From Dechloromonas sp. (GTDB lineage: Bacteria; Pseudomonadota; Gammaproteobacteria; Burkholderiales; Rhodocyclaceae), in NCBI GenBank assembly GCA_016790815.1, contig JAEUOG010000032.1, forward strand, positions 26,756-90,755: a stretch of 64,000 nucleotides of DNA. The letters are read 5' to 3'. Positions 1 to 64,000 of the stretch are shown piece after piece. The position numbers were made by a program, and so were the translations under genes. The notes under the pieces were generated by a model, which worked only from the letters and a program-made list of their open reading frames with translations, did no database searches and was not told where the DNA came from. Position 1 is the first letter of the stretch; the number at the start of each line of letters is the position of its first letter.

Positions 1-324
1 CTGGCGGTCGTCGGTGGCCAGTTGCTCGCAAAGGGCGTGGCAGTTGTGGCCGTCGGCGCCCGAGGCGGAGAAGACGGTGGCCAGCGTTGCGACATCCGTG
101 CCGGCATGGGCGGCGCCTTCGAGGCCGATGGCCAGCGTCAGCTTGACGACGCGGCTGGCCCGGCGCCGCTCGGCCGGGGGCAGGATGCTCGGTGCTGGCA
201 AAACGGAGGCTGCTGCGGTCAACGGCGTTTCACCACGCAAAACGGCGCGGGCGGTCGGCCAGTCCGGCATGCCGGGGGCCAGGAAACCGATGCCTTCGAT
301 CCAGGCGGTCAGCGGGCGGCTCAT
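1..324 (-). CDS. Beta-ketoacyl synthase-like chain length factor (partial)
   Basis: The first 108 codons of a gene that runs off the left edge of the window. The N-terminus (MSRPLTAWIEGIGFLAPGMP) and the segment VFSASGADGHNCHALCE resemble the ketosynthase-like partner subunit (ApeC/chain-length-factor type) of aryl polyene clusters, which pairs with an active ketosynthase to set polyene length. Its ATG (322-324) overlaps the TGA of the upstream ketosynthase gene as ATGA, so the two are translationally coupled and probably form a heterodimer. The active-site region is not in the window, so lack of a catalytic cysteine cannot be shown. One copy of the dispersed repeat (208-244) lies inside it. 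Confidence 0.75.
   Translation of the reverse strand, partial: MSRPLTAWIEGIGFLAPGMPDWPTARAVLRGETPLTAAASVLPAPSILPPAERRRASRVVKLTLAIGLEGAAHAGTDVATLATVFSASGADGHNCHALCEQLATDDRQ
208..244 (-). repeat. Dispersed 36-bp element, copy 1
   Basis: Minus-strand copy, core GTTGACCGCAGCAG, inside the chain-length-factor-like gene. The 5' T-rich arm is weaker than in other copies. Confidence 0.6.
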
Positions 325-1511
325 TTGGCTACCCCGAGAATCAGGCTGCAATTGCTGCCACCAAAACCAAAGGAGTTGGTCAGGGCGTGCCTGACTTTGC
401 CGTCGCGGGTTTTCAGCAGGTAATCAACAGGAATGGCAGGATCGACGTTTTCGGTGCCTGGGCTGCCGGGCAGGAAACCGTCGGTCAGCGTCAGCGCGCA
501 GATGATCGCTTCAACGGCCCCGGCGGCACCCAGCGTGTGGCCAGTGGCGCCCTTGGTTGAGCTGCAGGGAACGGTGTTTCCGAAAAGGGCAACAACGGCC
601 TTGCCCTCGGCTGCATCGTTGGCGGGTGTCGAGGTGCCGTGCAGGTTGATGTAGTCGATGTTGCCGGCGGTCAGCCCGGCGGAGCGCAGCGCGGCTTCCA
701 TGGCCATTCTGGCGCCGAGGCCTTCCGGGTGTGGCGAGGACATGTGGTACGCGTCGCTCGATTCGCCGGTGCCGAGCAGCAGCACCGAGCCCGGCGCCGG
801 TTGCTCGCAGCGTTCGAGCAGCGCGAATGCTGCGCCTTCGCCAATCGAAATGCCGTTGCGCGCCGCATGGTAGGGGCGGCAAGGCTGGCTGGAGGTCAGT
901 TGCAGCGAGGCGAAGCCGTACAGCGTAGTCAGGCACAGCGTATCGACGCCGCCGACAATGGCCGCGTCGATGGTGCCAAGTTCGAGCTGGCGGGCGGCCG
1001 CGGCGAAAACCTTGGCGCTCGACGAACAGGCCGTCGAAATGGCCATGGCCATGCCTTCCAGCCCGAAATAATCGCGCGTGAATTCGGCCAGCGAGAAGGA
1101 ATTGTGCGTCGTGCGGTAATGGAATTCGTTCGGCAAGGCGCCGGTTTCCGGGGCGCGCCGGCGATAGGCCAGTTCGGTCTGCAAAATGCCGGCCGTGCTG
1201 GTGCCGAGGAAAACGCCGACCCGCGTTTTGCCGTAACGGGCGATAGCCTCACGGACGCGGTCGGCAAACCCGTCCGTTTCGAGGCCCATCTGGGTCAGGC
1301 GGTTGTTGCGACAATCATATTCGGCCAGCGATTCCGGCAGTTTTTCGGCGTCGACCGCAGCAACCTCGCCCATCCAGGTATCCAGCCGTACCGTCTCGAA
1401 CGCGCACGGCACCAGCCCGCTCCGCCCGCTGCGCATCGCATCGCGCGTGGCATCAAGCCCGCGGCCGAGGCAGGTAGTGGCGGTGTAGGCGGAAAGCAGC
1501 AGCGGGGTCAC
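321..1511 (-). CDS. Beta-ketoacyl-ACP synthase (APE-type ketosynthase)
   Basis: A 396-residue thiolase-fold condensing enzyme that would extend an acyl-ACP chain with malonyl-ACP. The complete Cys-His-His triad is visible: Cys162 in STACSSSAK, His291 in NLHGTSTPAND and His325 in KGATGHTLGAAG. The C-terminal glycine-rich NSFGFGGSN is also present. Length is normal for the FabB/FabF family. It is coupled by ATGA to the chain-length-factor-like gene, the arrangement known for the ApeO/ApeC heterodimer of aryl polyene biosynthesis. Assignment to the APE pathway rests on the neighbouring ACPs, ligase, dehydratase and MMPL exporter. A dispersed-repeat copy encodes AAVDAEKLPES near residues 51-61. 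Confidence 0.88.
   Translation of the reverse strand: MTPLLLSAYTATTCLGRGLDATRDAMRSGRSGLVPCAFETVRLDTWMGEVAAVDAEKLPESLAEYDCRNNRLTQMGLETDGFADRVREAIARYGKTRVGVFLGTSTAGILQTELAYRRRAPETGALPNEFHYRTTHNSFSLAEFTRDYFGLEGMAMAISTACSSSAKVFAAAARQLELGTIDAAIVGGVDTLCLTTLYGFASLQLTSSQPCRPYHAARNGISIGEGAAFALLERCEQPAPGSVLLLGTGESSDAYHMSSPHPEGLGARMAMEAALRSAGLTAGNIDYINLHGTSTPANDAAEGKAVVALFGNTVPCSSTKGATGHTLGAAGAVEAIICALTLTDGFLPGSPGTENVDPAIPVDYLLKTRDGKVRHALTNSFGFGGSNCSLILGVAK
1330..1365 (+). repeat. Dispersed 36-bp element, copy 2
   Basis: Plus-strand copy, GATTCCGG then TTTTT then GTCGACCGCAGCAA, inside the ketosynthase gene and in open frame. Confidence 0.75.
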
Positions 1512-1659
1512 GGTGGCGCTCGATATGGGGTACGCTGATTTTAGCAGAGGGGGCGGTGGAGAAAGGGGCCGAATCGTTCTCGGCAGCTAAGCCGGCCATC
1601 GTCTAAACTGCTCTGGTACCGGTATTCAAAATCGAAATCGCTTTCCGGATTGGGGGGAA

Positions 1660-2451
1660 ATGGCTACGACTATCAAATTTGTGCTGGGCGCCATTTTTTG
1701 GCTTTGCATCCTGCCGGTCCGGGCGGATGTTGAGCCAAGAGTCATCGATATCCCCACCCGTCCGGGCATCACGCAGCGCCTGCTGGTTCTGGCTCCGCCC
1801 TCGCCCAAGGCGGCGGTGATTCTGTTCGCCGGCGGACATGGCGGTTTGCAGATCGCTGCCGATGGTTCTTTAGGCTGGGGCAAGGGAAACTTCCTGATTC
1901 GCAGCCGTCAGTTGTTTGTTGATCAGGGCTTGCTGACTGTGGTGATCGACGCGCCGTCGGATCGCCAGTCTTCGCCATTCCTGGCTGGATACCGGCAGGG
2001 GCCGGAGCATGCGGCGGATGTGCAGGCGGTGATTGCCTGGGTTCGTCAGCAGTCGGGATTGCCGGTGTGGCTGGTCGGGACGAGCCGGGGTACACAGTCG
2101 ATTGCGGCGGTGGCGACGCGCCTGAGCAAGGCCGACGGGCCGGATGGCCTGGTGCTGACGGCCACGATCCTGACCGATCCGAAGGCGCCGCCGGTGACTG
2201 CGATGGCGCTGGAGAGGCTGAGCATCCCGGTGCTGGTGGCGCATCACGAGCTCGACGCCTGCAGTCATTGCGCCTTCGGCGAAATCCCCAGGCTCATGCA
2301 GAAACTGGATGGCCTGCCGCACAAGAAGTTGCTGTCTTTCCGTGATGGCGTGAGCCGGGGTGATCCGTGCGAGGCGATGGCCTATCACGGCTTCAACGGT
2401 ATCGAGCGCGAGGTGGTCGGACAGATTGCCTACTGGTTACTCTCCCGCTGA
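1660..2451 (+). CDS. Secreted alpha/beta hydrolase-like protein
   Basis: A 263-residue protein with an N-terminal signal peptide ending near the ALPVRA-like region (residues 1-22). It has an alpha/beta-hydrolase layout: nucleophile elbow GTSRGTQS (about residue 145), an acidic candidate in HHELDAC and a histidine in AYHGFNG. Start: ATG at 1660, preceded by a strong GGGGGG ribosome-binding stretch. It is the only plus-strand gene in the first 16 kb and separates the ketosynthase pair from the rest of the minus-strand APE-like operon. Substrate unknown. It could be a later insertion unrelated to the pathway, or an ester-processing periplasmic enzyme recruited to it. Confidence 0.75.
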   Translation: MATTIKFVLGAIFWLCILPVRADVEPRVIDIPTRPGITQRLLVLAPPSPKAAVILFAGGHGGLQIAADGSLGWGKGNFLIRSRQLFVDQGLLTVVIDAPSDRQSSPFLAGYRQGPEHAADVQAVIAWVRQQSGLPVWLVGTSRGTQSIAAVATRLSKADGPDGLVLTATILTDPKAPPVTAMALERLSIPVLVAHHELDACSHCAFGEIPRLMQKLDGLPHKKLLSFRDGVSRGDPCEAMAYHGFNGIEREVVGQIAYWLLSR

Positions 2452-2462
2452 TCCGGGATTTC

Positions 2463-2498
2463 ATTTTTGGCCGGAATTTCCGGTTGACCGTGGCAGTT
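2463..2498 (+). repeat. Dispersed 36-bp element, copy 3
   Basis: Plus-strand copy, ATTTTTGG then GGTTGACCGTGGCAG, in the 49-base gap between the convergent hydrolase and DUF1615 genes. It contains an additional small palindrome, CCGGAATTTCCGG. Confidence 0.8.
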
Positions 2499-2500
2499 GC

Positions 2501-3682
2501 CTACTTGCCGTTATTCCGCGTCAGGCAGGTTTTGTAGCGGCTTTCGACCCGCTTGGCAAACCATTCCGTGGTCAGCTTGCGGGTGATTTTCGGGCTTTTC
2601 AGGTCGATTTGCGGAATGGCTTGCCGGGCAACCGGGCGGCCACCGCGTTCGGCCAGTTCGAAGACGCGATTAAATAGCGGGCTGCGTCCGAATGCCATGG
2701 TTTTTTCCTGCAACAGATCACGACGGATTTGCGGGCGGCTCATGTTCAGTTTTGCTGCGATGCCGATGGCAGCCTCTTCTACGCTGCTGGCTACCGGAGC
2801 CGGTTTGCCGTCTTCGTGGCGCAGCAGGTCGCCATCCGGCGCCAATGGCTTGCCGGTTACTTTGCCGAGCGCCAGCTGGAATGCGGCGTTGCGGCTGCTG
2901 TAGCGGCCGGCGTTGAAATCGGCGAAGCGATAGACGATGGTGTCGTAGGGCACTTCGTAGTCGAGCAGGATGGCGCTGCCGAAGTAGACGCCGCCGCGCC
3001 GGGTGAATACCTCATGGCGCAGCTTGTTCTCGATCGGGTACGGGTAGCTGCGTTCCTTGACGTGCTGGGTGGCGAATTCGACGCTGACTTGCATCGGGCC
3101 GCCGGTGCGCACGGGATTGTAGTCGGCGAACAGCTGGCGGCCGAAAGGCAGCTCGCCGATCATGTCCTCGAACAGGGCGTTGAGCTGCTTTTCGGTCTTC
3201 AGCGCATCGATGCGTTCGTTGTAGCTCTTGCCGTCAGGCGAGTTCTTGCTCAGCGCGGCGGTGACGAGCAGCGACGGCACGCCGTAGCGCCCGGCCCGGG
3301 TTTCGAGTTCGCGGCGGACGATGTTGGGCAGGCCGGGCACCGTCGGGTCGGCCTGGAAGCTGGATTCCTGCTCGATGATGGCGATGGCGGCGCAGTAGGT
3401 CTGCGTCGCGTGCGGTACGTCCAGCGTCTTGAAGGCGGTGTGCAGGTCGGTTGCCCAGCCGGCACGGTCCTTGGCCGAGGCCGGGATCAGTTGCGTGATG
3501 CGCTTTTTGACTTCGGCCTCGGGCAGCGAGGTTGGCCAGGCGGTTGCCGTCTTGCCATCGGCGCGGCGCGACATATCGGAGGGCAGTGCGCCGCCCTCCT
3601 CCTCACTCTCCTCGAACAGCGAACAGCCGGCCAGCGTGGCGAGCAGCGCAGCGGTGAGGAGGGTGAGGCGGCTTGAGCGCAT
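2501..3682 (-). CDS. DUF1615 family lipoprotein
   Basis: A 393-residue lipoprotein. The signal peptide ends in a lipobox LATLAGC (Cys20), so it is probably anchored to the outer membrane after lipidation. The rest matches the DUF1615 family as I recognise it (EQESSFQADPTVPGLP, RRELETRAGRYGVP), whose role is unknown. The EQESSF segment is reminiscent of lytic-transglycosylase active sites but this is only a resemblance. It lies 4 bases downstream of the methyltransferase gene, so it is part of the minus-strand operon and may support export or anchoring of the polyene product. Confidence 0.82.
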   Translation of the reverse strand: MRSSRLTLLTAALLATLAGCSLFEESEEEGGALPSDMSRRADGKTATAWPTSLPEAEVKKRITQLIPASAKDRAGWATDLHTAFKTLDVPHATQTYCAAIAIIEQESSFQADPTVPGLPNIVRRELETRAGRYGVPSLLVTAALSKNSPDGKSYNERIDALKTEKQLNALFEDMIGELPFGRQLFADYNPVRTGGPMQVSVEFATQHVKERSYPYPIENKLRHEVFTRRGGVYFGSAILLDYEVPYDTIVYRFADFNAGRYSSRNAAFQLALGKVTGKPLAPDGDLLRHEDGKPAPVASSVEEAAIGIAAKLNMSRPQIRRDLLQEKTMAFGRSPLFNRVFELAERGGRPVARQAIPQIDLKSPKITRKLTTEWFAKRVESRYKTCLTRNNGK

Positions 3683-3686
3683 GGGA

Positions 3687-4409
3687 TCAGGCCGGAACGC
3701 GACAAACCAGCATCACGTTGGCGAACGGCTTGATATCGTTCATCGGGTCGGTTTCGACCGTGAAGCCGAAGCTCTCGAGCAAGGCGATCCACTCGGCCAG
3801 CGGCCGGCAATAGAGGCGCGGCAGGCGGTGGCCGCGCACGAAGGTGACGGCGTGATCGACCCAGTTGCAAAGGTGGTAAGGCAGCCCGGCCGAAGCATCG
3901 CCGACGCGGGTGAGGAACAGGCCACCAGGCGGCAAGGCGGCGCGGATGCGACGGATCACGTCCTTCTGGTCGGCGTGGTCGAAATAATGCAAGGCATCGA
4001 GGATGGTAATGACGTCAGCCTTCCCGAATTCCGCCTTGGTCATGTCGCCCTGCTCGATGCGCAGGCTTGGGTGGTCGAGGCCGAACGCCTTGGCGGCGCG
4101 GTCGACGTCCTTCTGCATGAGTTCGATGCCGCGCAGGCTCAGGGCCTTCGGGGCAGCCGGCCAATCCTTGGGCCAGTTGCCGGCTTCGTAGAGTTTGCGG
4201 GCGGCGAGCAGCCAGGAAAACAGGCTGCCCTGGCCGCAGCCGAGGTCGAGGTAATGGGCTTCGGCCGGGAACAGGCCGCGCTTGAGAATTTCGCGGAAGA
4301 TGCTGTCGGAGGACAGCTTGCCGCGTGAGTAGTGGTACGCAAAATGGCCGCCACCCTGAAATGGGCGGCTGGCTTCATCGAGCAGGGTGCGCAGGAAACG
4401 CTTGGTCAT
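3687..4409 (-). CDS. Class I SAM-dependent methyltransferase
   Basis: A 240-residue methyltransferase with motif I LDLGCGQGSLF and the acidic loop IEQGDMTKAEF. It ends in a region (RLPRLYCRPLAEW) that could position the substrate. The start ATG overlaps the stop of the upstream deacetylase gene by 4 bases. Within an aryl polyene-like cluster a methyltransferase could O-methylate the aryl head group, or modify a glycan if the deacetylase neighbour acts on one. The sequence alone does not decide between them. Confidence 0.8.
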   Translation of the reverse strand: MTKRFLRTLLDEASRPFQGGGHFAYHYSRGKLSSDSIFREILKRGLFPAEAHYLDLGCGQGSLFSWLLAARKLYEAGNWPKDWPAAPKALSLRGIELMQKDVDRAAKAFGLDHPSLRIEQGDMTKAEFGKADVITILDALHYFDHADQKDVIRRIRAALPPGGLFLTRVGDASAGLPYHLCNWVDHAVTFVRGHRLPRLYCRPLAEWIALLESFGFTVETDPMNDIKPFANVMLVCRVPA

Positions 4410-5206
4410 GGCGTTGGATCGGGCAGCGTGACGGGGTTGAGGTGATTTTCGCGGAGTGTGGCGAGCAGGCGCGGCAGCACGGCGAGAATAACCGGCTGAC
4501 CATCCGGCGTGCGGGCGGCGTGGCCGTCGTGCAGGAGCAGGATGTCGCCGGGTGCGAGATTGATGGTCAGGCGTTGCAATACGGTGTCCGGCTCACCGCA
4601 GCGTGTGTCGTAAGGCCGGCGCGTCCAGCTCACCAGCCTGAGGCCGAGGGCGTGCAGCACGGCGTCGAGGAAGGGATTGCGCAACCCGGCCGTGGCGCGG
4701 AAGTAACGTGGCGTCTGGCCGGTGATCTGAGAAAAGCTGGCTTGCGCGGCGGCAATGTCGGCCTTCATGCGGCCGGGGCCGAAGAAGGCAAAGACTTTGG
4801 AATGCGCGTCGCCATGGTTCTCGACACGATGGCCGCGGGCGACGATCTCGCGACACAGCGCCGGGTTCTCGCGAGCACGCCAGCCGATGCAGAAGAAGGT
4901 GGCCTTGGCATTGGCAGCATCGAGCAGGTCGAGGACGCGCGGTGTGACGTCCGGGTCTGGGCCGTCGTCGATGGTAAGGGCGATCTCACGGCGGGCCACG
5001 GCATCATCCGGCAGATGATTGAGGTTGGGGCCGAGCAAGGTCGTGCGGGGCAGCAGGCCGGCGGTGGTGATGATGGCGTGGTTGACGACCAGCACGCCAA
5101 GCGCCCACGGCCAGAGCGACGGCACAACAAGGCAAGTGATGGCCGCCGCGGCGTGCACGGCGAGCGTGGCTTTGATGGCGAAGGTGGGTTTCCAGGGGGG
5201 CGGCAT
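4406..5206 (-). CDS. NodB-type polysaccharide deacetylase
   Basis: A 266-residue protein. Two hydrophobic helices (about residues 8-55) are followed by a NodB homology domain: metal-binding TIDDGPD (motif 1), HGDAH (motif 2, HxxxH), FRATAGLRNP (a divergent motif 3, lacking the usual Pro) and LLLHDG (motif 5). Family members remove N- or O-acyl groups from glycans. The start was set at 5206 because this ATG sits 1 base after the upstream TGA; a longer frame to 5467 would run through the hydrolase gene. Presence in the cluster suggests that the product carries, or is attached to, a sugar. Confidence 0.85.
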   Translation of the reverse strand: MPPPWKPTFAIKATLAVHAAAAITCLVVPSLWPWALGVLVVNHAIITTAGLLPRTTLLGPNLNHLPDDAVARREIALTIDDGPDPDVTPRVLDLLDAANAKATFFCIGWRARENPALCREIVARGHRVENHGDAHSKVFAFFGPGRMKADIAAAQASFSQITGQTPRYFRATAGLRNPFLDAVLHALGLRLVSWTRRPYDTRCGEPDTVLQRLTINLAPGDILLLHDGHAARTPDGQPVILAVLPRLLATLRENHLNPVTLPDPTP

Positions 5207-5207
5207 G

Positions 5208-5852
5208 TCAGCTGGCAAAGTGGCCAAGGTTGAGAAAATGTTCCCACAAATCGCGCCACACCGGCCAGTCGTGATCGCCCGGCAGGGCGCAGCGGGCGGC
5301 GGGCGGGAAGCGTTCGGCGATGGCCTGCATGCCCTCGGCGAAGCGGTCTTCCGTGCCGTAGCCAACGAACACCGGGAAACTGGCTGGCGGAGCTTTGAGC
5401 CAGCGATAGGCCCGGAACTCGGGGTCGGCAAGGTCGATCTCTGTCGGCTTCCACACGTTGATGCCACCGGCCCGCTTGATGGCGTTGGTGGTCAGCCGGC
5501 TGCCGGGGTACGGTGCGATCAGACAAAGGCCATCGACAAGGCCCGGATGATCCGCGTTGAGGCCAAGCGCCAGCAGGCCGCCGAGCGAGATGCCGCCGAG
5601 CCACACCTGCCGATACTTGCTGCGGGCCGGGACGAGGATTTGCTCGATGACCGCCGGCAAGGCGTCGCCGCTCGAAACGGCGTCGAGGCCGAGGTCGACG
5701 GCGACGATGTCGAGCCTGAGGTGACGGATGCTGGCATCGGCGAAAAATCCGTTTTCAGCGAAGTGCTCGGGCGTCATGTAGGCGCCGGGCAGCATGACCA
5801 GCAGGCTGTCACCGCCACCGTCGTGGTGCAGGGTACGGAGTGCGTTACTCAT
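5208..5852 (-). CDS. Alpha/beta hydrolase, possible thioesterase
   Basis: A 214-residue cytosolic alpha/beta hydrolase. The nucleophile elbow is WLGGISLGGL; the acid candidate is in GTEDRF; the histidine is in GDHDWPVW. The size and its position next to the MMPL exporter and carrier genes fit a chain-releasing thioesterase of the ApeK type, but the family is broad and other esterase roles are possible. It begins the second half of the operon after a 69-base gap that contains a dispersed-repeat copy. Confidence 0.75.
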   Translation of the reverse strand: MSNALRTLHHDGGGDSLLVMLPGAYMTPEHFAENGFFADASIRHLRLDIVAVDLGLDAVSSGDALPAVIEQILVPARSKYRQVWLGGISLGGLLALGLNADHPGLVDGLCLIAPYPGSRLTTNAIKRAGGINVWKPTEIDLADPEFRAYRWLKAPPASFPVFVGYGTEDRFAEGMQAIAERFPPAARCALPGDHDWPVWRDLWEHFLNLGHFAS

Positions 5853-5881
5853 GCGACGGTTCCACGTGAAACGCGAAGTTT

Positions 5882-5918
5882 CATTTTTTGCTGTTTTTCC
5901 CGGTCGACCGCAGAAGCC
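5882..5918 (+). repeat. Dispersed 36-bp element, copy 4
   Basis: Plus-strand copy, TTTTTT, TTTTT then GGTCGACCGCAGAAG, intergenic between the MMPL gene and the hydrolase gene. Confidence 0.85.
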
Positions 5919-5921
5919 ACG

Positions 5922-8255
5922 CTATTCATGGCTACGTCCCGAAAAACAGGCCGCCAGCATCAGCGCCAGCACTGCGCCCGGGCCTACGGTGACACCGATG
6001 GCGTGCAGGACCGGCACACTGGACAGGGCGAGTGTGCCGAAGCCGATGGCCGTGGTCAGGTTGGCGACGGCCATTGAGGCCAGCGTCGGCGGATCGAGCC
6101 GCCCATCGTTGCCGGCGCTGTCGAAAAACAGGGCGTAATTGGAGCCGACGGCGACGATCAGGAGCATGCCGATCAGGTGCATGAGATGTAGCTGTTCGCC
6201 GGACAGGTGAACGCCGGTAATGACGAGGATGACGGCAAGCAGCAGCGGCAGCAACACGGCGCCGAGCCGGCGGGCGGAGCGCAAGGTGACGGCGAGCAGG
6301 CCGACGATCGCGACGAAACCGGCCAGCGAGAGCAGCGTCGCTTCGTCGAGATAATCGTTGTAAAGCCGGTCGAATTCCGACTTCATGTCGATGAACAGCG
6401 CACCACTGCCGGCCAGCGCGGTGCGTACCGGTGCGATGTCGATGTCCACGCCCTTGTCACCGGCGGGCGGGCGCAGCGGCAACAGCACACTCCAGCTATC
6501 CGGCCGTTGCATGAGCAGCGAATCGACAGCCAGCGCCAGGCTGGTGCCGTTGAGCGATTGGCGGGTGATGCCGGCCTGCTCTTTCGCTTTGTCCACTTCG
6601 TCGAGGAAGGGGCCAAGTTTGCTGGCCGCGAGCGGCGAATCGACTTGTGCCATTTGCAGGCGAGCAACCAGTTCATGGCTGGCCGGCAGGCTCGCCCGGC
6701 GTGCTGCCTGCATGGCCTGGCTGGGGAGGAAACGGGCTGGGCTGTCGTAACCGCCCAGAACGCCGCGGGCGACCAGTTCGTCGAGCTGCTGCCCTGCCCG
6801 CTCGGCGGCCTGCAGCGCGGCTTCGCGGTCCGGGGCGGTGATGACGACCATGTAGCGCGAGTCCGGGGCGCCAATGTCAGCCCGCAGATCCATGTCGGTT
6901 GCCGCGTCGGCTGCACTGACCGTACTCAGGGCCGACAGGTTCGGGTGCCAGAGCTGATCCCGGTTGATGACGAGCACGGCGGTCGCGGCGAGAGTGAGCA
7001 GGATGACCGGCCAGCGCAGTTTCTGCATGGTCCGGATGCCCTGTCTGATGGGCGGCGTGAGGTGGCTCAGGTCGCGGACCGGATGATCGTTGCTGGCCAG
7101 TGCCGGCAGGATGAAGCGGGTGACGAGCGCGGCGACCAGTACGCCGCTCAGCGAATAGAGGCCTAGTTGCGCGAGACCCGGGAAGCCGGAAAAAAGCAGT
7201 GCCGCGAAGCCGCAAACGGAAGTGAGCACGCCGAGCCTGATGGTCGGCCAGAAGCGTACCCGCCATTCCGCCGCGCCCATCCGGCCGGACTGGACGAAAT
7301 AATAGATCGAGTAGTCGACCGCCTCGCCGATCAGTGCCGCGCCGAAGCCGACGGTGATGCCGAAGACCGTGCCGTAGATGAGGCTGACGGCGACGATGCC
7401 GGCCAGCGCGCCGCTGACCACGGGCAGCAGGCCGAGTGTGAGGAGCCGGCCCGAGCGATAGACGAAAAACAGCACGGCGATGATGGCCAGCGTGCTGATC
7501 GCCGATAGCTTGCTGACTTCGCTCTTGATTGTTTCCCGCGATTTGACGGCGAAGACGCCGGGACCGGAAATCACGATCCGCGCGTCGCTGAAGCCAGCCT
7601 CGCGCGCGCTGTCGGCAAACTGGCCGCGGATGGTGGCGATGGTATTTTCCTGCGCGTCAGTGTCCGAACCGAGGGCGGCGCTCTGAATGAGCAGCATCGC
7701 CCGCGCGCCGTCGCGCGAAGCCCAGACGCCCTCGCGGATATTGGGCTGGGCGCCGGCGTTGAGCGCGGTGAGAAGTTCCATCATTTCGCCGGTCGGGTCG
7801 CGCGGCAACAGGGGTTTGATCACCATGCCCGCCGGCGAGGCGAGCAGGTCGACGCTGTTGGCGATGCTCTCGCGCAGGCCTTCGACGGTGAAACGTTCGG
7901 GCTTGACGGCTGGGCTGAGCAGGTAGCGGTGGCGGAACAGGAAATCACGGTCGGCATCGAGGCTGCCGGCCTGGCCGTTCTGCACGCTGACGAATTCGGG
8001 CATTTTTTCCAGTCGACCGTGCAACTGGCGTGAAGCAGCCGCTCGCTGCGTCGCGTTGCCGCCTTCGATGGCGACCATGAGCAACCGGGTGACGGCCCCC
8101 TCCTTCAACTGATCAACCAGCACCTGCTGCGTGGCGCTCGGCCGGCCAGGCAGGAAAAACGACATATCGGCCGAAAAATGGCTGTTCCAGACCACGGCTG
8201 CCCCGGCCAGCATGGCCAGCAGCCAGATCAGGAAGGCACGGGCAGCCGCGCTCAT
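5922..8255 (-). CDS. MMPL/RND-family exporter
   Basis: A 777-residue inner-membrane transporter with the duplicated RND layout. One helix sits at residues 7-24, then a large periplasmic loop, a block of five to six helices (about 235-390), a second isolated helix (about 412-430), a second loop, and a last helix block (about 630-775). Family members move lipids or lipid-like polyketides from the inner membrane. In aryl polyene clusters the equivalent protein (ApeM) is taken to export the pigment. Its start overlaps the LolA-like gene by 4 bases. A repeat copy lies in the first periplasmic loop, encoding GRLEKMPEF. Confidence 0.87.
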   Translation of the reverse strand: MSAAARAFLIWLLAMLAGAAVVWNSHFSADMSFFLPGRPSATQQVLVDQLKEGAVTRLLMVAIEGGNATQRAAASRQLHGRLEKMPEFVSVQNGQAGSLDADRDFLFRHRYLLSPAVKPERFTVEGLRESIANSVDLLASPAGMVIKPLLPRDPTGEMMELLTALNAGAQPNIREGVWASRDGARAMLLIQSAALGSDTDAQENTIATIRGQFADSAREAGFSDARIVISGPGVFAVKSRETIKSEVSKLSAISTLAIIAVLFFVYRSGRLLTLGLLPVVSGALAGIVAVSLIYGTVFGITVGFGAALIGEAVDYSIYYFVQSGRMGAAEWRVRFWPTIRLGVLTSVCGFAALLFSGFPGLAQLGLYSLSGVLVAALVTRFILPALASNDHPVRDLSHLTPPIRQGIRTMQKLRWPVILLTLAATAVLVINRDQLWHPNLSALSTVSAADAATDMDLRADIGAPDSRYMVVITAPDREAALQAAERAGQQLDELVARGVLGGYDSPARFLPSQAMQAARRASLPASHELVARLQMAQVDSPLAASKLGPFLDEVDKAKEQAGITRQSLNGTSLALAVDSLLMQRPDSWSVLLPLRPPAGDKGVDIDIAPVRTALAGSGALFIDMKSEFDRLYNDYLDEATLLSLAGFVAIVGLLAVTLRSARRLGAVLLPLLLAVILVITGVHLSGEQLHLMHLIGMLLIVAVGSNYALFFDSAGNDGRLDPPTLASMAVANLTTAIGFGTLALSSVPVLHAIGVTVGPGAVLALMLAACFSGRSHE
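7992..8027 (+). repeat. Dispersed 36-bp element, copy 5
   Basis: Plus-strand copy, GAATTCGGGC then TTTTTT then AGTCGACCGTGCA, inside the MMPL gene. Confidence 0.8.
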
Positions 8256-8821
8256 TTGAGCTCGACCGGCTCCATCGTGAGCAAGGAACGGTCGCCGTCA
8301 GCCTGCAAGTACTCGATGCTGCGGATCAGGCCCCTGCTTCCGCTGACGGTGATGCGAACCACCAGTGCCGCGATTTTTTGCTCACTGGGGAGTAGGGTGA
8401 GCACCCACTTATCAGAATTGCCCGATAAATGAAGGGCATAATTTTTCTCCAGCGCCGCACGGTTGCCGGACAGCGTGCCGCGGATGCTGTCGACGAAGGC
8501 CAGCGCCTCGGGCTGGTTGGCGAGATTGATGCTCAATTTCTGCTTCTCGCGCTCGATGGACAGCATGTCCTTGTCGAGCAGCAGCGTCTCCACCTTGGGC
8601 ACCAAGGTCCGTTTTTCGAGCCGGTCGGGTGCCGTGTAGCGCATTTCGCCGGACGAGACGACGGGCTTGTCGAGCAGCGAGATGAATTTTTTCTCGGTGA
8701 ATTTCGCCTTGCCACCCTTGTTTTTGGCGAGATCGGTCATGAGCTGGCCAACGTCGAAGGCGGCGCTGGCCGGCAGCGTCAAGGCGAGAAGTAACAGACA
8801 GCCGAGGAGACGTTTGATCAT
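8252..8821 (-). CDS. LolA-like outer membrane lipoprotein carrier protein
   Basis: A 189-residue periplasmic protein with signal peptide MIKRLLGCLLLLALTLPASA. The remaining sequence resembles LolA-like carriers (KAKFTEKKFISLLDKP, KRTLVPKVETLLLDKD), which form an open beta-barrel that holds acyl chains. Next to an MMPL exporter it would ferry the hydrophobic product across the periplasm. It is joined by 4-base overlaps to both neighbours, so stoichiometric co-expression with the exporter and the acyltransferase is likely. Confidence 0.82.
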   Translation of the reverse strand: MIKRLLGCLLLLALTLPASAAFDVGQLMTDLAKNKGGKAKFTEKKFISLLDKPVVSSGEMRYTAPDRLEKRTLVPKVETLLLDKDMLSIEREKQKLSINLANQPEALAFVDSIRGTLSGNRAALEKNYALHLSGNSDKWVLTLLPSEQKIAALVVRITVSGSRGLIRSIEYLQADGDRSLLTMEPVELK

Positions 8822-9729
8822 TTTTTCTGCCAGAAATCGAAGAAATTGAACCAGTTATACGGCGCTAGATGGCAATAGTGGGTCAGACGGTCGGCGTAGT
8901 GTTGCATGGCGGCATGGATCGCGGCATCGCGTTCTTCGCGTGTCGTCCGCGAAAAATCGGCCAGCGGCTCGAAGTGCAGCTGGTAGCGGTTGCCGCCGAG
9001 ATAGAGGCCGGTCATGAAGAAAACCGGGCGGCGCAGCATGGCGGCCATGCGGAAGGGCCCGAGCGGGAACGGCGCCGGTTTGCCGAGGAAATCGCAGTCG
9101 ACCGTGGCATCGTCGCCCAGCCCACGGTCGGCCAGCATGCCGACAAGATACCCTTCGTCGAGCCGGTCGCGGGCCTGCAGCATCGAATCCATGCGGCCGA
9201 GCGGGATGATGTCCTGGCTGGCGGCCGGGTTGATCGCTTCAAGCGTCGCGTTGATTTTGCGAGCGTTTTCCTCGTACATCATCATCGCGACCTTGAGGCC
9301 CTGCTGCCCTCGCCCCACGGCGCGAAGGACTTCGAAGCTGCCTAGGTGGGCACCGATGAGCAAGGCCCCGGGGTGCTCGACAGCGACTTTCTGGACGGCT
9401 TCGTTGCCGATGATCTCGATGTCGAAGAGGTCGAAACGGTCGTTAAGCAGGTAGATGCGGTCATGGATGGTGCTCGCGAAGCTGAAAACATGGCGAAAAC
9501 CGTCCGACCACTCGGCCCAGCGGTTAAGCGCCAGATGCAGGTAGTCGCGACTGGAGCGGCGTGCACGTGGCGAGAAGAGAACGAAATAGGCGGCAATGCC
9601 ATAGAGGACGATCCGGCCAACCCGGCGCCCGAAGGTCAGCGAAATCCAGACCATGAGTTTCAGGATAGCCAGATTGCTGCGTTCCTGCTGACGCATCCAG
9701 TCGGCGTCGGTCGGATCTTTCTGGCTCAT
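8818..9729 (-). CDS. LpxL/HtrB-like lysophospholipid acyltransferase
   Basis: A 303-residue membrane-bound acyltransferase of the lipid A acyltransferase (LpxL-like) family. A hydrophobic N-terminal segment (about residues 22-52) anchors it. The HX4E catalytic motif is seen in GAHLGSFE (His128, Glu133). In APE-type clusters such an enzyme is thought to attach the polyene to a lipid or lipid-linked sugar at the inner membrane. Coupled by 4-base overlaps to the LolA-like gene and the dehydratase gene. A weak relative of the dispersed repeat lies at about 9085-9110 but was not counted. Confidence 0.85.
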   Translation of the reverse strand: MSQKDPTDADWMRQQERSNLAILKLMVWISLTFGRRVGRIVLYGIAAYFVLFSPRARRSSRDYLHLALNRWAEWSDGFRHVFSFASTIHDRIYLLNDRFDLFDIEIIGNEAVQKVAVEHPGALLIGAHLGSFEVLRAVGRGQQGLKVAMMMYEENARKINATLEAINPAASQDIIPLGRMDSMLQARDRLDEGYLVGMLADRGLGDDATVDCDFLGKPAPFPLGPFRMAAMLRRPVFFMTGLYLGGNRYQLHFEPLADFSRTTREERDAAIHAAMQHYADRLTHYCHLAPYNWFNFFDFWQKK

Positions 9730-10031
9730 GGCGCGGCCGGGGTCAGGCTGCCGGAGGCGACGTCACGCTCAGCGGAACGTACAGTGAAGGAAATGGTTCC
9801 TCTTGGTTTGGTGTATAGCGAGAAAGTGAGCGCTTCCTCCGGTAAAACCGGGCTGAAAAACTTGGCATTGCCGACCTGCCAGTTGAGGCCAGGTCGATCA
9901 AGCATTCTTTCGGTGAACAGGATGGCCCGATCAAGTAGCACGACGCCGGGTACGATGGGGTTGCCCGGAAAGTGGCCGGCAAAAGCCGGGTGGTCGGCCG
10001 GGACGATCCAGCGATATTCAGCGTCCGCCAT
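9726..10031 (-). CDS. Hot-dog 3-hydroxyacyl-ACP dehydratase
   Basis: A 101-residue FabZ/FabA-like single hot-dog domain with the active-site segment GHFPGNPIVPGV (catalytic His20). It would remove water from the 3-hydroxyacyl-ACP formed in each elongation round, leaving the conjugated double bond. It corresponds to the ApeI position in aryl polyene clusters. The ATG at 10031 was preferred because GAGAAAG lies 6 bases before it; a longer frame from 10049 lacks a ribosome-binding site. It overlaps the ligase gene by 14 bases. Confidence 0.85.
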   Translation of the reverse strand: MADAEYRWIVPADHPAFAGHFPGNPIVPGVVLLDRAILFTERMLDRPGLNWQVGNAKFFSPVLPEEALTFSLYTKPRGTISFTVRSAERDVASGSLTPAAP

Positions 10032-11373
10032 GGCTGACTTTCTCGGCATATAGCGCTAGCAGATCACCGCGTGGAAGCTTGCCGGTACTGTTGCGCGGCA
10101 AGCGGTCGACGAGAATGAGCGGCCGGGGCAGGAAAATGGCGTCGATGCGCTGGCGCAATTCGACGGTGAGCTGTCGGGCACTCAGTCCGGGCGCGACGAC
10201 AAAGGCGGTCAGGCGCGTGATGCCGTCCGGGCCTTCCTCGTCGGGCAGGAAAAAGGCGCCATCGACGACACCGGGTAGCGCGCAAAGCTGATGGTTCAGG
10301 TAGGCCAGCGACGTGCGCTTCCCGGCGAGGTTGATGAGGTCGGCGTGGCGGCCGTGGAGCAGGAAGCGCTGGTCAGGCAGTAGCTCGATGAGGTCTGACA
10401 GCGCGACCCGGCCTTCGACGTGGCCGGCGCTGGCGACAGTGTCGTCGCCCTCCTGTTCGAGCTGGACGCCGGGCAGCTGGGTCCACGCGGCGCCGTCGGT
10501 GGTGCGCCGGGTTGCCAGTTGGCCGGACTCGGTCGAGCCGTAGATTTCCAGCATCGGGGCGCCGGTGCGCGCTTCGGCTTCGGTGGCCAGCGTCATCGAC
10601 AGCGGCGCGGTGGCCGAGAGCAGCATATCGACGGGCGGCAGCTCAATTTCGGCGGCGAGCAGCGACGAGAGGTGGAAAGGCGTGGTGACGAGCAGGCGCG
10701 GTTGCGGCACGGCGGCCAGTGCGCCGGCGATGTCCTGTGGATAGAACGGCTTGCCGGCCCAGAAGGCGCAGCCGCCGTGCAGGGCGAGCAGAAAGGTCGA
10801 TTCAAAACCGTAGCTATGCTGGACCGGGACGGTACCGACGATGGCGTGCGGCTGTCGGTCGAGACCGAGTGCGGTCGCTTCGGCCTGGCCGTTGGCGACG
10901 AGTTTGCCCCAGGTTTTGGGCTGCGCCTGAGGAAGGCCAGTCGACCCCGAAGTGAACAGGATGGCTGCCAGACGCTCGGCCGGAAACTCGGGAATGTTCG
11001 ATGCCGTTTTGGGCTTTTTTTTGCGGTCGACCGCAGAAATGGCTGGAAAGTCGAAGCGCGGCAAGTCGAGCGTATCGGCGGGGCCGTCGCACAGGCAAAT
11101 CAGGCCGGTGTACTCAATTTGCAGCCGGCGTAAGGTTTCCGGAGCTTGCGACGAGGGTTGCAGGCTGGTCATGCCGCGCAGCAGGCCGGCCGCGAAGCCT
11201 ACGGCAAAGCGGTAGCGGTCGTTGCAGAGATTGAGCAGGAAGCCGGCAGGCGGCAACTGATCGGCCAGGCAGACGGCGTCGGCGAGGTAGTCACCAACGC
11301 TGATGGGCCCTTCGGTTGTCCAGGCAAGTACGGCGTCAGGATCGGTGTGGGCCAGCAGCGGAAGGGAAGTCAT
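10018..11373 (-). CDS. AMP-dependent acyl-ACP/CoA ligase
   Basis: A 451-residue adenylate-forming enzyme. The ATP-binding loop TSGSTGLPQ is at about residues 141-149, EIYGSTESGQ follows, then the hinge LLHGRHADLINLAGKR, and the C-terminal catalytic lysine region PRNSTGKLPRGD. It is shorter than typical acyl-CoA ligases, as are the aryl-ACP ligases (ApeH type) that load 4-hydroxycinnamoyl-like starters onto the ACP. The start at 11373 overlaps the upstream TGA as ATGA. A repeat copy encodes AISAVDRKKKPK (111-122), a basic stretch in a surface loop before the P-loop. Confidence 0.87.
   Translation of the reverse strand: MTSLPLLAHTDPDAVLAWTTEGPISVGDYLADAVCLADQLPPAGFLLNLCNDRYRFAVGFAAGLLRGMTSLQPSSQAPETLRRLQIEYTGLICLCDGPADTLDLPRFDFPAISAVDRKKKPKTASNIPEFPAERLAAILFTSGSTGLPQAQPKTWGKLVANGQAEATALGLDRQPHAIVGTVPVQHSYGFESTFLLALHGGCAFWAGKPFYPQDIAGALAAVPQPRLLVTTPFHLSSLLAAEIELPPVDMLLSATAPLSMTLATEAEARTGAPMLEIYGSTESGQLATRRTTDGAAWTQLPGVQLEQEGDDTVASAGHVEGRVALSDLIELLPDQRFLLHGRHADLINLAGKRTSLAYLNHQLCALPGVVDGAFFLPDEEGPDGITRLTAFVVAPGLSARQLTVELRQRIDAIFLPRPLILVDRLPRNSTGKLPRGDLLALYAEKVSHGGR
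11006..11041 (+). repeat. Dispersed 36-bp element, copy 6
   Basis: Plus-strand copy, GTTTTGGGC, TTTTTTTT then the perfect palindrome GCGGTCGACCGC followed by AGAAA, inside the ligase gene. Confidence 0.85.
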
Positions 11374-12065
11374 GAAGAACTGGCGGGCGGCTGGGTTGGC
11401 TGGAGATCGGTAGCCGCCGCCTTTTGCTGGCTGCGCATGCTGAAGGCACGCGCAACCTGGGCGATGCTCGGCCGCTCTTCGGGTGGCAGGGCCTTGAGAC
11501 GCCATAAGTGTTCGCCAACGAACATGGCGGCAAGCAGCGGGGCCGACAGCAAATTGGCGAAGGTTGACCACACCGCAAGTGGTGCGAATAACCAGAGAAG
11601 GGCCGAGACCAGCGCATTGATCAGGAAAAACAGCGACCACGCCACTGTTGCCCGCCGCGTGTAGCGTCGCTTCAGGTCGGACAGATTCGCCTCATGAACG
11701 GCGCGAGCGAGCTGCGTGATGAGCGCTTCGCCGCCACCGAGCAGGCTGCGCCCGAACAGGGTGCCGAGCGCCAGATTGGTGCCGAGGTGCTGGATGAAAA
11801 AAAGCAGCGCGATGTTGTCGCGCAGGCTCGGCCAATACCACGCCAGGCCGCCAAGCATGGCGAGGACACCGGTGCCGGTCAGCAGCAGGTGGCTGCTGCG
11901 CCAGAGCAGCAGGACAAGGGCAGCAACGATGGGGGCTACGCCGAGCAGTACCGACAGGTCGGCCGAGCCTTCACCGGCGCTGCCGCTGTGGGCCAACAAG
12001 GCCCAGACGATGAGAAACACTACAACGGCAAGGCCGCGCAGCAGCTGGCCCGGGGACAGGGTCAT
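11370..12065 (-). CDS. COG4648-like integral membrane protein
   Basis: A 231-residue membrane protein with about six hydrophobic segments (for example residues 9-25, 37-55, 60-80, 87-103 and 142-185) and a polar C-terminal tail. It matches the membrane proteins found between the ACP and ligase genes in aryl polyene clusters; no enzymatic motif is evident. It starts with a 4-base overlap with the ACP gene and ends with a 4-base overlap with the ligase gene. A scaffold or flippase-support role would be only a guess. Confidence 0.75.
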   Translation of the reverse strand: MTLSPGQLLRGLAVVVFLIVWALLAHSGSAGEGSADLSVLLGVAPIVAALVLLLWRSSHLLLTGTGVLAMLGGLAWYWPSLRDNIALLFFIQHLGTNLALGTLFGRSLLGGGEALITQLARAVHEANLSDLKRRYTRRATVAWSLFFLINALVSALLWLFAPLAVWSTFANLLSAPLLAAMFVGEHLWRLKALPPEERPSIAQVARAFSMRSQQKAAATDLQPTQPPASSS

Positions 12066-12346
12066 TTCGTACGCTGGGAGGCGATATGGGTGGACAGGGC
12101 GCGCAGCGACGAAAAGATGCGCAGGTTGTCCTGGTTGTCCGACTTGAGCTGAAATCCGTACTTTTTGGAAATGACCAGCGCGATTTCGAGCACGTCAATC
12201 GAGTCCAGACCGAGGCCGTCGCCGAACAATGGCGCATCAGGCTCGATGTCGGCTGGCGGCAGGTCAAGATTGAGTGCTGTGACGATCAGCTCAGCCACTT
12301 CCGGCAAGAGGGTTTCGATGACTTCCGGGGAAATGGCTTCAGGCAT
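12062..12346 (-). CDS. Acyl carrier protein (second)
   Basis: A 94-residue acyl carrier protein. The phosphopantetheine attachment serine is Ser49 in GLDSIDVLE, and helix 2 and the acidic surface are typical. It would carry the starter or growing chain of the polyene pathway; two ACPs (ApeE/ApeF) are the rule for this pathway. It lies 18 bases downstream of the ketosynthase gene. Confidence 0.9.
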   Translation of the reverse strand: MPEAISPEVIETLLPEVAELIVTALNLDLPPADIEPDAPLFGDGLGLDSIDVLEIALVISKKYGFQLKSDNQDNLRIFSSLRALSTHIASQRTK

Positions 12347-12364
12347 GGCAGTGCTTCCGAGGGG

Positions 12365-13615
12365 TTACAGCTCGACGGAGCGGAACGCGAGTACCGCGTT
12401 ACTGCCGCCGAAAGCGAAGGAATTGGAGAGTGCGGCACGCAGTTGCCGACCATGGCGGGCCGTCGTCACGTGGTCTACGCCGCTACAGGCCGGGTCGAGT
12501 TCGTAGAGATGGGCTGTGGGTGGAATGACTTGATCACGCAATGCGAGAACGGTGACGATGGCTTCAATGGCCGCCGAGCCACCAAGCAGGTGGCCGTGCA
12601 TCGACTTGGTGGCACTGACCGGCAGACTTGCTGAACGTTCGCCGAAAACGGCCTGCAGCGCTGCGATCTCGACCGGATCACCTTCGGTCGTTGCTGTCCC
12701 GTGGGCGTTGATGTAATCGATGTCCTCGGTGCTCAGCCCGGCATCGGCCAACGTGAGCTGAATGGCGCGAACCTGCCCTTCGGCCTCAGGCCGAACCAGA
12801 TGGCTGTGGTCACAGGTCGTGCCGTAGCCGACGAGTTCGCCATGAATGCGGGCGCCGCGGGCAATGGCATGGTCCCAGTCTTCGAGGACCAGCGCTGCCC
12901 CCCCCTCGCCCAGCACCAGGCCACGGCGATCTGCCGAAAAAGGCCGGCAGGATGTGGCAGAGGTCTCGGCATCGCCCGGCGCCATGACGCGCAGGGCTTC
13001 CCAGGCACGGGCGACACCGTAGGCCTGAGGTACGTCAGAACCGCCGGTCACCATGATCATTGCTTCGCCGCTACGTACGCGACGGAAAGCTTCGCCGATG
13101 GCAATAGCCGATGAGGCGCAGGCCACCGTGTGGCTCATGCTGACGCCGCCCAGACCGAGCTGGATGGAAATGTGAGCATTGGCACCGTTGTTCATGCCAA
13201 GTACGACAGTCAGTGGCGACAGGCGTTCGCGCCCGCGTTGCCATAGCTCTCGGTAGCCGTGTTCATAAGCCATCGTGCCGCCCAGCGCGGTGCCCCAGGC
13301 AACGCCCCAATTGTTGCGGCATTCGCCTTCGCTCTTGCGCGGCAACCCGGCGTCGTCCCAGGCGCTGAAAGCCGCAGCCATGCCGAACTGCGCGTAGCGG
13401 TCCATCATGCTGGCGAGTGGCTTGCCAAGCGCGACAACGGGGTCGAAGCCGGGGCTGGTGACAAAAGGCATCGACAAAGGCCGGGGGACGTCGTCGGTCA
13501 GGAGGTGGCTGACAGCCGACTCACCGGCACACAAGCGCGCGAAGAAATCCGGGAGATCGCCACCGTAGGGACTGACCAGTCCGAGGCCAGTAATCGCCAC
13601 CCGTCGCTGCCTCAT
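12365..13615 (-). CDS. Beta-ketoacyl-ACP synthase II-like ketosynthase
   Basis: A 416-residue FabF-type condensing enzyme with a full triad: Cys166 in VACASSAIA, His305 in NAHGTATTEGD and His342 in KSMHGHLLGG, plus NSFAFGGSNA near the C-terminus. It lies between the two ACP genes. In aryl polyene pathways a second stand-alone ketosynthase (ApeR) is thought to act in initiation or as an extra elongation enzyme, and this gene fits that slot. Normal length, no odd residues. Confidence 0.88.
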   Translation of the reverse strand: MRQRRVAITGLGLVSPYGGDLPDFFARLCAGESAVSHLLTDDVPRPLSMPFVTSPGFDPVVALGKPLASMMDRYAQFGMAAAFSAWDDAGLPRKSEGECRNNWGVAWGTALGGTMAYEHGYRELWQRGRERLSPLTVVLGMNNGANAHISIQLGLGGVSMSHTVACASSAIAIGEAFRRVRSGEAMIMVTGGSDVPQAYGVARAWEALRVMAPGDAETSATSCRPFSADRRGLVLGEGGAALVLEDWDHAIARGARIHGELVGYGTTCDHSHLVRPEAEGQVRAIQLTLADAGLSTEDIDYINAHGTATTEGDPVEIAALQAVFGERSASLPVSATKSMHGHLLGGSAAIEAIVTVLALRDQVIPPTAHLYELDPACSGVDHVTTARHGRQLRAALSNSFAFGGSNAVLAFRSVEL

Positions 13616-13618
13616 TGC

Positions 13619-13858
13619 TCAGCTCGTCGACTTGGCAATCAACCCGTCCATCAGCGAAACCATATCGCCAACGGACCGGGGGGACTTGATGTCGCGGGAA
13701 AGCTTGATGCCGTAGCGATCCTCGAACTCAAACATCAGTTCGAGCATCATCAGCGAGTCAACCCCGAGATCGGCCAGCAGGGCGCCAGGAACGACTTTGT
13801 CCGGCTCGACGCCGAGGCGGTCCTTGAGAAAATCGCGAATCAGGCCAATGGATTCCAT
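13619..13858 (-). CDS. Acyl carrier protein (first)
   Basis: A 79-residue acyl carrier protein with Ser35 in GVDSLMMLE as phosphopantetheine site. It is the first gene of the minus-strand APE-like operon: the next gene upstream, dsbD, ends 100 bases away. The promoter for the operon should lie at 13859-13957 or within dsbD; no convincing -35/-10 pair was recognised there. The ketosynthase gene follows after 3 bases. Confidence 0.9.
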   Translation of the reverse strand: MESIGLIRDFLKDRLGVEPDKVVPGALLADLGVDSLMMLELMFEFEDRYGIKLSRDIKSPRSVGDMVSLMDGLIAKSTS

Positions 13859-13917
13859 AACTTGCCGATTTTAGCCGAAAGGCCATATTTTCCAAAGATT
13901 TGCCCCGTCCTAGGCTC

Positions 13918-13934
13918 CGCGCCTGTGGGGCGCG
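13918..13934. other. Small GC-rich stem-loop between dsbD and the ACP operon
   Basis: CGCGCC and GGCGCG are perfectly complementary around a 5-base loop. There is no following T-run on either strand, so it is not a classical intrinsic terminator. It could still reduce read-through from dsbD into the polyene operon. Confidence 0.4.
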
Positions 13935-13957
13935 TGCCTTTCCGGTTCCACCAAGAA

Positions 13958-15718
13958 TTATCCCGCCGTTCCGAGTTGCTGCAGGCTTTTCTGGAACTGC
14001 CCGGCATTTTGGAAACCGACGATGCGCACCGTCTTGATTTCATGCCCCTTGGCATCGTAAAAAATGATGCCCGGAGGGCCAAAAAGGTTGAATTTCGCCA
14101 ACAAAGCCTTGTCCTCGGCCGAATTCGCTGTCACATCGGCTTGCAATAGCGTAAAACCGGCCAGTTTTGCCTGAACCGCAGGATCCGAGAAGGTGAAACG
14201 CTCCATTTCCTTGCACGAGACGCACCAGTCGGCATAGAAATCGAGCATGACTGGGCGACCGGCGGATTGAATTTTCGATTCCAGATCGGCTACCGATGTG
14301 ACGCGCTCGAACGGCAGGTGTTTCTGCTCAGCGGCGAAGGCTTGTCCGCGCAACCCGGCCAATGGTTGCAGCGGGTCGCGGCCACCGGCCAGTGCGCCTA
14401 TCAGCAGGGCGGCTCCAGAAAGCAGCATGACGATGCCGATGCCCTTCCAGAAACGGTTCCAGCCCTTGGCGTGCGGCGGCAGCGGATCAAGGGCGTGCAG
14501 GTAGATGGCCGGGATGATGAGCAGAACTGCCCAGGCCAGCATCGAGGCCACCGGCGGGATTGCCGGCGAAACCAGCCACACGGCGGTAGCCAGCAGCAGG
14601 ACGCCGAATGCCTTCTTGACGCCTTCCATCCACGGCCCGGTCTTGGGCAGCAGCGAACCGCCGGCCACGCCGACGGCGATAAGCGGCGCGCCCATGCCGA
14701 GGGCCATGACGAATAGCGCGGCGCCACCGAAAACGGCGTCCCCAGTCTGCCCGATGTAGAGCAGTGCGCCGGCCAGTGGTGCGGCTACACAGGGTCCGAC
14801 GATGAGCGCCGACAACGCGCCCATGAGGAAGACGCCGATGCCGCGCCCGCCCTGCAGGTGGCCGGATTCTTCCGACAACTTGCTTTGCAGCGCGGTCGGC
14901 AATTGCAGTTCGTAGAAGCCAAACATCGAGAACGAAAGAATGACAAAAACCAGCGCAAAGCTGCCAAGCACCCACGGGTTTTGCAGCGCGGCGGAGATCA
15001 GCGTGCCGCTCAGGCCGGCCGCGACGCCGGCTGCGGCGTAGGTTACGGCCATGCCGAGGACGTAGGCGACGGACAGCGCGAAGCCGCGGGCGTGGGAATT
15101 CTTGTGGCCCTGACCGGCGATGATGCCGGACAGTATGGGGATCATCGGGAAGACACAGGGGGTCAGCGACAGGCCGAGGCCGGCGATGAAGAAGAAGGCA
15201 AGGCTGGTCCAGAAGCCGGCGTTCTTGAGCGTGGCGGCGATCTGACCACTTTCGTCGCCCTCGGCAGGGGCTGCCGCAGCCGGCGGTGCGCTGGCCGGGT
15301 CAGGCAGTTCTACGCTGACCGGCTGGGTTTGCGGTGGGTAGCAGACGCCGGCATCGGCGCAGCCTTGCGAGGTGACGTTCAGTTTCAGCGGCAGCGGGCC
15401 GGAGGACATGCGCTCGACCGGGACGCGGATGGCGACGGTCTTGTAATAGACCTCGACCTTGCCGAAATTCTCGTCGTTGTGTTCCTTGCCCTTCGGGAAG
15501 GTTGGGGTGCCCAGCGTGGCGGATTCGCCGTCAACGGTGAAGCGGAACTTGTCGCGGTAGAGGTAGTAACCCTTGGCGATCGCGTAGCTGACTTCGAGCG
15601 TCTGGCCGTCGAGCGCCTTGACCGAAGGCTTGAAGGCGACGGCCGGGTCGAGGAATTCCTCGGCGTGGGCGATCGAGAGGAAAAAGGCAAAGACGAGGAA
15701 AAGGAGGCGCATGGTCAT
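13958..15718 (-). CDS. dsbD: Thiol:disulfide interchange protein DsbD
   Basis: A 586-residue three-domain reductant conduit. The signal peptide (1-19) is followed by a periplasmic alpha domain with Cys120 and Cys126 (SQGCADAGVC), an eight-helix membrane domain with Cys188 (LTPCVFPM) and Cys310 (VGPCVAAP), and a C-terminal thioredoxin-like domain with Cys499/Cys502 (DWCVSC). All six redox cysteines expected for DsbD are present. It passes electrons from cytoplasmic thioredoxin to periplasmic thiol proteins such as DsbC or cytochrome c maturation factors. The start overlaps the cutA stop, as in many betaproteobacteria. Confidence 0.95.
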   Translation of the reverse strand: MTMRLLFLVFAFFLSIAHAEEFLDPAVAFKPSVKALDGQTLEVSYAIAKGYYLYRDKFRFTVDGESATLGTPTFPKGKEHNDENFGKVEVYYKTVAIRVPVERMSSGPLPLKLNVTSQGCADAGVCYPPQTQPVSVELPDPASAPPAAAAPAEGDESGQIAATLKNAGFWTSLAFFFIAGLGLSLTPCVFPMIPILSGIIAGQGHKNSHARGFALSVAYVLGMAVTYAAAGVAAGLSGTLISAALQNPWVLGSFALVFVILSFSMFGFYELQLPTALQSKLSEESGHLQGGRGIGVFLMGALSALIVGPCVAAPLAGALLYIGQTGDAVFGGAALFVMALGMGAPLIAVGVAGGSLLPKTGPWMEGVKKAFGVLLLATAVWLVSPAIPPVASMLAWAVLLIIPAIYLHALDPLPPHAKGWNRFWKGIGIVMLLSGAALLIGALAGGRDPLQPLAGLRGQAFAAEQKHLPFERVTSVADLESKIQSAGRPVMLDFYADWCVSCKEMERFTFSDPAVQAKLAGFTLLQADVTANSAEDKALLAKFNLFGPPGIIFYDAKGHEIKTVRIVGFQNAGQFQKSLQQLGTAG

Positions 15719-16032
15719 TGGAGCGTTTCTGCCGCCACCCAGTTCAGGTAGGCGGGCAAGCCGTGGCTGAGCTGCACGGCGATGATTTCGGGCAACTCGT
15801 AGGGGTGGAGTTCGCGGATTCGCGCTTCGAGCGCCGGGTAGTTTGCTGCGGTCGACTTGAAAAATAGCGGTATTTCGGAAGCGGATTCGACCTTGCCCTG
15901 CCAGCGATAGACCGACTGGATGCGCGGCAGGATGTTTACGCAGGCGGCCAGTTTTGCCTCGACCGCGGCCAGCGCGATGGCGTTGGCGGTTTCTTCGTCC
16001 GGGCAGTTGGTGATGACGAGCAGGGTTTCCAT
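15715..16032 (-). CDS. cutA: Divalent cation tolerance protein CutA
   Basis: A 105-residue CutA1 protein, a trimeric ferredoxin-like fold linked to metal tolerance. Family signatures are seen in the N-terminal VITNCPDEETA, in the VNILPRIQSVYRWQGKVE strand region and in LHPYELPEIIAV. It overlaps dsbD by 4 bases. A dispersed-repeat copy at 15841-15876 encodes the IPLFFKSTAANY segment without disturbing the frame or length. Confidence 0.92.
   Translation of the reverse strand: METLLVITNCPDEETANAIALAAVEAKLAACVNILPRIQSVYRWQGKVESASEIPLFFKSTAANYPALEARIRELHPYELPEIIAVQLSHGLPAYLNWVAAETLQ
15841..15876 (-). repeat. Dispersed 36-bp element, copy 7
   Basis: Minus-strand copy, GAAATACCGC, ATTTTT then GTCGACCGCAGCAA, inside cutA. 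Confidence 0.75.
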
Positions 16033-16050
16033 TAGCGAATTCTACTGTGT

Positions 16051-16821
16051 CTACTTGAGCAGGCGGCGGCGGGTCAGGTGCAGCGCGATGGCGAAGGCTA
16101 CGGCGGCGGTGGCGAGCAGCGCCATGATGTGGATCAGGGCGTCAGCCGGGACCTGGCCGGCGAGCAGTGGGCGAACGAGCGCAACGCCTTGGGCCAGCGG
16201 CAGCCAGCCACCGATCAGCGCAAGCCAGCCGGGTAACTGGTCGGTCGGGAAGAACACGCCGGAAATCAGCGTCATTGGCGTGATGAACAGCGTGAAGTAG
16301 TACATGAAGAAATCGTAGGACGGCGCCAACGCGTTCCAGATCAGGCCGAGGGCGGCGAAGGCCAGCCCGGTGAGGACGATGGCCGGTAGCGCCCAGAGCG
16401 CCAGCGGACCGTTGGTCAGGCCCATGCCGGTGATGACGACGAGAATGGCGGCGCCCGAGAACAGCGATTTGGTCGCGGCCCAGAAGAGTTCGCCGGCGAC
16501 GACATCGCCCAGCCCGAGCGGTGTGTTGAGGATGGCTTCCCAGGTTTTCTGGACGTGCATGCGCGAAAAGGCCGAGTACAGGGCCTCGAAGGTCGCCGCG
16601 TTCATCGTCGAGGCGCACACCGTGCCGGCGGCGAGGAAGGCGACGTAGGGCTGGCCTTCGATGCTGGGCAGCATGGCACCCAGCCCGTAGCCGAGGCCGA
16701 GCATGTAGATCAGCGGGTCGGCCAGATTGCCCAGAATGGACGGCAAGGCAAGCTTGCGCCAGACGAGAAAATTGCGTTGCCAGACGGGAAGCCAGCCGAG
16801 CAGGGAGGGTTGGGGCAGCAT
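16051..16821 (-). CDS. ABC-2 type permease, NodJ-like
   Basis: A 256-residue inner-membrane permease with about six helices and the ABC-2/NodJ signatures (LISGVFFPTDQLPGWL near the C-terminus, YVAFLAAGTVCASTMNAATFEAL in two parts near the middle). It should pair with the NodI-like ATPase encoded at 19725-20642 on the same strand; in relatives such pairs are normally adjacent. Here 2.9 kb with other genes separates them. Substrate unknown; the Nod names reflect family only and do not imply nodulation. Confidence 0.85.
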   Translation of the reverse strand: MLPQPSLLGWLPVWQRNFLVWRKLALPSILGNLADPLIYMLGLGYGLGAMLPSIEGQPYVAFLAAGTVCASTMNAATFEALYSAFSRMHVQKTWEAILNTPLGLGDVVAGELFWAATKSLFSGAAILVVITGMGLTNGPLALWALPAIVLTGLAFAALGLIWNALAPSYDFFMYYFTLFITPMTLISGVFFPTDQLPGWLALIGGWLPLAQGVALVRPLLAGQVPADALIHIMALLATAAVAFAIALHLTRRRLLK

Positions 16822-17225
16822 GAGGCCGGACGAACGAAGCGAAGATAGTCAGGGAGGGAACATTCTAGCGTCTGGCCGTGAAGGCGGTGTTTTTGTTCGC
16901 CCCGCATCTGCCAATTGAATTTTGGCCAATTTCTTCGGTTGACCCCAGCAATGGCGCCCTGAGCGGCCTGGCTTGCCGCCGCGTTGTCGTACTTGGCGCG
17001 GATTTCGTCGCTTTCGACGATGCGCTCGTCCTTGAATTTGTCCAGCGTCAGGTCGTCGGTGATGTTGATGGTGACCGCTTCGTCGCTCTTGCCGTCACTG
17101 GCCCACTTGATTTTGGTGATGACACCGGCCATCTTGACGTCGTCTGCCGAGGCAATCGGGGAAACGGTCAGCGGGGCAGCCGCAAGTGCGATGGAAACTA
17201 ACCTCCGGTGGTTTGTCCCAGCCAA
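16822..17225 (-). pseudogene. Decayed small periplasmic-protein gene
   Basis: An open frame encodes a signal-peptide-like stretch (VSIALAAAPLTVSPIASA) and a short domain (MAGVITKIKW, VTINITDDLTLDKF, VESDEIRAKYDN), then an alanine-rich piece and unrelated-looking sequence. That tail starts where a repeat copy (16917-16955) occurs and runs without a stop into the NodJ-like gene. A good ribosome-binding site (GGAGG near 17208) is followed by ATC rather than ATG at the expected spacing; the ATG at 17225 lies upstream of it. Lost start, missing 3' end and overlap suggest a remnant. It could instead be a real gene with an unusual tail. The rest of the 16822-17349 stretch holds two repeat copies and nothing else I can name. 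Confidence 0.5.
16917..16955 (+). repeat. Dispersed 36-bp element, copy 8
   Basis: Plus-strand copy, GAATTTTGGCC then GGTTGACCCCAGCA (one base off the usual core), at the 3' part of the decayed ORF. Confidence 0.75.
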
Positions 17226-17256
17226 CTTGCGGAGGTTGGCCCAGGGGCCACACTCT

Positions 17257-17292
17257 AAATTCGGGCTTTTTTTCCCGTTGACCGCAGAAGTT
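17257..17292 (+). repeat. Dispersed 36-bp element, copy 9
   Basis: Plus-strand copy, AAATTCGGGC, TTTTTTT then GTTGACCGCAGAAG, in the divergent gap before the radical SAM gene. Confidence 0.85.
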
Positions 17293-17349
17293 TCCCGAGC
17301 GGCATTGCGGCAGGACGTGACTATTCGCGGATGCTGTCAAAATGGCGAC

Positions 17350-18918
17350 ATGCCACCTGCCATCATCCTTAGTACGCTCAACGCCAAATTCATCCATGTC
17401 TCGCTTGGACTGCGCTACCTGCTGGCCAATTTGGCGCGGCATGGCGGGGCAGATCTGCGCGAGCAAACGGTATTGCGAGAATTCACCATAGCCCGGCCGG
17501 TACCGGAAATCGTTGACGCCCTGCTCGGCGAACTTGGCGATCCGGACGACGGTGCGGTGCAAGTCATCGGTTTTGGCGTGTATATCTGGAACGTGGTCCC
17601 CACCACCGAAGTCGTCCGGCGCCTCAAAGAGGCCCGCCCCGCCCTGAAAATCGTTCTCGGTGGGCCGGAAGTCAGTTACGAGTGGGAAGATCAGGAAATA
17701 GTCCGGCTGGCCGACCACCTGATCACCGGCTGGGGCGACGTCAGCTTTCCAAAACTATGCCGCGCCCTGCTCCACGGCCCGCGGCCCCTCATGAAAGTGA
17801 TCACTGGCGAGCAACTGGCGCTGGCCGATATCGACCTGCCCTACGCCGAGTTCAGGGCCGACGATCTGGCCCAACGCCTGCTCTACGTCGAGGCCTCGCG
17901 TGGTTGCCCGTTCAAATGCGAGTTCTGCCTCAGCGCACTCGACAAGACCGCCTGGGCCTTCGATCAGGCGCGCTTTCTTGCAGCGCTGGAAAGCCTTTAC
18001 CAGCGGGGCGCACGCAATTTCAAGTTCGTCGACCGAACCTTCAACCTGAAAATTGATAGCTCGCTAGCCATCCTGCAATTCTTCCTCGACCGCCTGACAC
18101 CGGATCTTTTCCTGCATTTCGAGGTTATCCCGGACCATCTGCCGGAACGATTGAAGGAGATGATCGCCCACTTCCCGCCCGGTGTGCTGCAATTCGAAAT
18201 CGGCATTCAGACTTTCAATCCACAGGTCCAGCAAGCCATTTCGCGCCGGCAGGACAATGACAAAACCTGTGAAAACATCCACTGGCTGGTCAATCAGAGC
18301 CACGCCCATCTGCACACTGATCTCATCTTCGGACTGCCTGGCGAAACCCTTGCCAGCTTCGCAGCTGGGTTTGACCGTCTCTACGCGCTGCGTCCGCATG
18401 AAATTCAACTTGGCGTCCTCAAACGCCTGCGTGGCACCCCTATCGTGCGCCATAGCGCGGCCAGCGGCATGGTCTATGACGCCAAAGCACCCTACACCGT
18501 GCGGCAAACGGCGGCCGTTGATGCACCAACTGTCCAGCGTTTCACCCGCCTCGCCCGCTACTGGGATCTGATCGCCAATTCCGGCCGCTTCCCCCAAACC
18601 CTGTCGCGCCTGCTTGCCGTCCCCTCGCCCTTTGCGGCCTTTCTCGCCTTCGCCGACTGGTTATGGAATAGCACTGCCCAGACCAGCCGACTGACCCCGG
18701 AGAATCTGGTCGATGCGCTGTTTGTATATCTGACCGACCTGATGGGAGTGGAGGCGGACGGCGTTCGCCAGAGCCTGCTTGCCGACTATCAATCCAGCGG
18801 CGCCCGTGGCAACCCTGCCTGTCTGAAGGGTTTGCTGTCGGATAGGGCAGATCCGTTGCCGCGTGCAGCAAGAGCGCTGGCGCTGCGGCAGGACAGGCAT
18901 GGTGGAACACTCGGTTAA
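17350..18918 (+). CDS. B12-binding-domain radical SAM protein
   Basis: A 522-residue protein. An N-terminal cobalamin-binding-like Rossmann region (VIGFGVYIWN, KIVLGGPEVSYE, about residues 1-150) is followed by a radical SAM core. CPFKCEFC (CxxxCxxC) ligates the 4Fe-4S cluster, with later core segments FKFVDRTFNLK and TDLIFGLPGE, and a C-terminal helical DUF4080-like part. Such enzymes carry out radical methylations or other B12/SAM chemistry on unknown substrates. The start was set at ATG 17350; the open frame extends upstream to 16984 through the decayed ORF and repeats, which is not credible. Its insertion splits the NodI/NodJ-like exporter genes. Confidence 0.87.
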   Translation: MPPAIILSTLNAKFIHVSLGLRYLLANLARHGGADLREQTVLREFTIARPVPEIVDALLGELGDPDDGAVQVIGFGVYIWNVVPTTEVVRRLKEARPALKIVLGGPEVSYEWEDQEIVRLADHLITGWGDVSFPKLCRALLHGPRPLMKVITGEQLALADIDLPYAEFRADDLAQRLLYVEASRGCPFKCEFCLSALDKTAWAFDQARFLAALESLYQRGARNFKFVDRTFNLKIDSSLAILQFFLDRLTPDLFLHFEVIPDHLPERLKEMIAHFPPGVLQFEIGIQTFNPQVQQAISRRQDNDKTCENIHWLVNQSHAHLHTDLIFGLPGETLASFAAGFDRLYALRPHEIQLGVLKRLRGTPIVRHSAASGMVYDAKAPYTVRQTAAVDAPTVQRFTRLARYWDLIANSGRFPQTLSRLLAVPSPFAAFLAFADWLWNSTAQTSRLTPENLVDALFVYLTDLMGVEADGVRQSLLADYQSSGARGNPACLKGLLSDRADPLPRAARALALRQDRHGGTLG

Positions 18919-18965
18919 ACGCAGGTTTTCCCGGCGTCGTACTGCTGTAGCGTGCGGTGAATGTT

Positions 18966-19004
18966 CTGCTGCGGTCGACGCCCTGCCGGGCTGAAAACGG
19001 GATC
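18966..19004 (-). repeat. Dispersed 36-bp element, copy 10
   Basis: Minus-strand copy, GATCCCGTTTT, longer spacer, then GTCGACCGCAGCAG, between the convergent radical SAM and unknown secreted-protein genes. More diverged than most copies. Confidence 0.55.
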
Positions 19005-19605
19005 AGCCAAACTTGCGCTGGTGCACTTCGACGGCTTTCAGACGGGCTTCCTTGAGGCGACTCAGCACTGATTCAGGAAGTGCTTCGCCGGCATCCTGTA
19101 CCTGGTTCAGAGCGAGGGCCTCCACCGCCTTCAGCCGCGCCATCATCAGGCGGAGCCGAATGTGGTCGGGTAGCTCGTCGGCACGGGCCTTCTCGTTTTC
19201 GGATTCCTCGACCACCCGGGGGCGGCTGAAGGATCGATGCAAAACGAGATCGTCAAGGCCGCTCTGGTTGTCGCCACCGGTGTCATACGCGTCGTCGTGT
19301 TGCCCGCTGGATCGCTTGCTGGCGGTCAGCAGGGCGACCTGGCGGCGCTCGGTCCTCGATAGCAGTATGGTTGGCGCCGGCATCTTCCTGGCTTGCTGAA
19401 GCTTGCGGGCAGCCCGCTTTCTGGCTGCCTGGTCGTCAAGTTTCAGGACTTCGATGACCGGAAAGGGAGCAGGAATGGCAGAGATGGCGACACCCTGCGC
19501 AGTTTCCGACATGTCGACGATGGATGGTGCATCGGAAACAGTTTCCGATGCACAGAAGCCTACCGTCGAGTATGCGAGCACTGTCGCGAGCAACCACTGG
19601 CGCAT
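19003..19605 (-). CDS. Unknown secreted protein with ARLKAVE repeats
   Basis: A 200-residue protein I do not recognise. A signal peptide (MRQWLLATVLAYSTVGFCA) is followed by a charged, low-complexity region rich in Arg, Lys and Glu. Near the C-terminus two related units appear: LMMARLKAVEALALNQ and LKEARLKAVEVHQ, about 35 residues apart. The ATG at 19605 was preferred over a TTG 12 bases upstream. It is flanked by the NodI-like ATPase gene upstream and the convergent radical SAM gene downstream. No function is proposed. Confidence 0.6.
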   Translation of the reverse strand: MRQWLLATVLAYSTVGFCASETVSDAPSIVDMSETAQGVAISAIPAPFPVIEVLKLDDQAARKRAARKLQQARKMPAPTILLSRTERRQVALLTASKRSSGQHDDAYDTGGDNQSGLDDLVLHRSFSRPRVVEESENEKARADELPDHIRLRLMMARLKAVEALALNQVQDAGEALPESVLSRLKEARLKAVEVHQRKFG

Positions 19606-19724
19606 TGCCAATTCCAATTCAAGTCAATGCAATATTCTAGCATATTCTGGAAAATTTCCCATCAAAACATGGATTTGGCATATACCAGAAACAGCCGGAG
19701 GGCCTGCAAAAGGAGGCAGCGGGC

Positions 19725-20642
19725 TCAGTCGCGCAGTTCGCGACCGGTCAGTTTGATAAAAACGTCTTCGAGATTGGAGGCGCGATGGACGTAGCGCAGG
19801 CCGTCGACCTCGGCCAGCCGGGCCAGCAGTTGGCGCGGGTCGCGACAGTAGAAAAAGGCAGTTTCGCCGCTGGTTTCGACGCGCTCGGCCAGATGCTTTT
19901 CATTTTTGACGAAATTGTCCAGTTGACCGTGGTATTCGTCGTAAACCTCGATCACCTGCGGCTCGATCTGCTCGGCGATCAGCTGGCGCGGGCTGCCTTC
20001 GGCGATCTTCCGGCCATGGTCGATGACGATAAGCGTGTCGCACAGGCGTTCAGCTTCGTCCATGAAATGCGTTGTCAGAATCAGTGTCTTGCCCGCCGAT
20101 TTGAGCTGTTTGAGGCGATCCCAGATCAGGTGGCGTGCCTGCGGGTCGAGGCCGGTGGTTGGCTCGTCGAGGAAAATGATGTCGGGGTCGTTGACCATCG
20201 CCCGGGCCAGCGTCAGCCGACGCTTCATGCCGCCGGAAAGTGTCGACAAGCGGGCGCCGGCCTTGCTCGACAGGCCGGCAAAGTCGAGCAGTTGTGGGAT
20301 CTTGGCACGGATCTCGGCGTCCTTGAGCCCGAAGTAGCGGCCGAAGACGAGCAGGTTTTCGGCGCAGGTGAAATCGGGGTCGAGATTGTCGAATTGGGGT
20401 ACGACGCCAATGCGTGCCCGCGCCGCCTGAGCGTCGTCGGGAATGGCGTGGCCGTTGAGCACGATTTCGCCGCTGTCCGGCCCGGTCAGGCCAAGGCAGA
20501 GGCGCAGCGTTGTCGTCTTGCCGGCGCCGTTCGGGCCGAGCAGGCCGAAACAGGTGCCGGCTTCGACAGCGAACGACAGGCCGGCAACGACTTCGTTGCC
20601 GGCGTAGGTCTTGCGCAGTTCGCTTGCGGTCAGTGCCGCCAT
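19725..20642 (-). CDS. ABC transporter ATP-binding protein, NodI-like
   Basis: A 305-residue ATPase. Walker [10 protein letters not shown] is at about residues 34-42, the Q-loop in [10 protein letters not shown], the signature LSGGMKRR and Walker [14 protein letters not shown]. It should energise the NodJ-like permease at 16051-16821. Its start overlaps the upstream hydrolase gene by 13 bases. A repeat copy near the 3' end encodes [15 protein letters not shown], in the C-terminal regulatory region outside the nucleotide-binding core. Confidence 0.92.
19901..19936 (+). repeat. Dispersed 36-bp element, copy 11
   Basis: Plus-strand copy, CATTTTTGACG, AAATT then AGTTGACCGTGG, inside the NodI-like ATPase gene. 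Confidence 0.65.
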
Positions 20643-21268
20643 GCGCGGGTGACGATGTCGCGGATCTGGTGCAGGCGACGGTGGAAAAAGTGATCGGCCC
20701 CCGGCACAACGACGACTGGCAGGTCGAGCGGCAGCGCCCAGGCGAAGACATTGTCCAGCGGTACGGTTTCGTCGGACGAGCCATGGATGACGATGGTGTC
20801 GTGCGGGACGGCCTCGGTATCGTATTGGCGGCTACCTTCGACAAAACCGGCGGCGGTGCCGACCAGCACCAGGCGCTGGGCCGGGTGGCCGGCGTCGACG
20901 AGGCGCTTGGCGACGCGGGTCTGGCAAAAGGCGCCAAACGAAAAGCCGGCCAGCGCGACGGGCAGATTGCCGCAGCGGCACTTGGTGTCTTCGAGCACGG
21001 CCAGCAGGTCGTCGACTTCGCCACGGCCTTCGTCATGCACGCCTTCGGTACCACCGACGCCGCGGAAGTTCGGGCGAAACGCGGCGTAGCCGAGATTGGT
21101 GAAGGTCTTGGCCAGCGTGTAGGCGACCTTGTTGGTGTTGGCGCCACCGCCGATCGGGTGCGGGTGGGCGATCAGCGCGATGCCCCTCGGAGCGTCCGGG
21201 CGCTCCATGATGACTTCGATCTTGCCGACCGGGCCATCGACGAAAATTCTCTCTTCGACGACTTTCAT
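20630..21268 (-). CDS. Alpha/beta hydrolase (KANL3/Tex30-like)
   Basis: A 212-residue cytosolic hydrolase with HPHPIGGG near the N-terminus, nucleophile elbow GFSFGAF, acid candidate in GSSDETVP and histidine in PGADHFFHR. This matches the short alpha/beta hydrolases often annotated as dienelactone-hydrolase-like or CocE/NonD-related. The start at 21268 overlaps the ferredoxin-like gene by 4 bases. Substrate unknown. Confidence 0.85.
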
Positions 21269-21573
21269 ATTTTCAGACGCTCCACGACGCGACCATGGAT
21301 CAGGTGTTCCTGGATGATTTCCTCGACGTCTTCCTTGTCCACATAGGTGTACCAGACGGCTTCCGGATACACGACCATGACCGGCCCCTGATCGCAGCGG
21401 TCGAGGCAGCCGGCCTTGTTGATGCGGACCTTGCCCTCGCCCTTCATCTTGAGTTGGGCGATGCGGTCCTTGGCGTAGGTTTGCATTTCGGTTGCGCCGA
21501 GGGCGTTGCAGCAGGTTTCGCCGGGCTCGCGCTGGTTGCAGCAGAAAAAGACGTGGTGCTTGAAATGGCTCAT
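21265..21573 (-). CDS. Thioredoxin-like [2Fe-2S] ferredoxin
   Basis: A 102-residue protein with a four-cysteine pattern: the first cysteines in FFCCNQREPGETCC and a pair in NKAGCLDRCDQGP. This is typical of the thioredoxin-fold [2Fe-2S] proteins (NuoE-like or CobW-linked ferredoxins). It would serve as a small electron carrier; no partner oxidoreductase is nearby, and the coupled hydrolase gives no clue. It begins an operon with the hydrolase and the NodI-like ATPase. Confidence 0.85.
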   Translation of the reverse strand: MSHFKHHVFFCCNQREPGETCCNALGATEMQTYAKDRIAQLKMKGEGKVRINKAGCLDRCDQGPVMVVYPEAVWYTYVDKEDVEEIIQEHLIHGRVVERLKI

Positions 21574-21659
21574 GCGGACTCTCCTTTGGGGTCATCCATT
21601 ATAGGCGAGGCGGTTTCACGTGGAACGCTGGCGGCGGATTAGAGGTCGACGACGCCTTT

Positions 21660-22043
21660 TCAGCCGGCAGCTTGGCGGGACGATCCAACTTTGCGGTATT
21701 GCGCAGCCAGCGCTTCGGCAACGTCGCCGATGAGCCGGTACGGGAGCGGTTTATCGAGTGGAAAGCTCAGATTGCCTTTCGGTCCGCGGAATTGTGCCAG
21801 GCTTTCAATCAGCGACTGATCGGCAGTGAGGGGCGGATAGATGCCGATGTGTTTCTTGAATGCCGCAAAGTAGGGAAAAACCTTGCCGAGTCGAAATGCC
21901 GGAACGTTGTAGCCGATGCAGCGGACGGCTTCCGGAAGCCGCGCTTCGACCTCTCTCTGGATCATGTGCAGGATGAGCTGAACAGCATGTGGCTGCGCGG
22001 CAAAGTATTGGTCATGCGATTCGTAGTGGACGGATGAGGGCAT
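21660..22043 (-). CDS. DUF1801 family protein
   Basis: A 127-residue protein with the DUF1801 layout (RCIGYNVPAFRLGK, PYFAAFKKHIGIYP, GNLSFPLDKPLP), similar to the YdhG/iron-chaperone-like domain. No catalytic residues can be named. It lies 5 bases downstream of the P-type ATPase gene, so it is probably co-transcribed. Confidence 0.8.
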   Translation of the reverse strand: MPSSVHYESHDQYFAAQPHAVQLILHMIQREVEARLPEAVRCIGYNVPAFRLGKVFPYFAAFKKHIGIYPPLTADQSLIESLAQFRGPKGNLSFPLDKPLPYRLIGDVAEALAAQYRKVGSSRQAAG

Positions 22044-22048
22044 GGGGA

Positions 22049-24763
22049 TCAGCTCCGGGTCGTGGCTTTTCGTGCCATGCCTTGCTCAAGGGCAACGACG
22101 GCTGAGGAAAACACGGCAAAGCTGACGATAGTTGCCCACTCTTCGAGCCCGATAGGTGCTGTCTGGAACAACTGGTTCATCATCGGCAGATAGGTCAGCA
22201 GGATTTGCAGGGTGAGCATGGTGGCAATGCCGGCCCAGATCCACGGGTTGGAAAACAGCCCCTGTTTCCAGAAACCCTGGGTCAGCGAGCGGCAGTTGAA
22301 GAGGTAGGCCATTTCGACCATGACGAAGACGTTGACGGCGACAGTGCGCGCTTCGGCCAGGCTGTGGCCCTGCTCCAGCTCGCGCAGGAAAAGGCCGAAG
22401 GCGCCGGCCAGCAGCAGGAATGAAACGAGGACGATGCGGCGGATCAGGGCAACATCGAGTACCGGCTGGTCCAGCCGGCGCGGCGGGCGGTGCATGATGC
22501 CGCGCTCGATCGGCTCGAAGGCGAGGGGCAGGCCGATCAGCACGGCCGTAGTCATGTTGATCCACAGGATTTGCAGCGGCGTGATGGGTATCATGGCCCC
22601 GAAGAGGATGGCGGCGACGATGACGAGACCTTCGCCGAAATTGGTCGGTAGCGTCCAGGTGATGAATTTGACGAGGTTGTCCCAGACGCCGCGTCCCTCC
22701 TCGACGGCCGCTTCGATGCTGGCGAAATTGTCGTCGGTAAGGACCATGGCTGCGGCTTCCTTGGCCACTTCGGTGCCGGCCAGGCCCATGGCGATGCCGA
22801 TGTCGGCCTGTTTGAGGGCTGGCGCGTCATTGACGCCGTCGCCGGTCATCGCGACGACTTCACCGCGCGCCTGGAGGGCGCGGACAAGGCGCAGCTTCTG
22901 TTCCGGTTCGACGCGGGCGAAGACGTCGACGCTGTGGGCTGCTTCGCCCAGCGCCGTGTCGTCGAGCAGGGCCAGTTCGCGGCCGGTCAGCGCTTCTTCT
23001 GCGCTCAGTCCGATTTGACGGGCGATGGCGAGCGCGGTGACGGCGTGGTCGCCGGTGATCATCTTGACCCGGATGCCGGCCGAATGGCAGTTGCGGATGG
23101 CGCTGACGGCGGCCTTGCGCGGCGGGTCGATCATGCCGACGATGCCGATCAGCGTGAGCTTGTCGATGCCTTCCACGGTTAACCGGAAATTTTGGTCAAA
23201 ATCGAAATTCTTCCGGGCCAGCAGCAGGACGCGCATGCCCTGTTCGGCATAAGCGTGGGCGACTTTTTCGATAGCCGCCGGGTCGATGGGCAGCGGCTGG
23301 CCGTTGGCCGACAACTGATCGGCGCACAGCGGCAGCAGGCGTTCGAGGGCGCCTTTGACGTAGACCACGCCCTGCCCGTCGCCCTCGTGGGCGGTGGCCA
23401 TGAATTGCCGGGTGGCGTCGAAAGGCAAGACGTCGCAACGCGGAAAGAGCTTGCCCAGCGTGTGCTCGTCGAGCTTGCCCTTGCGCGCGGCAACGATCAG
23501 CGCGGCTTCGGTCGGGTCGCCGGTTATTTTCCACTGGCCGTGTTCGTGGCGCAGCGAGGCATCGTTGCAAAGTGCACCGGCGATCAGGGCGTGGCGCAGC
23601 GCGCCGTCGACCTCGGCAGGCATCTCGTCGTGGGTGATAGGGCCTTCCGGCGCGTAACCGCGGCCGCCGACGGCATAACCTTCTCCGGCGCACCACAGGA
23701 CGCGCACGGTCATCGCGTTTTCGGTCAGCGTGCCGGTCTTGTCGGAGCAAATGACGGTTGTGCTGCCCAGTGTTTCGACCGCCGGCAGGTGGCGGATGAT
23801 GGCCCGCCGCTTGGCCATGCGGGCGACGCCGATGGCCAATGTGACGGTCACGGCCGCTGGCAGGCCTTCCGGAATGGCGCCAACGGCGAGCGCTACTGCC
23901 GCGATGAACATGTCGAATGCAGCTTCGCCACGGGCCAGGCCAACGCCGACGGTGAGCAGCGCCAGCCCGCCGATTGCCCACAGCAGCCAGTTGGAGAAAC
24001 GCGCCATCTTGCGCGTCAGCGGCGTGGCCAGATCGGGGGCGGCAGCGATAAGGCCGGCGATGCGCCCGGTTTCGGTGGCGTCACCGGTGGCGATGACCAG
24101 CCCGCTGCCCTGCCCGGCTACCACCGTCGTACCGGCGTAGGCCATGTTGAGGCGGTCGGCGAGCAGGGTGTCGGGGTGCAGTGGGTCGGCGTGCTTGCTG
24201 ACCGGCTGCGATTCGCCGGTCAGCATCGAATCGTCGGTGTGCAGTTCGTGGCCATGTACCAGGCGCAGGTCGGCCGGAATACGGTCGCCGGCGGCAAGCA
24301 TGACGACGTCGCCGGGGACCAGTAGCGTCGCGTCGAGTTGTTTGCGATGGCCGCCGCGGCGCACCGTGACGGGGGTGGCGACACTCCGCGCCAGGGCGGC
24401 AAGGGCGCCTTCGGCCTTGGCTTCCTGCCAGTAGCCGATGAAGGCATTGACCAGCACGACGCCAAAGATCACGCTGGCGTCCACGACCTCACCGAGGACG
24501 GCAGTGATCGCGCCGGCGGCAATCAGCACCAGGATCAGCGGTTGCATGACCTGCTCGGTGAAGCGGCGCCAGGCCGGCTTGCCGGGGCGTTCTGTCAGGC
24601 GATTGGCGCCGTGTCGGGTGAGTCGGGAGGCAGCTTCGTCATCGGTCAGGCCGCTGGCGTGATCGACCCCCAGTCGCCGGGCCGCGGCGTCAGCCGTGTC
24701 GGCATGCCAGACTAGGTCCGGCGCGTTGCCAGCAACAGGAAGGGTAGGGTCAGGAAGGGCCAT
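22049..24763 (-). CDS. Cation-translocating P-type ATPase (P2 type)
   Basis: A 904-residue pump. The order is an N-terminal cation-ATPase domain (LVWHADTADAAARRLGV), helices M1-M2, an actuator loop with TGES, the M4 motif AIPEGLPA, the phosphorylation site CSDKTGTLTEN and the hinge MTGDGVNDAPALK, then a C-terminal helix block. The IPEGLP motif places it with the Ca2+/Na+/Mn2+-type P2 pumps rather than heavy-metal P1B pumps. The start at 24763 follows the family start; it overlaps the VanZ-like gene by 52 bases. The longer frame upstream is antisense-free but lies within VanZ and is rejected. A repeat copy lies in the nucleotide-binding domain. Confidence 0.9.
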   Translation of the reverse strand: MALPDPTLPVAGNAPDLVWHADTADAAARRLGVDHASGLTDDEAASRLTRHGANRLTERPGKPAWRRFTEQVMQPLILVLIAAGAITAVLGEVVDASVIFGVVLVNAFIGYWQEAKAEGALAALARSVATPVTVRRGGHRKQLDATLLVPGDVVMLAAGDRIPADLRLVHGHELHTDDSMLTGESQPVSKHADPLHPDTLLADRLNMAYAGTTVVAGQGSGLVIATGDATETGRIAGLIAAAPDLATPLTRKMARFSNWLLWAIGGLALLTVGVGLARGEAAFDMFIAAVALAVGAIPEGLPAAVTVTLAIGVARMAKRRAIIRHLPAVETLGSTTVICSDKTGTLTENAMTVRVLWCAGEGYAVGGRGYAPEGPITHDEMPAEVDGALRHALIAGALCNDASLRHEHGQWKITGDPTEAALIVAARKGKLDEHTLGKLFPRCDVLPFDATRQFMATAHEGDGQGVVYVKGALERLLPLCADQLSANGQPLPIDPAAIEKVAHAYAEQGMRVLLLARKNFDFDQNFRLTVEGIDKLTLIGIVGMIDPPRKAAVSAIRNCHSAGIRVKMITGDHAVTALAIARQIGLSAEEALTGRELALLDDTALGEAAHSVDVFARVEPEQKLRLVRALQARGEVVAMTGDGVNDAPALKQADIGIAMGLAGTEVAKEAAAMVLTDDNFASIEAAVEEGRGVWDNLVKFITWTLPTNFGEGLVIVAAILFGAMIPITPLQILWINMTTAVLIGLPLAFEPIERGIMHRPPRRLDQPVLDVALIRRIVLVSFLLLAGAFGLFLRELEQGHSLAEARTVAVNVFVMVEMAYLFNCRSLTQGFWKQGLFSNPWIWAGIATMLTLQILLTYLPMMNQLFQTAPIGLEEWATIVSFAVFSSAVVALEQGMARKATTRS
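23168..23203 (-). repeat. Dispersed 36-bp element, copy 12
   Basis: Minus-strand copy, GATTTTGACC, AAAATTT then GGTTAACCGTGGAAGG, inside the P-type ATPase gene. The core has TTAA instead of TTGA and so keeps its palindrome. Confidence 0.7.
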
Positions 24764-25770
24764 AGGGTTGCGACCAAGCGCGTCAGGCCATTGAAATTGA
24801 GGAAATGCCCCTGTCGCCAGGTGGCAAGGGCAGCTTCCGAATAAGGATTGGGTGGCGCCATGTTCACCAGCACCGTGGCGGCCATCAAGGCCAGCGCAGT
24901 GATCATGTGACGCGGCGTCGCCGGCAGGGCAACGGCCACGCCAAGAATGGCGCTGCCGACGATCAGCCCGAGCCTGGCGCCGGGCGTCATCCAGGCCAGC
25001 GATTCGGCAGGACTGACCAGCACGGCCGCGGCGACCGTGCTGATGACCAAGCAGAGGAGCAGGAAAAGCGGCACGATGAGGTAGGCAAAAAGCAGGCGTG
25101 CACACAGCATGCGGACGATCAGCCCGACGGCAACGGCGTTGAAGGCAGTGATGCTGGCCTCGATCATGACGAAGCTCTCGGCAGCGAAGGGAACGGCGCC
25201 GGTCAAGCCGAAAATCTGGCGCACATCGCCGGCACCAAAGAGCAGCGTTTCCGGAGACAGTGGCACGAGTAGCCACAGACCGAGCAGCGTCAAGCCGAGT
25301 TCTGCATGCGGGATGGGGGCGATCAGCCGGTGCTGCAGTGCGGCGATGCGAGCGAAGACGCGCGGCCCGAGATGCTTCGCCAAAGCTGCTCCGAGCAGGC
25401 CGCCCAGCGCGTTGCAGGCGAGGTCGAGGTTGGATGGCACACGCGAAGGGAGCCAGGTTTGCACCGATTCAAGGCTGAAACTGACGCCTCCGGCGAGCAG
25501 TGCGGCGAGGATCAGCGCAGTGAATCGGCCGGGCAGGCTGCTCAGGGCCAGCGTCAGGAAGAAGCCGAGGGGAAGGTAGACCGCGACATTGGCGGCGAGG
25601 TCGAAGACGGTCCAGTAGCGTGGCCAGCCGCCATCCAGAAAGGCTATTGTCGAAACGCCGGTATCGCGCCAGCCGGTAAACGGGTGCAGGCTGCCGTACA
25701 CGACCAGCCCGAACCAGGCGAGCGCCAGGTAGCGGGAAAGCAGGATTGGGCCACGACCATGATGTGCCAT
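24712..25770 (-). CDS. VanZ family membrane protein
   Basis: A 352-residue polytopic membrane protein with the VanZ-like core (YGSLHPFTGW, DLAANVAVYLPLGF, PSNLDLACNALGGLLG) and additional hydrophobic segments toward the C-terminus. VanZ proteins alter envelope sensitivity to glycopeptides in some Gram-positives; in betaproteobacteria the role is unknown. It overlaps the P-type ATPase gene and is likely in one transcript with it. Confidence 0.85.
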   Translation of the reverse strand: MAHHGRGPILLSRYLALAWFGLVVYGSLHPFTGWRDTGVSTIAFLDGGWPRYWTVFDLAANVAVYLPLGFFLTLALSSLPGRFTALILAALLAGGVSFSLESVQTWLPSRVPSNLDLACNALGGLLGAALAKHLGPRVFARIAALQHRLIAPIPHAELGLTLLGLWLLVPLSPETLLFGAGDVRQIFGLTGAVPFAAESFVMIEASITAFNAVAVGLIVRMLCARLLFAYLIVPLFLLLCLVISTVAAAVLVSPAESLAWMTPGARLGLIVGSAILGVAVALPATPRHMITALALMAATVLVNMAPPNPYSEAALATWRQGHFLNFNGLTRLVATLWPFLTLPFLLLATRRT

Positions 25771-25907
25771 GACTCGATTTTAGGTGGGAATGGCCGGCCC
25801 GTCAGCACCCACGTGTTGTGACGATCGTGGCGGCAGAAGGGCCTTTGCGCTTGCGGGTTGCCACACTGTCAGTAGATTCCGCAGTGTCCAGGCTTTTCTG
25901 TTCAGCG

Positions 25908-27449
25908 TTAGTGGTGGTGTGGATGCGCGTTTGTGTGATGGGTTTCAGAGGCTGCCCGATGGCGCAGGGCCTCGTGTATATCCACGTTGGGCCGCGGATG
26001 GCCGACCCATTGTGGCAACAGTGACCCGGCAATCATGCCAATGATGCTGACGCCCAGCCCGATGAGCTGCGGTGGCACCAGTTGCCCGGCACTGGCCAGG
26101 GCATAGGCGTATTCGTTGGCGCTGCCGCCTGCGGTGCTGACCAACACTTCGACCACGATCCACGATGACAGCCCGCCGATGATGGCTGCCAGCGCCCCCT
26201 GCGTCGTCGCCCGTTTCCAGAAGGCGCCGAAGAAAAGCGGCACGAAGGCGCCGGCCAGCGTGATCTTGTAGGCGTTTTCGACCATCTTGAAAATGCTGGC
26301 GTTGGAGTACAGCGCGAAGGCAAGCACGATGCAGGCAAAAACCACGATGGAGCTGCGCATCACTTTCAGGAGCTGGTGGTCGCCCATGTGCGGGTAGAAG
26401 CCACGCACGACATTTTCCGAGAAGGCGACCGAGGGGGCAAGCAAGGTGGCTGACGAGCAGCTCATGATGGCCGACAGAACGGCGCCGAAGAAGATGGCCT
26501 GGGCGAAGACCGGCGTGTGGTTTAGCACCAGCGTTGGCAGGACGAGCTGCGAGTCGGTCTGCAGCAGGCCGTTGAACAGCACGGGGTCAATCAGCGTCGC
26601 CGAGTAGGCAATGAACATCGGCACGAAGGTAAAGCAGAAATAGATCGAGGCGCCGATGATCGAGCCCCACAGCGCGATGCTCTGGGTCTTCGCCGAGGTG
26701 ATGCGCTGGAAGACGTCCTGTTGCGGGATCGAGCCGAGCATCATGGTGATCCAGGCGCCGAGGAAGGTCAGCCACAGCCACGGATCGGGCGGCGGGAAGA
26801 AATCGAGTTTGCCGGCTGCCGAGGCGTGGTTGATGACCAGTTCGACGCCGCCGGTCAGCCCGGAGACAACGTAGCCGATGTACAGCATGCCGCCCATGAT
26901 GACGCCCATCTGGACGAAATCGAGGATGGCTACCGAGAGCATGCCGCCGAAGGTGGTGTAGGTCAGGACGATCGCCGAACCGAGGATCATGCCGGCCGGC
27001 TGACTGATGTAGCCGTTGGTGACGACATTGAAAACCAGCCCGAGTGCCTTGATCTGGGCTGATACCCAGCCGAGGTAGCTGGCGACGATGCATAGCGTGG
27101 TCAGCACCTCGACCGTGCGGTTGTAACGCAGGCGGAAATAGTCGCCCAGCGTCAGGATGTTGAGCTTGTAGAGCTTCCGCGAGAAGAAGACGCCGGCGAT
27201 GATCAGGCACATCGCCGAGCCGAAAGGATCGGCAACGACGCCGGTCAGGCCGTCCTTGACGAAGGTGGCAGAGACGCCGAAGACGGCTTCGGCCCCGAAC
27301 CAGGTGGCGAACACGGTGGCGGTGACCACCGGTAGCGGCAAATGGCGGCCAGCAATAGCGAAATCCTTGGCACTATGGACGCGGGTCGCCGCAAAGAGGC
27401 CAATACCGATGGAAACCAGCAGGTAGAGAACGACGAACCAGATCAGCAT
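25908..27449 (-). CDS. Sodium:solute symporter family protein
   Basis: A 513-residue SSS/SLC5-type transporter with about 13 hydrophobic helices. Segments such as ATWFGAEAVFGVSATFV, LTYTTFGGMLSVAILDF and SCSSATLLAPSVAF match the family core. It uses the sodium gradient to import a small solute that cannot be named from the sequence. The C-terminal tail is histidine-rich (ETHHTNAHPHHH), which is unusual and could bind metal. The gap 25771-25907 before VanZ shows only an imperfect inverted repeat (ACACTG...CAGTGT). Confidence 0.87.
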   Translation of the reverse strand: MLIWFVVLYLLVSIGIGLFAATRVHSAKDFAIAGRHLPLPVVTATVFATWFGAEAVFGVSATFVKDGLTGVVADPFGSAMCLIIAGVFFSRKLYKLNILTLGDYFRLRYNRTVEVLTTLCIVASYLGWVSAQIKALGLVFNVVTNGYISQPAGMILGSAIVLTYTTFGGMLSVAILDFVQMGVIMGGMLYIGYVVSGLTGGVELVINHASAAGKLDFFPPPDPWLWLTFLGAWITMMLGSIPQQDVFQRITSAKTQSIALWGSIIGASIYFCFTFVPMFIAYSATLIDPVLFNGLLQTDSQLVLPTLVLNHTPVFAQAIFFGAVLSAIMSCSSATLLAPSVAFSENVVRGFYPHMGDHQLLKVMRSSIVVFACIVLAFALYSNASIFKMVENAYKITLAGAFVPLFFGAFWKRATTQGALAAIIGGLSSWIVVEVLVSTAGGSANEYAYALASAGQLVPPQLIGLGVSIIGMIAGSLLPQWVGHPRPNVDIHEALRHRAASETHHTNAHPHHH

Positions 27450-27490
27450 GATCGTACGGTCGAATGGGGCAAGAGTTTGAAAACGCAGGA

Positions 27491-27496
27491 ATTATA
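27491..27496 (-). promoter_or_regulatory. Candidate -10 element for the symporter gene
   Basis: A perfect TATAAT on the minus strand, 42 bases before the symporter ATG. No convincing -35 lies at 17 bases; TTGAAA occurs with a short 14-base spacer. Confidence 0.35.
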
Positions 27497-27520
27497 AAGT
27501 CGTTGGGCGGTTTCAAGGCG

Positions 27521-28174
27521 TCAAAAAGGGGCGTCGGAATGAAATTGGATGGCTGCTGCGGTCAGCGGGTGAAAAAGGCCCAAATCCATGGCGTGCAGGA
27601 GCAGTCGATCGGCCAGCCCAGTCGCCTCGCCGCCATAAAGGTCGTCACCGAGAATCGGGTGGCCGAGCGAGGCCATATGGACGCGGAGCTGGTGTGAGCG
27701 ACCAGTGACCGGCTCGAGTTCGACGCGCGTCGTGTTGGCGGCCGGGTCGCGGCTGACGACGCGAAACCGGGTCAACGACGGCTTGCCAATCTCGAAATCG
27801 ACCTTCTGTCGCGGACGGTTCGGCCAGTCGCAGATCAACGGTAGCTCAACCTCGCCGCTCTCCTCCGCCATTTGCCCGTAAACGACGGCGACGTAACGCT
27901 TTTCGATCTGGCGTTCGCGGAAAAATCGCGAAAGCTGCCGGTGCATTTCCGCTCCTCGCGCCAGAACGAGCAGGCCGGAAGTCGACATGTCTAGGCGATG
28001 GGCGATCAGCGCATCGGGGAAGCGGGCCTGAACGCGCGACGCCAGGCAGTCGTCCATGCCCTCCCCGCGTCCCGGCACGGAGAGTAGCCCGGCTGGTTTA
28101 TCGACGACGATGATTTCGTTATCGACGTGGATGACGGTCAGGCCGTTGTCGGGTGGTGGCAGATAGGCAGTCAA
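27521..28174 (-). CDS. rluA: Pseudouridine synthase RluA
   Basis: A 217-residue RluA-family enzyme that isomerises uridine in 23S rRNA and tRNA. The catalytic aspartate lies in HRLDMSTSG, and family blocks GLLSVPGRGE, ICDWPNRPRQKV and GRSHQLRVHM are present. Length agrees with E. coli RluA. I chose a TTG start at 28174, preceded by AGGGTGAAAG; it overlaps the TGA of the small upstream ORF as TTGA. The frame is open further upstream to 28399, but that part is a frame shadow of the small ORF. The coupling suggests SOS-linked expression of rluA. Confidence 0.9.
   Translation of the reverse strand: MTAYLPPPDNGLTVIHVDNEIIVVDKPAGLLSVPGRGEGMDDCLASRVQARFPDALIAHRLDMSTSGLLVLARGAEMHRQLSRFFRERQIEKRYVAVVYGQMAEESGEVELPLICDWPNRPRQKVDFEIGKPSLTRFRVVSRDPAANTTRVELEPVTGRSHQLRVHMASLGHPILGDDLYGGEATGLADRLLLHAMDLGLFHPLTAAAIQFHSDAPF
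27551..27586 (-). repeat. Dispersed 36-bp element, copy 13
   Basis: Minus-strand copy, GATTTGGGCC, TTTTT then GCTGACCGCAGCAGCC, inside the last 12 codons of rluA. Confidence 0.75.
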
Positions 28175-28407
28175 AATGCTTTCACCCTGACGCTGCAGCC
28201 GCTGTCCCGGAACGCCGTGCTCTCGCGAAACCAGCTGGAGCCGGGCGAAGTCTGCGCGCAGACGCGGTGGTCGGTTGAGTGGCTTGCCCACCAGTACCAC
28301 GGGGCCGGCTTGGCGAAACTCTGCGGCGCATTGACGGCCAGCCAAATACAGAGCAGCAGCTTGCCGAGCCTTGATTTGAATGCAGAATTTTCTTGCCAAG
28401 CGGTCAT
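28171..28407 (-). CDS. Small secreted protein behind a LexA box
   Basis: A 78-residue open frame with a likely signal peptide (basic start, then LLLCIWLAVNAPQSFA) and a short mature part with WYWWASHSTDHRVCAQTSPG, two cysteines about 26 residues apart. It resembles small betaproteobacterial proteins of unknown function. The ATG lies 10 bases after a perfect LexA box and has no clear Shine-Dalgarno, so the message may be leaderless. Its stop overlaps the TTG of rluA. It would be induced on DNA damage; its function is unknown. Confidence 0.6.
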   Translation of the reverse strand: MTAWQENSAFKSRLGKLLLCIWLAVNAPQSFAKPAPWYWWASHSTDHRVCAQTSPGSSWFRESTAFRDSGCSVRVKAF

Positions 28408-28417
28408 GGTAAATGTA

Positions 28418-28433
28418 CTGTGTTTATACACAG
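28418..28433. promoter_or_regulatory. LexA (SOS) box
   Basis: CTGTGTTTATACACAG, the CTGT-N8-ACAG operator with full dyad symmetry, extended by TA on each side. It lies in the divergent gap between recA (ATG 28610) and the small secreted-protein gene (ATG 28407). It can repress both, and is much closer to the small gene. The complementary strand holds TATAAA within the box. Confidence 0.9.
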
Positions 28434-28609
28434 TATTTAAGTAATGGCGGAGCGGGCTGGGAATATACCTCGTCTGTTCCGTGTAATCAGTGAAATTGAC
28501 GGCTGCCGATGGCACATCCGGAACAATCAGCCTGTCGATCAAACGCAGCAATTTCTATTCCATCTTTGGCCCCTGTGCCATAATCCGCTCAAATTTCCGA
28601 GGTAACACC

Positions 28610-29638
28610 ATGGACGACAACAAGGCAAAGGCGCTCGCCGCAGCGCTGCAACAGATCGAAAAGCAATTCGGTAAAGGCTCCATCATGAAGATGGGTGATG
28701 CCGAAATCGATGAAGGCATCCAGGTCGTGTCAACCGGATCGCTTGGTCTGGACATCGCGCTGGGTGTCGGCGGCTTGCCGCGCGGTCGCGTCGTTGAAAT
28801 CTACGGCCCGGAATCGTCCGGCAAGACCACCCTCTGCCTGCAGGTCGTCGCCGAAATGCAGAAACTTGGTGGCGTGGCCGCCTTCATCGACGCAGAACAC
28901 GCGCTCGACCCGCAATACGCGCAGAAACTGGGCGTCAATGTCGGCGACCTGCTGATCTCGCAGCCGGATACCGGCGAACAAGCCCTCGAAATCGCCGACA
29001 TGCTGGTTCGCTCGGGCTCGGTCGACATCATCGTCGTCGACTCGGTCGCCGCCCTCACCCCGCGCGCCGAAATCGAAGGCGAGATGGGCGACCAGATGGT
29101 CGGCCTGCATGCCCGTCTGATGTCGCAGGCCCTGCGCAAGCTGACTGCCAATATCAAGAAGACCAACACGCTGGTCATCTTCATCAACCAGATCCGTATG
29201 AAAATCGGCGTCATGTTCGGTTCGCCGGAAACGACGACCGGCGGCAACGCCCTCAAGTTCTACGCTTCCGTCCGCCTCGACATCCGTCGTATCGGTGCGA
29301 TCAAGAAGGGTGACGAAGTCATCGGCAGTGAAACCAAGGTCAAGGTCGTCAAGAACAAGGTCGCCCCGCCCTTCCGCGAAGCCATCTTCGACATCCTCTA
29401 CGGTGAAGGCATTTCCCGCCAGGGCGAAGTAGTCGAAATGGGCGTCGCCCACAAGCTGGTCGAGAAGTCCGGTGCCTGGTATTCCTACAAGGGCGAAAAA
29501 ATCGGCCAGGGCAAAGACAATTCCCGCGAATTCCTGAAATCGCACCCGGAAATCGCCCAGGAAATCGAAGCAAGGATTCGTGAGTCCGCCAGCACGACCG
29601 TCATCAAACCAACCAAGGCTGCTGCGGCAGATGCCTGA
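28610..29638 (+). CDS. recA: Recombinase RecA
   Basis: A 342-residue RecA. Walker A is GPESSGKTT, with FIDAEHALD, the L1/L2 DNA-binding loops ([19 protein letters not shown] region; [20 protein letters not shown] in part), and an acidic-to-Ala-rich C-terminus. It forms filaments on single-stranded DNA, drives strand exchange and triggers LexA self-cleavage. The ATG at 28610 is preceded by GAGGTAA; an upstream in-frame extension (from 28490) crosses the promoter and is rejected. The LexA box lies 177 bases before the start. Confidence 0.97.
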
Positions 29639-30062
29639 CCTGCGCGTCCGCGCCCTGCAATTGCTGACCCGGCGTGACTACAGCCGGGCCGGCTTGCAGG
29701 CCAAGCTCGCACCGCACGCACAATCCGCGGAAGAGCTGTCGGCGGTACTCGATACCCTGCAGGCCGAGCGATTGCTCTCGGACTGTCGCTACGCGACGCA
29801 AAGGGTCGTCGTCAGGGCACGTCGCTACGGCAATGCACGGCTTCGCCAGGAATTGCGCCAGCAAGGCGTCAGCGATGACGACATCGCAACGGCCTTGCCG
29901 GAAGCCGGCGACGAGATCGAGCGCTGTCGGGCAATTTGGGCCAGAAAATTCGGTCGACCGCCGGAAACGGCCGAAGAGCGTGGCAAACAAATGCGTTTCC
30001 TGCAGTATCGTGGATTTTCCGGCGATGCCATTCGCCGGGCGATGTGCGGAGCAGACGAATGA
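29631..30062 (+). CDS. recX: Regulatory protein RecX
   Basis: A 143-residue RecX made of repeated three-helix units ([19 protein letters not shown], then [20 protein letters not shown] and [18 protein letters not shown]). It inhibits RecA filament growth. It starts within the last codons of recA (8-base overlap), as in many proteobacteria. A dispersed-repeat copy (29933-29968) encodes [15 protein letters not shown] between the second and third units. Confidence 0.93.
29933..29968 (+). repeat. Dispersed 36-bp element, copy 14
   Basis: Plus-strand copy, AATTTGGGCC, AAAATT then CGGTCGACCGCCGG, inside recX. Confidence 0.75.
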
Positions 30063-30793
30063 ACATGCCGGTATCCAAACTCACGGCCAACAATCTCAAA
30101 AAGCGCTACAAGGCGCGAACGGTTGTCGAAGATGTTTCCTTCGAGGTCAAATCAGGTGAAGTGGTTGGCTTGCTAGGCCCGAATGGTGCCGGCAAGACCA
30201 CCTGTTTTTACATGATTGTGGGACTGGTCGCTGCTGATGGTGGCGAGGTATTCATCGACGACAACAAGCTCACCCACCTGCCGATGCACAGCCGGGCTCG
30301 TCTGGGCTTGTCGTATCTGCCGCAGGAGGCGTCAGTTTTTCGCAAGCTCAATGTCGAAGAAAATATTCGCGCCATTCTGGAATTGCTCGATTTGCCGGCC
30401 GCGGAGTTGAACGACCGCCTGGAGGGGCTGCTCAGCGAATTACATGTCAGTCATGTTCGCCACGTCAATGCGGCTGCCCTGTCTGGCGGCGAGCGTCGGC
30501 GCGTCGAAATCGCCCGCGCCCTGGCTACCAATCCTCGCTTCATCCTGCTCGACGAGCCGTTTGCCGGGGTTGACCCGATTGCCGTTCTGGAAATCCAGAA
30601 AATCATCCGCTTCCTGAAAGACCGCGGCATCGGAGTCCTGATCACCGACCACAACGTCCGTGAAACTCTGGGTATCTGCGACCACGCCTACATTATCAAC
30701 GCAGGCAACGTACTCGCGGCTGGACGGCCGGATGAAATCGTTGATAATGAAAGCGTACGAAAGGTTTATCTCGGCGAGCACTTCAAGCTCTGA
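30059..30793 (+). CDS. lptB: LPS export ABC transporter ATPase LptB
   Basis: A 244-residue ATPase: Walker [12 protein letters not shown]-loop [11 protein letters not shown], signature LSGGERRR, Walker [14 protein letters not shown] and the switch histidine in ITDHNVRET. It powers lipopolysaccharide extraction by LptFG. The ATG overlaps the recX stop (ATGA). In most proteobacteria lptC and lptA stand directly upstream; here recX does, so lptA/lptC must be elsewhere. The lptB-rpoN order downstream is conserved. Confidence 0.95.
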
Positions 30794-30820
30794 CCGGAAG
30801 ACAAGAACCGACCCTCACCG

Positions 30821-32293
30821 ATGAAGCCGGCACTCCAGCTAAAACTCTCCCAACATCTGGCGCTGACTCCTCAACTGCAGCAGTCGATCAAGCTGCTCCA
30901 GTTGTCGACGATAGAAATGCAGCAGGAAATCGAGCGATATTTGCTCGAGAATCCCATGCTGGAGCGCGAAGATGAGCAAGGTGGCGAAAGTTTTGCCGGT
31001 GCCCAGCAATTCGACTCCCCGCAAACCAGCGAAGGTGAGCGAGAGCAAAAGGTCGAACGCGAAGAACGCGATGCGCGTGAGGAGCGTGAGCAGGATGTTC
31101 CGTCTACGCCATCTGATGTTGACGATGACCGGTGGGCATCCGACGCAGGGACCTTTACCGGTGCCGGGCGCGATGAAGACGACGACAGCGACCCACAGGA
31201 CATTCACGGGACGACCATCAGTCTGCGTGACCATCTTGGCTGGCAACTCGGGATGACTCAGGTTTCGGAGCGTGACCGCAGTCTGGTGCGCTTTCTGATC
31301 GAAGCGCTCGATGACGATGGCTATCTCTCGGCCCCCCTGGAGGAGTTGTGGGAGACCTTGCCACCAGAATACGAAATCGAGATAGAAGAGCTCGAAATAG
31401 CGCTGCATCTCATCCAGAATTTTGATCCTGCCGGCATCGGGGCAAGAAGCCTGCAGGAGTGTCTTGCCCTGCAACTCAAGGCTTTGTCGGGGAGTTGTGA
31501 AAGCAGGGATCTCGCGCTGACCATTGTTCAGAAACATCTTGAGCTGTTGGCCGCACGCGATTTCGTCAAGATTCGCCGTCTGACTGGCTGCGATGATGAG
31601 TCGTTAAAGGCTGCGCAGGCTGTCATCACCAGCCTGAACCCGCGCCCGGCCTCCCGTTTTTCCCAGATAGAAGCTCGCTACATCACGCCGGACGTGATCG
31701 TAAAGAAGCTCAAGGGGAAGTGGACGGCGTACATAAATCCTGATGCCTACCCCCGCCTGCGCATCAACCGTCTTTACGCCGAGATACTTGCCAAGCAGCG
31801 CCGTGGCAATGGCCACCTCTCGACACAGTTGCAGGAGGCGCGCTGGCTGATCAAGAACGTTCAGCAGCGCTTCGAGACCATTCATCGCGTGACGCAAGCC
31901 ATTGTCGATCGTCAGCGCCAGTTCTTTGAGCACGGCGAAGTGGCCATGCGGCCGTTGGTCCTGCGCGAGATCGCCGATATTCTCGGTTTGCACGAGTCGA
32001 CCGTATCACGTGTCACCAGTCAGAAATATATGGCGACGCCACGTGGTATCTTCGAACTCAAATACTTCTTCGGCAGCCATGTCTCCACCGATACCGGTGG
32101 CGCCTGTTCTGCCACGGCCATCCGGGCACTGATCAAGCAGTTGATCTCGGCCGAGGATGGCAAGAAGCCCTTGTCGGATAGTCAATTATCCGAAATACTA
32201 GGCCAGCAGGGAATCGTAGTTGCCCGACGGACGGTTGCAAAATACCGCGAGTCGCTCAACATCCCCCCGGTCAATTTACGCAAGACCCTGTAG
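30821..32293 (+). CDS. rpoN: RNA polymerase sigma-54 factor RpoN
   Basis: A 490-residue sigma-54. Region I is the glutamine/leucine-rich [17 protein letters not shown]; an acidic region II (about 60-130) follows; the core-binding domain is next. The helix-turn-helix is [15 protein letters not shown] and the RpoN box [10 protein letters not shown] is near the C-terminus. It directs transcription from -24/-12 promoters that need enhancer-binding activators. It heads the nitrogen-PTS block with hpf, ptsN and hprK. Confidence 0.97.
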
Positions 32294-32309
32294 AGAGAGG
32301 AGAAAACAA

Positions 32310-32636
32310 GTGAATCTGCAGATCAGTGGTCACCACATCGAAGTTACCCCGGCACTTCGCGAGTACGTTGAAAACAAGCTGGATCCGGTGATCCGCCATT
32401 TCGACAAGGTAACTGGCGTCAATGTCGTTTTGTCAGTTGAAAAGCTCAAGCAAAAAGGCGAAGTGACGCTGCATGTGCCAGGCAAGGATATCCACGTCGA
32501 AGAGTCAGGTGACGATCTCTACGCCGCTATCGATGCCCTGTTCGACAAGTTGGATCGTCAGGTCCAGAAACACAAGCAAAAGGTCCAGGACCACCATCGC
32601 GGTGACAAACCCGGACTGCGTGCCGTCGCTGAATAA
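32310..32636 (+). CDS. hpf: Ribosome hibernation promoting factor (short form)
   Basis: A 108-residue HPF/YfiA-like protein ([52 protein letters not shown]). It binds the decoding centre and helps dimerise ribosomes in stationary phase. Its start is GTG at 32310, after a strong AGAGAGAGGAG ribosome-binding stretch; no nearby ATG fits. Intrinsic terminator follows, so it ends the rpoN transcript at least in part. Confidence 0.95.
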
Positions 32637-32646
32637 GCGCTGAACG

Positions 32647-32681
32647 GGCCGCAGCGAAACTGCCTGCGGCCTTCGTTTTTT
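32647..32681 (+). terminator. Intrinsic terminator after hpf
   Basis: GGCCGCAG and CTGCGGCC form a perfect 8-bp stem with a 9-base loop, followed by TTCGTTTTTT. ptsN begins 11 bases later, so ptsN-hprK depend on read-through or on a promoter inside this short gap. Confidence 0.9.
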
Positions 32682-32691
32682 CATATTCCTT

Positions 32692-33138
32692 ATGAACCCC
32701 TTAACCAACCTCCTATCAATCGATCAGGTTCTGCTCAATCTCGATGCCAGCAGCAAGAAGCGGGTATTCGAGCAGGCAGGCATGCTTTTCGAAAGTCGCC
32801 TTGGTCTTGCCAGGTCGATTATTTTTGACAGCCTGTTCGCGCGCGAAAAACTCGGTTCCACCGGTTTGGGCCAAGGTGTAGCGATCCCCCATGGTCGAAT
32901 CAAGGGGCTGAAACAGGCCGTTGGCGCTTTTCTGCGCCTTGCAACCCCGGTGCCGTTTGATTCTCCGGATGGTCGCCCGGTTGATCTGCTCTTCGTGTTG
33001 CTGGTTCCAGAGCAGGCGACAGAGCAGCATTTGCAGATATTGTCGGAACTGGCCCAACACTTTTCCGATCGGGCGTTCCGCGAAAAACTGCATGCCGCTC
33101 CAGATGCCGCGAGCGTTGTTGCCCTGTTTCAGGGCTGA
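32692..33138 (+). CDS. ptsN: PTS IIA-like nitrogen regulatory protein PtsN
   Basis: A 148-residue EIIA-Ntr domain. The phosphoryl-accepting histidine is His67 in GVAIPHGRIKG. It takes phosphate from NPr and regulates potassium transport and sigma-54-linked processes in relatives. It follows the hpf terminator and precedes hprK by 9 bases, the standard betaproteobacterial arrangement. Confidence 0.95.
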   Translation: MNPLTNLLSIDQVLLNLDASSKKRVFEQAGMLFESRLGLARSIIFDSLFAREKLGSTGLGQGVAIPHGRIKGLKQAVGAFLRLATPVPFDSPDGRPVDLLFVLLVPEQATEQHLQILSELAQHFSDRAFREKLHAAPDAASVVALFQG

Positions 33139-33147
33139 GCGAAGGTC

Positions 33148-34083
33148 GTGCGTCACGTAAGTCTGGTTCAGCTTTACGAGGACAACCGGGAAAAACTGCT
33201 GCTGAACTGGAACGAAGTTCCGCAGACTGACCGCCGTATCGAGATTAAAGGCTCAAACAATTACGGCGCTGATCTCGTTGGCCACATCAATATTATTCAC
33301 CCGGAGCGCCTTCAGGTCTTGGGTTTGGCTGAATACGAGTGGGCAACCCGGATTGGCGAGCGTCGATTCGCGCAGATGCTCGGCGATCTCCTCGGCGCGC
33401 AACCGCCCGCCGTGATAGTCGCTGACGGGCTGACACCCCCCCCGGTGCTTATTGAAACCTGCACCCAACTGAAGACCCCGCTGATTTACTCGCCCAAGCC
33501 TTGTTCGGCGATCATCGATCTGCTCCGGATCTACCTCTCGGCCCGATTGGCGGATACGGTCAGCCTTCACGGTGTCTTCATGGATGTCTTGGGAATGGGC
33601 GTACTGATCACTGGCGACTCCGGTGTCGGCAAATCTGAACTGGCGCTGGAGCTAATCTCCAGAGGGCATGGGCTGGTTGCCGACGACGTTGTCGAAATGG
33701 CCCGAATTGCCCCCACCACGATAGAGGGCCGCTGCCCCGGCATGCTGCGTGATTTTCTTGAGGTGCGTGGTCTCGGTTTGCTCAACATCCGGACGATTTT
33801 CGGCGAGACAGCATCGCGCCGGAAAATGAAACTCAAGCTGATTGTCCATTTGCAAAAAACCTCTGCTGCCGTAGATGCGCCGCGTCTGCCTCTTGATGCA
33901 CAAACTCATGAGGTACTGGGTGTTCCGATCCGCAAGGTTGTCATACCAGTGGCGGCAGGACGTAACCTGGCGGTGTTGCTCGAGGCTGCGGTGCGAAATA
34001 CGATTCTTCAGCTTCGAGGAATCGATAGCATGCAGGATTTCATGGAACGCCAGCAGCGTACAATGCTTGACGATGACACCTGA
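33148..34083 (+). CDS. hprK: HPr kinase/phosphorylase HprK
   Basis: A 311-residue HprK. The N-terminal domain (1-130) precedes a Walker A loop GDSGVGKSE (156-164), the catalytic acidic pair in VADDVVEM and the family signature EVRGLGLLNIRTIFG. It phosphorylates and dephosphorylates HPr/NPr on serine. The start is GTG at 33148. In many betaproteobacteria rapZ and PTS genes follow; here a PsiF-like gene does. Confidence 0.95.
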   Translation: MRHVSLVQLYEDNREKLLLNWNEVPQTDRRIEIKGSNNYGADLVGHINIIHPERLQVLGLAEYEWATRIGERRFAQMLGDLLGAQPPAVIVADGLTPPPVLIETCTQLKTPLIYSPKPCSAIIDLLRIYLSARLADTVSLHGVFMDVLGMGVLITGDSGVGKSELALELISRGHGLVADDVVEMARIAPTTIEGRCPGMLRDFLEVRGLGLLNIRTIFGETASRRKMKLKLIVHLQKTSAAVDAPRLPLDAQTHEVLGVPIRKVVIPVAAGRNLAVLLEAAVRNTILQLRGIDSMQDFMERQQRTMLDDDT

Positions 34084-34131
34084 ATGGCCGATAGTACGTT
34101 CGCTTTTCAAACCATATTGAGGGGACACCCA

Positions 34132-34389
34132 ATGAAAAAACTGATCGGTTTGTTGATTGTCGCATTCGCCGCTACTTCCGCTTACGCTGCTGATGATTGC
34201 GCAGCAAAGGCAGCGGAGAAAAAACTGGCTGGTGCAGCCAAGAACAGCTTTATGAAGAAGTGCACCAAGGATGCCGGCGCTGTTCCGGAAAATGCTGCGT
34301 GTGCAGCTACCGCCAAGGAAAAGAAATTGGCTGGCGCGGCTAAGAACAGCTTCATGAAGAAATGCTCGGCTGACGCTGCTGCCAAGTAA
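34132..34389 (+). CDS. PsiF-like repeat protein
   Basis: An 85-residue secreted protein. Signal peptide MKKLIGLLIVAFAATSAYA is followed by two PsiF-type units in which the 16-residue string EKKLAGAAKNSFMKKC occurs identically at residues 29-44 and 63-78. PsiF was first seen as a phosphate-starvation-inducible protein in E. coli; the function is unknown. The start was set at ATG 34132, after GAGGGGA. The nearly identical repeats suggest a recent internal duplication with a 102-base period. Confidence 0.88.
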   Translation: MKKLIGLLIVAFAATSAYAADDCAAKAAEKKLAGAAKNSFMKKCTKDAGAVPENAACAATAKEKKLAGAAKNSFMKKCSADAAAK

Positions 34390-34408
34390 TCACGCGCACA
34401 GGGAATGG

Positions 34409-34440
34409 TCGGCCATCTGCGGATGGCCGATATTCGTTTA
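34409..34440 (+). terminator. Intrinsic terminator after the PsiF-like gene
   Basis: TCGGCCATC and GATGGCCGA form a perfect 9-bp stem around TGCG, followed by TATTCGTTT. It reaches the stop codon of the convergent cyclase gene. Confidence 0.8.
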
Positions 34441-35340
34441 GAGCTGCTCGAAATCAGCTACTTCGGCTGAAGGATCGTTACTTGAATTTCCGAAACTGAT
34501 CTGGCCTCGGCTTTCGAGTTGAATTTCGTGGCGCCGGACCATGACTTCCTGACGTCCTGTGAGGGTGACAAAGCAGCCGTTGGTGCTGGTGTCGACCAGA
34601 TAGAAGCCATCACTCCGTCTCTCGACGCGCGCGTGCTGTCGCGATGCCTTTCGATCGTCAATGATCAGCTTGCAGCCAAGATCGCGCCCGATGGTGAGGA
34701 TCGGCGTTTTGTCGTCAAGAAGAAATGCTTTGCCACGATGGCGTACACAGAGCCGCTCGACAGCGGGCGTACTGCTGGGTCCGAATGTCGAGAATACAGA
34801 ATTTGCCGTGGCACCTTGATAGCTGGGCCAATTGATCTGGAAGAGCGAGAGTGCTTCGGCATTTTCCGTAACGCTGCCGAGTTCGGGAACGGGGTCAGGA
34901 ACAATGAAGCTGGTTTCGCCGAGTGCCTTCACCAGGAGCGAACTGCAAAGGATCTGGTCGCGTCGGGCAATTCCCGCAATGCGCGCTGCTGTGGAGATGG
35001 TCGGCCCGGTCAGCTTTTTGCCATCATCGGTTACCTCACCCCAGTGCAGTCCGATGCGGATGGTCAACTTTAGACCGGAAACAGGCGGTAGGTCGGCTAT
35101 CCGCTGTTGCATGTCAATTGCAGCCTGACAGGCATCTTCGGCAGTTTCAAACGCACCCAGCAGTTCGTCCCCGACGACCTGGATCGTCTTGCCCTTGTAG
35201 CCGTCAATGGAACGCCTCATGCGCTTCAGACAGCGCTCGACCGCATGCATGGCCTCTTTGTCCCCCAAGCGCTCGAAAAGCGCTGTGCTGCCGGAGACAT
35301 CGGCGAACATTACGATCATTTTTCGCTGCGTGGCGCTCAT
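34438..35340 (-). CDS. Class III nucleotide cyclase-FHA domain protein
   Basis: A 300-residue two-domain protein. Residues 1-165 are a class III cyclase homology domain with both metal aspartates (Asp14 in FADVSGST, Asp58 in VVGDELLG) and the catalytic Arg120. The transition-state asparagine of VNxAAR is Ser116 (ISTAAR), and the position of the purine-selecting lysine is Gln54. Residues 205-290 form an FHA domain (LTIGRDLGCKLIID, ASRQHARVE, TSTNGCFV) that binds phosphothreonine. Catalysis may therefore be weak, unusual in specificity, or lost. It has its own promoter region upstream of 35340. Confidence 0.85.
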   Translation of the reverse strand: MSATQRKMIVMFADVSGSTALFERLGDKEAMHAVERCLKRMRRSIDGYKGKTIQVVGDELLGAFETAEDACQAAIDMQQRIADLPPVSGLKLTIRIGLHWGEVTDDGKKLTGPTISTAARIAGIARRDQILCSSLLVKALGETSFIVPDPVPELGSVTENAEALSLFQINWPSYQGATANSVFSTFGPSSTPAVERLCVRHRGKAFLLDDKTPILTIGRDLGCKLIIDDRKASRQHARVERRSDGFYLVDTSTNGCFVTLTGRQEVMVRRHEIQLESRGQISFGNSSNDPSAEVADFEQL

Positions 35341-35401
35341 GGCTAGCGAGAGTCCTAAATTTAACGACCGCTCATTATATGTTGATCGAGGCGCTTATGC
35401 A

Positions 35402-36265
35402 TTATGCCAAAAGGTTTATCGGGATAGTCCCGCTGATTGGCATTTCCGGCGCATCGAACGCAATATCACCTTCATCAATCTCAGTGTCGAGTGTCAGTCC
35501 GCGGAAATCAAACAGATCTCCGTCCGCCAGGTGGGAAGGAACGACATTCTGCATCGCTGTAAATACGGACTCGGTCCGACCGGGGTAACGCTTGTCCCAA
35601 TCCTGCATCATCTCCCGTATCTTCTGGCGCTGCAGATTGTCCTGCGATCCGCACAGGTTACACGGGATGATAGGAAACTCCATGCCGCGAGCGAATTTGG
35701 CGATCTCTGCTTCGCCGCAGTAAGCGAGCGGCCTGATGACGACATGTGCGCCATCGTCTGTGACGAGCTTTGGGGGCATGGCCTTGAGTTTGCCGCCAAA
35801 GAGCATGTTCAGAAAAAGGGTATGAACCATGTCATCACGGTGATGCCCGAGAGCAATCTTGTTGGCACCGAGTTCCTTGGCAGTGCGATAGATGACACCG
35901 CGACGCAACCGGGAACAGAGGGAGCAGGTGGTTTTCCCCTCTGGGATTTTTTCCTTGACGACCGAATAGGTATCGGCTTCGACGATTCGATGCTCAATGC
36001 CGATGGATTCGAAATAGCGAGGCAGAATGTCTTCAGGAAAGCCAGGCTGTTTCTGATCCAGATTCATGGCGATCAGACGAAATTTGACGGGAGCGCGTTG
36101 CTGCAAAGCCATCAGCATCGCGAGAAGCGTGTAAGAGTCCTTGCCCCCGGAAACACAGACCAGAATGATGTCTCCATCCTCGATCATGTTGAAGTCCATG
36201 ATCGCTTTTCCGGTGCGGCCTTCCAAGTATTTGCGCAGCTTTTGCAGATTGTTCGATTGGGTCAT
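35402..36265 (-). CDS. ttcA: tRNA 2-thiocytidine synthetase TtcA
   Basis: A 287-residue TtcA: PP-loop SGGKDS (39-44), Cys114/Cys117 in CSLC and Cys202/Cys205 in CNLC, which bind the Fe-S cluster used for thiolation of C32 in tRNAs. Family length and motif spacing are normal. The 126 bases upstream (36266-36391) hold one dispersed-repeat copy and no gene. Confidence 0.95.
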
Positions 36266-36299
36266 GGAGCAGGGGAAATGGGGATCAACACAGTTGTGA

Positions 36300-36335
36300 G
36301 TTCGCTGCGGTCAACAGGATAAACAGCGCGAAATC
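36300..36335 (-). repeat. Dispersed 36-bp element, copy 15
   Basis: Minus-strand copy, GATTTCGCGC, TGTTTAT then GTTGACCGCAGCGAA, intergenic between the hybrid kinase gene and ttcA. Confidence 0.8.
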
Positions 36336-36391
36336 CAAAATCAGGCAGTTTACCTCGAGTCACCGGTCGGGCGAAACAAATCTTTGTTGAA

Positions 36392-39148
<2,757 letters not shown>

Positions 39149-39158
39149 ATTCTCTAAG

Positions 39159-40301
39159 TCAGCGCTCGCTCAGACTGGTAATTGTCATGGTCTGGTTGTG
39201 CAGCTTGCATGATGCGCCGGGCGTAAATGGACTGATCTCCCCATAGGAGTAGAAACCGGTGAGCACGCCAGCCTTGCCGAATACATCGCCGACAGCCTCG
39301 ACTTCCTCATCGACCCGGTCGCCCATCACCAGTTTTCGCCCGACGCAGCTAACCAGAATGGCCAAACTGTCTCCACTGCCTTGCACCATTTCTGCGGCGG
39401 CCTCGGCTGCCGACTCCGCGCCATTTACCAGCTTGTCGGTGCTGGCATGCATCAGGCGCAGATATCCGTTCGGATTGATTTCACCTGCCAGAACCAGGCT
39501 GCCTGTGGTTTCGTCAATACCAAGAATGGTGCGGATCAGGCCTACTGCACTATGGTCTTCGCCCAGCATGGCAAAGGGGAACAACAGGCCCGATGCCGGC
39601 AGGCCGCTAGCGTACTCGCCAAGATAACGACGGTAGATTTCGAGGGCGGGCTCACCGTCCAGTTCGTGAAGGATGTTGCCGTCGCAGCGAGTCACCTTCC
39701 GGGCGGGTCCGAAGGGTTCCCAGCCGCCGAAGGAGCCGTGGCCGAAGCGTAACCCGTCGCCACTCAGTCCGATGGCAACAACCTGATTGTTCACCACGCC
39801 ATTCGGACCGATGGTAAAGGTTTCCTTGAACGCACCGCCGTCACCCGCCAGTCCGCCGGTAATCGGGATGCCGGTGCCAACGCTGCTGCTGATGCCATTC
39901 ACCAGCGCACTACCGTTGATCTGTTCGCCGGGCCCGAAAACGAGGACGGCTTTCAGGTCAGGAGCGGCAATCTGCTTCCCCAGCCGTTCGCCGGCCGCGA
40001 AGGAGTCATCCATCCCGGAGAGGTGGGTACTGCCCTGTCGGAGCTTCGCTTGGTCGAACTTGATGGCTGTTATGGTGCAGGTGTCATCGTCGACACCCTC
40101 CGCAGTGATTTCCCCGGCGGTGGAGCAACCAAGTAGCATGGCATCGGGAAAAGCGTGCTGGAGTTGCTCGCGCAAGCCGGGAAAGGTGAAGTGCCCTATG
40201 CTCCCGAAGACCAGCAGCAGATCAGCCGCAATGTGCTCCATGGTGCTTAGCCCAACTGCCAGATCAGTCGGCTTGCGAATGATTGTTTGTCTGACGCGCA
40301 C
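39159..40301 (-). CDS. FIST N- and C-domain sensory protein
   Basis: A 380-residue protein. The FIST_N domain (about 30-220) shows LLGCSTAGEITAEGVDDD and GGLAGDGGAF, and FIST_C (about 225-365) shows LLFPFAMLGE and VLTGFYSYGEISPF. FIST domains are thought to bind amino acids or other small ligands and usually accompany signalling modules. The start is GTG at 40301 with a near-perfect AAGGAGG 9 bases before it; the longer frame to 40370 has none. The hybrid kinase gene follows after 10 bases, making a sensor-kinase pair very likely. Confidence 0.87.
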   Translation of the reverse strand: MRVRQTIIRKPTDLAVGLSTMEHIAADLLLVFGSIGHFTFPGLREQLQHAFPDAMLLGCSTAGEITAEGVDDDTCTITAIKFDQAKLRQGSTHLSGMDDSFAAGERLGKQIAAPDLKAVLVFGPGEQINGSALVNGISSSVGTGIPITGGLAGDGGAFKETFTIGPNGVVNNQVVAIGLSGDGLRFGHGSFGGWEPFGPARKVTRCDGNILHELDGEPALEIYRRYLGEYASGLPASGLLFPFAMLGEDHSAVGLIRTILGIDETTGSLVLAGEINPNGYLRLMHASTDKLVNGAESAAEAAAEMVQGSGDSLAILVSCVGRKLVMGDRVDEEVEAVGDVFGKAGVLTGFYSYGEISPFTPGASCKLHNQTMTITSLSER

Positions 40302-40396
40302 AGTCCGTATCCTCCTTGGTTGCAGAGTGCAAAAATAGCATAGGCAGCGACAATATTCTTGATCCACCATTAAAATTGATACTTTTTGAACTTGCC

Positions 40397-41557
40397 ATGA
40401 ACAACCTGCCGATCCCCGCCCCAGAAGCCCTTTCTCACAGCGCGCGCTTGCACCAAAGTCTCGCTGACGAGATTTCAGCCGCTGGAGGCTGGCTTTCCTT
40501 TTCGCGGTTCATGGAGCAGGTTCTCTATGCCCCGGGCCTTGGCTATTACACGGCCGGGGCGCGCAAGTTCGGCGCGGCGGGCGACTTCATCACGGCGCCT
40601 GAAATGACCCCTTTGTTCGGCCAGGCGCTGGCACGCCAGGTTGCTCAGATCATGGCGGCATCGGCGGCGATGGTGCTTGAAGTGGGGGCTGGGTCGGGGC
40701 GCCTGGCTGCCGACTTGCTGCTGACGCTGGAGAAATCAGAGGCATTGCCGGAGCGCTATTTTATTCTGGACTTGTCAGCAGACCTGCGTCAGCGCCAGCA
40801 GGAAACGATAGCGGCAGCTGTGCCGCATCTGCTGTCGCGGGTGACCTGGCTGGACCGGCTGCCGCAGGAATTCTCCGGTGTTGTCGTCGCCAACGAGTTG
40901 CTGGATGCCATGCCGGCCCACATTGTTGCCTGGCGGGAAGAAGGGATTTTCGAGCGCGGCGTTGCTGTCGACGCGTCCGGTAACTTCATGTGGAAGGAGT
41001 GCCCGGCGAGTGGGGCCCTGCTGGCCGCCGCTGTCGAAATTGGCGAGCAATGCAGCCTGCCGCCGGGTTTTGAGAGCGAAATCAGCCTTGCGGCGCGGGC
41101 TTGGGCCACAGAATGGGGACATCGCCTGAAAAAAGGTGCTCTGGTCTTGCTCGACTATGGCTTTCCTCGCCGTGAGTTCTACCATCAGCAGCGGGGGCGC
41201 GGCACCCTGATGTGCCATTACCGCCACCATGCACACCCTGATCCGTTTTACTTGCCTGGTCTGCAGGATGTTACGGTCCACGTCGATTTCACGTCGATTA
41301 TTGCAGCTGCTCACGCCAGCGGCCTGTCGTTGCTCGGCTACGCCAGCCAGGGCCAGTTTTTGCTCAATTGCGGGATTTTGGATTGCCTGGCGAAGATACC
41401 TGACGCAACGCCAGATTACATCCGCGCCGCGGGAGCGGTCGGCAAGTTGCTGATGCCACACGAAATGGGCGAGTTGTTCAAGGTGATCGCCATTGGCCGT
41501 GGCATCGATGAGGAACTGGTCGGTTTTGCCAACGGAGACCAGAGCCGGCGTCTGTGA
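40397..41557 (+). CDS. MidA/NDUFAF7-like protein methyltransferase
   Basis: A 386-residue SAM-dependent methyltransferase of the COG1565 family. Family blocks: FSRFMEQVLYAPGLGYY, GDFITAPEMTPLFGQALA, the SAM loop LEVGAGSGRLAADLL, ANELLDAMP, and LLDYGFPRREFYH. The eukaryotic member NDUFAF7 dimethylates an arginine of a complex I subunit; the bacterial substrate is unknown. Start ATG 40397; divergent from the FIST gene. Confidence 0.88.
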   Translation: MNNLPIPAPEALSHSARLHQSLADEISAAGGWLSFSRFMEQVLYAPGLGYYTAGARKFGAAGDFITAPEMTPLFGQALARQVAQIMAASAAMVLEVGAGSGRLAADLLLTLEKSEALPERYFILDLSADLRQRQQETIAAAVPHLLSRVTWLDRLPQEFSGVVVANELLDAMPAHIVAWREEGIFERGVAVDASGNFMWKECPASGALLAAAVEIGEQCSLPPGFESEISLAARAWATEWGHRLKKGALVLLDYGFPRREFYHQQRGRGTLMCHYRHHAHPDPFYLPGLQDVTVHVDFTSIIAAAHASGLSLLGYASQGQFLLNCGILDCLAKIPDATPDYIRAAGAVGKLLMPHEMGELFKVIAIGRGIDEELVGFANGDQSRRL

Positions 41558-41559
41558 AG

Positions 41560-42528
41560 CTAGCGCTTGGCCAGTTCTCGGAAACGGTTGGGCTGACCAA
41601 GGATGAGGCGGCCGAAATCGTCGAGCAGCGCCTGATCGACGGACTGCGGGCGGAGTTTGTAGAGGGCACTGCCCAGACGTTCAAGATTGCGTGTTTCGAG
41701 AGAAATGACACCTTTTGAATAGTCGGCACGCCAACGTGCGCTGACGCTGACATCGCTGCGAATTTCAAACTCGGCGCGTTCGACGTAACTTCGCTCGTTC
41801 TTGAATTCCTTGTACGTAAAAGGCAGACCAAAATCGAAAACCATTGCCCGAAAACGATCTACCGAGGGGCCGTTCCGTTCGATGTGGAGCGTAGTGTTTC
41901 CAGTCAGATGGTAGGAAAAGGTGACCAGTTCGACCAGCGCTCCGGCACTTTGTGACTGCGTCCGATAGTCGGCGAAGCCCTCCTGCCAGCTCAGTGCGCT
42001 CAGTTCAAACTGCTCGATCAACGGGTAATCGCGCGGAATCTCCGGTTTGATGATGTTCAGTTGCTGAACGAGTTCATGGAGATAGAAAAAGAGGTGCTTG
42101 AGCGCCTGGTCAACGGCCTCGTTGACTGACGTACGTTTTGCCAGCTCTTTGTGTATTTCGCGCTGCCGGACTTCGGCACGCTGGCGAAGCTGGTCCAGCA
42201 GGCTGCTTCCATTTTGCAGTTTCACAATATCAGCCGTTGGTGGCGGTGCAGGATCGGCTGGCGGCTTTTCAGCCGGCTTGGTTGCCGGTCGGGTGGGCAC
42301 AATTTCCGGAAAAACGAGCGTCGGGTCTGTCATGCCGGCGCCGGAGTTGGCCAGGTATTCCCGACGGGCCCGCCGCTCGGCGGCATCAATGTCGAAAGTC
42401 TCGATATCGGCCAGCAGGGCCGCTTCCAGCTCTGCGATCTCCTTGAGCGTACCGGTCTTGCGATCACGCTTCGCGCGTATCGCGTCGAGAATGGTAGATA
42501 GTGGGCCCGGTTTATCCGAATTGCTCAT
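41560..42528 (-). CDS. Conserved unknown protein with coiled N-terminus
   Basis: A 322-residue soluble protein that I do not recognise. The first 60 residues are highly charged and predicted helical, followed by a proline-rich linker (about 78-98, PAEKPPADPAPPPTAD). A compact domain follows (about 110-322) with YLHELVQQLNIIKPEIPRDYP and RWRADYSKGVISLETRNLERLG. No signal peptide, no membrane helix and no catalytic motif. The linker suggests an adaptor that tethers the C-terminal domain. It is convergent with the MidA-like gene and divergent from the YjfB-like gene. Confidence 0.7.
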   Translation of the reverse strand: MSNSDKPGPLSTILDAIRAKRDRKTGTLKEIAELEAALLADIETFDIDAAERRARREYLANSGAGMTDPTLVFPEIVPTRPATKPAEKPPADPAPPPTADIVKLQNGSSLLDQLRQRAEVRQREIHKELAKRTSVNEAVDQALKHLFFYLHELVQQLNIIKPEIPRDYPLIEQFELSALSWQEGFADYRTQSQSAGALVELVTFSYHLTGNTTLHIERNGPSVDRFRAMVFDFGLPFTYKEFKNERSYVERAEFEIRSDVSVSARWRADYSKGVISLETRNLERLGSALYKLRPQSVDQALLDDFGRLILGQPNRFRELAKR

Positions 42529-42591
42529 TGAACTGGCAAGAGTTTCGACTACAGTTAACTAATAATGTGTCCGAATTGGAGTGAGCGCAAG

Positions 42592-42783
42592 ATGGAAGTT
42601 TCTTCTTTAGGTAGTTTGAGTGCAGCGCTGTCGCCGGTCGAAGTCAAGGATGCCGCCAATACCCTGGTTCTCAAAAAGGCCATGGATATTCAGGCCCAGA
42701 ACGCCACGCAATTGCTTGAGGCTTTGCCGCAAGTGTCAAGCAACCCGACCCATCTGGGGAATTCGGTCGACGTCAAGGTGTGA
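42592..42783 (+). CDS. YjfB-like putative motility protein
   Basis: A 63-residue protein of the YjfB family (MEVSSLGSLSAAL, LVLKKAMDIQAQNATQLLE, LGNSVDVKV), small proteins annotated as putative motility proteins. ATG 42592 is preceded by GGAGTGAG. No flagellar gene is in the window, so it is an orphan. The end overlaps the convergent hydrolase gene by 11 bases. Confidence 0.8.
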   Translation: MEVSSLGSLSAALSPVEVKDAANTLVLKKAMDIQAQNATQLLEALPQVSSNPTHLGNSVDVKV

Positions 42784-43579
42784 GAGTTTCCAGCCAGTCA
42801 CGCAAGGTGGCCGCGACGAGCGGCCATTCTTTTTCATGGGTCACGGCATGGCCCATGTCCCGAAAAATATGGACGGGTTCTCTGTAGGTATGACCGGTCG
42901 TCTGGACGAGGAAGGCTGGTACGAGGACGTCGTCTTCGGCGCCCAGGATGAGCATGGGCGGTCGGTGCATGGCGTAGAGGTTGGGCAGGTTGAACATCGA
43001 CATGTCCCACAGCGCGCGATGGGATTCGGGCTGCATCCGGCTTAGCCACGCTGCCAGCATCGTTTCGTCGACCTCACCGGCAAATAGTGCTTCACGCAAG
43101 GTGCTCGTGTCGGTGTACTTGCCGTCCATGATCTGATTGATCTCCTGGAACAGATGCGGCTTGTTGAACATCAGATGGAACTGCGAGGCGATCAGACCCT
43201 GCGGTGGCACCGAGCAAATTAGCGCGACGGCCGGTACGACGTGATGTTCCAGATACTTCTGAACGATGAAGCCACCCATTGAATGGCCGATCAGGACGGG
43301 GGTTTCACCCAGCCAGTCGACGACGGTCTTGACGTCATCGACGTAGTCGCCGACCGAGTGCCAGTTGATGTGTTCGCGTCCGTCACTACCGGCGTGACCA
43401 CGCAGCGACAGGGAGTGGCAGGCGTAGCCGGCCTTGGCGAGAAACGGCATGAAGGTTTCAGTCCACATCCAGCCGCCGGCGAAGGCGCCATGGACGAACA
43501 GTAGCGCGGGCTTGCCAGTCTTGCGGGAAGGCAGGCAGGAGAAAACTTCGAGGCCTTCGACGATTTGAGTTTTTAGCAT
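42773..43579 (-). CDS. Alpha/beta hydrolase
   Basis: A 268-residue hydrolase. HGAFAGGWMW gives the oxyanion region, GHSMGGF is the nucleophile elbow, the acid is in GAEDDVLV and the histidine in DMGHAVTHE. This is typical of carboxylesterases or C-C bond hydrolases of the MhpC type. Monocistronic, divergent from the DUF2905 gene. Substrate cannot be inferred. Confidence 0.88.
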   Translation of the reverse strand: MLKTQIVEGLEVFSCLPSRKTGKPALLFVHGAFAGGWMWTETFMPFLAKAGYACHSLSLRGHAGSDGREHINWHSVGDYVDDVKTVVDWLGETPVLIGHSMGGFIVQKYLEHHVVPAVALICSVPPQGLIASQFHLMFNKPHLFQEINQIMDGKYTDTSTLREALFAGEVDETMLAAWLSRMQPESHRALWDMSMFNLPNLYAMHRPPMLILGAEDDVLVPAFLVQTTGHTYREPVHIFRDMGHAVTHEKEWPLVAATLRDWLETLTP

Positions 43580-43639
43580 GGGGCTCTGTTCTGGGTGAGG
43601 CGTGATTTAATGCGGCTTTCACCCTGCGGTACAAGGCAA

Positions 43640-43837
43640 ATGCTGAAGTGGATTTTGACGCTGGTGGTAGCGATTTTCTTGCTGGGCATCATTGGCCCGC
43701 ATCTGGCGCGCTTTATTCGGTTCGGCAAATTGCCGGGGGATTTCGGATTCCGATTGCGTGGTCGAAATTACACGTTTCCGGTTGCCAGCACGATTATTTT
43801 TTCACTGTTGCTGTGGCTGATCTCCCGACTCATTTAG
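43640..43837 (+). CDS. DUF2905 small membrane protein
   Basis: A 65-residue protein with two membrane helices (about 4-22 and 47-62) and a central loop RFGKLPGDFGFRLRGRNYTFP characteristic of DUF2905 in two parts (GKLPGD, FPVAS). Function unknown. ATG 43640 was chosen because it starts directly at the first helix. Its last 36 bases overlap the convergent cca gene. Confidence 0.85.
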   Translation: MLKWILTLVVAIFLLGIIGPHLARFIRFGKLPGDFGFRLRGRNYTFPVASTIIFSLLLWLISRLI

Positions 43838-45040
43838 CAATATCTTGAGCGCGCTGACCCTTGCCGAATGTATGCGTTCAGGAATTTTGGTCTTGTCGGT
43901 ACAGGCTTGCGCGATTTTGCCTGCTTCAACGGCGTTGACCGCAGTCAGCGCGGCGAGCAGGTAGCGCGGGCTGTCGTAAGGACGGTTTTCCCAGCCGAGT
44001 CGGCCGGTATAGTCGCACAGGCAGGCGTCCAGAAGTTGCTGGAACCGTTCCGGTCTGCGCAGCGCATCGGTTTTCTCGAACAACGTGACGATCGTGCTCG
44101 CCTTGAGGTCGGCGGCACGATGGACATTACCGTGAAAGCGTGCCATGAGCAGGGCAAGGTCACGGCATTCGGAGGGCACCCGTAGACGGGCGCCCAATTT
44201 TTCCGTCAACTGGACGCTGCGCTCTTCGTGACCAATATGGCGCGGCAGGATGTCGGCAGGTGTCGTGCCTTTTCCCAGATCGTGGGTTAAGGCCGCAAAG
44301 CGCACGGGCAGGCCGAAGCCTCGCTTTGCAGACTGGTCAACGACCATCATGGTGTGGATGCCGGTGTCGATTTCCGGGTGGTAGTCGGCTCGCTGTGGCA
44401 CTCCGAAAAGGGCATCGAGTTCCGGCAGCAGCTTGGCCAGTGCATCGCATTCGCGCAGCACCTCGAACATCCGTGACGGCTTGTCTTCCAACAAGCCGGT
44501 TGCCAGTTCCTGCCAGACGCGCTCGGCGACGAGATGATCGATTTCGCCGCTGGCAACCATGTGGCGCATCAGCTCCAGTGTTTCAGGGGCGACCGAAAAA
44601 TCGCTGAAGCGGGCGGCAAAGCGGGCAATGCGCAGAATGCGTACCGGATCTTCGGCAAAGGCCGGGCCCACGTGCCTGAGGATTTTGGCCGATAAATCCC
44701 GTTGACCGTGGAAGGGATCAATGAGCGTGCCGTCGGGCGCCTTCGCCATGGCATTGATAGTCAGGTCGCGGCGGGCAAGGTCTTCTTCCAGCGTAACGTC
44801 CGGTGCCGCATGGAACGTGAAGCCGTGATAGCCCTGCCCCGACTTGCGCTCGGTGCGCGCCAGCGCGTATTCCTCTTGCGTCGTCGGGTGCAGGAAAACC
44901 GGAAAATCCTTGCCGACCAGGCGGAAACCCTGCTTCAGCAGGGCATCCGGAGTGGCGCCAACCACGACGTAATCGCGGTCGGCATTTGGCCGGCCGAGCA
45001 GTTCATCGCGGACAGCGCCGCCAACGACGAATATCTGCAC
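43802..45040 (-). CDS. cca: Multifunctional CCA tRNA nucleotidyltransferase
   Basis: A 412-residue class II CCA-adding enzyme. The nucleotidyltransferase head has GGAVRDELLGRP and DRDYVVVG, the RNA-binding neck is RILRIARFAARF, and a C-terminal HD domain (TGIHTMMVV, LTHDLGKGTTP) gives phosphatase/phosphodiesterase activity. It repairs or adds the tRNA 3' CCA end. Two repeat copies sit inside it (43913-43948 and 44681-44716), the densest case in the window. Confidence 0.95.
   Translation of the reverse strand: MQIFVVGGAVRDELLGRPNADRDYVVVGATPDALLKQGFRLVGKDFPVFLHPTTQEEYALARTERKSGQGYHGFTFHAAPDVTLEEDLARRDLTINAMAKAPDGTLIDPFHGQRDLSAKILRHVGPAFAEDPVRILRIARFAARFSDFSVAPETLELMRHMVASGEIDHLVAERVWQELATGLLEDKPSRMFEVLRECDALAKLLPELDALFGVPQRADYHPEIDTGIHTMMVVDQSAKRGFGLPVRFAALTHDLGKGTTPADILPRHIGHEERSVQLTEKLGARLRVPSECRDLALLMARFHGNVHRAADLKASTIVTLFEKTDALRRPERFQQLLDACLCDYTGRLGWENRPYDSPRYLLAALTAVNAVEAGKIAQACTDKTKIPERIHSARVSALKILLNESGDQPQQQ
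43913..43948 (+). repeat. Dispersed 36-bp element, copy 17
   Basis: Plus-strand copy, GATTTTGCC, poorly T-rich spacer, then GTTGACCGCAGTCAG, inside cca (encodes ALTAVNAVEAGKIAQ). Confidence 0.65.
44681..44716 (+). repeat. Dispersed 36-bp element, copy 18
   Basis: Plus-strand copy, GATTTTGGCC, GATAAAT then CGTTGACCGTGGAAGG, inside cca (encodes FHGQRDLSAKILRH). Confidence 0.75.
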
Positions 45041-45058
45041 GGTCGGTCGCGCAGCCTC

Positions 45059-46021
45059 TCAGCGGCCAGCGCGATAGCGGAAGGTGTCGAGCTTGCCCTT
45101 CGGCGTGTTGAGCGCAATGTAGGTCGGCGCGATGGCTTCCAGCGCCGTTGGGCGCCAGTTAGACGGCTGCTTGCTGCCCGCTTCGGCCACACTGTCCTTT
45201 TCCATCGAGCGCAGATTGTCCGGCGACAGCATCGGGCTCGGGGCCAGCCACATCAGGCCAGCTTGCACGTAAGCCCAGCCCTCCGACAGGGAAATGATCC
45301 TGGCGGTGCTGCCCGACAATTCCTTGGTGTAGTTGACCAGTTCGCGCAGCGTGTAGGTTTTCGGGCCGACCAGTTCGTAGGCCTGGCCGTAAGTGCCGAT
45401 ATCGCTCAGGCAATCGACAAAGGCATCGGCAACATCGGCTGCCCACACCGGCTGGAAGCGGGCGTGACCAAAGCCAAGCGGGAAGAATGGAACTTTCTTC
45501 AGGATGCTGGCGAACATCGACAGGAAGGAGTCGCCGAGGCCGAAGATGACCGATGGGCGGAAAACGGTCACATCCAGTTCACCTTGTGCAGCGAGCACGA
45601 TGGCTTCGCCATCGCCCTTTGAGCGCAGGTATTCGGAGGAACCCTTCGGGTCGGCGTTGAGGGCGCTCATGTGCACCAGGCGGCGGACGCCAGTCGCCTT
45701 GCAGGCAGCGATAATCTTCTTTGGCAGTTCGACATGAGCCTGGGCGAAATCGCGGCTGTAGGGCAGGACCACATCGCGGCTGTGCAGTACGCCGACCAAG
45801 TTGATCACGGCATCGTGGCCGCGCATCAGTTCAGTCAGGGTTTGTTCGCAGCTGATATCGGCTTCCGGCATGGTAACGCCCGGCTGCATGATCAGCGCCT
45901 TGGTACGCTCGCGGCGACGCGTCGGAACCGTGACTTCGATACCGCGCTGCGACAGCCGGTTGACGATGTAGGTACCGACGAAACCGCTACCCCCCAGCAG
46001 CAAGACCTTTTTGATGTCCAT
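45059..46021 (-). CDS. NDUFA9-like atypical SDR (complex I subunit family)
   Basis: A 320-residue NAD(P)-binding protein. The Rossmann loop is LLGGSGFVGTYIV; further SDR segments are DAVINLVGVL, LVHMSALNAD and FRPSVIFGLGDSF. The usual catalytic YxxxK is not evident (EYLRSKGDGE gives YLRSK, which may substitute). It belongs to the complex I NDUFA9-like group, probably a structural or quinone-related accessory. Start ATG 46021. Downstream, cca follows after 18 bases. Confidence 0.87.
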   Translation of the reverse strand: MDIKKVLLLGGSGFVGTYIVNRLSQRGIEVTVPTRRRERTKALIMQPGVTMPEADISCEQTLTELMRGHDAVINLVGVLHSRDVVLPYSRDFAQAHVELPKKIIAACKATGVRRLVHMSALNADPKGSSEYLRSKGDGEAIVLAAQGELDVTVFRPSVIFGLGDSFLSMFASILKKVPFFPLGFGHARFQPVWAADVADAFVDCLSDIGTYGQAYELVGPKTYTLRELVNYTKELSGSTARIISLSEGWAYVQAGLMWLAPSPMLSPDNLRSMEKDSVAEAGSKQPSNWRPTALEAIAPTYIALNTPKGKLDTFRYRAGR

Positions 46022-46146
46022 TTTTGAACCCCGGAAACTGAAAGCGTAAAACCCGGATTTTAAGGCAATTTCGCGCTTTTCGGGCAGACCTGTGGTGATG
46101 GTTGTTGTAGAGCGGCTTAGGTGCTCCGCTGCGGTGAGTGTGGAGC

Positions 46147-46160
46147 GCCCGGTTTCGGGC
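46147..46160. other. Hairpin in the NDUFA9-like leader
   Basis: GCCCG-GTTT-CGGGC perfect 5-bp stem. Immediately before it GGTGCTCC pairs with GGAGCGCC (one mismatch) around a 14-base loop. Part of a structured 236-base gap. Confidence 0.4.
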
Positions 46161-46211
46161 TTCAGACGGGCACGCACAAGGCATAGTCTTTGGGCGAACA
46201 GTCGCGAACTG

Positions 46212-46247
46212 GGCGGAAATGCCGTTGCGAAGAACGTCATTTCCGCC
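46212..46247. other. Long inverted repeat behind the transglycosylase gene
   Basis: GGCGGAAATG and CATTTCCGCC are perfectly complementary. Inside, CGTT and AACG extend the stem to 14 paired bases with one mismatch and a 6-base loop. No T-run follows, so it is not a classical terminator. It lies 11 bases after the stop of the transglycosylase gene on the minus strand. Confidence 0.65.
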
Positions 46248-46257
46248 TTGCTTGCCG

Positions 46258-48189
46258 CTAGGGAAGGTCTTCGTCTTTCATGCGATCGGCAGTTTTGGCG
46301 CCAACCACGCCGAGCCGGGTCTTCAGCGAGTCGGACTTGCCGTTGAACTGCGCTGAATAATAGACCGCGTTGCTCATCACTTTCTTGACGTAGTCGCGTG
46401 TTTCGCTGAACGGAATGGATTCGGCGTAGATCGCGCCTTCAAGCGGCCGGTCGGCCCGCCATTTTTTGGCCCTGCCTGGGCCGGCGTTATAGGCGGCGGA
46501 GGCGAGGACCGGGTGATTGTCGAGGTTTTCCATGACGAGCCGCATGTAACTGGTGCCAAGCAGGACGTTGATATCGGTGTCATTGACGCGACCCTGGCTG
46601 AAGTCGCGCAGACCGATTTTTTTGGCGACCCATTTGGCAGTGGCCGGCATGAGCTGCATGAGACCAGAGGCGCCAACGTTCGATTTGGCGCTGGTGATGA
46701 AGCGGCTTTCCTGACGCATCAATCCGTATACCCAGGCGTCGTCGAGTGACTGATTCTGAGCGGCGGGTCGCACCGTCTCGCCGTAGGGGGCGAGGAAGCG
46801 CAGCGTGAAATCATGTTCGCTGCGTGTCTTGTCGGCGGTGTTGATGGCGCGGTCCCATATCTGGTTGCGCTTGGCGAGGTTGGCGGCGGCAAGCAATTCG
46901 CGATCATCCATGCCGCGCAGCGACCAGTTCCATTCCCTGACGGCTTCAGTTCGGAGGTCTAGGCGGAAGAAGGCGAGGGCGCGGCGGATGCCCGGGTTAT
47001 CCAGGGCTGCTCGGGATTCTTCGGACGTCGTCGGCTTGGCCTTGGGCGGTAGCAAGACCGCCCGGCCGAGTTCTTCGTCTGCGAGATTGCTGTAGAAATT
47101 CGGTTGGCCGGATATTTTCTCGAACAGCGCATCAGCTTCGGATGTGCGTCCCCCGGATTTCAGGGCGCGACCTAGCCAGTAAGTCCAGTCCGGCTTGGCG
47201 GCAAGTTCGGCCGGCATGGCCTCGATGGTGTCGCGGACGACGCCCCACTCGTGGGCGCGCAGGGCGGCGCGGACTTTCCACTGGGCGCTATCTTCCGACA
47301 AAGGGGTCTTGCCGGCATTGGCATACCAGCCGACTGTCTCGGTCAGGTGTTTTTTGGCCCCTTGCAGGGCGATCTGGCTCCAGGCCCACTGGCGCTCGGA
47401 GTCGTGCAACCGGTTCTTGATTTTTTCGAGTTCTTCGGCGGCAACGCGCGGGTCGTTGGCGGCGAGGCGAGATACGGCAATAGCCGCGAGTTCGCGCCCT
47501 GCCCGGCTGGCCGACCAGTTTCCGGGTTGGCGTACAAGGTGGCTCATCGCGCTGCTGATGGCGCTGTCGTAGGCCCGACTGTCGGGCATCTGACTTTCCG
47601 GCAGGTAGTTGAGCGTCGTCTTTGCCCAGCCCGGTCGGTTGGCCTCAAGCTGGCGGCGGGCTCGCGCCCAGACCTCATCAGCTGAAATACGCTGGTTGGC
47701 GACCAGGGCATCCATGATCGGGCGGCATGCTTCCGGCGGCTCGAGCATGGTCAGCCAGTGTTTTTCGGCTTCGGCAAGTACGGCGCGGTCATTGCGGGCG
47801 AGGCGTGCCTGCTGGTTGTAGCAGGTGACGTCCGGTTCGGGGGCGAGCATTTTGGGGAATTCGGCGTCCACCTCGTTCCACATTGAACGCTTGCCGAGCC
47901 AGCGAATCCAGTCGGCGCGCAGCTTTTCGGCGACGTAACTGCCATCGTTGCGCTGCAGGAAATCGCGCAGATTCCCCGGGTCGCCCTTTTCCATCCAGAT
48001 GCGCAGCCGGTAGTTTTCCACGTACGTGGCCAGTTCGTGGGTGCCAAGCTGGTTTGCGGCGCGCTCCAGCTTGTTGATATCGCCGGCCCGGAATGCGTCA
48101 CGGGCGGAGATGAAAGCGGTGTCATCGCTACTTTGTGCGAAGACGTAAAACGGGAGGGCGAAGCTGAGGGCGAGGACGCGAAACTTCAT
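46258..48189 (-). CDS. Slt-type soluble lytic murein transglycosylase
   Basis: A 643-residue periplasmic enzyme. Signal peptide (1-18, ending YVFA), a long superhelical N-terminal region of alpha-helical repeats (about 20-440), then the catalytic SLT domain. The catalytic glutamate is in LMRQESRF, followed by GASGLMQLMPATA and AYNAGPGRAKKW. It cleaves peptidoglycan with formation of anhydro-muropeptides. Length agrees with Slt70 of E. coli. Its start codon is only 14 bases from that of the divergent cyclo-ligase gene. Confidence 0.92.
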   Translation of the reverse strand: MKFRVLALSFALPFYVFAQSSDDTAFISARDAFRAGDINKLERAANQLGTHELATYVENYRLRIWMEKGDPGNLRDFLQRNDGSYVAEKLRADWIRWLGKRSMWNEVDAEFPKMLAPEPDVTCYNQQARLARNDRAVLAEAEKHWLTMLEPPEACRPIMDALVANQRISADEVWARARRQLEANRPGWAKTTLNYLPESQMPDSRAYDSAISSAMSHLVRQPGNWSASRAGRELAAIAVSRLAANDPRVAAEELEKIKNRLHDSERQWAWSQIALQGAKKHLTETVGWYANAGKTPLSEDSAQWKVRAALRAHEWGVVRDTIEAMPAELAAKPDWTYWLGRALKSGGRTSEADALFEKISGQPNFYSNLADEELGRAVLLPPKAKPTTSEESRAALDNPGIRRALAFFRLDLRTEAVREWNWSLRGMDDRELLAAANLAKRNQIWDRAINTADKTRSEHDFTLRFLAPYGETVRPAAQNQSLDDAWVYGLMRQESRFITSAKSNVGASGLMQLMPATAKWVAKKIGLRDFSQGRVNDTDINVLLGTSYMRLVMENLDNHPVLASAAYNAGPGRAKKWRADRPLEGAIYAESIPFSETRDYVKKVMSNAVYYSAQFNGKSDSLKTRLGVVGAKTADRMKDEDLP

Positions 48190-48203
48190 GCTAGATTAGT
48201 GCC

Positions 48204-48785
48204 ATGGTTGAACCGAACGAGGATATCACGGGCTGGCGCCGGGCATTGCGTCGCGACATGGTGGCGCGACGTGCGGCCTTGGGCGCCGTGGAGCACGATA
48301 GGCTGTCGGCGCGGATAGTCGAGCACGTGCTGGCCGCTTTGCCGGTGCCCCGTATCGTGGCTTTTTGCTGGCCGATCAAGCATGAGCCCGATGTTCGGGC
48401 GGTCGTAGAGCGGTGGACGGCGTCTGGCACCATGGCTGCCCTGCCCGTTGTCGTCGCCGAGGATGCGCCGCTGGCCTTTCGTGTCTGGACCAAAGAAACA
48501 GCACTGGAGCCCGATCGTTACGGGATTCCAACGCCGGTTGCTGGAGATTTTGTGCTGCCCGACCTGATCCTGTTGCCGCTCAACGGTTTCGATGCGGCGG
48601 GCTATCGCCTCGGGTACGGCGGTGGCTATTTTGACCGTACGCTGGCGGCGCTCTCCCCTCGCCCACTCGCTGTCGGTGTCGGTTTCGAGATCAATCGGCT
48701 GGATAGCATCCGGCCGGAAAGTCACGATCAGCGGCTGGACTGGATCGTGACCGAAGCCGGCAGCTTCAGGATTTCGGCGGCCTGA
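48204..48785 (+). CDS. 5-formyltetrahydrofolate cyclo-ligase
   Basis: A 193-residue enzyme that converts 5-formyl-THF to 5,10-methenyl-THF with ATP. The basic N-terminus (WRRALRRDMVARRAAL) and the substrate/ATP loop LGYGGGYFDRTLA are typical. Its 3' end overlaps the convergent small membrane-protein gene by 20 bases. No strong Shine-Dalgarno is visible before ATG 48204. Confidence 0.92.
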   Translation: MVEPNEDITGWRRALRRDMVARRAALGAVEHDRLSARIVEHVLAALPVPRIVAFCWPIKHEPDVRAVVERWTASGTMAALPVVVAEDAPLAFRVWTKETALEPDRYGIPTPVAGDFVLPDLILLPLNGFDAAGYRLGYGGGYFDRTLAALSPRPLAVGVGFEINRLDSIRPESHDQRLDWIVTEAGSFRISAA

Positions 48786-49056
48786 GCTGCCACACCGCGA
48801 AGCTCGTGGTCAGCGCGGCCAGCATGACCAGTATGGCCTGGCGAAAATCGTAAAGCCCCGTTTGCAGGGCGAGATTCAGCGTGTAGCTGTGATGCAGCGC
48901 GAGGAGCAGTGTGCCTACGCTGAAGGCGACCCACATGCGCCATTGCCGGGTTGGCAGATCGCGCTGCAGCGAAAACTTCAGCGCGAATCCGCCGATCACC
49001 GCCTGGCTCAGGGCGGCGATGAGCAGAAAATAGACGCTCAGCAGGTAGGCGTTCAT
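48766..49056 (-). CDS. Small membrane protein in the cysK-patB operon
   Basis: A 96-residue protein with three hydrophobic segments (about 3-25, 42-60 and 70-88). I do not recognise the family. Its ATG overlaps the stop of the patB-like gene by 4 bases, so it is the last gene of the cysK-patB unit. It may help transport or sense a sulfur metabolite, but nothing in the sequence shows this. Confidence 0.7.
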   Translation of the reverse strand: MNAYLLSVYFLLIAALSQAVIGGFALKFSLQRDLPTRQWRMWVAFSVGTLLLALHHSYTLNLALQTGLYDFRQAILVMLAALTTSFAVWQLRPPKS

Positions 49057-50183
49057 GCGGCGCGGCAGGCGGTACTGAAACGCTTGAGCGCTTCTTCAAG
49101 CGTGCTGCGCGGACAGCCGAAATTGAGCCGCAGCCAGCCTGGTGCGCCGAAGTCGGCACCGTCGGAGAGGCCCAGGCCGTGTGCCTCGAAATGGGTGGCC
49201 GGCTTGGCCAGGCCGAGCTCGCGGACGTCGATCCAGGCCAGATAGGTGGCTTCGACCGATTTCATTTTTACCCCTTTTTCACCGTTGACCGTGGCAGTCA
49301 CCAGATCGCGGTTAGCGCGCAGGTAGCCGATCAATTCGCGATGCCAGTCGCCGCTATCGCGGTAGGCCGCTTCGCAGGCGGCCAGCCCGAGGACATTCAC
49401 GTGGGGGACGATGCCGCGCATGGCGTGCGCGAAGCGGTGGCGCAACTGGGTATCGGGAATGACTGCAAAAGCGCAGCCGAGGCCAGGGATGTTGAAGGTT
49501 TTCGACGGCGCCATGAGCGTGATGCTGCGCCTGGCCGCCTCCGGCGAGAGGCTGGCGAACGGGATGTGGCGCTTGTCGGCGTCGAGGATCAGTCCACAGT
49601 GGATTTCGTCGGAGCAGACGATCAGGTCATTGGCTTCGGCGAGGGCGGCGATTTCCAACAGTTCGTCGCGGCTCCAGCAGCGCCCGACCGGGTTGTGCGG
49701 GTGGCAGAGCAGGAAGAGTTCGGTTTCAGCGTTTATCGCAGCCTTTAGTGCGCTGTGATCGAATTGCCAACCATCCTCGGTGCACGCCAGTTCGGCGCGG
49801 CTCAGCTTGCGGCCGGAAAAGTGCGGCGCAGACAGAAACGGCGGGTAAATCGGCGTGGCCGTCAAAACGGCGCCATCGACTGCCCGGCAGGCGACGTTGA
49901 GCCCGGTGACCAGACCCGGCAGCCACACGATCCAGTCTGCCTCGATGCGCCAGTCGTATTCGCTTTCAAGGTGAGCGAGTACTGACTCCGTGAGCGACGG
50001 CCACGGCCCGCCATAGCCGAAGACGCGGTGCTCGATGCGCCGGTGCAGGGCTGCCATGACGGCCGGCGGCGCAGCAAAATCCATGTCCGCCACCCAGAGT
50101 GGCAGCACATCACGTCCGGCGTAACGACGCCACTTCTCGGAGTCCGAGCCGCGGCGGTCGATGGGCTGGTCGAAGGCGCTCAC
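49053..50183 (-). CDS. PatB/MalY-type C-S beta-lyase
   Basis: A 376-residue fold-type I PLP enzyme. PLP lysine in [12 protein letters not shown], phosphate-binding and Asp/Asn residues in HNPVGRCW and CSDEIHCGL. Homologues cleave the C-S bond of cystathionine and cysteine conjugates, giving homocysteine or a thiol, pyruvate and ammonia. It is coupled by 4-base overlap to cysK. A repeat copy at 49264-49299 encodes [12 protein letters not shown] in the C-terminal domain. Confidence 0.9.
49264..49299 (+). repeat. Dispersed 36-bp element, copy 19
   Basis: Plus-strand copy, ATTTTTACCC, TTTTT then CGTTGACCGTGGCAGTC, inside the patB-like gene. Confidence 0.8.
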
Positions 50184-51112
50184 ACGTCGAGATGCTGATA
50201 AAGCACGGTGGACAGGTAACGCTCGCCGCAGGACGGGATGATGACGACGATGTTCTTGCCGGCGTTCTCCGGGCGTTTGGCGACTTCCAACGCGGCCCAG
50301 CTGGCAGCGCCGGACGAAATGCCGACGAGCAGCCCTTCTTCGGTCGCCATGCGGCGGGCCATGGTCAGCGCATCGTCGTTCATGACGCGGATCACCTCGT
50401 CGTAAATGGCGGTATTGAGCACGGCCGGGACGAAGCCGGCGCCGATGCCCTGGATCGGATGCGGGCCTTTGGCGCCGCCGGACAGCACTGGTGAGGCGTC
50501 GGGTTCGATGGCGATGACCTGGATTTTCGGATTTTTGGCTTTCAGTGCCTCGCCCACCCCGGTCACCGTGCCGCCGGTGCCGACGCCGGCGATGAAGATA
50601 TCGACCTGGCCATCGGTATCGCGCCAGATTTCCTCGGCCGTCGTGCTGCGGTGGACGGCCGGATTGGCCGGATTTTCAAATTGCTGCGGGATGAAATAGC
50701 GGCTGTCGCTGGCGGCCAGTTCCATTGCCCTGTTGATCGCGCCGCCCATGCCGTCCGGGCCCGGGGTCAGGATCAGTTCGGCGCCATAGGCCTTGAGCAG
50801 CAGCTTGCGTTCGCGGCTCATCGTCTCCGGCATCGTGAAAGCGCACTTCACGCCGCGCGCCGCGCAGACCATGGCCAGGCCGATGCCGGTGTTGCCCGAA
50901 GTGGGTTCGAGCACAACGGTGTCCGGCCCGATCTTGCCCGCAGCGATGGCTGAATCGAGCATGGCGACGGCGATGCGATCCTTGACGCTGCTGCCCGGAT
51001 TGAAGAACTCCAGCTTGGCGAGAACGGTGGCGCCGCTGCCGGCGACAACGCGGTTGAGGCGAACCAGCGGCGTGTTGCCGACCAGTTCGGTGATGTCTTT
51101 GGCGATTCTCAT
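50180..51112 (-). CDS. cysK: Cysteine synthase CysK
   Basis: A 310-residue O-acetylserine sulfhydrylase. The PLP lysine lies in [11 protein letters not shown], the substrate loop is PTSGNTGIG, the phosphate loop [10 protein letters not shown]. The start was set at ATG 51112; a longer frame to 52123 is antisense to the carbonic-anhydrase-like gene. With the coupled C-S lyase it makes an operon that both makes cysteine and can break C-S bonds. Confidence 0.95.
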
Positions 51113-51290
51113 GATGCGCTTCCAAAAAGTGATGCGTGATTGTAGGCGACTCTGCGCCCGTCGTGGCGGGCAGCTTGGCCGTTCGGAAGAGTGCACGGCT
51201 TGTTCAGGCAGCCTTTCACGCGACAACGGATCACCAAGTTCCGTGCGGCCGGCCCTTCCCGCGAAACACGGTTGACGGTACAAAGACGAA

Positions 51291-51325
51291 TAAATCCAGT
51301 GCGGCGCCATTGACCGCAAAAAAGA
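51291..51325 (+). repeat. Possible weak copy of the dispersed element
   Basis: AAATCCAGTG then GGCGCCATTGACCGCA, between cysK and the divergent carbonic-anhydrase-like gene. It lacks the T-rich arm and GG-TY core; counted only as doubtful. Confidence 0.3.
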
Positions 51326-51361
51326 ACAGCGAGACCGCATTGCCAACACGCCGGAGGGGAC

Positions 51362-52435
51362 ATGAACAATATTCATCATCAGCCTATCGACGAGCGCATC
51401 GACTGGCTGTTCGAGCTTGCCAAGCGTCATGGCGAGACATTCCGCAGTCCGGAAGCCTGGCTCGCCCGGCAACGCTACCAGGCCGAACACCCGACCGCCA
51501 TCGCTGTGCTCAAGTGTATGGATGGTCGCATCAATATCGCGGTCGCCACCAACACCCCGACCGGCATCCTGATGCCATTCCGCAACCTTGGTGGCATGTT
51601 CGATCTCGGCTGGCCGCATCTCGGCGAGGTGGTCGCCCATCACGTGCAGCGCATGGTCGGGGCCGGCCGGCGCGTGCTTTTTCTCATAACCTACCATTGG
51701 TCGCGCGGTAACCCGAAACGCGGCTGTGCCGGTTTTGCCTACGACACCGCCGCCGCCATTGCGCACACCCAGCAGATTCGCCGCCAGATGGAACACATCT
51801 TCGGCAGTACTCACGGCACCGTCTATCCGCTCGTCTGCGGCTTCGAAACCGACGAGGAAGCCCTCACCATCCACGGCAATGATGGCTCGGTGCTCGACCT
51901 GGCCGCCCTGTCGGTGGGCGAACTCGCCACCCTCGAACCCCGGCTGGCCGCCCTGCTGCCCGACATGCCGGCGCAGATGCAGGCCGACCTGCTCCCCCTG
52001 CTCCGTGGCAACCTCGATCACATCGCCGATACCCGCACCCAGACCGCGCAACGCGAGCGGCAACTCGACATCGAGCACCGCGAATGGGCGATCTGCATCG
52101 GCCGTGGTTTCGATTTTCTCCATACGCCCAACCTTGCCCTGATCATCGGCCCGTACAGCCCGGATCTTGCCGATCCGGTGCGCAAGGCGGCCGGCATCAT
52201 CAAGAGCAACATGAAAGCCGGTCGCATTCCGGATGACGGCTTCCTGCTGCTCGCCTCGGTGCCCTACGACGAAATTGGCGTCGAGCGGGCGCGCGCCGAA
52301 CTTAAGGCCCGCTTCATGTCAGGCTTCGCGGCCAATGTCGTGACACAGGAATTTCCCGAACTTGCTGCGCGGATGAGTACGCGCACTGCCGTCCTCGACT
52401 GGCGCTCGCGGAATCTCGAACTCATCGGCGCCTGA
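51362..52435 (+). CDS. Putative beta-carbonic-anhydrase-like metalloprotein
   Basis: A 357-residue soluble protein. Near the N-terminus, LKCMDGRIN gives the CxDxR motif of beta-type carbonic anhydrases (Cys52, Asp54, Arg56). FRNLGGMF resembles the RNxGN segment, and [12 protein letters not shown] supplies His112 and Cys122, which could complete a Cys-His-Cys zinc site, with unusually wide His-Cys spacing. It resembles the carboxysome-shell CA-domain proteins of Rhodocyclales in my memory, but no carboxysome gene is near. The GGAGGGGA ribosome-binding site is strong. Activity is inferred, not shown. Confidence 0.65.
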
Positions 52436-52512
52436 AGCTTCGGGAGTCTGTGTTGCACCCAGTGGCGCCGCGGGCAATATCGTGACGCTTTGCCGATGCT
52501 CGGCAAAACATC

Positions 52513-52548
52513 GATTTCGGGCATTTTTTCCGGTCGACCGCAGCAGTC
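52513..52548 (+). repeat. Dispersed 36-bp element, copy 20
   Basis: Plus-strand copy closest to the consensus: GATTTCGGGC, ATTTTTT, CCGGTCGACCGCAGCAG. Intergenic between the convergent carbonic-anhydrase-like and ilvA genes. Confidence 0.9.
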
Positions 52549-52564
52549 AACCGGGTGGCGTCGA

Positions 52565-54097
52565 TCAGCCCAGAAACAGCTTGTAAGCCGGGTTCTTGCT
52601 CTCGTCCCAGTGGGCGTAGCCAAGGTTGGTCAGGAATTCCTTGAACTTGCCCATGTCGCCCGGCGGCACCTGCATGCCGACCAGTACGCGACCGTAGTCG
52701 GCGCCGTGGTTGCGGTAGTGGAAGAGGCTGATGTTCCAGCCAGCGCTCATCTGGGTCAGGAAATTCATCAGTGCTCCCGGTTTTTCCGGGAATTCGAAGC
52801 GGTAGAGCAGTTCGTGCAGGCCCTTTTCGCAAACCGCCGGGGCGTGGCCGCCAACCATGTGGCGAATATGGTTTTTGGCCATTTCGTCGTCGGTCAGGTC
52901 GAGCGTCGGGTAGCCGTGCTTTTGCAGGCTGTCGACCAGTTTCAGCGATTCCTTGCGGTCGCTGACCTGGACGCCAACGAAGACATGCGCTTCGCTGGCG
53001 GTGTGGTAGCGGTAGTTGAACTCGGTGACATTGCGCTTGCCGATCAGCGACAGGAATTTCTTGTAGGCGCCCGGCTTTTCGGGGAGCGTGACGGCGAAAA
53101 CGGCCTCGCGCTGCTCGCCGAATTCGGCACGCTCGGCGACGAAGCGCAGGCGGTCGAAGTTCATGTTGGCACCAGAACTGACGGCGATCAGATTCTTGTC
53201 CTTCAGCTTGTGCTGGCGGGCGTATTCCTTGGCGCCGGCAACGGCCAGTGCGCCGGCCGGTTCGAGAATCGAGCGGGTGTCCTCGAACACGTCCTTGATC
53301 GCGGCGCAGATGGCGTCGGTGTCGACCAGCACCATTTCATCGACGTATTCCTTGCACAGGCGGAAGGTTTCTTCGCCAACCAGCTTGACCGCCGCGCCAT
53401 CGGCAAACAGCCCGACCTGATTGAGCTTGACGCGATGGCCCTTGGCCAGCGATTGGGTCATCGCGTCCGCATCCCTGGCTTCGACGCCGATGACCTTGAT
53501 TTCCGGGCGCAGACGCTTGATGTAGGCGGCAACACCGGCCAGCAGACCACCACCGCCGACGCAGCAGAAGACCGCGTGGATCGGCCCGCTGTGCCGTGAA
53601 TGCTGACGCAGGACTTCCATGGCGATGGTGCCTTGGCCGGCGATCACTTCCGGGTCGTCAAACGGATGGACGAAGGTCATCTTTTCGGCTTTTTCAAGCT
53701 CGAGCGCGTGCGCGTAGGCCTCGTCGTAAGAGTCGCCAAACAGCACGACCTCACCGCCCCGGTTGCGCACGGCATCCACCTTGATGCCCGGCGTCGAGGT
53801 CGGCATCACGATGACCGCCCGACACCCGACCTTGGCGGCCGACATCGCGACGCCCTGGGCGTGATTGCCGGCCGAGGCGCAAATCACGCCGCGCTTGAGC
53901 TTTTCGGCAGAAAGGCTGGCGATCTTGTTGTAGGCGCCGCGGATCTTGAAGGAAAACACCGGCTGCAGATCTTCACGCTTCAGAAAGATCTTGTTGCCGA
54001 CCCGGGCGGAAAGGTTGCTGGCGAGGTCGAGCGGCGTTTCGACGGCCACGTCATAAACCTGTGCGTTGAGAACTTTTTCGAGATAATCCGGGTGCAT
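52565..54097 (-). CDS. ilvA: Biosynthetic threonine ammonia-lyase IlvA
   Basis: A 510-residue PLP enzyme (threonine to 2-oxobutyrate, first step of isoleucine synthesis). PLP lysine in FSFKIRGAYN, catalytic-domain glycine loop CCVGGGGLLAG, and two C-terminal ACT-like regulatory domains (about 330-420 and 425-510) as in feedback-regulated IlvA. I set the start at ATG 54097; a TTG nine bases upstream is possible. No clear leader-peptide attenuator is seen, since only 38 bases separate it from the divergent gene. Confidence 0.95.
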   Translation of the reverse strand: MHPDYLEKVLNAQVYDVAVETPLDLASNLSARVGNKIFLKREDLQPVFSFKIRGAYNKIASLSAEKLKRGVICASAGNHAQGVAMSAAKVGCRAVIVMPTSTPGIKVDAVRNRGGEVVLFGDSYDEAYAHALELEKAEKMTFVHPFDDPEVIAGQGTIAMEVLRQHSRHSGPIHAVFCCVGGGGLLAGVAAYIKRLRPEIKVIGVEARDADAMTQSLAKGHRVKLNQVGLFADGAAVKLVGEETFRLCKEYVDEMVLVDTDAICAAIKDVFEDTRSILEPAGALAVAGAKEYARQHKLKDKNLIAVSSGANMNFDRLRFVAERAEFGEQREAVFAVTLPEKPGAYKKFLSLIGKRNVTEFNYRYHTASEAHVFVGVQVSDRKESLKLVDSLQKHGYPTLDLTDDEMAKNHIRHMVGGHAPAVCEKGLHELLYRFEFPEKPGALMNFLTQMSAGWNISLFHYRNHGADYGRVLVGMQVPPGDMGKFKEFLTNLGYAHWDESKNPAYKLFLG

Positions 54098-54135
54098 TGC
54101 GCGCAACTCATTAAGGCAAAAGGGAGATTCTACGG

Positions 54136-54561
54136 GTGGAGTGGCTAAACGTCACGGCGGAAAGCGGGCTTTGGGGCCTGCTGGTGGCCAGTTTTCTCTC
54201 GGCGACGGTGCTGCCCGGCGGTTCCGAGGCGTTGCTCTGGGGTTTTCTGCGCCAGCATCCGGCTGAATTCGGCCCGGCGCTGGCTCTGGCCACGCTCGGC
54301 AACACCGGGGGCGGCATGGTGTCGTGGTGGTGCGGCCGCTTTTTGCCGCGCTGGCAAAGGCTGGAAAACCTGCCGCATCGCGACAAGCTGGAACGCTGGG
54401 GTAGCCCCGCCCTGCTGCTGGCCTGGGCACCTTTGATCGGCGACGCGTTGTGCATCGCGGCTGGCTGGTTGCGTTTACACTGGCTGCCCTGCTGTCTGTT
54501 CATGGCCATCGGCAAGCTTGCGCGCTACTGGCTGGTCGCCCAATCTGCCTTGAGTTTCTGA
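54136..54561 (+). CDS. YqaA-like (DedA/SNARE-associated) membrane protein
   Basis: A 141-residue membrane protein of the YqaA type with about four hydrophobic segments and the motif FLSATVLPGGSEALL, and a second half ending in WAPLIGDALCIAAGW. DedA relatives move or flip lipids. GTG start at 54136, AGGGAG upstream. The TGA overlaps the ATG of chrA by one base. Confidence 0.85.
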   Translation: MEWLNVTAESGLWGLLVASFLSATVLPGGSEALLWGFLRQHPAEFGPALALATLGNTGGGMVSWWCGRFLPRWQRLENLPHRDKLERWGSPALLLAWAPLIGDALCIAAGWLRLHWLPCCLFMAIGKLARYWLVAQSALSF

Positions 54562-55910
54562 TGGATCAATCTACCCCGCCCGCCCCTGTCACTTTCTGGG
54601 AAGCTTTCCGCTTCTGGCTCAAGCTCGGTTTCATCAGCTTCGGCGGCCCGGCCGGGCAGATTTCGATGATGCATCAGGAACTGGTCGACAAGCGCCGCTG
54701 GCTGTCGGAAGGCCGTTTCCTGCATGCGCTCAATTACTGCATGGTGCTGCCCGGACCCGAGGCGCAACAACTGGCGACCTACATCGGCTGGCTAATGCAC
54801 CGAACCTGGGGTGGTATCGTCGCCGGCGTGCTGTTCGTGCTGCCTTCCTTGTTCATCCTGATCGCGCTGTCGTGGATCTACATTGCCTACGGCAACACGA
54901 CGCTGGTTGCCGGGCTTTTCTTCGGCATCAAGCCGGCAGTGACGGCCATCGTTTTGCAGGCGGCCTGGCGGATTGGCTCGCGGGCGTTGAAGAACAAGCT
55001 GCTGTGGGCGATTGCAGCGGCAGCCTTCGTTGCGATTTTCGTTTTTGCCACGCCATTTCCGGCGATTGTCGCGGTTGCCGCCCTGATTGGTTACCTTGGC
55101 GGGCGCCTGTGGCCGGATTTCTTCAAATCCCACGGTCAACACGGAAAAAGCGCCAAATCCGCAGGGCCGGCGCTGATCGACGATGGCACCCCAACGCCGG
55201 AGCACGCCTTGTTCCGCTGGTCACGTCCGCTCACGGTGGCTGTTATCGGCGCCCTGCTCTGGGCGCTGCCGATGGGCCTACTCACCGCCACACTCGGCTG
55301 GAATCACACGCTGACCCAGATGGGCTGGTTCTTCACCAAGGCTGCGCTGCTTACCTTCGGCGGCGCCTATGCCGTGTTGCCATACGTCTATCAGGGCGCG
55401 GTGACGCATTTCGGCTGGCTGACACCGACCCAGATGATCGATGGGCTGGCGCTGGGCGAAACGACGCCGGGGCCGCTGATCATGGTCGTTGCTTTCGTCG
55501 GCTTCGTTGGTGGCATCCAGGCGCCGCAAATGCAGGCCATGTTCGGACCGGATGGTCTGTTCCTGGCGGGGGCAATTGCGGCCAGCGTCGTGACGTGGTT
55601 TACGTTCCTGCCCTCATTCATCTTCATCCTGCTCGGCGGGCCGGTGGTTGAAACGACGCACGGCAATCTCAATTTCACCGCGCCGCTGACGGCGATTACG
55701 GCGGCCGTGGTGGGCGTAATCCTCAATCTGGCCTTGTTTTTCGCTTATCACGTGTTCTGGCCGCAGGGCTTTGCCGGCAAATTTGACCTTGTTTCGGGCC
55801 TGATTACGCTGACTGCCGCGCTGGCGCTCTTCCGTTTCAAGCAAAGCGTCATTCGGGTAATTGTCGCTAGCGCTCTGCTCGGGTTGGTGCTCAAGCTGCT
55901 GGGTGCCTAA
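54561..55910 (+). CDS. chrA: Chromate transporter ChrA
   Basis: A 449-residue long-chain ChrA with two homologous halves: FGGPAGQISMMHQELVDKRRW in the first (two parts) and FGGAYAVLPYVYQGAV with ALGETTPGPLIMVVAFVGF in the second. Long-chain ChrA proteins export chromate. Start ATG 54561; the longer open frame (54450) overlaps the YqaA-like gene. A minus-strand repeat copy encodes FFKSHGQHGKSAKSAG in the hydrophilic linker between the halves. Confidence 0.93.
   Translation: MDQSTPPAPVTFWEAFRFWLKLGFISFGGPAGQISMMHQELVDKRRWLSEGRFLHALNYCMVLPGPEAQQLATYIGWLMHRTWGGIVAGVLFVLPSLFILIALSWIYIAYGNTTLVAGLFFGIKPAVTAIVLQAAWRIGSRALKNKLLWAIAAAAFVAIFVFATPFPAIVAVAALIGYLGGRLWPDFFKSHGQHGKSAKSAGPALIDDGTPTPEHALFRWSRPLTVAVIGALLWALPMGLLTATLGWNHTLTQMGWFFTKAALLTFGGAYAVLPYVYQGAVTHFGWLTPTQMIDGLALGETTPGPLIMVVAFVGFVGGIQAPQMQAMFGPDGLFLAGAIAASVVTWFTFLPSFIFILLGGPVVETTHGNLNFTAPLTAITAAVVGVILNLALFFAYHVFWPQGFAGKFDLVSGLITLTAALALFRFKQSVIRVIVASALLGLVLKLLGA
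55124..55159 (-). repeat. Dispersed 36-bp element, copy 21
   Basis: Minus-strand copy, GATTTGGCGC, TTTTT then GTGTTGACCGTGGGATT, inside chrA at the linker between the two halves. Confidence 0.75.
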
Positions 55911-56009
55911 CGAAGCTGAACCTTTGCAGCGCCCGGTACGTCTACCTGTCCCCGCGTCCTGCCCTGCAATACGCTAAAATTCACCTTTTGACGGACCCCG
56001 GCTGCTTCC

Positions 56010-59000
56010 ATGACTGCCCGCCTGCGCGAAATCCCCTACAACTACACCTCGTTTTCCGATCGCGAGATCGTCATCCGCCTGCTTGGCGCCGACAACTGGG
56101 CGGTTCTCGATGAACTGCGCAGTGAGCGCGTCACCGGCCGTTCGGCGCGCATGCTCTACGAGGTGCTCGGCGACATCTGGGTCGTGCAGCGTAACCCCTA
56201 TCTGGAAGATGACCTGCTCGACAATCGCGAGCGTCGCGATGCGCTGGTCAATGCCCTACACCACCGGCTTTCCGAGGTGGAAAAGCGCCGTACCGCGACG
56301 GAAGGTGAAGACCTGGAGCGGGCGGCCAAGGTCAAGCGTCTGGTCGATGCGGCGCGCGACGCGGTCAATCGTTTCGCCGAACGTTTCGCCGAAACCTACG
56401 ACCTGCGCCGCAAGGTCACACGCATCTTGAGCAAGCACACGCGCAAGGACAACATCGCCTTCGACGGCCTGGCCCGTGTTTCGCACGTTACCGACGCCAC
56501 TGACTGGCGTGTCGAGTACCCCTTCGTCGTCCTCAATCCGGATACGGAAGAGGAAATCGGCCACCTCGTGCGCGGCTGTATCGAAGCCGGCCTGACCATC
56601 ATCGCCCGTGGTGGCGGCACCGGCTACACCGGCGGCGCTGTGCCGCTGACACGCAATGCCGCAGTGATCAACACCGAAAAACTGATCGACATCGGCCCGG
56701 TTGAAGAACTGGTGTTGGCCGGCCATGAAACGCCCTACGCGACGATTCGCACCGGCGCGGGCGTGGTGACCGACCGCGTTTCCGAAGCCGCTACGCTGGC
56801 TGGCCGCGTTTTTGCGGTCGACCCGACTTCGGCCTCTGCTTCGTGCATCGGCGGCAATATCGCGATGAACGCCGGCGGCAAGAAGGCCGTGCTGTGGGGC
56901 ACCGCGCTCGACAACCTGGCGTGGTGGAAGATGGTCGACCCGGACGGTAACTGGCTGGAAGTCGAACGGGTCAATCACAATTACGGCAAGATTCACGAGC
57001 AGGAAAACGTCGAGTTCCGCCTGAAGCGCTTCGATGCTAGCGGCAAGAAATTCCTTGGCGAAGAAATCCTGGTCATGCCGGGCGCCGCCTGCCGCAAGAT
57101 CGGGCTGGGCAAGGACGTGACCGACAAATTCCTCGGCGGCATTCCCGGCGTGCAGAAGGAAGGCACCGACGGCATCATCGTCGCCGCCCGCTGGGTGCTG
57201 CACAAGATGCCGCCGGTGGCGCGCACCGTTTGCCTGGAGTTTTTCGGCCAGGTCCGCGAAGCCGTGCCGGCCATCGTTGAAATTACCGACTACTTCAAGC
57301 CGGGCGGCGCCGGGCATGCGGCTGGTGTGCAACTGGCCGGTCTGGAACACCTCGACGAGCGCTACGTGAAGGCGGTCGGCTACGCGACCAAGGCCAAGCG
57401 CCACGGTCGGCCGAAGATGGTGCTCATCGGCGATCTTGTCGGCCACGACGAAAATGCCGTGATGGCCGCCGCCTCCGAAGTTGTTCGCATGTGCAACCTG
57501 CGTGCGGCAGAGGGTTTCATTGCGGTCAACGCCGAAACGCGCAAGAAATTCTGGCTCGATCGTTCGCGCACCGCCGCCATTTCGCGCCACACCAACGCCT
57601 TCAAGCTGAACGAAGACGTGGTCATCCCGCTGCCGCGCATGGGCGATTACTGCGACGGCATCGAGCGCATCAACATCGAGCTGTCGACGCAGAACAAGCT
57701 GGCCCTCTGCGACGCACTAGCCGAATTCCTCAAGGGCGATCTGCCGCTGCATCGCGGCGATACGACGCTCGATACCGACGTGCTGATCGGCGACCGCCGG
57801 CAGGCCGCGCTCGACTACGTCGAAGCCGTCCGTTTGCGCTGGGCATGGCTGCTCGACAACCTCGACCTGCCGCTAGCTGAGGCTGAATCGCGCTTCGCGT
57901 CTTATGGCGTGGTGGCCGGTGAACTGACCAACCGGGCCGATAACCCGACCTTGTTCCACCGCCTGCAGGATTACTCCGTCCGCACGTCGTGGAAGCAGGA
58001 ACTGCATGCCCGGCTGGCCAAGATTTTCGACGGCGGAGTCTATCGCCCGATCATCGAGCGCATCGAAGCCATCCACAAGGAAGTTCTGCGCGGCCGCGTT
58101 TTCGTCGCCTTGCATATGCACGCTGGCGACGGCAATGTGCATACCAACCTGCCGGTCAATTCCGACAATTACGAGATGCTGCAATCGGCCAACAAGGCGG
58201 TCGAGCGCATCATGCACATCGCCCGTGGGCTCGATGGCGTCATTTCCGGCGAACACGGCATCGGCATCACCAAACTGGAATTCCTGACCGAAGCTGAACT
58301 CGGCCCCTTCCGCGCCTACAAGCAGAAAGTCGATCCGGAAGGTCGTTTCAACAAGGGCAAGCTGATGCCTGGCGGCGACCTCGGCAACGCCTACACGCCG
58401 TCGTTCAGCCTGCTCGGTACCGAGTCGCTGATCATGGAACAGTCCGAAATCGGCAAGATTTCCGACATGGTCAAGGACTGCCTGCGTTGCGGCAAATGCA
58501 AGCCGGTGTGCTCGACGCACGTGCCGCGCGCCAACCTGCTGTACAGCCCGCGCAACAAGATTCTCGCCACCTCGCTGCTGGTCGAAGCCTTCCTGTACGA
58601 AGAGCAGACCCGGCGCGGTATTTCGCTCAAGCATTTCGACGAATTCAACGACGTCGCCGACCACTGCACGGTCTGCCATCGCTGCGTGAAACCTTGCCCG
58701 GTCGACATCGATTTCGGCGATGTTTCGGTGGCCATGCGTAATTTCCTGCGCAAGCAGGACAAGAAGCGTTTCAGCCCCGGCACTGTTGCGGCAATGACTT
58801 ATTTGAATCTCAAGGATCCGGCGACCATCAAGGTCATGCGCGGTGTCATGATGGACTTTGGTTTCAAGGCCCAGCGTCTCGCCCACAAGGCGGCCAAGGC
58901 GCTTGGTTTCGTTCAGGACAGTCGCGCCCATCCGCCAGCGACAGTCGGCGCGCCGACCGTCAAGACGCAGATCATCCACTTCCTCAACCGCCCGATGCCG

Positions 59001-59885
59001 GGCAACCTGCCCAAACGCACCTCGCGCGCCCTGCTCGACATCGAGGACGACAAGGTCATTCCGGTCATACGCAACCCGCAGAAGACAACCGAGGATTCAG
59101 ATGCCGTCTTCTACTTCCCCGGTTGCGGTTCCGAGCGCCTGTTCTCGCAGGTCGGTCTGGCCACGCAGGCGATGCTCTACGAAACCGGCGCCACCACCGT
59201 GCTGCCGCCGGGCTACCTGTGCTGTGGTTATCCGCAGACCGCTTCGGGCGACGAAGACAAGGGCCAGAAGATCACGACGGATAACCGCGTGCTGTTCCAC
59301 CGTGTTGCCAATACGCTGAACTATCTCGACATCAAGACGGTGATCGTTTCCTGCGGTACTTGCATGGATCAGCTGCAGAAATACCAGTTCGAGAAGATCT
59401 TCCCCGGCTGCCGCCTGCTCGACATCCACGAATACCTCATGGAAAAAGGCGTCAAGCTGGAGGGTGTCAGCGGTACGCGCTACATGTATCACGACCCCTG
59501 CCACACGCCGATGAAGGCCTATGCCCCGCTCGCCGTCACCAAGTCGCTGATGGGCCAGGAGGTTCCGCTGACCGACCGTTGCTGCGGCGACTCTGGCTCC
59601 TTCGCGTACTCACGGCCGGACGTCGCGACGCAGGTCAAGTTCCGCAAGCAGCAGGAAATCGAAAGCGGCACCGCCAAATTGCGCGCCGATGGGTTCAAGG
59701 GCGATGTCAAGATACTGACCTCATGCCCGGCCTGTTTGCAGGGGTTGTCCCGCTATGACGATGACGCTGGCACCAAGGCTGATTACATCGTCGTCGAACT
59801 GGCCAAGCATCTGCTCGGCGAAAACTGGATGGCGGACTACGTCGGCAAGGCCAATACGGGTGGGATAGAACGGGTGCTGCTCTGA
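56010..59885 (+). CDS. DUF3683/FAD-oxidase/Fe-S/CCG-domain oxidoreductase
   Basis: A 1291-residue giant oxidoreductase. DUF3683 (about 1-175) precedes a PCMH-type FAD-binding domain (about 175-350, [14 protein letters not shown]), an FAD-oxidase C-terminal domain (about 380-800, ending [11 protein letters not shown] and GEHGIGITK), two 4Fe-4S motifs ([22 protein letters not shown]) and two CCG domains with CCGYPQ and CCGDSGSF. This order is that of D-2-hydroxyacid/glycolate-type dehydrogenases fused to their GlpC/LutA-like electron-transfer part. Probably oxidises a 2-hydroxyacid into the quinone pool. Monocistronic; a repeat copy follows immediately. Confidence 0.92.
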
Positions 59886-59920
59886 TTTTCGCCTGTTTTT
59901 TCGGGTCGACCGTGAAATAG
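59884..59920 (+). repeat. Dispersed 36-bp element, copy 22
   Basis: Plus-strand copy, GATTTTCGCC, TTTTTT then GGGTCGACCGTGAAA, overlapping the last two bases of the oxidoreductase gene. Confidence 0.8.
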
Positions 59921-59995
59921 CATTATCTTGAGGAGGGCGCCTTGTGATATTTCAACTTCGGTGTAATCCTCCTAGGATATCCGGAGCGAAATAGC

Positions 59996-60442
59996 ATGGG
60001 TACCCAACTAGAGTGCTGTGATTTGTGCGTAAACCCCGGCGGCGCCGTTCTCTGGCAGTCGTCGTTTTCTCGCGTTGTCAGGGTGGATGACCCAAATTAT
60101 CCGGGTTTCTGTCGGGTCATCTTGAACGACCATGTGCGCGAGATGACTGATCTGGATGCAAGGCGGCGAGCTGAGTTGATGCAGGTGGTCTTTGCCGTCG
60201 AATCTGTGGTTCGTGAGCTTTTCTCCCCGGATAAAATAAACTTGGCCAGTTTTGGCAACATGGTTCCGCATGTTCACTGGCACATCATTCCGCGCTGGCA
60301 GGACGACCGACACTTTCCGGAACCAGTTTGGGGAAGCGTCAGGCGGGATGGCGCTTTGCCTAGGCCAGTGGTTAGCAATGCCGTGCTTGCCGAGGCACTT
60401 GCCGGGATGCTGAGAAATTGCGAAGAAGGGGGGAGATCGTGA
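59996..60442 (+). CDS. HIT family nucleotide-binding hydrolase
   Basis: A 148-residue HIT protein; the catalytic histidine triad is HVHWHIIPRW. Cysteines near the N-terminus (ECCDLCVNPGG) may bind zinc. Family members hydrolyse AMP-linked conjugates. The upstream stretch carries AGGAGG/CCTCCT and the palindrome GGATATCC. Its TGA overlaps the GTG of the next gene. Confidence 0.9.
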   Translation: MGTQLECCDLCVNPGGAVLWQSSFSRVVRVDDPNYPGFCRVILNDHVREMTDLDARRRAELMQVVFAVESVVRELFSPDKINLASFGNMVPHVHWHIIPRWQDDRHFPEPVWGSVRRDGALPRPVVSNAVLAEALAGMLRNCEEGGRS

Positions 60443-62043
60443 CTACCATCGCCATGGGATATCCAGCCATTTCCGATCTTCAAAGCGGGATGGACTATCT
60501 GTCCCAGTTGTCGCTCGCCAACCCGATCGTCGCCGAGCAGCAACTGATGTATTTTGTCGACTCGATGATCATGTCACCGCCTTCGTCGGGCGTCCTTCTC
60601 GCGCTGCTGGAACAGGCGCGCGCACCGATGTGCTTCGTCGAAGAGGAAATGGCGCGGCGTTATCACAACAGGGCGCTACCACTTGCCAACGAAGAGGAGT
60701 CCTGTTTCCAGCAAGTTGTAGCCGCCTGGCGCAAAATGGGTAAGGCCTACGCCCTGTGCGCCCGGCTTGCGGAGCCCGATTCCAGCAACGCGCAGTACGT
60801 TTCCATGATGGCCACGATCCTGCATCGCTGTCTTTACTACACGGGAATGGTGATTCTTGAGCACTACCGCGCCCGTCGCGACCTGCCGCACGGGATCTGG
60901 CTGGATCTGCACGGGTATTACGAAACTGCAGAGGAATGGGGCATTGCATACACCCCAGTTGAGGACGCGCTCGAAAACAGTTTACAAGCCACACATTGTG
61001 CAGCGGCCTATACGACGCTGCTGTTGATCGATATTGCCAGTCCCTACAGCAACAGCGTTCGCAACCTGAATCTCATCAGACGCTGGGCAGGCATTTGGGC
61101 GCCACTGGTCTCCATTCACCAGCTGGATGACGATCTTGAGGTTCCCGCTTACGTCGTCGAGTTGATGAAGGATCTGCCTTTGCATCCGACAGCTGTTTCC
61201 GACGAACCATCCAAGGACATTCGGCGTCTCGACACCACCCGGCTCGGTTTGCAGATCAATCACATGCTGAGCCAGCTTCGACAGCGAGTTACACCCTCAC
61301 AGTTGGGCCTTGGCGAGGAGACCAGTGGCTACGTCATCACGCTGCTTGATCACCTCGCACGTCCTTGGACGCAATCCGCGTCACCTCGCCGCTTCCGACG
61401 TTTTGCCACCGAAGGCGTGGCGAAGGTCGCCGTCGGTTTCGAGGCAATCCACTTTTGTGTTTCTGGAAAGGATTTCGAGCAGCCGGATTCTGCGGCAGCG
61501 TTCTCGCGTGGAGAGTTCGATCAGCTCTTCACCTTCGGCGAACGAGTCGATTCTGAGCAGGTGCCTGCCATCAAGTCGATAATAAGCTATCCAGTCGATG
61601 AGTGGTCGGTTATTAACCACTCGGCCAATGGCTTTCGCTTGGGGCGCAGTTGCGCAGGAATGCGAATATCGCACGGCCAGCTCATGGCACTTTGTCCTCA
61701 CGATGGCGACCATTTTCTGCTGGTGCAGGCGAGCTGGCTGATGCAGGAGGAGGATGGGGGACTGCTTGTTGGTGTGGCTACTCTTCCCGGCATGCCGACC
61801 GGCATCGCGGTGCGTATTGCGGCGCTGAAGGTAGGCAACAACGAGCGATATGTACGCGCTTTTTTGTTGCCGCCCGTGCCGGCAATCAAGGAGGAAGGCT
61901 CAATCGTGCTACCACCCGGGATGTATCACGCGAGCCGGATACTCGATGTTTCCCTTGGCGATGAAACAGTTTCGCAACTTCGTATGAGTCATGTCATACA
62001 GCGCGGTGCTGACTACGATCGCATCAGCTATGAGGTCATTTGA
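60439..62043 (+). CDS. Unknown protein with PilZ-like C-terminus
   Basis: A 534-residue soluble protein. The helical N-terminal two thirds (about 1-330) are not recognised. The last 200 residues contain RRFRR and, about 75 residues later, NHSANGFRL, which fit the RxxxR and (D/N)xSxxG signatures of c-di-GMP-binding PilZ domains; the spacing is longer than usual, as if a segment were inserted. Start GTG 60439 overlaps the HIT stop (GTGA). A c-di-GMP receptor is possible but unproven. Confidence 0.6.
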   Translation: MTTIAMGYPAISDLQSGMDYLSQLSLANPIVAEQQLMYFVDSMIMSPPSSGVLLALLEQARAPMCFVEEEMARRYHNRALPLANEEESCFQQVVAAWRKMGKAYALCARLAEPDSSNAQYVSMMATILHRCLYYTGMVILEHYRARRDLPHGIWLDLHGYYETAEEWGIAYTPVEDALENSLQATHCAAAYTTLLLIDIASPYSNSVRNLNLIRRWAGIWAPLVSIHQLDDDLEVPAYVVELMKDLPLHPTAVSDEPSKDIRRLDTTRLGLQINHMLSQLRQRVTPSQLGLGEETSGYVITLLDHLARPWTQSASPRRFRRFATEGVAKVAVGFEAIHFCVSGKDFEQPDSAAAFSRGEFDQLFTFGERVDSEQVPAIKSIISYPVDEWSVINHSANGFRLGRSCAGMRISHGQLMALCPHDGDHFLLVQASWLMQEEDGGLLVGVATLPGMPTGIAVRIAALKVGNNERYVRAFLLPPVPAIKEEGSIVLPPGMYHASRILDVSLGDETVSQLRMSHVIQRGADYDRISYEVI

Positions 62044-62105
62044 CCTTTCCCGGCGTCGCCTGGCGATGAGTGCGCTAAACTATCGCCCTCATTGTGGAGA
62101 AAAAT

Positions 62106-62525
62106 ATGGCTGGTATGGACAACGATACGCCGGTACCTATTGAAATCAAGCTGCACACGAAATCCCATCGCCTTGAGCTGGTGTACGGTGACGGAGAAAG
62201 TTACTCACTGGATTTCGAGTTCTTGCGCGTCTACACACCATCTGCCGAAGCCAGGGGGCATGGCCCGGGTCAGGAAACCCTGCAAACAGGCAAGCGCAAC
62301 GTTGGCATCGAGCGCATTGAACCTGTCGGAACATACGCCCTGCGCTTGGTATTTTCCGATGGCCACGATAGCGGGCTCTACTCGTGGGATTTGCTCTATA
62401 ACCTGGCCAAGCACCATGAAGATCTGTGGAAGGAATATCTGATGCAGATTGAAAAACAGGGACTGTCTCGCGATATTGACACGTCAACACGTCCGGCAGC
62501 CGGAAGCTGTGGCCACCATAATTGA
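62106..62525 (+). CDS. DUF971 family protein
   Basis: A 139-residue protein with the DUF971 (gamma-butyrobetaine hydroxylase N-terminal-like) layout: [21 protein letters not shown] (two parts), [34 protein letters not shown]. Stand-alone versions are common next to ubiE in betaproteobacteria and may act in Fe-S metabolism. ATG 62106 has GGAG 7 bases upstream; a GTG 12 bases earlier is less likely. The C-terminal GSCGHHN could bind metal. Confidence 0.85.
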
Positions 62526-62529
62526 TATC

Positions 62530-63267
62530 ATGAACAACGAAAAAACCCATTTTGGCTACGAAACTGTTGCCGAGCAGGAAAAAGCACGACGCGTAGCTGA
62601 TGTATTCGATTCCGTTGCAAGTCGCTACGACTTGATGAACGATTTAATGTCAGGTGGCATGCACCGACTCTGGAAAGCCTTCACCATCCAGCGTAGCGGC
62701 GTACGCGAAGGCTCACGCGTTCTTGATGTCGCCGGCGGCACGGGTGACCTGTCACTGGCGTTTTCCAAGCGTGTCGGCAAAAGCGGCCAAGTCTGGCTGA
62801 CCGATATCAACAATGCAATGCTGGCACGTGGACGTGACCGTTTGCTCGACAAGGGGCACATGTTGCCAGTTGCGCAGTGCGATGCTGAAAAACTCCCTTT
62901 TCCTGATGATTGGTTTGATTGTGTGACGGTGGCATTTGGGCTACGCAACATGACCCATAAGGATTCCGCATTGGCTGAAATGCGCCGAGTTCTACGCCCA
63001 GGTGGCCGCCTGCTGGTCCTGGAATTCTCGCAGGTTTGGAAACCGCTCGCCCCTCTCTATGATTTTTATTCCTTCAAGGTTATACCGCGAGTAGGAAAAC
63101 TGGTGACAAACGACTCCGATAGCTATCGCTACCTCTCAGAGTCGATTCGCGTTCATCCGGGACAGGAAGAGTTAAAAACCATGATGGAGCAAGTCGGGCT
63201 TGAAAAGATTGAGTATTTCAACCTTGCTCTCGGCGTTGTTGCCCTACACCGTGGATTCAAGTTCTAA
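62530..63267 (+). CDS. ubiE: Ubiquinone/menaquinone methyltransferase UbiE
   Basis: A 245-residue C-methyltransferase of ubiquinone (and menaquinone) synthesis. [37 protein letters not shown] loop [11 protein letters not shown], and [17 protein letters not shown] are diagnostic. The open frame runs upstream to 62449 through DUF971, so the start is ATG 62530. Confidence 0.96.
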
Positions 63268-63279
63268 GGTCTGACGTTC

Positions 63280-63858
63280 ATGGATTTTATCCAGTCAGTA
63301 GTGATTCGAGCCCTGAATCATCTGATCCGCGGGGAGGGCTGGGCCCGCAGCCGATTGCTCGGGCATGCCGGTACACAACTTGCCATTGACTCTGGGCCCT
63401 TCAAGCTGAGACTCGGAATTGATGAACATGGCTATTTTCAGGCTGGTGATGATGCTCGTCAGCCAGATGTTATGGTAAGCCTGCCCCCGGATGTCGCGGC
63501 GCGCATGATCTTCGATCGTGACGCGATATTTGTATCGGTAAAACTAGAAGGTGCTGCCGATATTGCCGAAAGCTTCGCATTTGTCGTACGAAATCTTCGA
63601 TGGAACGCGGAGGGAGATTTGGCTGATGTCATTGGCGATATACCTGCTCGACGCCTGTGTTTGCTTGCGCAATCGACTGCAGCTGGGATTCAGCGCGTCA
63701 TAGGTAGCGTTGGCGAGAATTTGACGGAGTACGCCACTGAAGAATCGTCCCTACTTGCCAGACATCGGGATGTCATCGGGTTCGGCAATTCCGTGATGAC
63801 GTTGCGCGATGACGTTGCGAGGCTGGAAAAGCGGATTACCCGCTTGCGCGGTCATTAG
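63280..63858 (+). CDS. ubiJ: SCP2-domain protein UbiJ
   Basis: A 192-residue protein with an SCP2 lipid-binding domain (about 1-110: FKLRLGIDEHGYF, DVMVSLPPDVAARMI, LEGAADIAESFA) and a C-terminal coiled coil (about 160-190). In E. coli UbiJ holds ubiquinone intermediates for the Ubi complex and lies between ubiE and ubiB. Here it follows ubiE by 12 bases. ubiB would be next but the following sequence looks like an insertion. Confidence 0.85.
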   Translation: MDFIQSVVIRALNHLIRGEGWARSRLLGHAGTQLAIDSGPFKLRLGIDEHGYFQAGDDARQPDVMVSLPPDVAARMIFDRDAIFVSVKLEGAADIAESFAFVVRNLRWNAEGDLADVIGDIPARRLCLLAQSTAAGIQRVIGSVGENLTEYATEESSLLARHRDVIGFGNSVMTLRDDVARLEKRITRLRGH

Positions 63859-64000
63859 GGAAGGCTATGTAATCTTTGCATGTTGGTCTATAACAAAATT
63901 ATCTGAATCAATTGGATAGGTGTTGAGATGAAGGCCAATGATTTTCGGAAACTGTCGAGCAGTTTGAAGGATCTAACCCCGCACCAGCGGTAATGCCGTT
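63859..64000 (+). mobile_element. Possible left end of an IS1595-like element
   Basis: After the ubiJ stop comes GGGAAGGCTATGTAA, then 50 A/T-rich bases, then a 21-codon frame at 63928-63993: MKANDFRKLSSSL-KDLTPHQR and a stop. A short N-terminus with LTPHQR is reminiscent of IS1595-family transposases. Either the transposase gene is broken after 21 codons or the resemblance is accidental. The window ends 7 bases later, so neither terminal repeats nor the zinc-ribbon can be checked. Confidence 0.35.

What the first reader, a model, noticed from the sequence alone, without database searches (positions are those of the whole stretch)
208..59920. A dispersed asymmetric 36-bp element with about 22 copies in 60 kb
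Seen directly: 22 segments on both strands share the same architecture. GATTT(T/C)GG(C/G)C is followed by a T-rich stretch of 6-9 bases and then GGTYGACCGYRGCAG. The distance between the GATTT and the GTYGACC is nearly constant at about 17 bases. Two subtypes alternate: GTCGACCGCAGCAG and GTTGACCGTGGCAG. About 8 copies are intergenic and 14 lie in genes. Copies are absent from 30.0-36.2, 37.9-43.9 and 44.8-49.2 kb. The pattern is too long for a plain restriction site and too conserved at two separate blocks for chance. Possible roles: DNA uptake signal, nucleoid or partition factor binding site, or a non-autonomous REP/MITE-like element. I know of no named family with this sequence.
Basis: seen in the sequence. 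Interest (0 to 1): 0.82.

Follow-up and report, generated by a model that had tools for sequence, protein, structure and literature searches.

The report
Self-recognition tag for DNA uptake
A 36-base DNA tag repeated hundreds of times in the genomes of one group of environmental bacteria looks like the 'own DNA' label that some bacteria use when they take up free DNA, a trick reported so far from only two other bacterial families.

Summary
The element is real and genome-wide. A 13-base core occurs 557 times in the held genome, against 2 for the reversed control. Copies lie in both orientations, evenly spaced, without replication bias. Its reverse complement is a core, YRCGGTCRAC, followed by two A/T tracts about one helical turn apart: the plan of the Pasteurellaceae uptake signal sequence (USS).

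I found it in one betaproteobacterial genus only (Azonexus/Dechloromonas type). There, 43 of 76 genomes carry it, 6 are intermediate and 27 lack it, in at least four dialects. None of 247 genomes from elsewhere in the order shows the dialect-1 core above 21 copies. At gap-free orthologous sites five dialect-1 carriers share it in 116 of 134 comparisons; three non-carriers have it in 0 of 62. No coding site shows a clean insertion. Three inserts in carriers (125.6 kb) hold none; about 44 were expected.

Best reading: a DNA uptake signal sequence, a third independent case after Neisseriaceae DUS and Pasteurellaceae USS. Uptake is untested, the receptor unidentified, and the link to competence-gene integrity not significant.

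The parts
208..247 (-). element copy, 27.0 bits, intergenic
1326..1365 (+). element copy, 31.2 bits, in gene 321-1511
2459..2498 (+). element copy, 43.3 bits, between convergent genes
5879..5918 (+). element copy, 43.6 bits, intergenic; the matching gap in G026 is about 70 bases shorter
7988..8027 (+). element copy, 29.5 bits, in gene 5922-8255
9073..9112 (+). weaker element copy, 22.4 bits, in gene 8818-9729
11002..11041 (+). element copy, 41.0 bits, in gene 10018-11373
11016..11055 (-). overlapping opposite match on the self-complementary core, 23.1 bits
15841..15880 (-). element copy, 33.5 bits, in gene 15715-16032; kept in place in G002, G066, G075, G033
16914..16953 (+). element copy, 34.6 bits, intergenic
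17253..17292 (+). element copy, 39.5 bits, intergenic
19898..19937 (+). element copy, 37.2 bits, in gene 19725-20642; absent, without gap, in G034 and G026
23168..23207 (-). element copy, 33.2 bits, in gene 22049-24763
27551..27590 (-). element copy, 27.5 bits, in gene 27521-28300
29929..29968 (+). element copy, 23.9 bits, in the gene after recA
31972..32011 (+). marginal match, 14.5 bits, in rpoN
36300..36339 (-). element copy, 34.9 bits, intergenic; the same gap carries a differently spelt copy in G002, G075 and G079
37829..37868 (-). element copy, 24.5 bits, in sensor kinase gene
41266..41305 (-). weak match, 20.9 bits
43910..43949 (+). weak match, 18.9 bits
44677..44716 (+). element copy, 33.6 bits, in gene 43802-45040; kept in G002, G066, G075, G033, absent without gap in G034 and G026
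49260..49299 (+). element copy, 42.5 bits, in gene 49053-50183
50641..50680 (-). weak match, 19.9 bits
52509..52548 (+). element copy, 42.7 bits, intergenic
55125..55164 (-). element copy, 30.9 bits, in gene 54561-55910
59881..59920 (+). element copy, 36.4 bits, just past gene 56010-59885

Best explanation
The element is a DNA uptake signal sequence: a tag that marks a cell's own kind of DNA for natural transformation. Inferred mechanism: a surface receptor, most likely a minor type IV pilin (not identified), binds the core YRCGGTCRAC of free double-stranded DNA. The two A/T tracts about one and two helical turns away help the helix bend or melt so that the DNA can be pulled through the outer membrane; ComEC then passes one strand inward and RecA recombines it. 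Because tagged fragments are imported more often, tagged alleles spread by recombination. The tag thus builds up by point mutation, evenly over the genome and in either orientation, in genes and gaps, and is missing from newly arrived DNA. When the receptor's taste shifts a new dialect grows; when uptake is lost the tags decay. Shown here: distribution, architecture, in-place origin in coding sequence, co-retention among carriers, dialects, patchy presence in the genus, absence from three foreign inserts. Inferred: binding, uptake, the receptor, the direction of each change, and the role of each tract.
For: Copy number: 557 exact 13-mers against 2 for the reversed control in the own genome; about 0.34 per kb in 397 kb, hence roughly 860 in the 2.54 Mb held (extrapolated). 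Orientation: 273 to 284; on the complete chromosome G066, 82 leading to 70 lagging copies in a 400-kb sample. Even spacing: CV of gaps 0.59 against 0.95 at random, reached in 0 of 1000 simulations. Intergenic about two-fold enriched, yet 94 of 133 lie in genes. Both A/T tracts are seen in five carriers and G062 and in none of four non-carriers. In-place origin: kept at 116 of 134 gap-free orthologous sites among five dialect-1 carriers, at 0 of 62 in three non-carriers with similar flank identity, 0.84 and 0.81; no deletion of 25 bases or more among 91 spanned sites. Dialects: GTYGACCGYRGCA; YGACCGTAGCATT (310, 451 and 372 copies of its 12-mer in G028, G093, G097); GTCGACCGCAACAG (G019); GTCGACCG with tracts but no fixed right part (G062, G086). 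In G028 18 perfect 12-mers against 6 one-off, the strong-consensus hallmark that PMC1626085 names. Foreign inserts: 0 copies in 125.6 kb, about 44 expected, with 10 in 34 kb of their flanks. No match in IMG/VR for one 21-base form (records near this genome may be left out). comEC: a match in 75 of 76 genomes, above the curated cut-off in 68.
Against: No uptake or transformation experiment. No receptor found: ComP_DUS-family pilins occur in 70 of 76 genomes, carriers and non-carriers alike. Broken comEC is not significantly rarer in carriers: 6 of 41 against 9 of 30, p = 0.15. The ComEA model TIGR00426 is above its cut-off in 67 of 76 genomes but not in the complete carrier genome G066 or in G014. 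Retention is lower in other carriers: G029 20 of 24, G079 9 of 14, and G028, of another dialect, 12 of 35. Close inverted pairs acting as terminators, common in USS/DUS, are rare: 1 pair within 120 bases among 133 copies of G000, 3 pairs (1 of them opposite) among 152 of G066. Density is about a third of the roughly 1 per kb of USS/DUS. In dialect 1 one-off words outnumber perfect ones for all seven words tested. Most of the evolutionary evidence would also fit any slowly evolving chromosome-wide binding site.
Confidence: 0.8

Rival explanations
1. Binding site of a nucleoid-associated or chromosome-organising protein, read inside the cell.
For: Even spacing, both strands, in genes and gaps, A/T tracts that bend DNA; absence from recent inserts would follow too.
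Against: No replichore bias in the G066 sample. Carried by 43 of 76 congeners and absent from 27, with 10 changes on an rpoN tree and several core dialects, which is unusual for a housekeeping site (inference). The closest architecture that I found described is the USS.
Confidence: 0.13
2. Recombination or segregation signal of the Chi or KOPS kind.
For: Abundant, genome-wide, asymmetric.
Against: Such signals are short and skewed to the leading strand (recalled); here 82 to 70 in the G066 sample and 273 to 284 in the own genome. The dialect-1 core is not enriched elsewhere in the order.
Confidence: 0.02
3. Methylation-linked iterated word, like cyanobacterial HIP1.
For: The inner GTCGAC is self-complementary and over-represented.
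Against: The conserved unit is about 36 bases with two distant tracts and its non-palindromic half defines dialects. Methyltransferases were not searched for.
Confidence: 0.03
4. Dispersed mobile repeat (REP, MITE, insertion remnant).
For: Many similar copies. One intergenic site (5879) aligns to G026 in two pieces with about 70 bases missing there.
Against: Among 91 spanned orthologous sites in three non-carriers 62 are gap-free without the element, 29 have gaps of at most 19 bases and none of 25 or more; no conserved flanks beyond 36-40 bases; rare close pairs; copies sit in conserved genes.
Confidence: 0.01
5. By-product of codon use or base composition.
For: In-gene copies prefer one reading frame in each direction.
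Against: G034, with a 95% identical RpoN and syntenic genes around rpoN, has 14 exact 13-mers where carriers have hundreds; reversed control 2; 39 of 133 sampled copies are intergenic.
Confidence: 0.01

Closest known systems
Uptake signal sequence (USS) of Pasteurellaceae (PMC1626085 passages; PMC12616744 abstract and Introduction)
   Same: Core plus two A/T-rich segments on one side; many copies, both orientations, coding and non-coding; origin by point mutation; dialects. 81 of 133 sampled copies have C at the Y position and so read GCGGTC where GACCG is intact, which contains the USS inner core GCGG.
   Different: Core YRCGGTCRAC, not AAGTGCGGT or ACAAGCGGT; tracts begin about 9 and 20 bases past the CGGT, against about 2 and 14 in USS (my reading of the PMC1626085 numbering), and are about 10.5 apart, against 12; about a third of the density; a betaproteobacterial genus; few inverted pairs.
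DNA uptake sequence (DUS) of Neisseriaceae (PMC3630211 abstract; PMC12616744 Introduction)
   Same: Dialects within a betaproteobacterial lineage; large copy number (thousands in DUS genomes); mobile elements with atypical DUS content (PMC7371117 abstract).
   Different: DUS is a contiguous word of up to about 13 bases with a CTG core and no A/T tracts; no similarity to this core.
HIP1 and Chi words (PMC4390886 passages)
   Same: Over-represented dispersed word.
   Different: Short; HIP1 is palindromic, Chi strand-skewed (recalled); no distant tracts.

Membership tests
DNA uptake signal sequences (general class) | Hundreds to thousands of copies genome-wide, far above chance | tested here: met
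   557 against 2; 135 above 12 bits in 397 kb, 3.0 expected
DNA uptake signal sequences (general class) | No orientation or replichore bias | tested here: met
   273/284; 82/70 on the G066 sample, sides set by local GC skew
DNA uptake signal sequences (general class) | In genes and, preferentially, between genes | tested here: met
   94 in genes, 39 between, about 2-fold enrichment (crude gene caller)
DNA uptake signal sequences (general class) | More even than random spacing | tested here: met
   CV 0.59 (G000) and 0.70 (G066) against about 0.95, 0 of 1000 each
DNA uptake signal sequences (general class) | Arises by point mutation, not insertion | tested here: met
   62 gap-free orthologous sites in three non-carriers all lack it; no deletion of 25 or more in 91 spanned sites, one intergenic two-piece exception
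DNA uptake signal sequences (general class) | Dialects that differ between relatives | tested here: met
DNA uptake signal sequences (general class) | More perfect than one-off core words | tested here: inconclusive
   met in G028 (18 to 6); not met for the seven dialect-1 words tested, nearest 52 to 56 for an 11-mer in G066
DNA uptake signal sequences (general class) | Frequent inverted pairs used as terminators | tested here: not met
   1 pair within 120 bases among 133 copies (G000); 3, one opposite, among 152 (G066). A common companion, not a defining requirement
DNA uptake signal sequences (general class) | Raises DNA uptake by competent cells | not testable with these tools
   needs an assay
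DNA uptake signal sequences (general class) | Competence machinery present | tested here: inconclusive
   comEC match in 75 of 76, above cut-off in 68; ComEA above cut-off in 67; ComP_DUS pilins in 70, GspH pilins in 71; presence does not separate carriers from non-carriers
Pasteurellaceae USS proper | Core AAGTGCGGT or ACAAGCGGT | tested here: not met
   core is YRCGGTCRAC
Pasteurellaceae USS proper | Two A/T segments on one side of the core, about one turn apart | tested here: met
   spacing differs in detail
Neisseriaceae DUS proper | Contiguous word with CTG core, no A/T tracts | tested here: not met
REP/MITE | Present as an insertion relative to orthologous sites | tested here: not met
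   (coding sites)

The most novel reading that the evidence does not exclude
A third, independently evolved uptake-signal system outside Neisseriaceae and Pasteurellaceae. It sits in an environmental betaproteobacterial genus, converges on the core-plus-two-A/T-tracts plan and even on a GCGGTC-like core, has at least four dialects, and has been lost or gained about ten times among 52 genomes on a single-gene tree. Mobile elements that repeatedly insert into comEC may be one way in which uptake, and with it the tag, is lost.
Probability: 0.72. Interest if true: 0.88.

Novelty: new variant of a known kind. Interest (0 to 1): 0.82.

Why it matters
[quoted passage not shown] A third case in environmental bacteria would show that the solution evolved repeatedly and that the A/T-tract plan may be a physical requirement rather than a family quirk. 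It would also give one genus with carriers, non-carriers, intermediates and dialects in which the origin, switch and decay of uptake specificity, a long-standing question, can be followed genome by genome. The tag is also a practical handle: transforming fragments for these bacteria should carry it.

Tried and rejected
Mobile repeat: rejected for coding copies by the gap test. Composition or codon artefact: rejected by reversed controls and by close non-carrier congeners. Replication-oriented signal: no bias. A clean competence-gene correlate: looked for with comEC, ComEA, GspH and ComP_DUS models; none separates carriers from non-carriers by presence, and broken comEC gives p = 0.15. A first classification by one 13-mer (38 of 76) was replaced after it missed dialects 2 and 4. 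The first tree (13 changes with that labelling and two outgroups) was replaced (10 changes, 9-10 over bootstrap trees, at least 3 forced by well-supported branches). k-mer lists for G034, G067, G084 and G026 showed no replacement word that I could recognise among the 22 printed per genome (40-140 kb each). cmsearch on 41 of the 80 rpoN loci of named relatives gave no match. The genome-wide R1 search scores at most 150 candidates and is not a count.

Weak points of my counts: the matrix was seeded from the window and trained on the own sample, so its counts are partly circular; the exact-word censuses are not. Only the dialect-1 word was searched over the order, so other dialects outside the genus are untested. 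Pairs share sites between references and are not independent. Of 213 comparisons with non-carriers, 122 were not spanned; 95 of these had no hit at all, mostly because the other locus does not reach there (my reading), 12 aligned in two pieces and 15 otherwise. Five genomes (G078, G061, G092, G032, G020) were left out of the comEC comparison because their comEC is fragmentary or missing. 'Broken' was judged by hand from the listing, which is cut short; in G005, G007, G018 and G008 the pieces lie on different contigs or only one is listed, so assembly breaks may count as breaks. In one search several stretches were cut short by contig ends.
Full report
What is there. The window lies in a 2.54-Mb, 81-contig genome (76% complete) of a betaproteobacterium. 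The closest named rpoN relatives are an Azonexus sp. MAG and MAGs named only Betaproteobacteria. That the genus is GTDB Azonexus, which takes in Dechloromonas, is my recall.

The element. Twenty window copies align without gaps over 40 bases. A matrix refined on 397 kb of the same genome outside the window gives TTTC(A/G)ATTTTGGCC-NN-TTTTTCCG-GTYGACCGYRGCA, with no conservation beyond it. Its information lies in three blocks: an A/T tract, a second A/T tract about 10.5 bases on, and the core. Read in reverse it is TGCYRCGGTCRAC-CGG-AAAAA-NN-GGCC-AAAATYGAAA. The sample holds 135 copies above 12 bits where a Markov-4 null gives 3.0. The exact word GTYGACCGYRGNA occurs 557 times, and its reversed control 2 times.

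With GTYGACCG fixed, the two tracts are 0.76 and 0.65 A+T in this genome and 0.81 and 0.74 in G066. The spacer is 0.32-0.35 and distant flank 0.38-0.40. In G034, G067, G084 and G026, which lack the element, the same 8-mer has flat flanks (9 to 23 sites each). The right half (YRG) and the tracts go together: 66 of 95 sites with it have both tracts, 20 of 96 without (G000).

Distribution. In the own sample 94 copies lie in genes and 39 between genes, about two-fold above the intergenic share (crude gene caller). In-gene copies use mostly one frame in each direction, as constraint by codons predicts. Orientation is neutral: 273 and 284. On the complete chromosome G066, sampled as 20 stretches of 20 kb, 82 copies point with and 70 against the leading strand as judged by local GC skew. 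Spacing is much more even than random: CV 0.59, none of 1000 simulations as low. Close pairs are rare.

Relatives. Of 60 genomes searched with the model, 34 of 36 of the genus (own included) and 0 of 24 others in the order matched at E 0.01; in many congeners only a few copies did. Of 250 genomes of the order, the 247 from outside the genus have at most 21 copies of the 13-mer, including five genomes of other genera in the family. Only dialect 1 was tested there. In the genus I classed 76 genomes by three words: the 13-mer, the dialect-2 word and a dialect-free word of two A/T tracts plus GACCG. With 100 copies of any word as the line, 43 are carriers; 6 are intermediate (G069, G071, G094, G004, G006, G099) and 27 lack it; the largest control count of the tract word is 16. 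On an rpoN tree of 52 of these genomes the carrier label needs 10 changes (9-10 over bootstrap trees), at least 3 of them forced by well-supported branches. The intermediates may be genomes in which the tags are decaying (inference).

Dialects. Dialect 1 is GTYGACCGYRGCA (G000, G002, G066, G075, G088, G033). Dialect 2 is YGACCGTAGCATT (G028 310, G093 451, G097 372 exact copies of the 12-mer GACCGTAGCATT). Dialect 3 is GTCGACCGCAACAG (G019). A fourth has the tracts and GTCGACCG but no fixed right part (G062 237 and G086 255 tract-word copies). The word CGGTC, that is GACCG, is common to these. In G028 perfect 12-mers outnumber one-off words 18 to 6; in dialect 1 the seven words tested do not show this.

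How it arises. I took orthologous sites around rpoN from 11 other genomes. With five dialect-1 carriers as reference, 116 of 134 gap-free comparisons among them keep the element (284 tried, 175 spanned). With the non-carriers G034, G026 and G024, 0 of 62 do (213 tried, 91 spanned). Flank identity is 0.84 and 0.81; identity in the informative columns is 0.89 and 0.65. Other carriers: G029 20 of 24, G079 9 of 14, G028 (dialect 2) 12 of 35; the intermediate G004 1 of 12. Pairs share sites and are not independent. Of the 29 spanned but gapped sites in non-carriers the largest deletion is 19 bases. Of 12 sites that align in two pieces one, intergenic (5879 against G026), fits the loss or gain of about 70 bases. 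In coding sequence the element therefore appears and disappears in place, by substitutions, and a mobile repeat is excluded there. This is the same argument that PMC1626085 (passages read) used to show that USS are not insertions.

Foreign DNA. In three carriers, out of six with broken comEC, I fetched the DNA that splits comEC: 33.7, 43.3 and 48.5 kb. These 125.6 kb hold no copy by matrix or by tract word; about 44 are expected at 0.35 per kb, and 34 kb of flanks hold 10. The G002 insert begins with a large serine recombinase and carries a type ISP restriction enzyme and a DNA polymerase B. One exact 21-base form of the element is absent from IMG/VR (it occurs 5 times in 461 kb of G000 and 19 times in 400 kb of G066; near records may be left out of that scan). 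Atypical DUS content of integrated elements is an established marker in Neisseriaceae (PMC7371117, abstract read).

Mechanism. The pattern is that of a DNA uptake signal: abundant, orientation-free, evenly spread, tolerated in genes, born by point mutation, kept among carriers, patchy in the genus, in dialects, missing from foreign DNA, and built as a core with two A/T segments like the USS (PMC12616744 Introduction; PMC1626085 passages). I infer that a surface receptor binds the core and that the tracts ease bending during passage. A minor type IV pilin is the likely receptor by analogy with ComP. The genome has a pilin cluster with a ComP_DUS-family member; by sequence its nearest solved structures are pilins in general. 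Such pilins occur in 70 of 76 genomes regardless of the element, so presence alone does not point to the receptor.

Against. No experiment; no receptor; competence genes do not separate the groups; few inverted pairs; lower density than USS or DUS; weaker core consensus in dialect 1. An intracellular chromosome-wide binding site would explain much of the distribution, though not easily the patchiness and the dialects.

Known or new. PMC12616744 (Introduction read, 2025) says that only Neisseriaceae and Pasteurellaceae are known to do this. TerminatorNet (PMC13020248, passages read, 2026), run on thousands of genomes, reports such motifs in those two families. My searches for a report in this group listed none that I recognised from titles and abstracts in the open library; most subscription papers and all preprints are outside it. 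The core differs from the USS and DUS consensus words given in the passages that I saw. I file it as a new variant of a known kind: it works like a USS, but is not a member of the Pasteurellaceae USS or Neisseriaceae DUS families.

Noticed in passing
G002:C33:109264-144789 (L221, L222); G095:C1:2720194-2765330; G087:C22:222682-273036; G067:C1:2218349-2252635; G084:C1:3064248-3130284; also G004, G017, G080, G035: comEC in this genus is often split by about 5-64 kb of other DNA, at different points of the gene; the G002 insert starts with a large serine recombinase. comEC looks like a recurrent insertion target of mobile elements, in carriers and non-carriers alike.
   Followed up: partly
G034:C1:1958422-1959913: In this complete, element-free genome the comEC match is in two abutting pieces in different frames, and no piece in the shortened listing covers the profile before position 157.
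   Followed up: no
G071, G004, G099, G069, G094, G006: Six genomes with intermediate counts of the tract word (22-93, controls 3-12), possibly decaying tag sets after loss of uptake.
   Followed up: partly
L237:7435-8531 and other genomes: A ComP_DUS-family pilin gene lies within 1.5 kb of a GspH-family pilin gene in 32 of 76 genomes (my hand count of listed coordinates), an arrangement other than the pilY1-cluster end seen in G000.
   Followed up: partly
window 50180-52123 (-): Open frame of 647 aa in which the cysteine synthase domain fills residues 344-642; none of the 25 families shown (of 37) covers the long N-terminal part, which may be a fusion or a wrong start.
   Followed up: no
window 34191-34365: Two 73-base direct repeats, starts 102 bases apart, 75% identical, at an open frame 34084-34389.
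   Followed up: no
G017:C10:153969-155348: A second, 48% identical rpoN copy in one congener.
   Followed up: no
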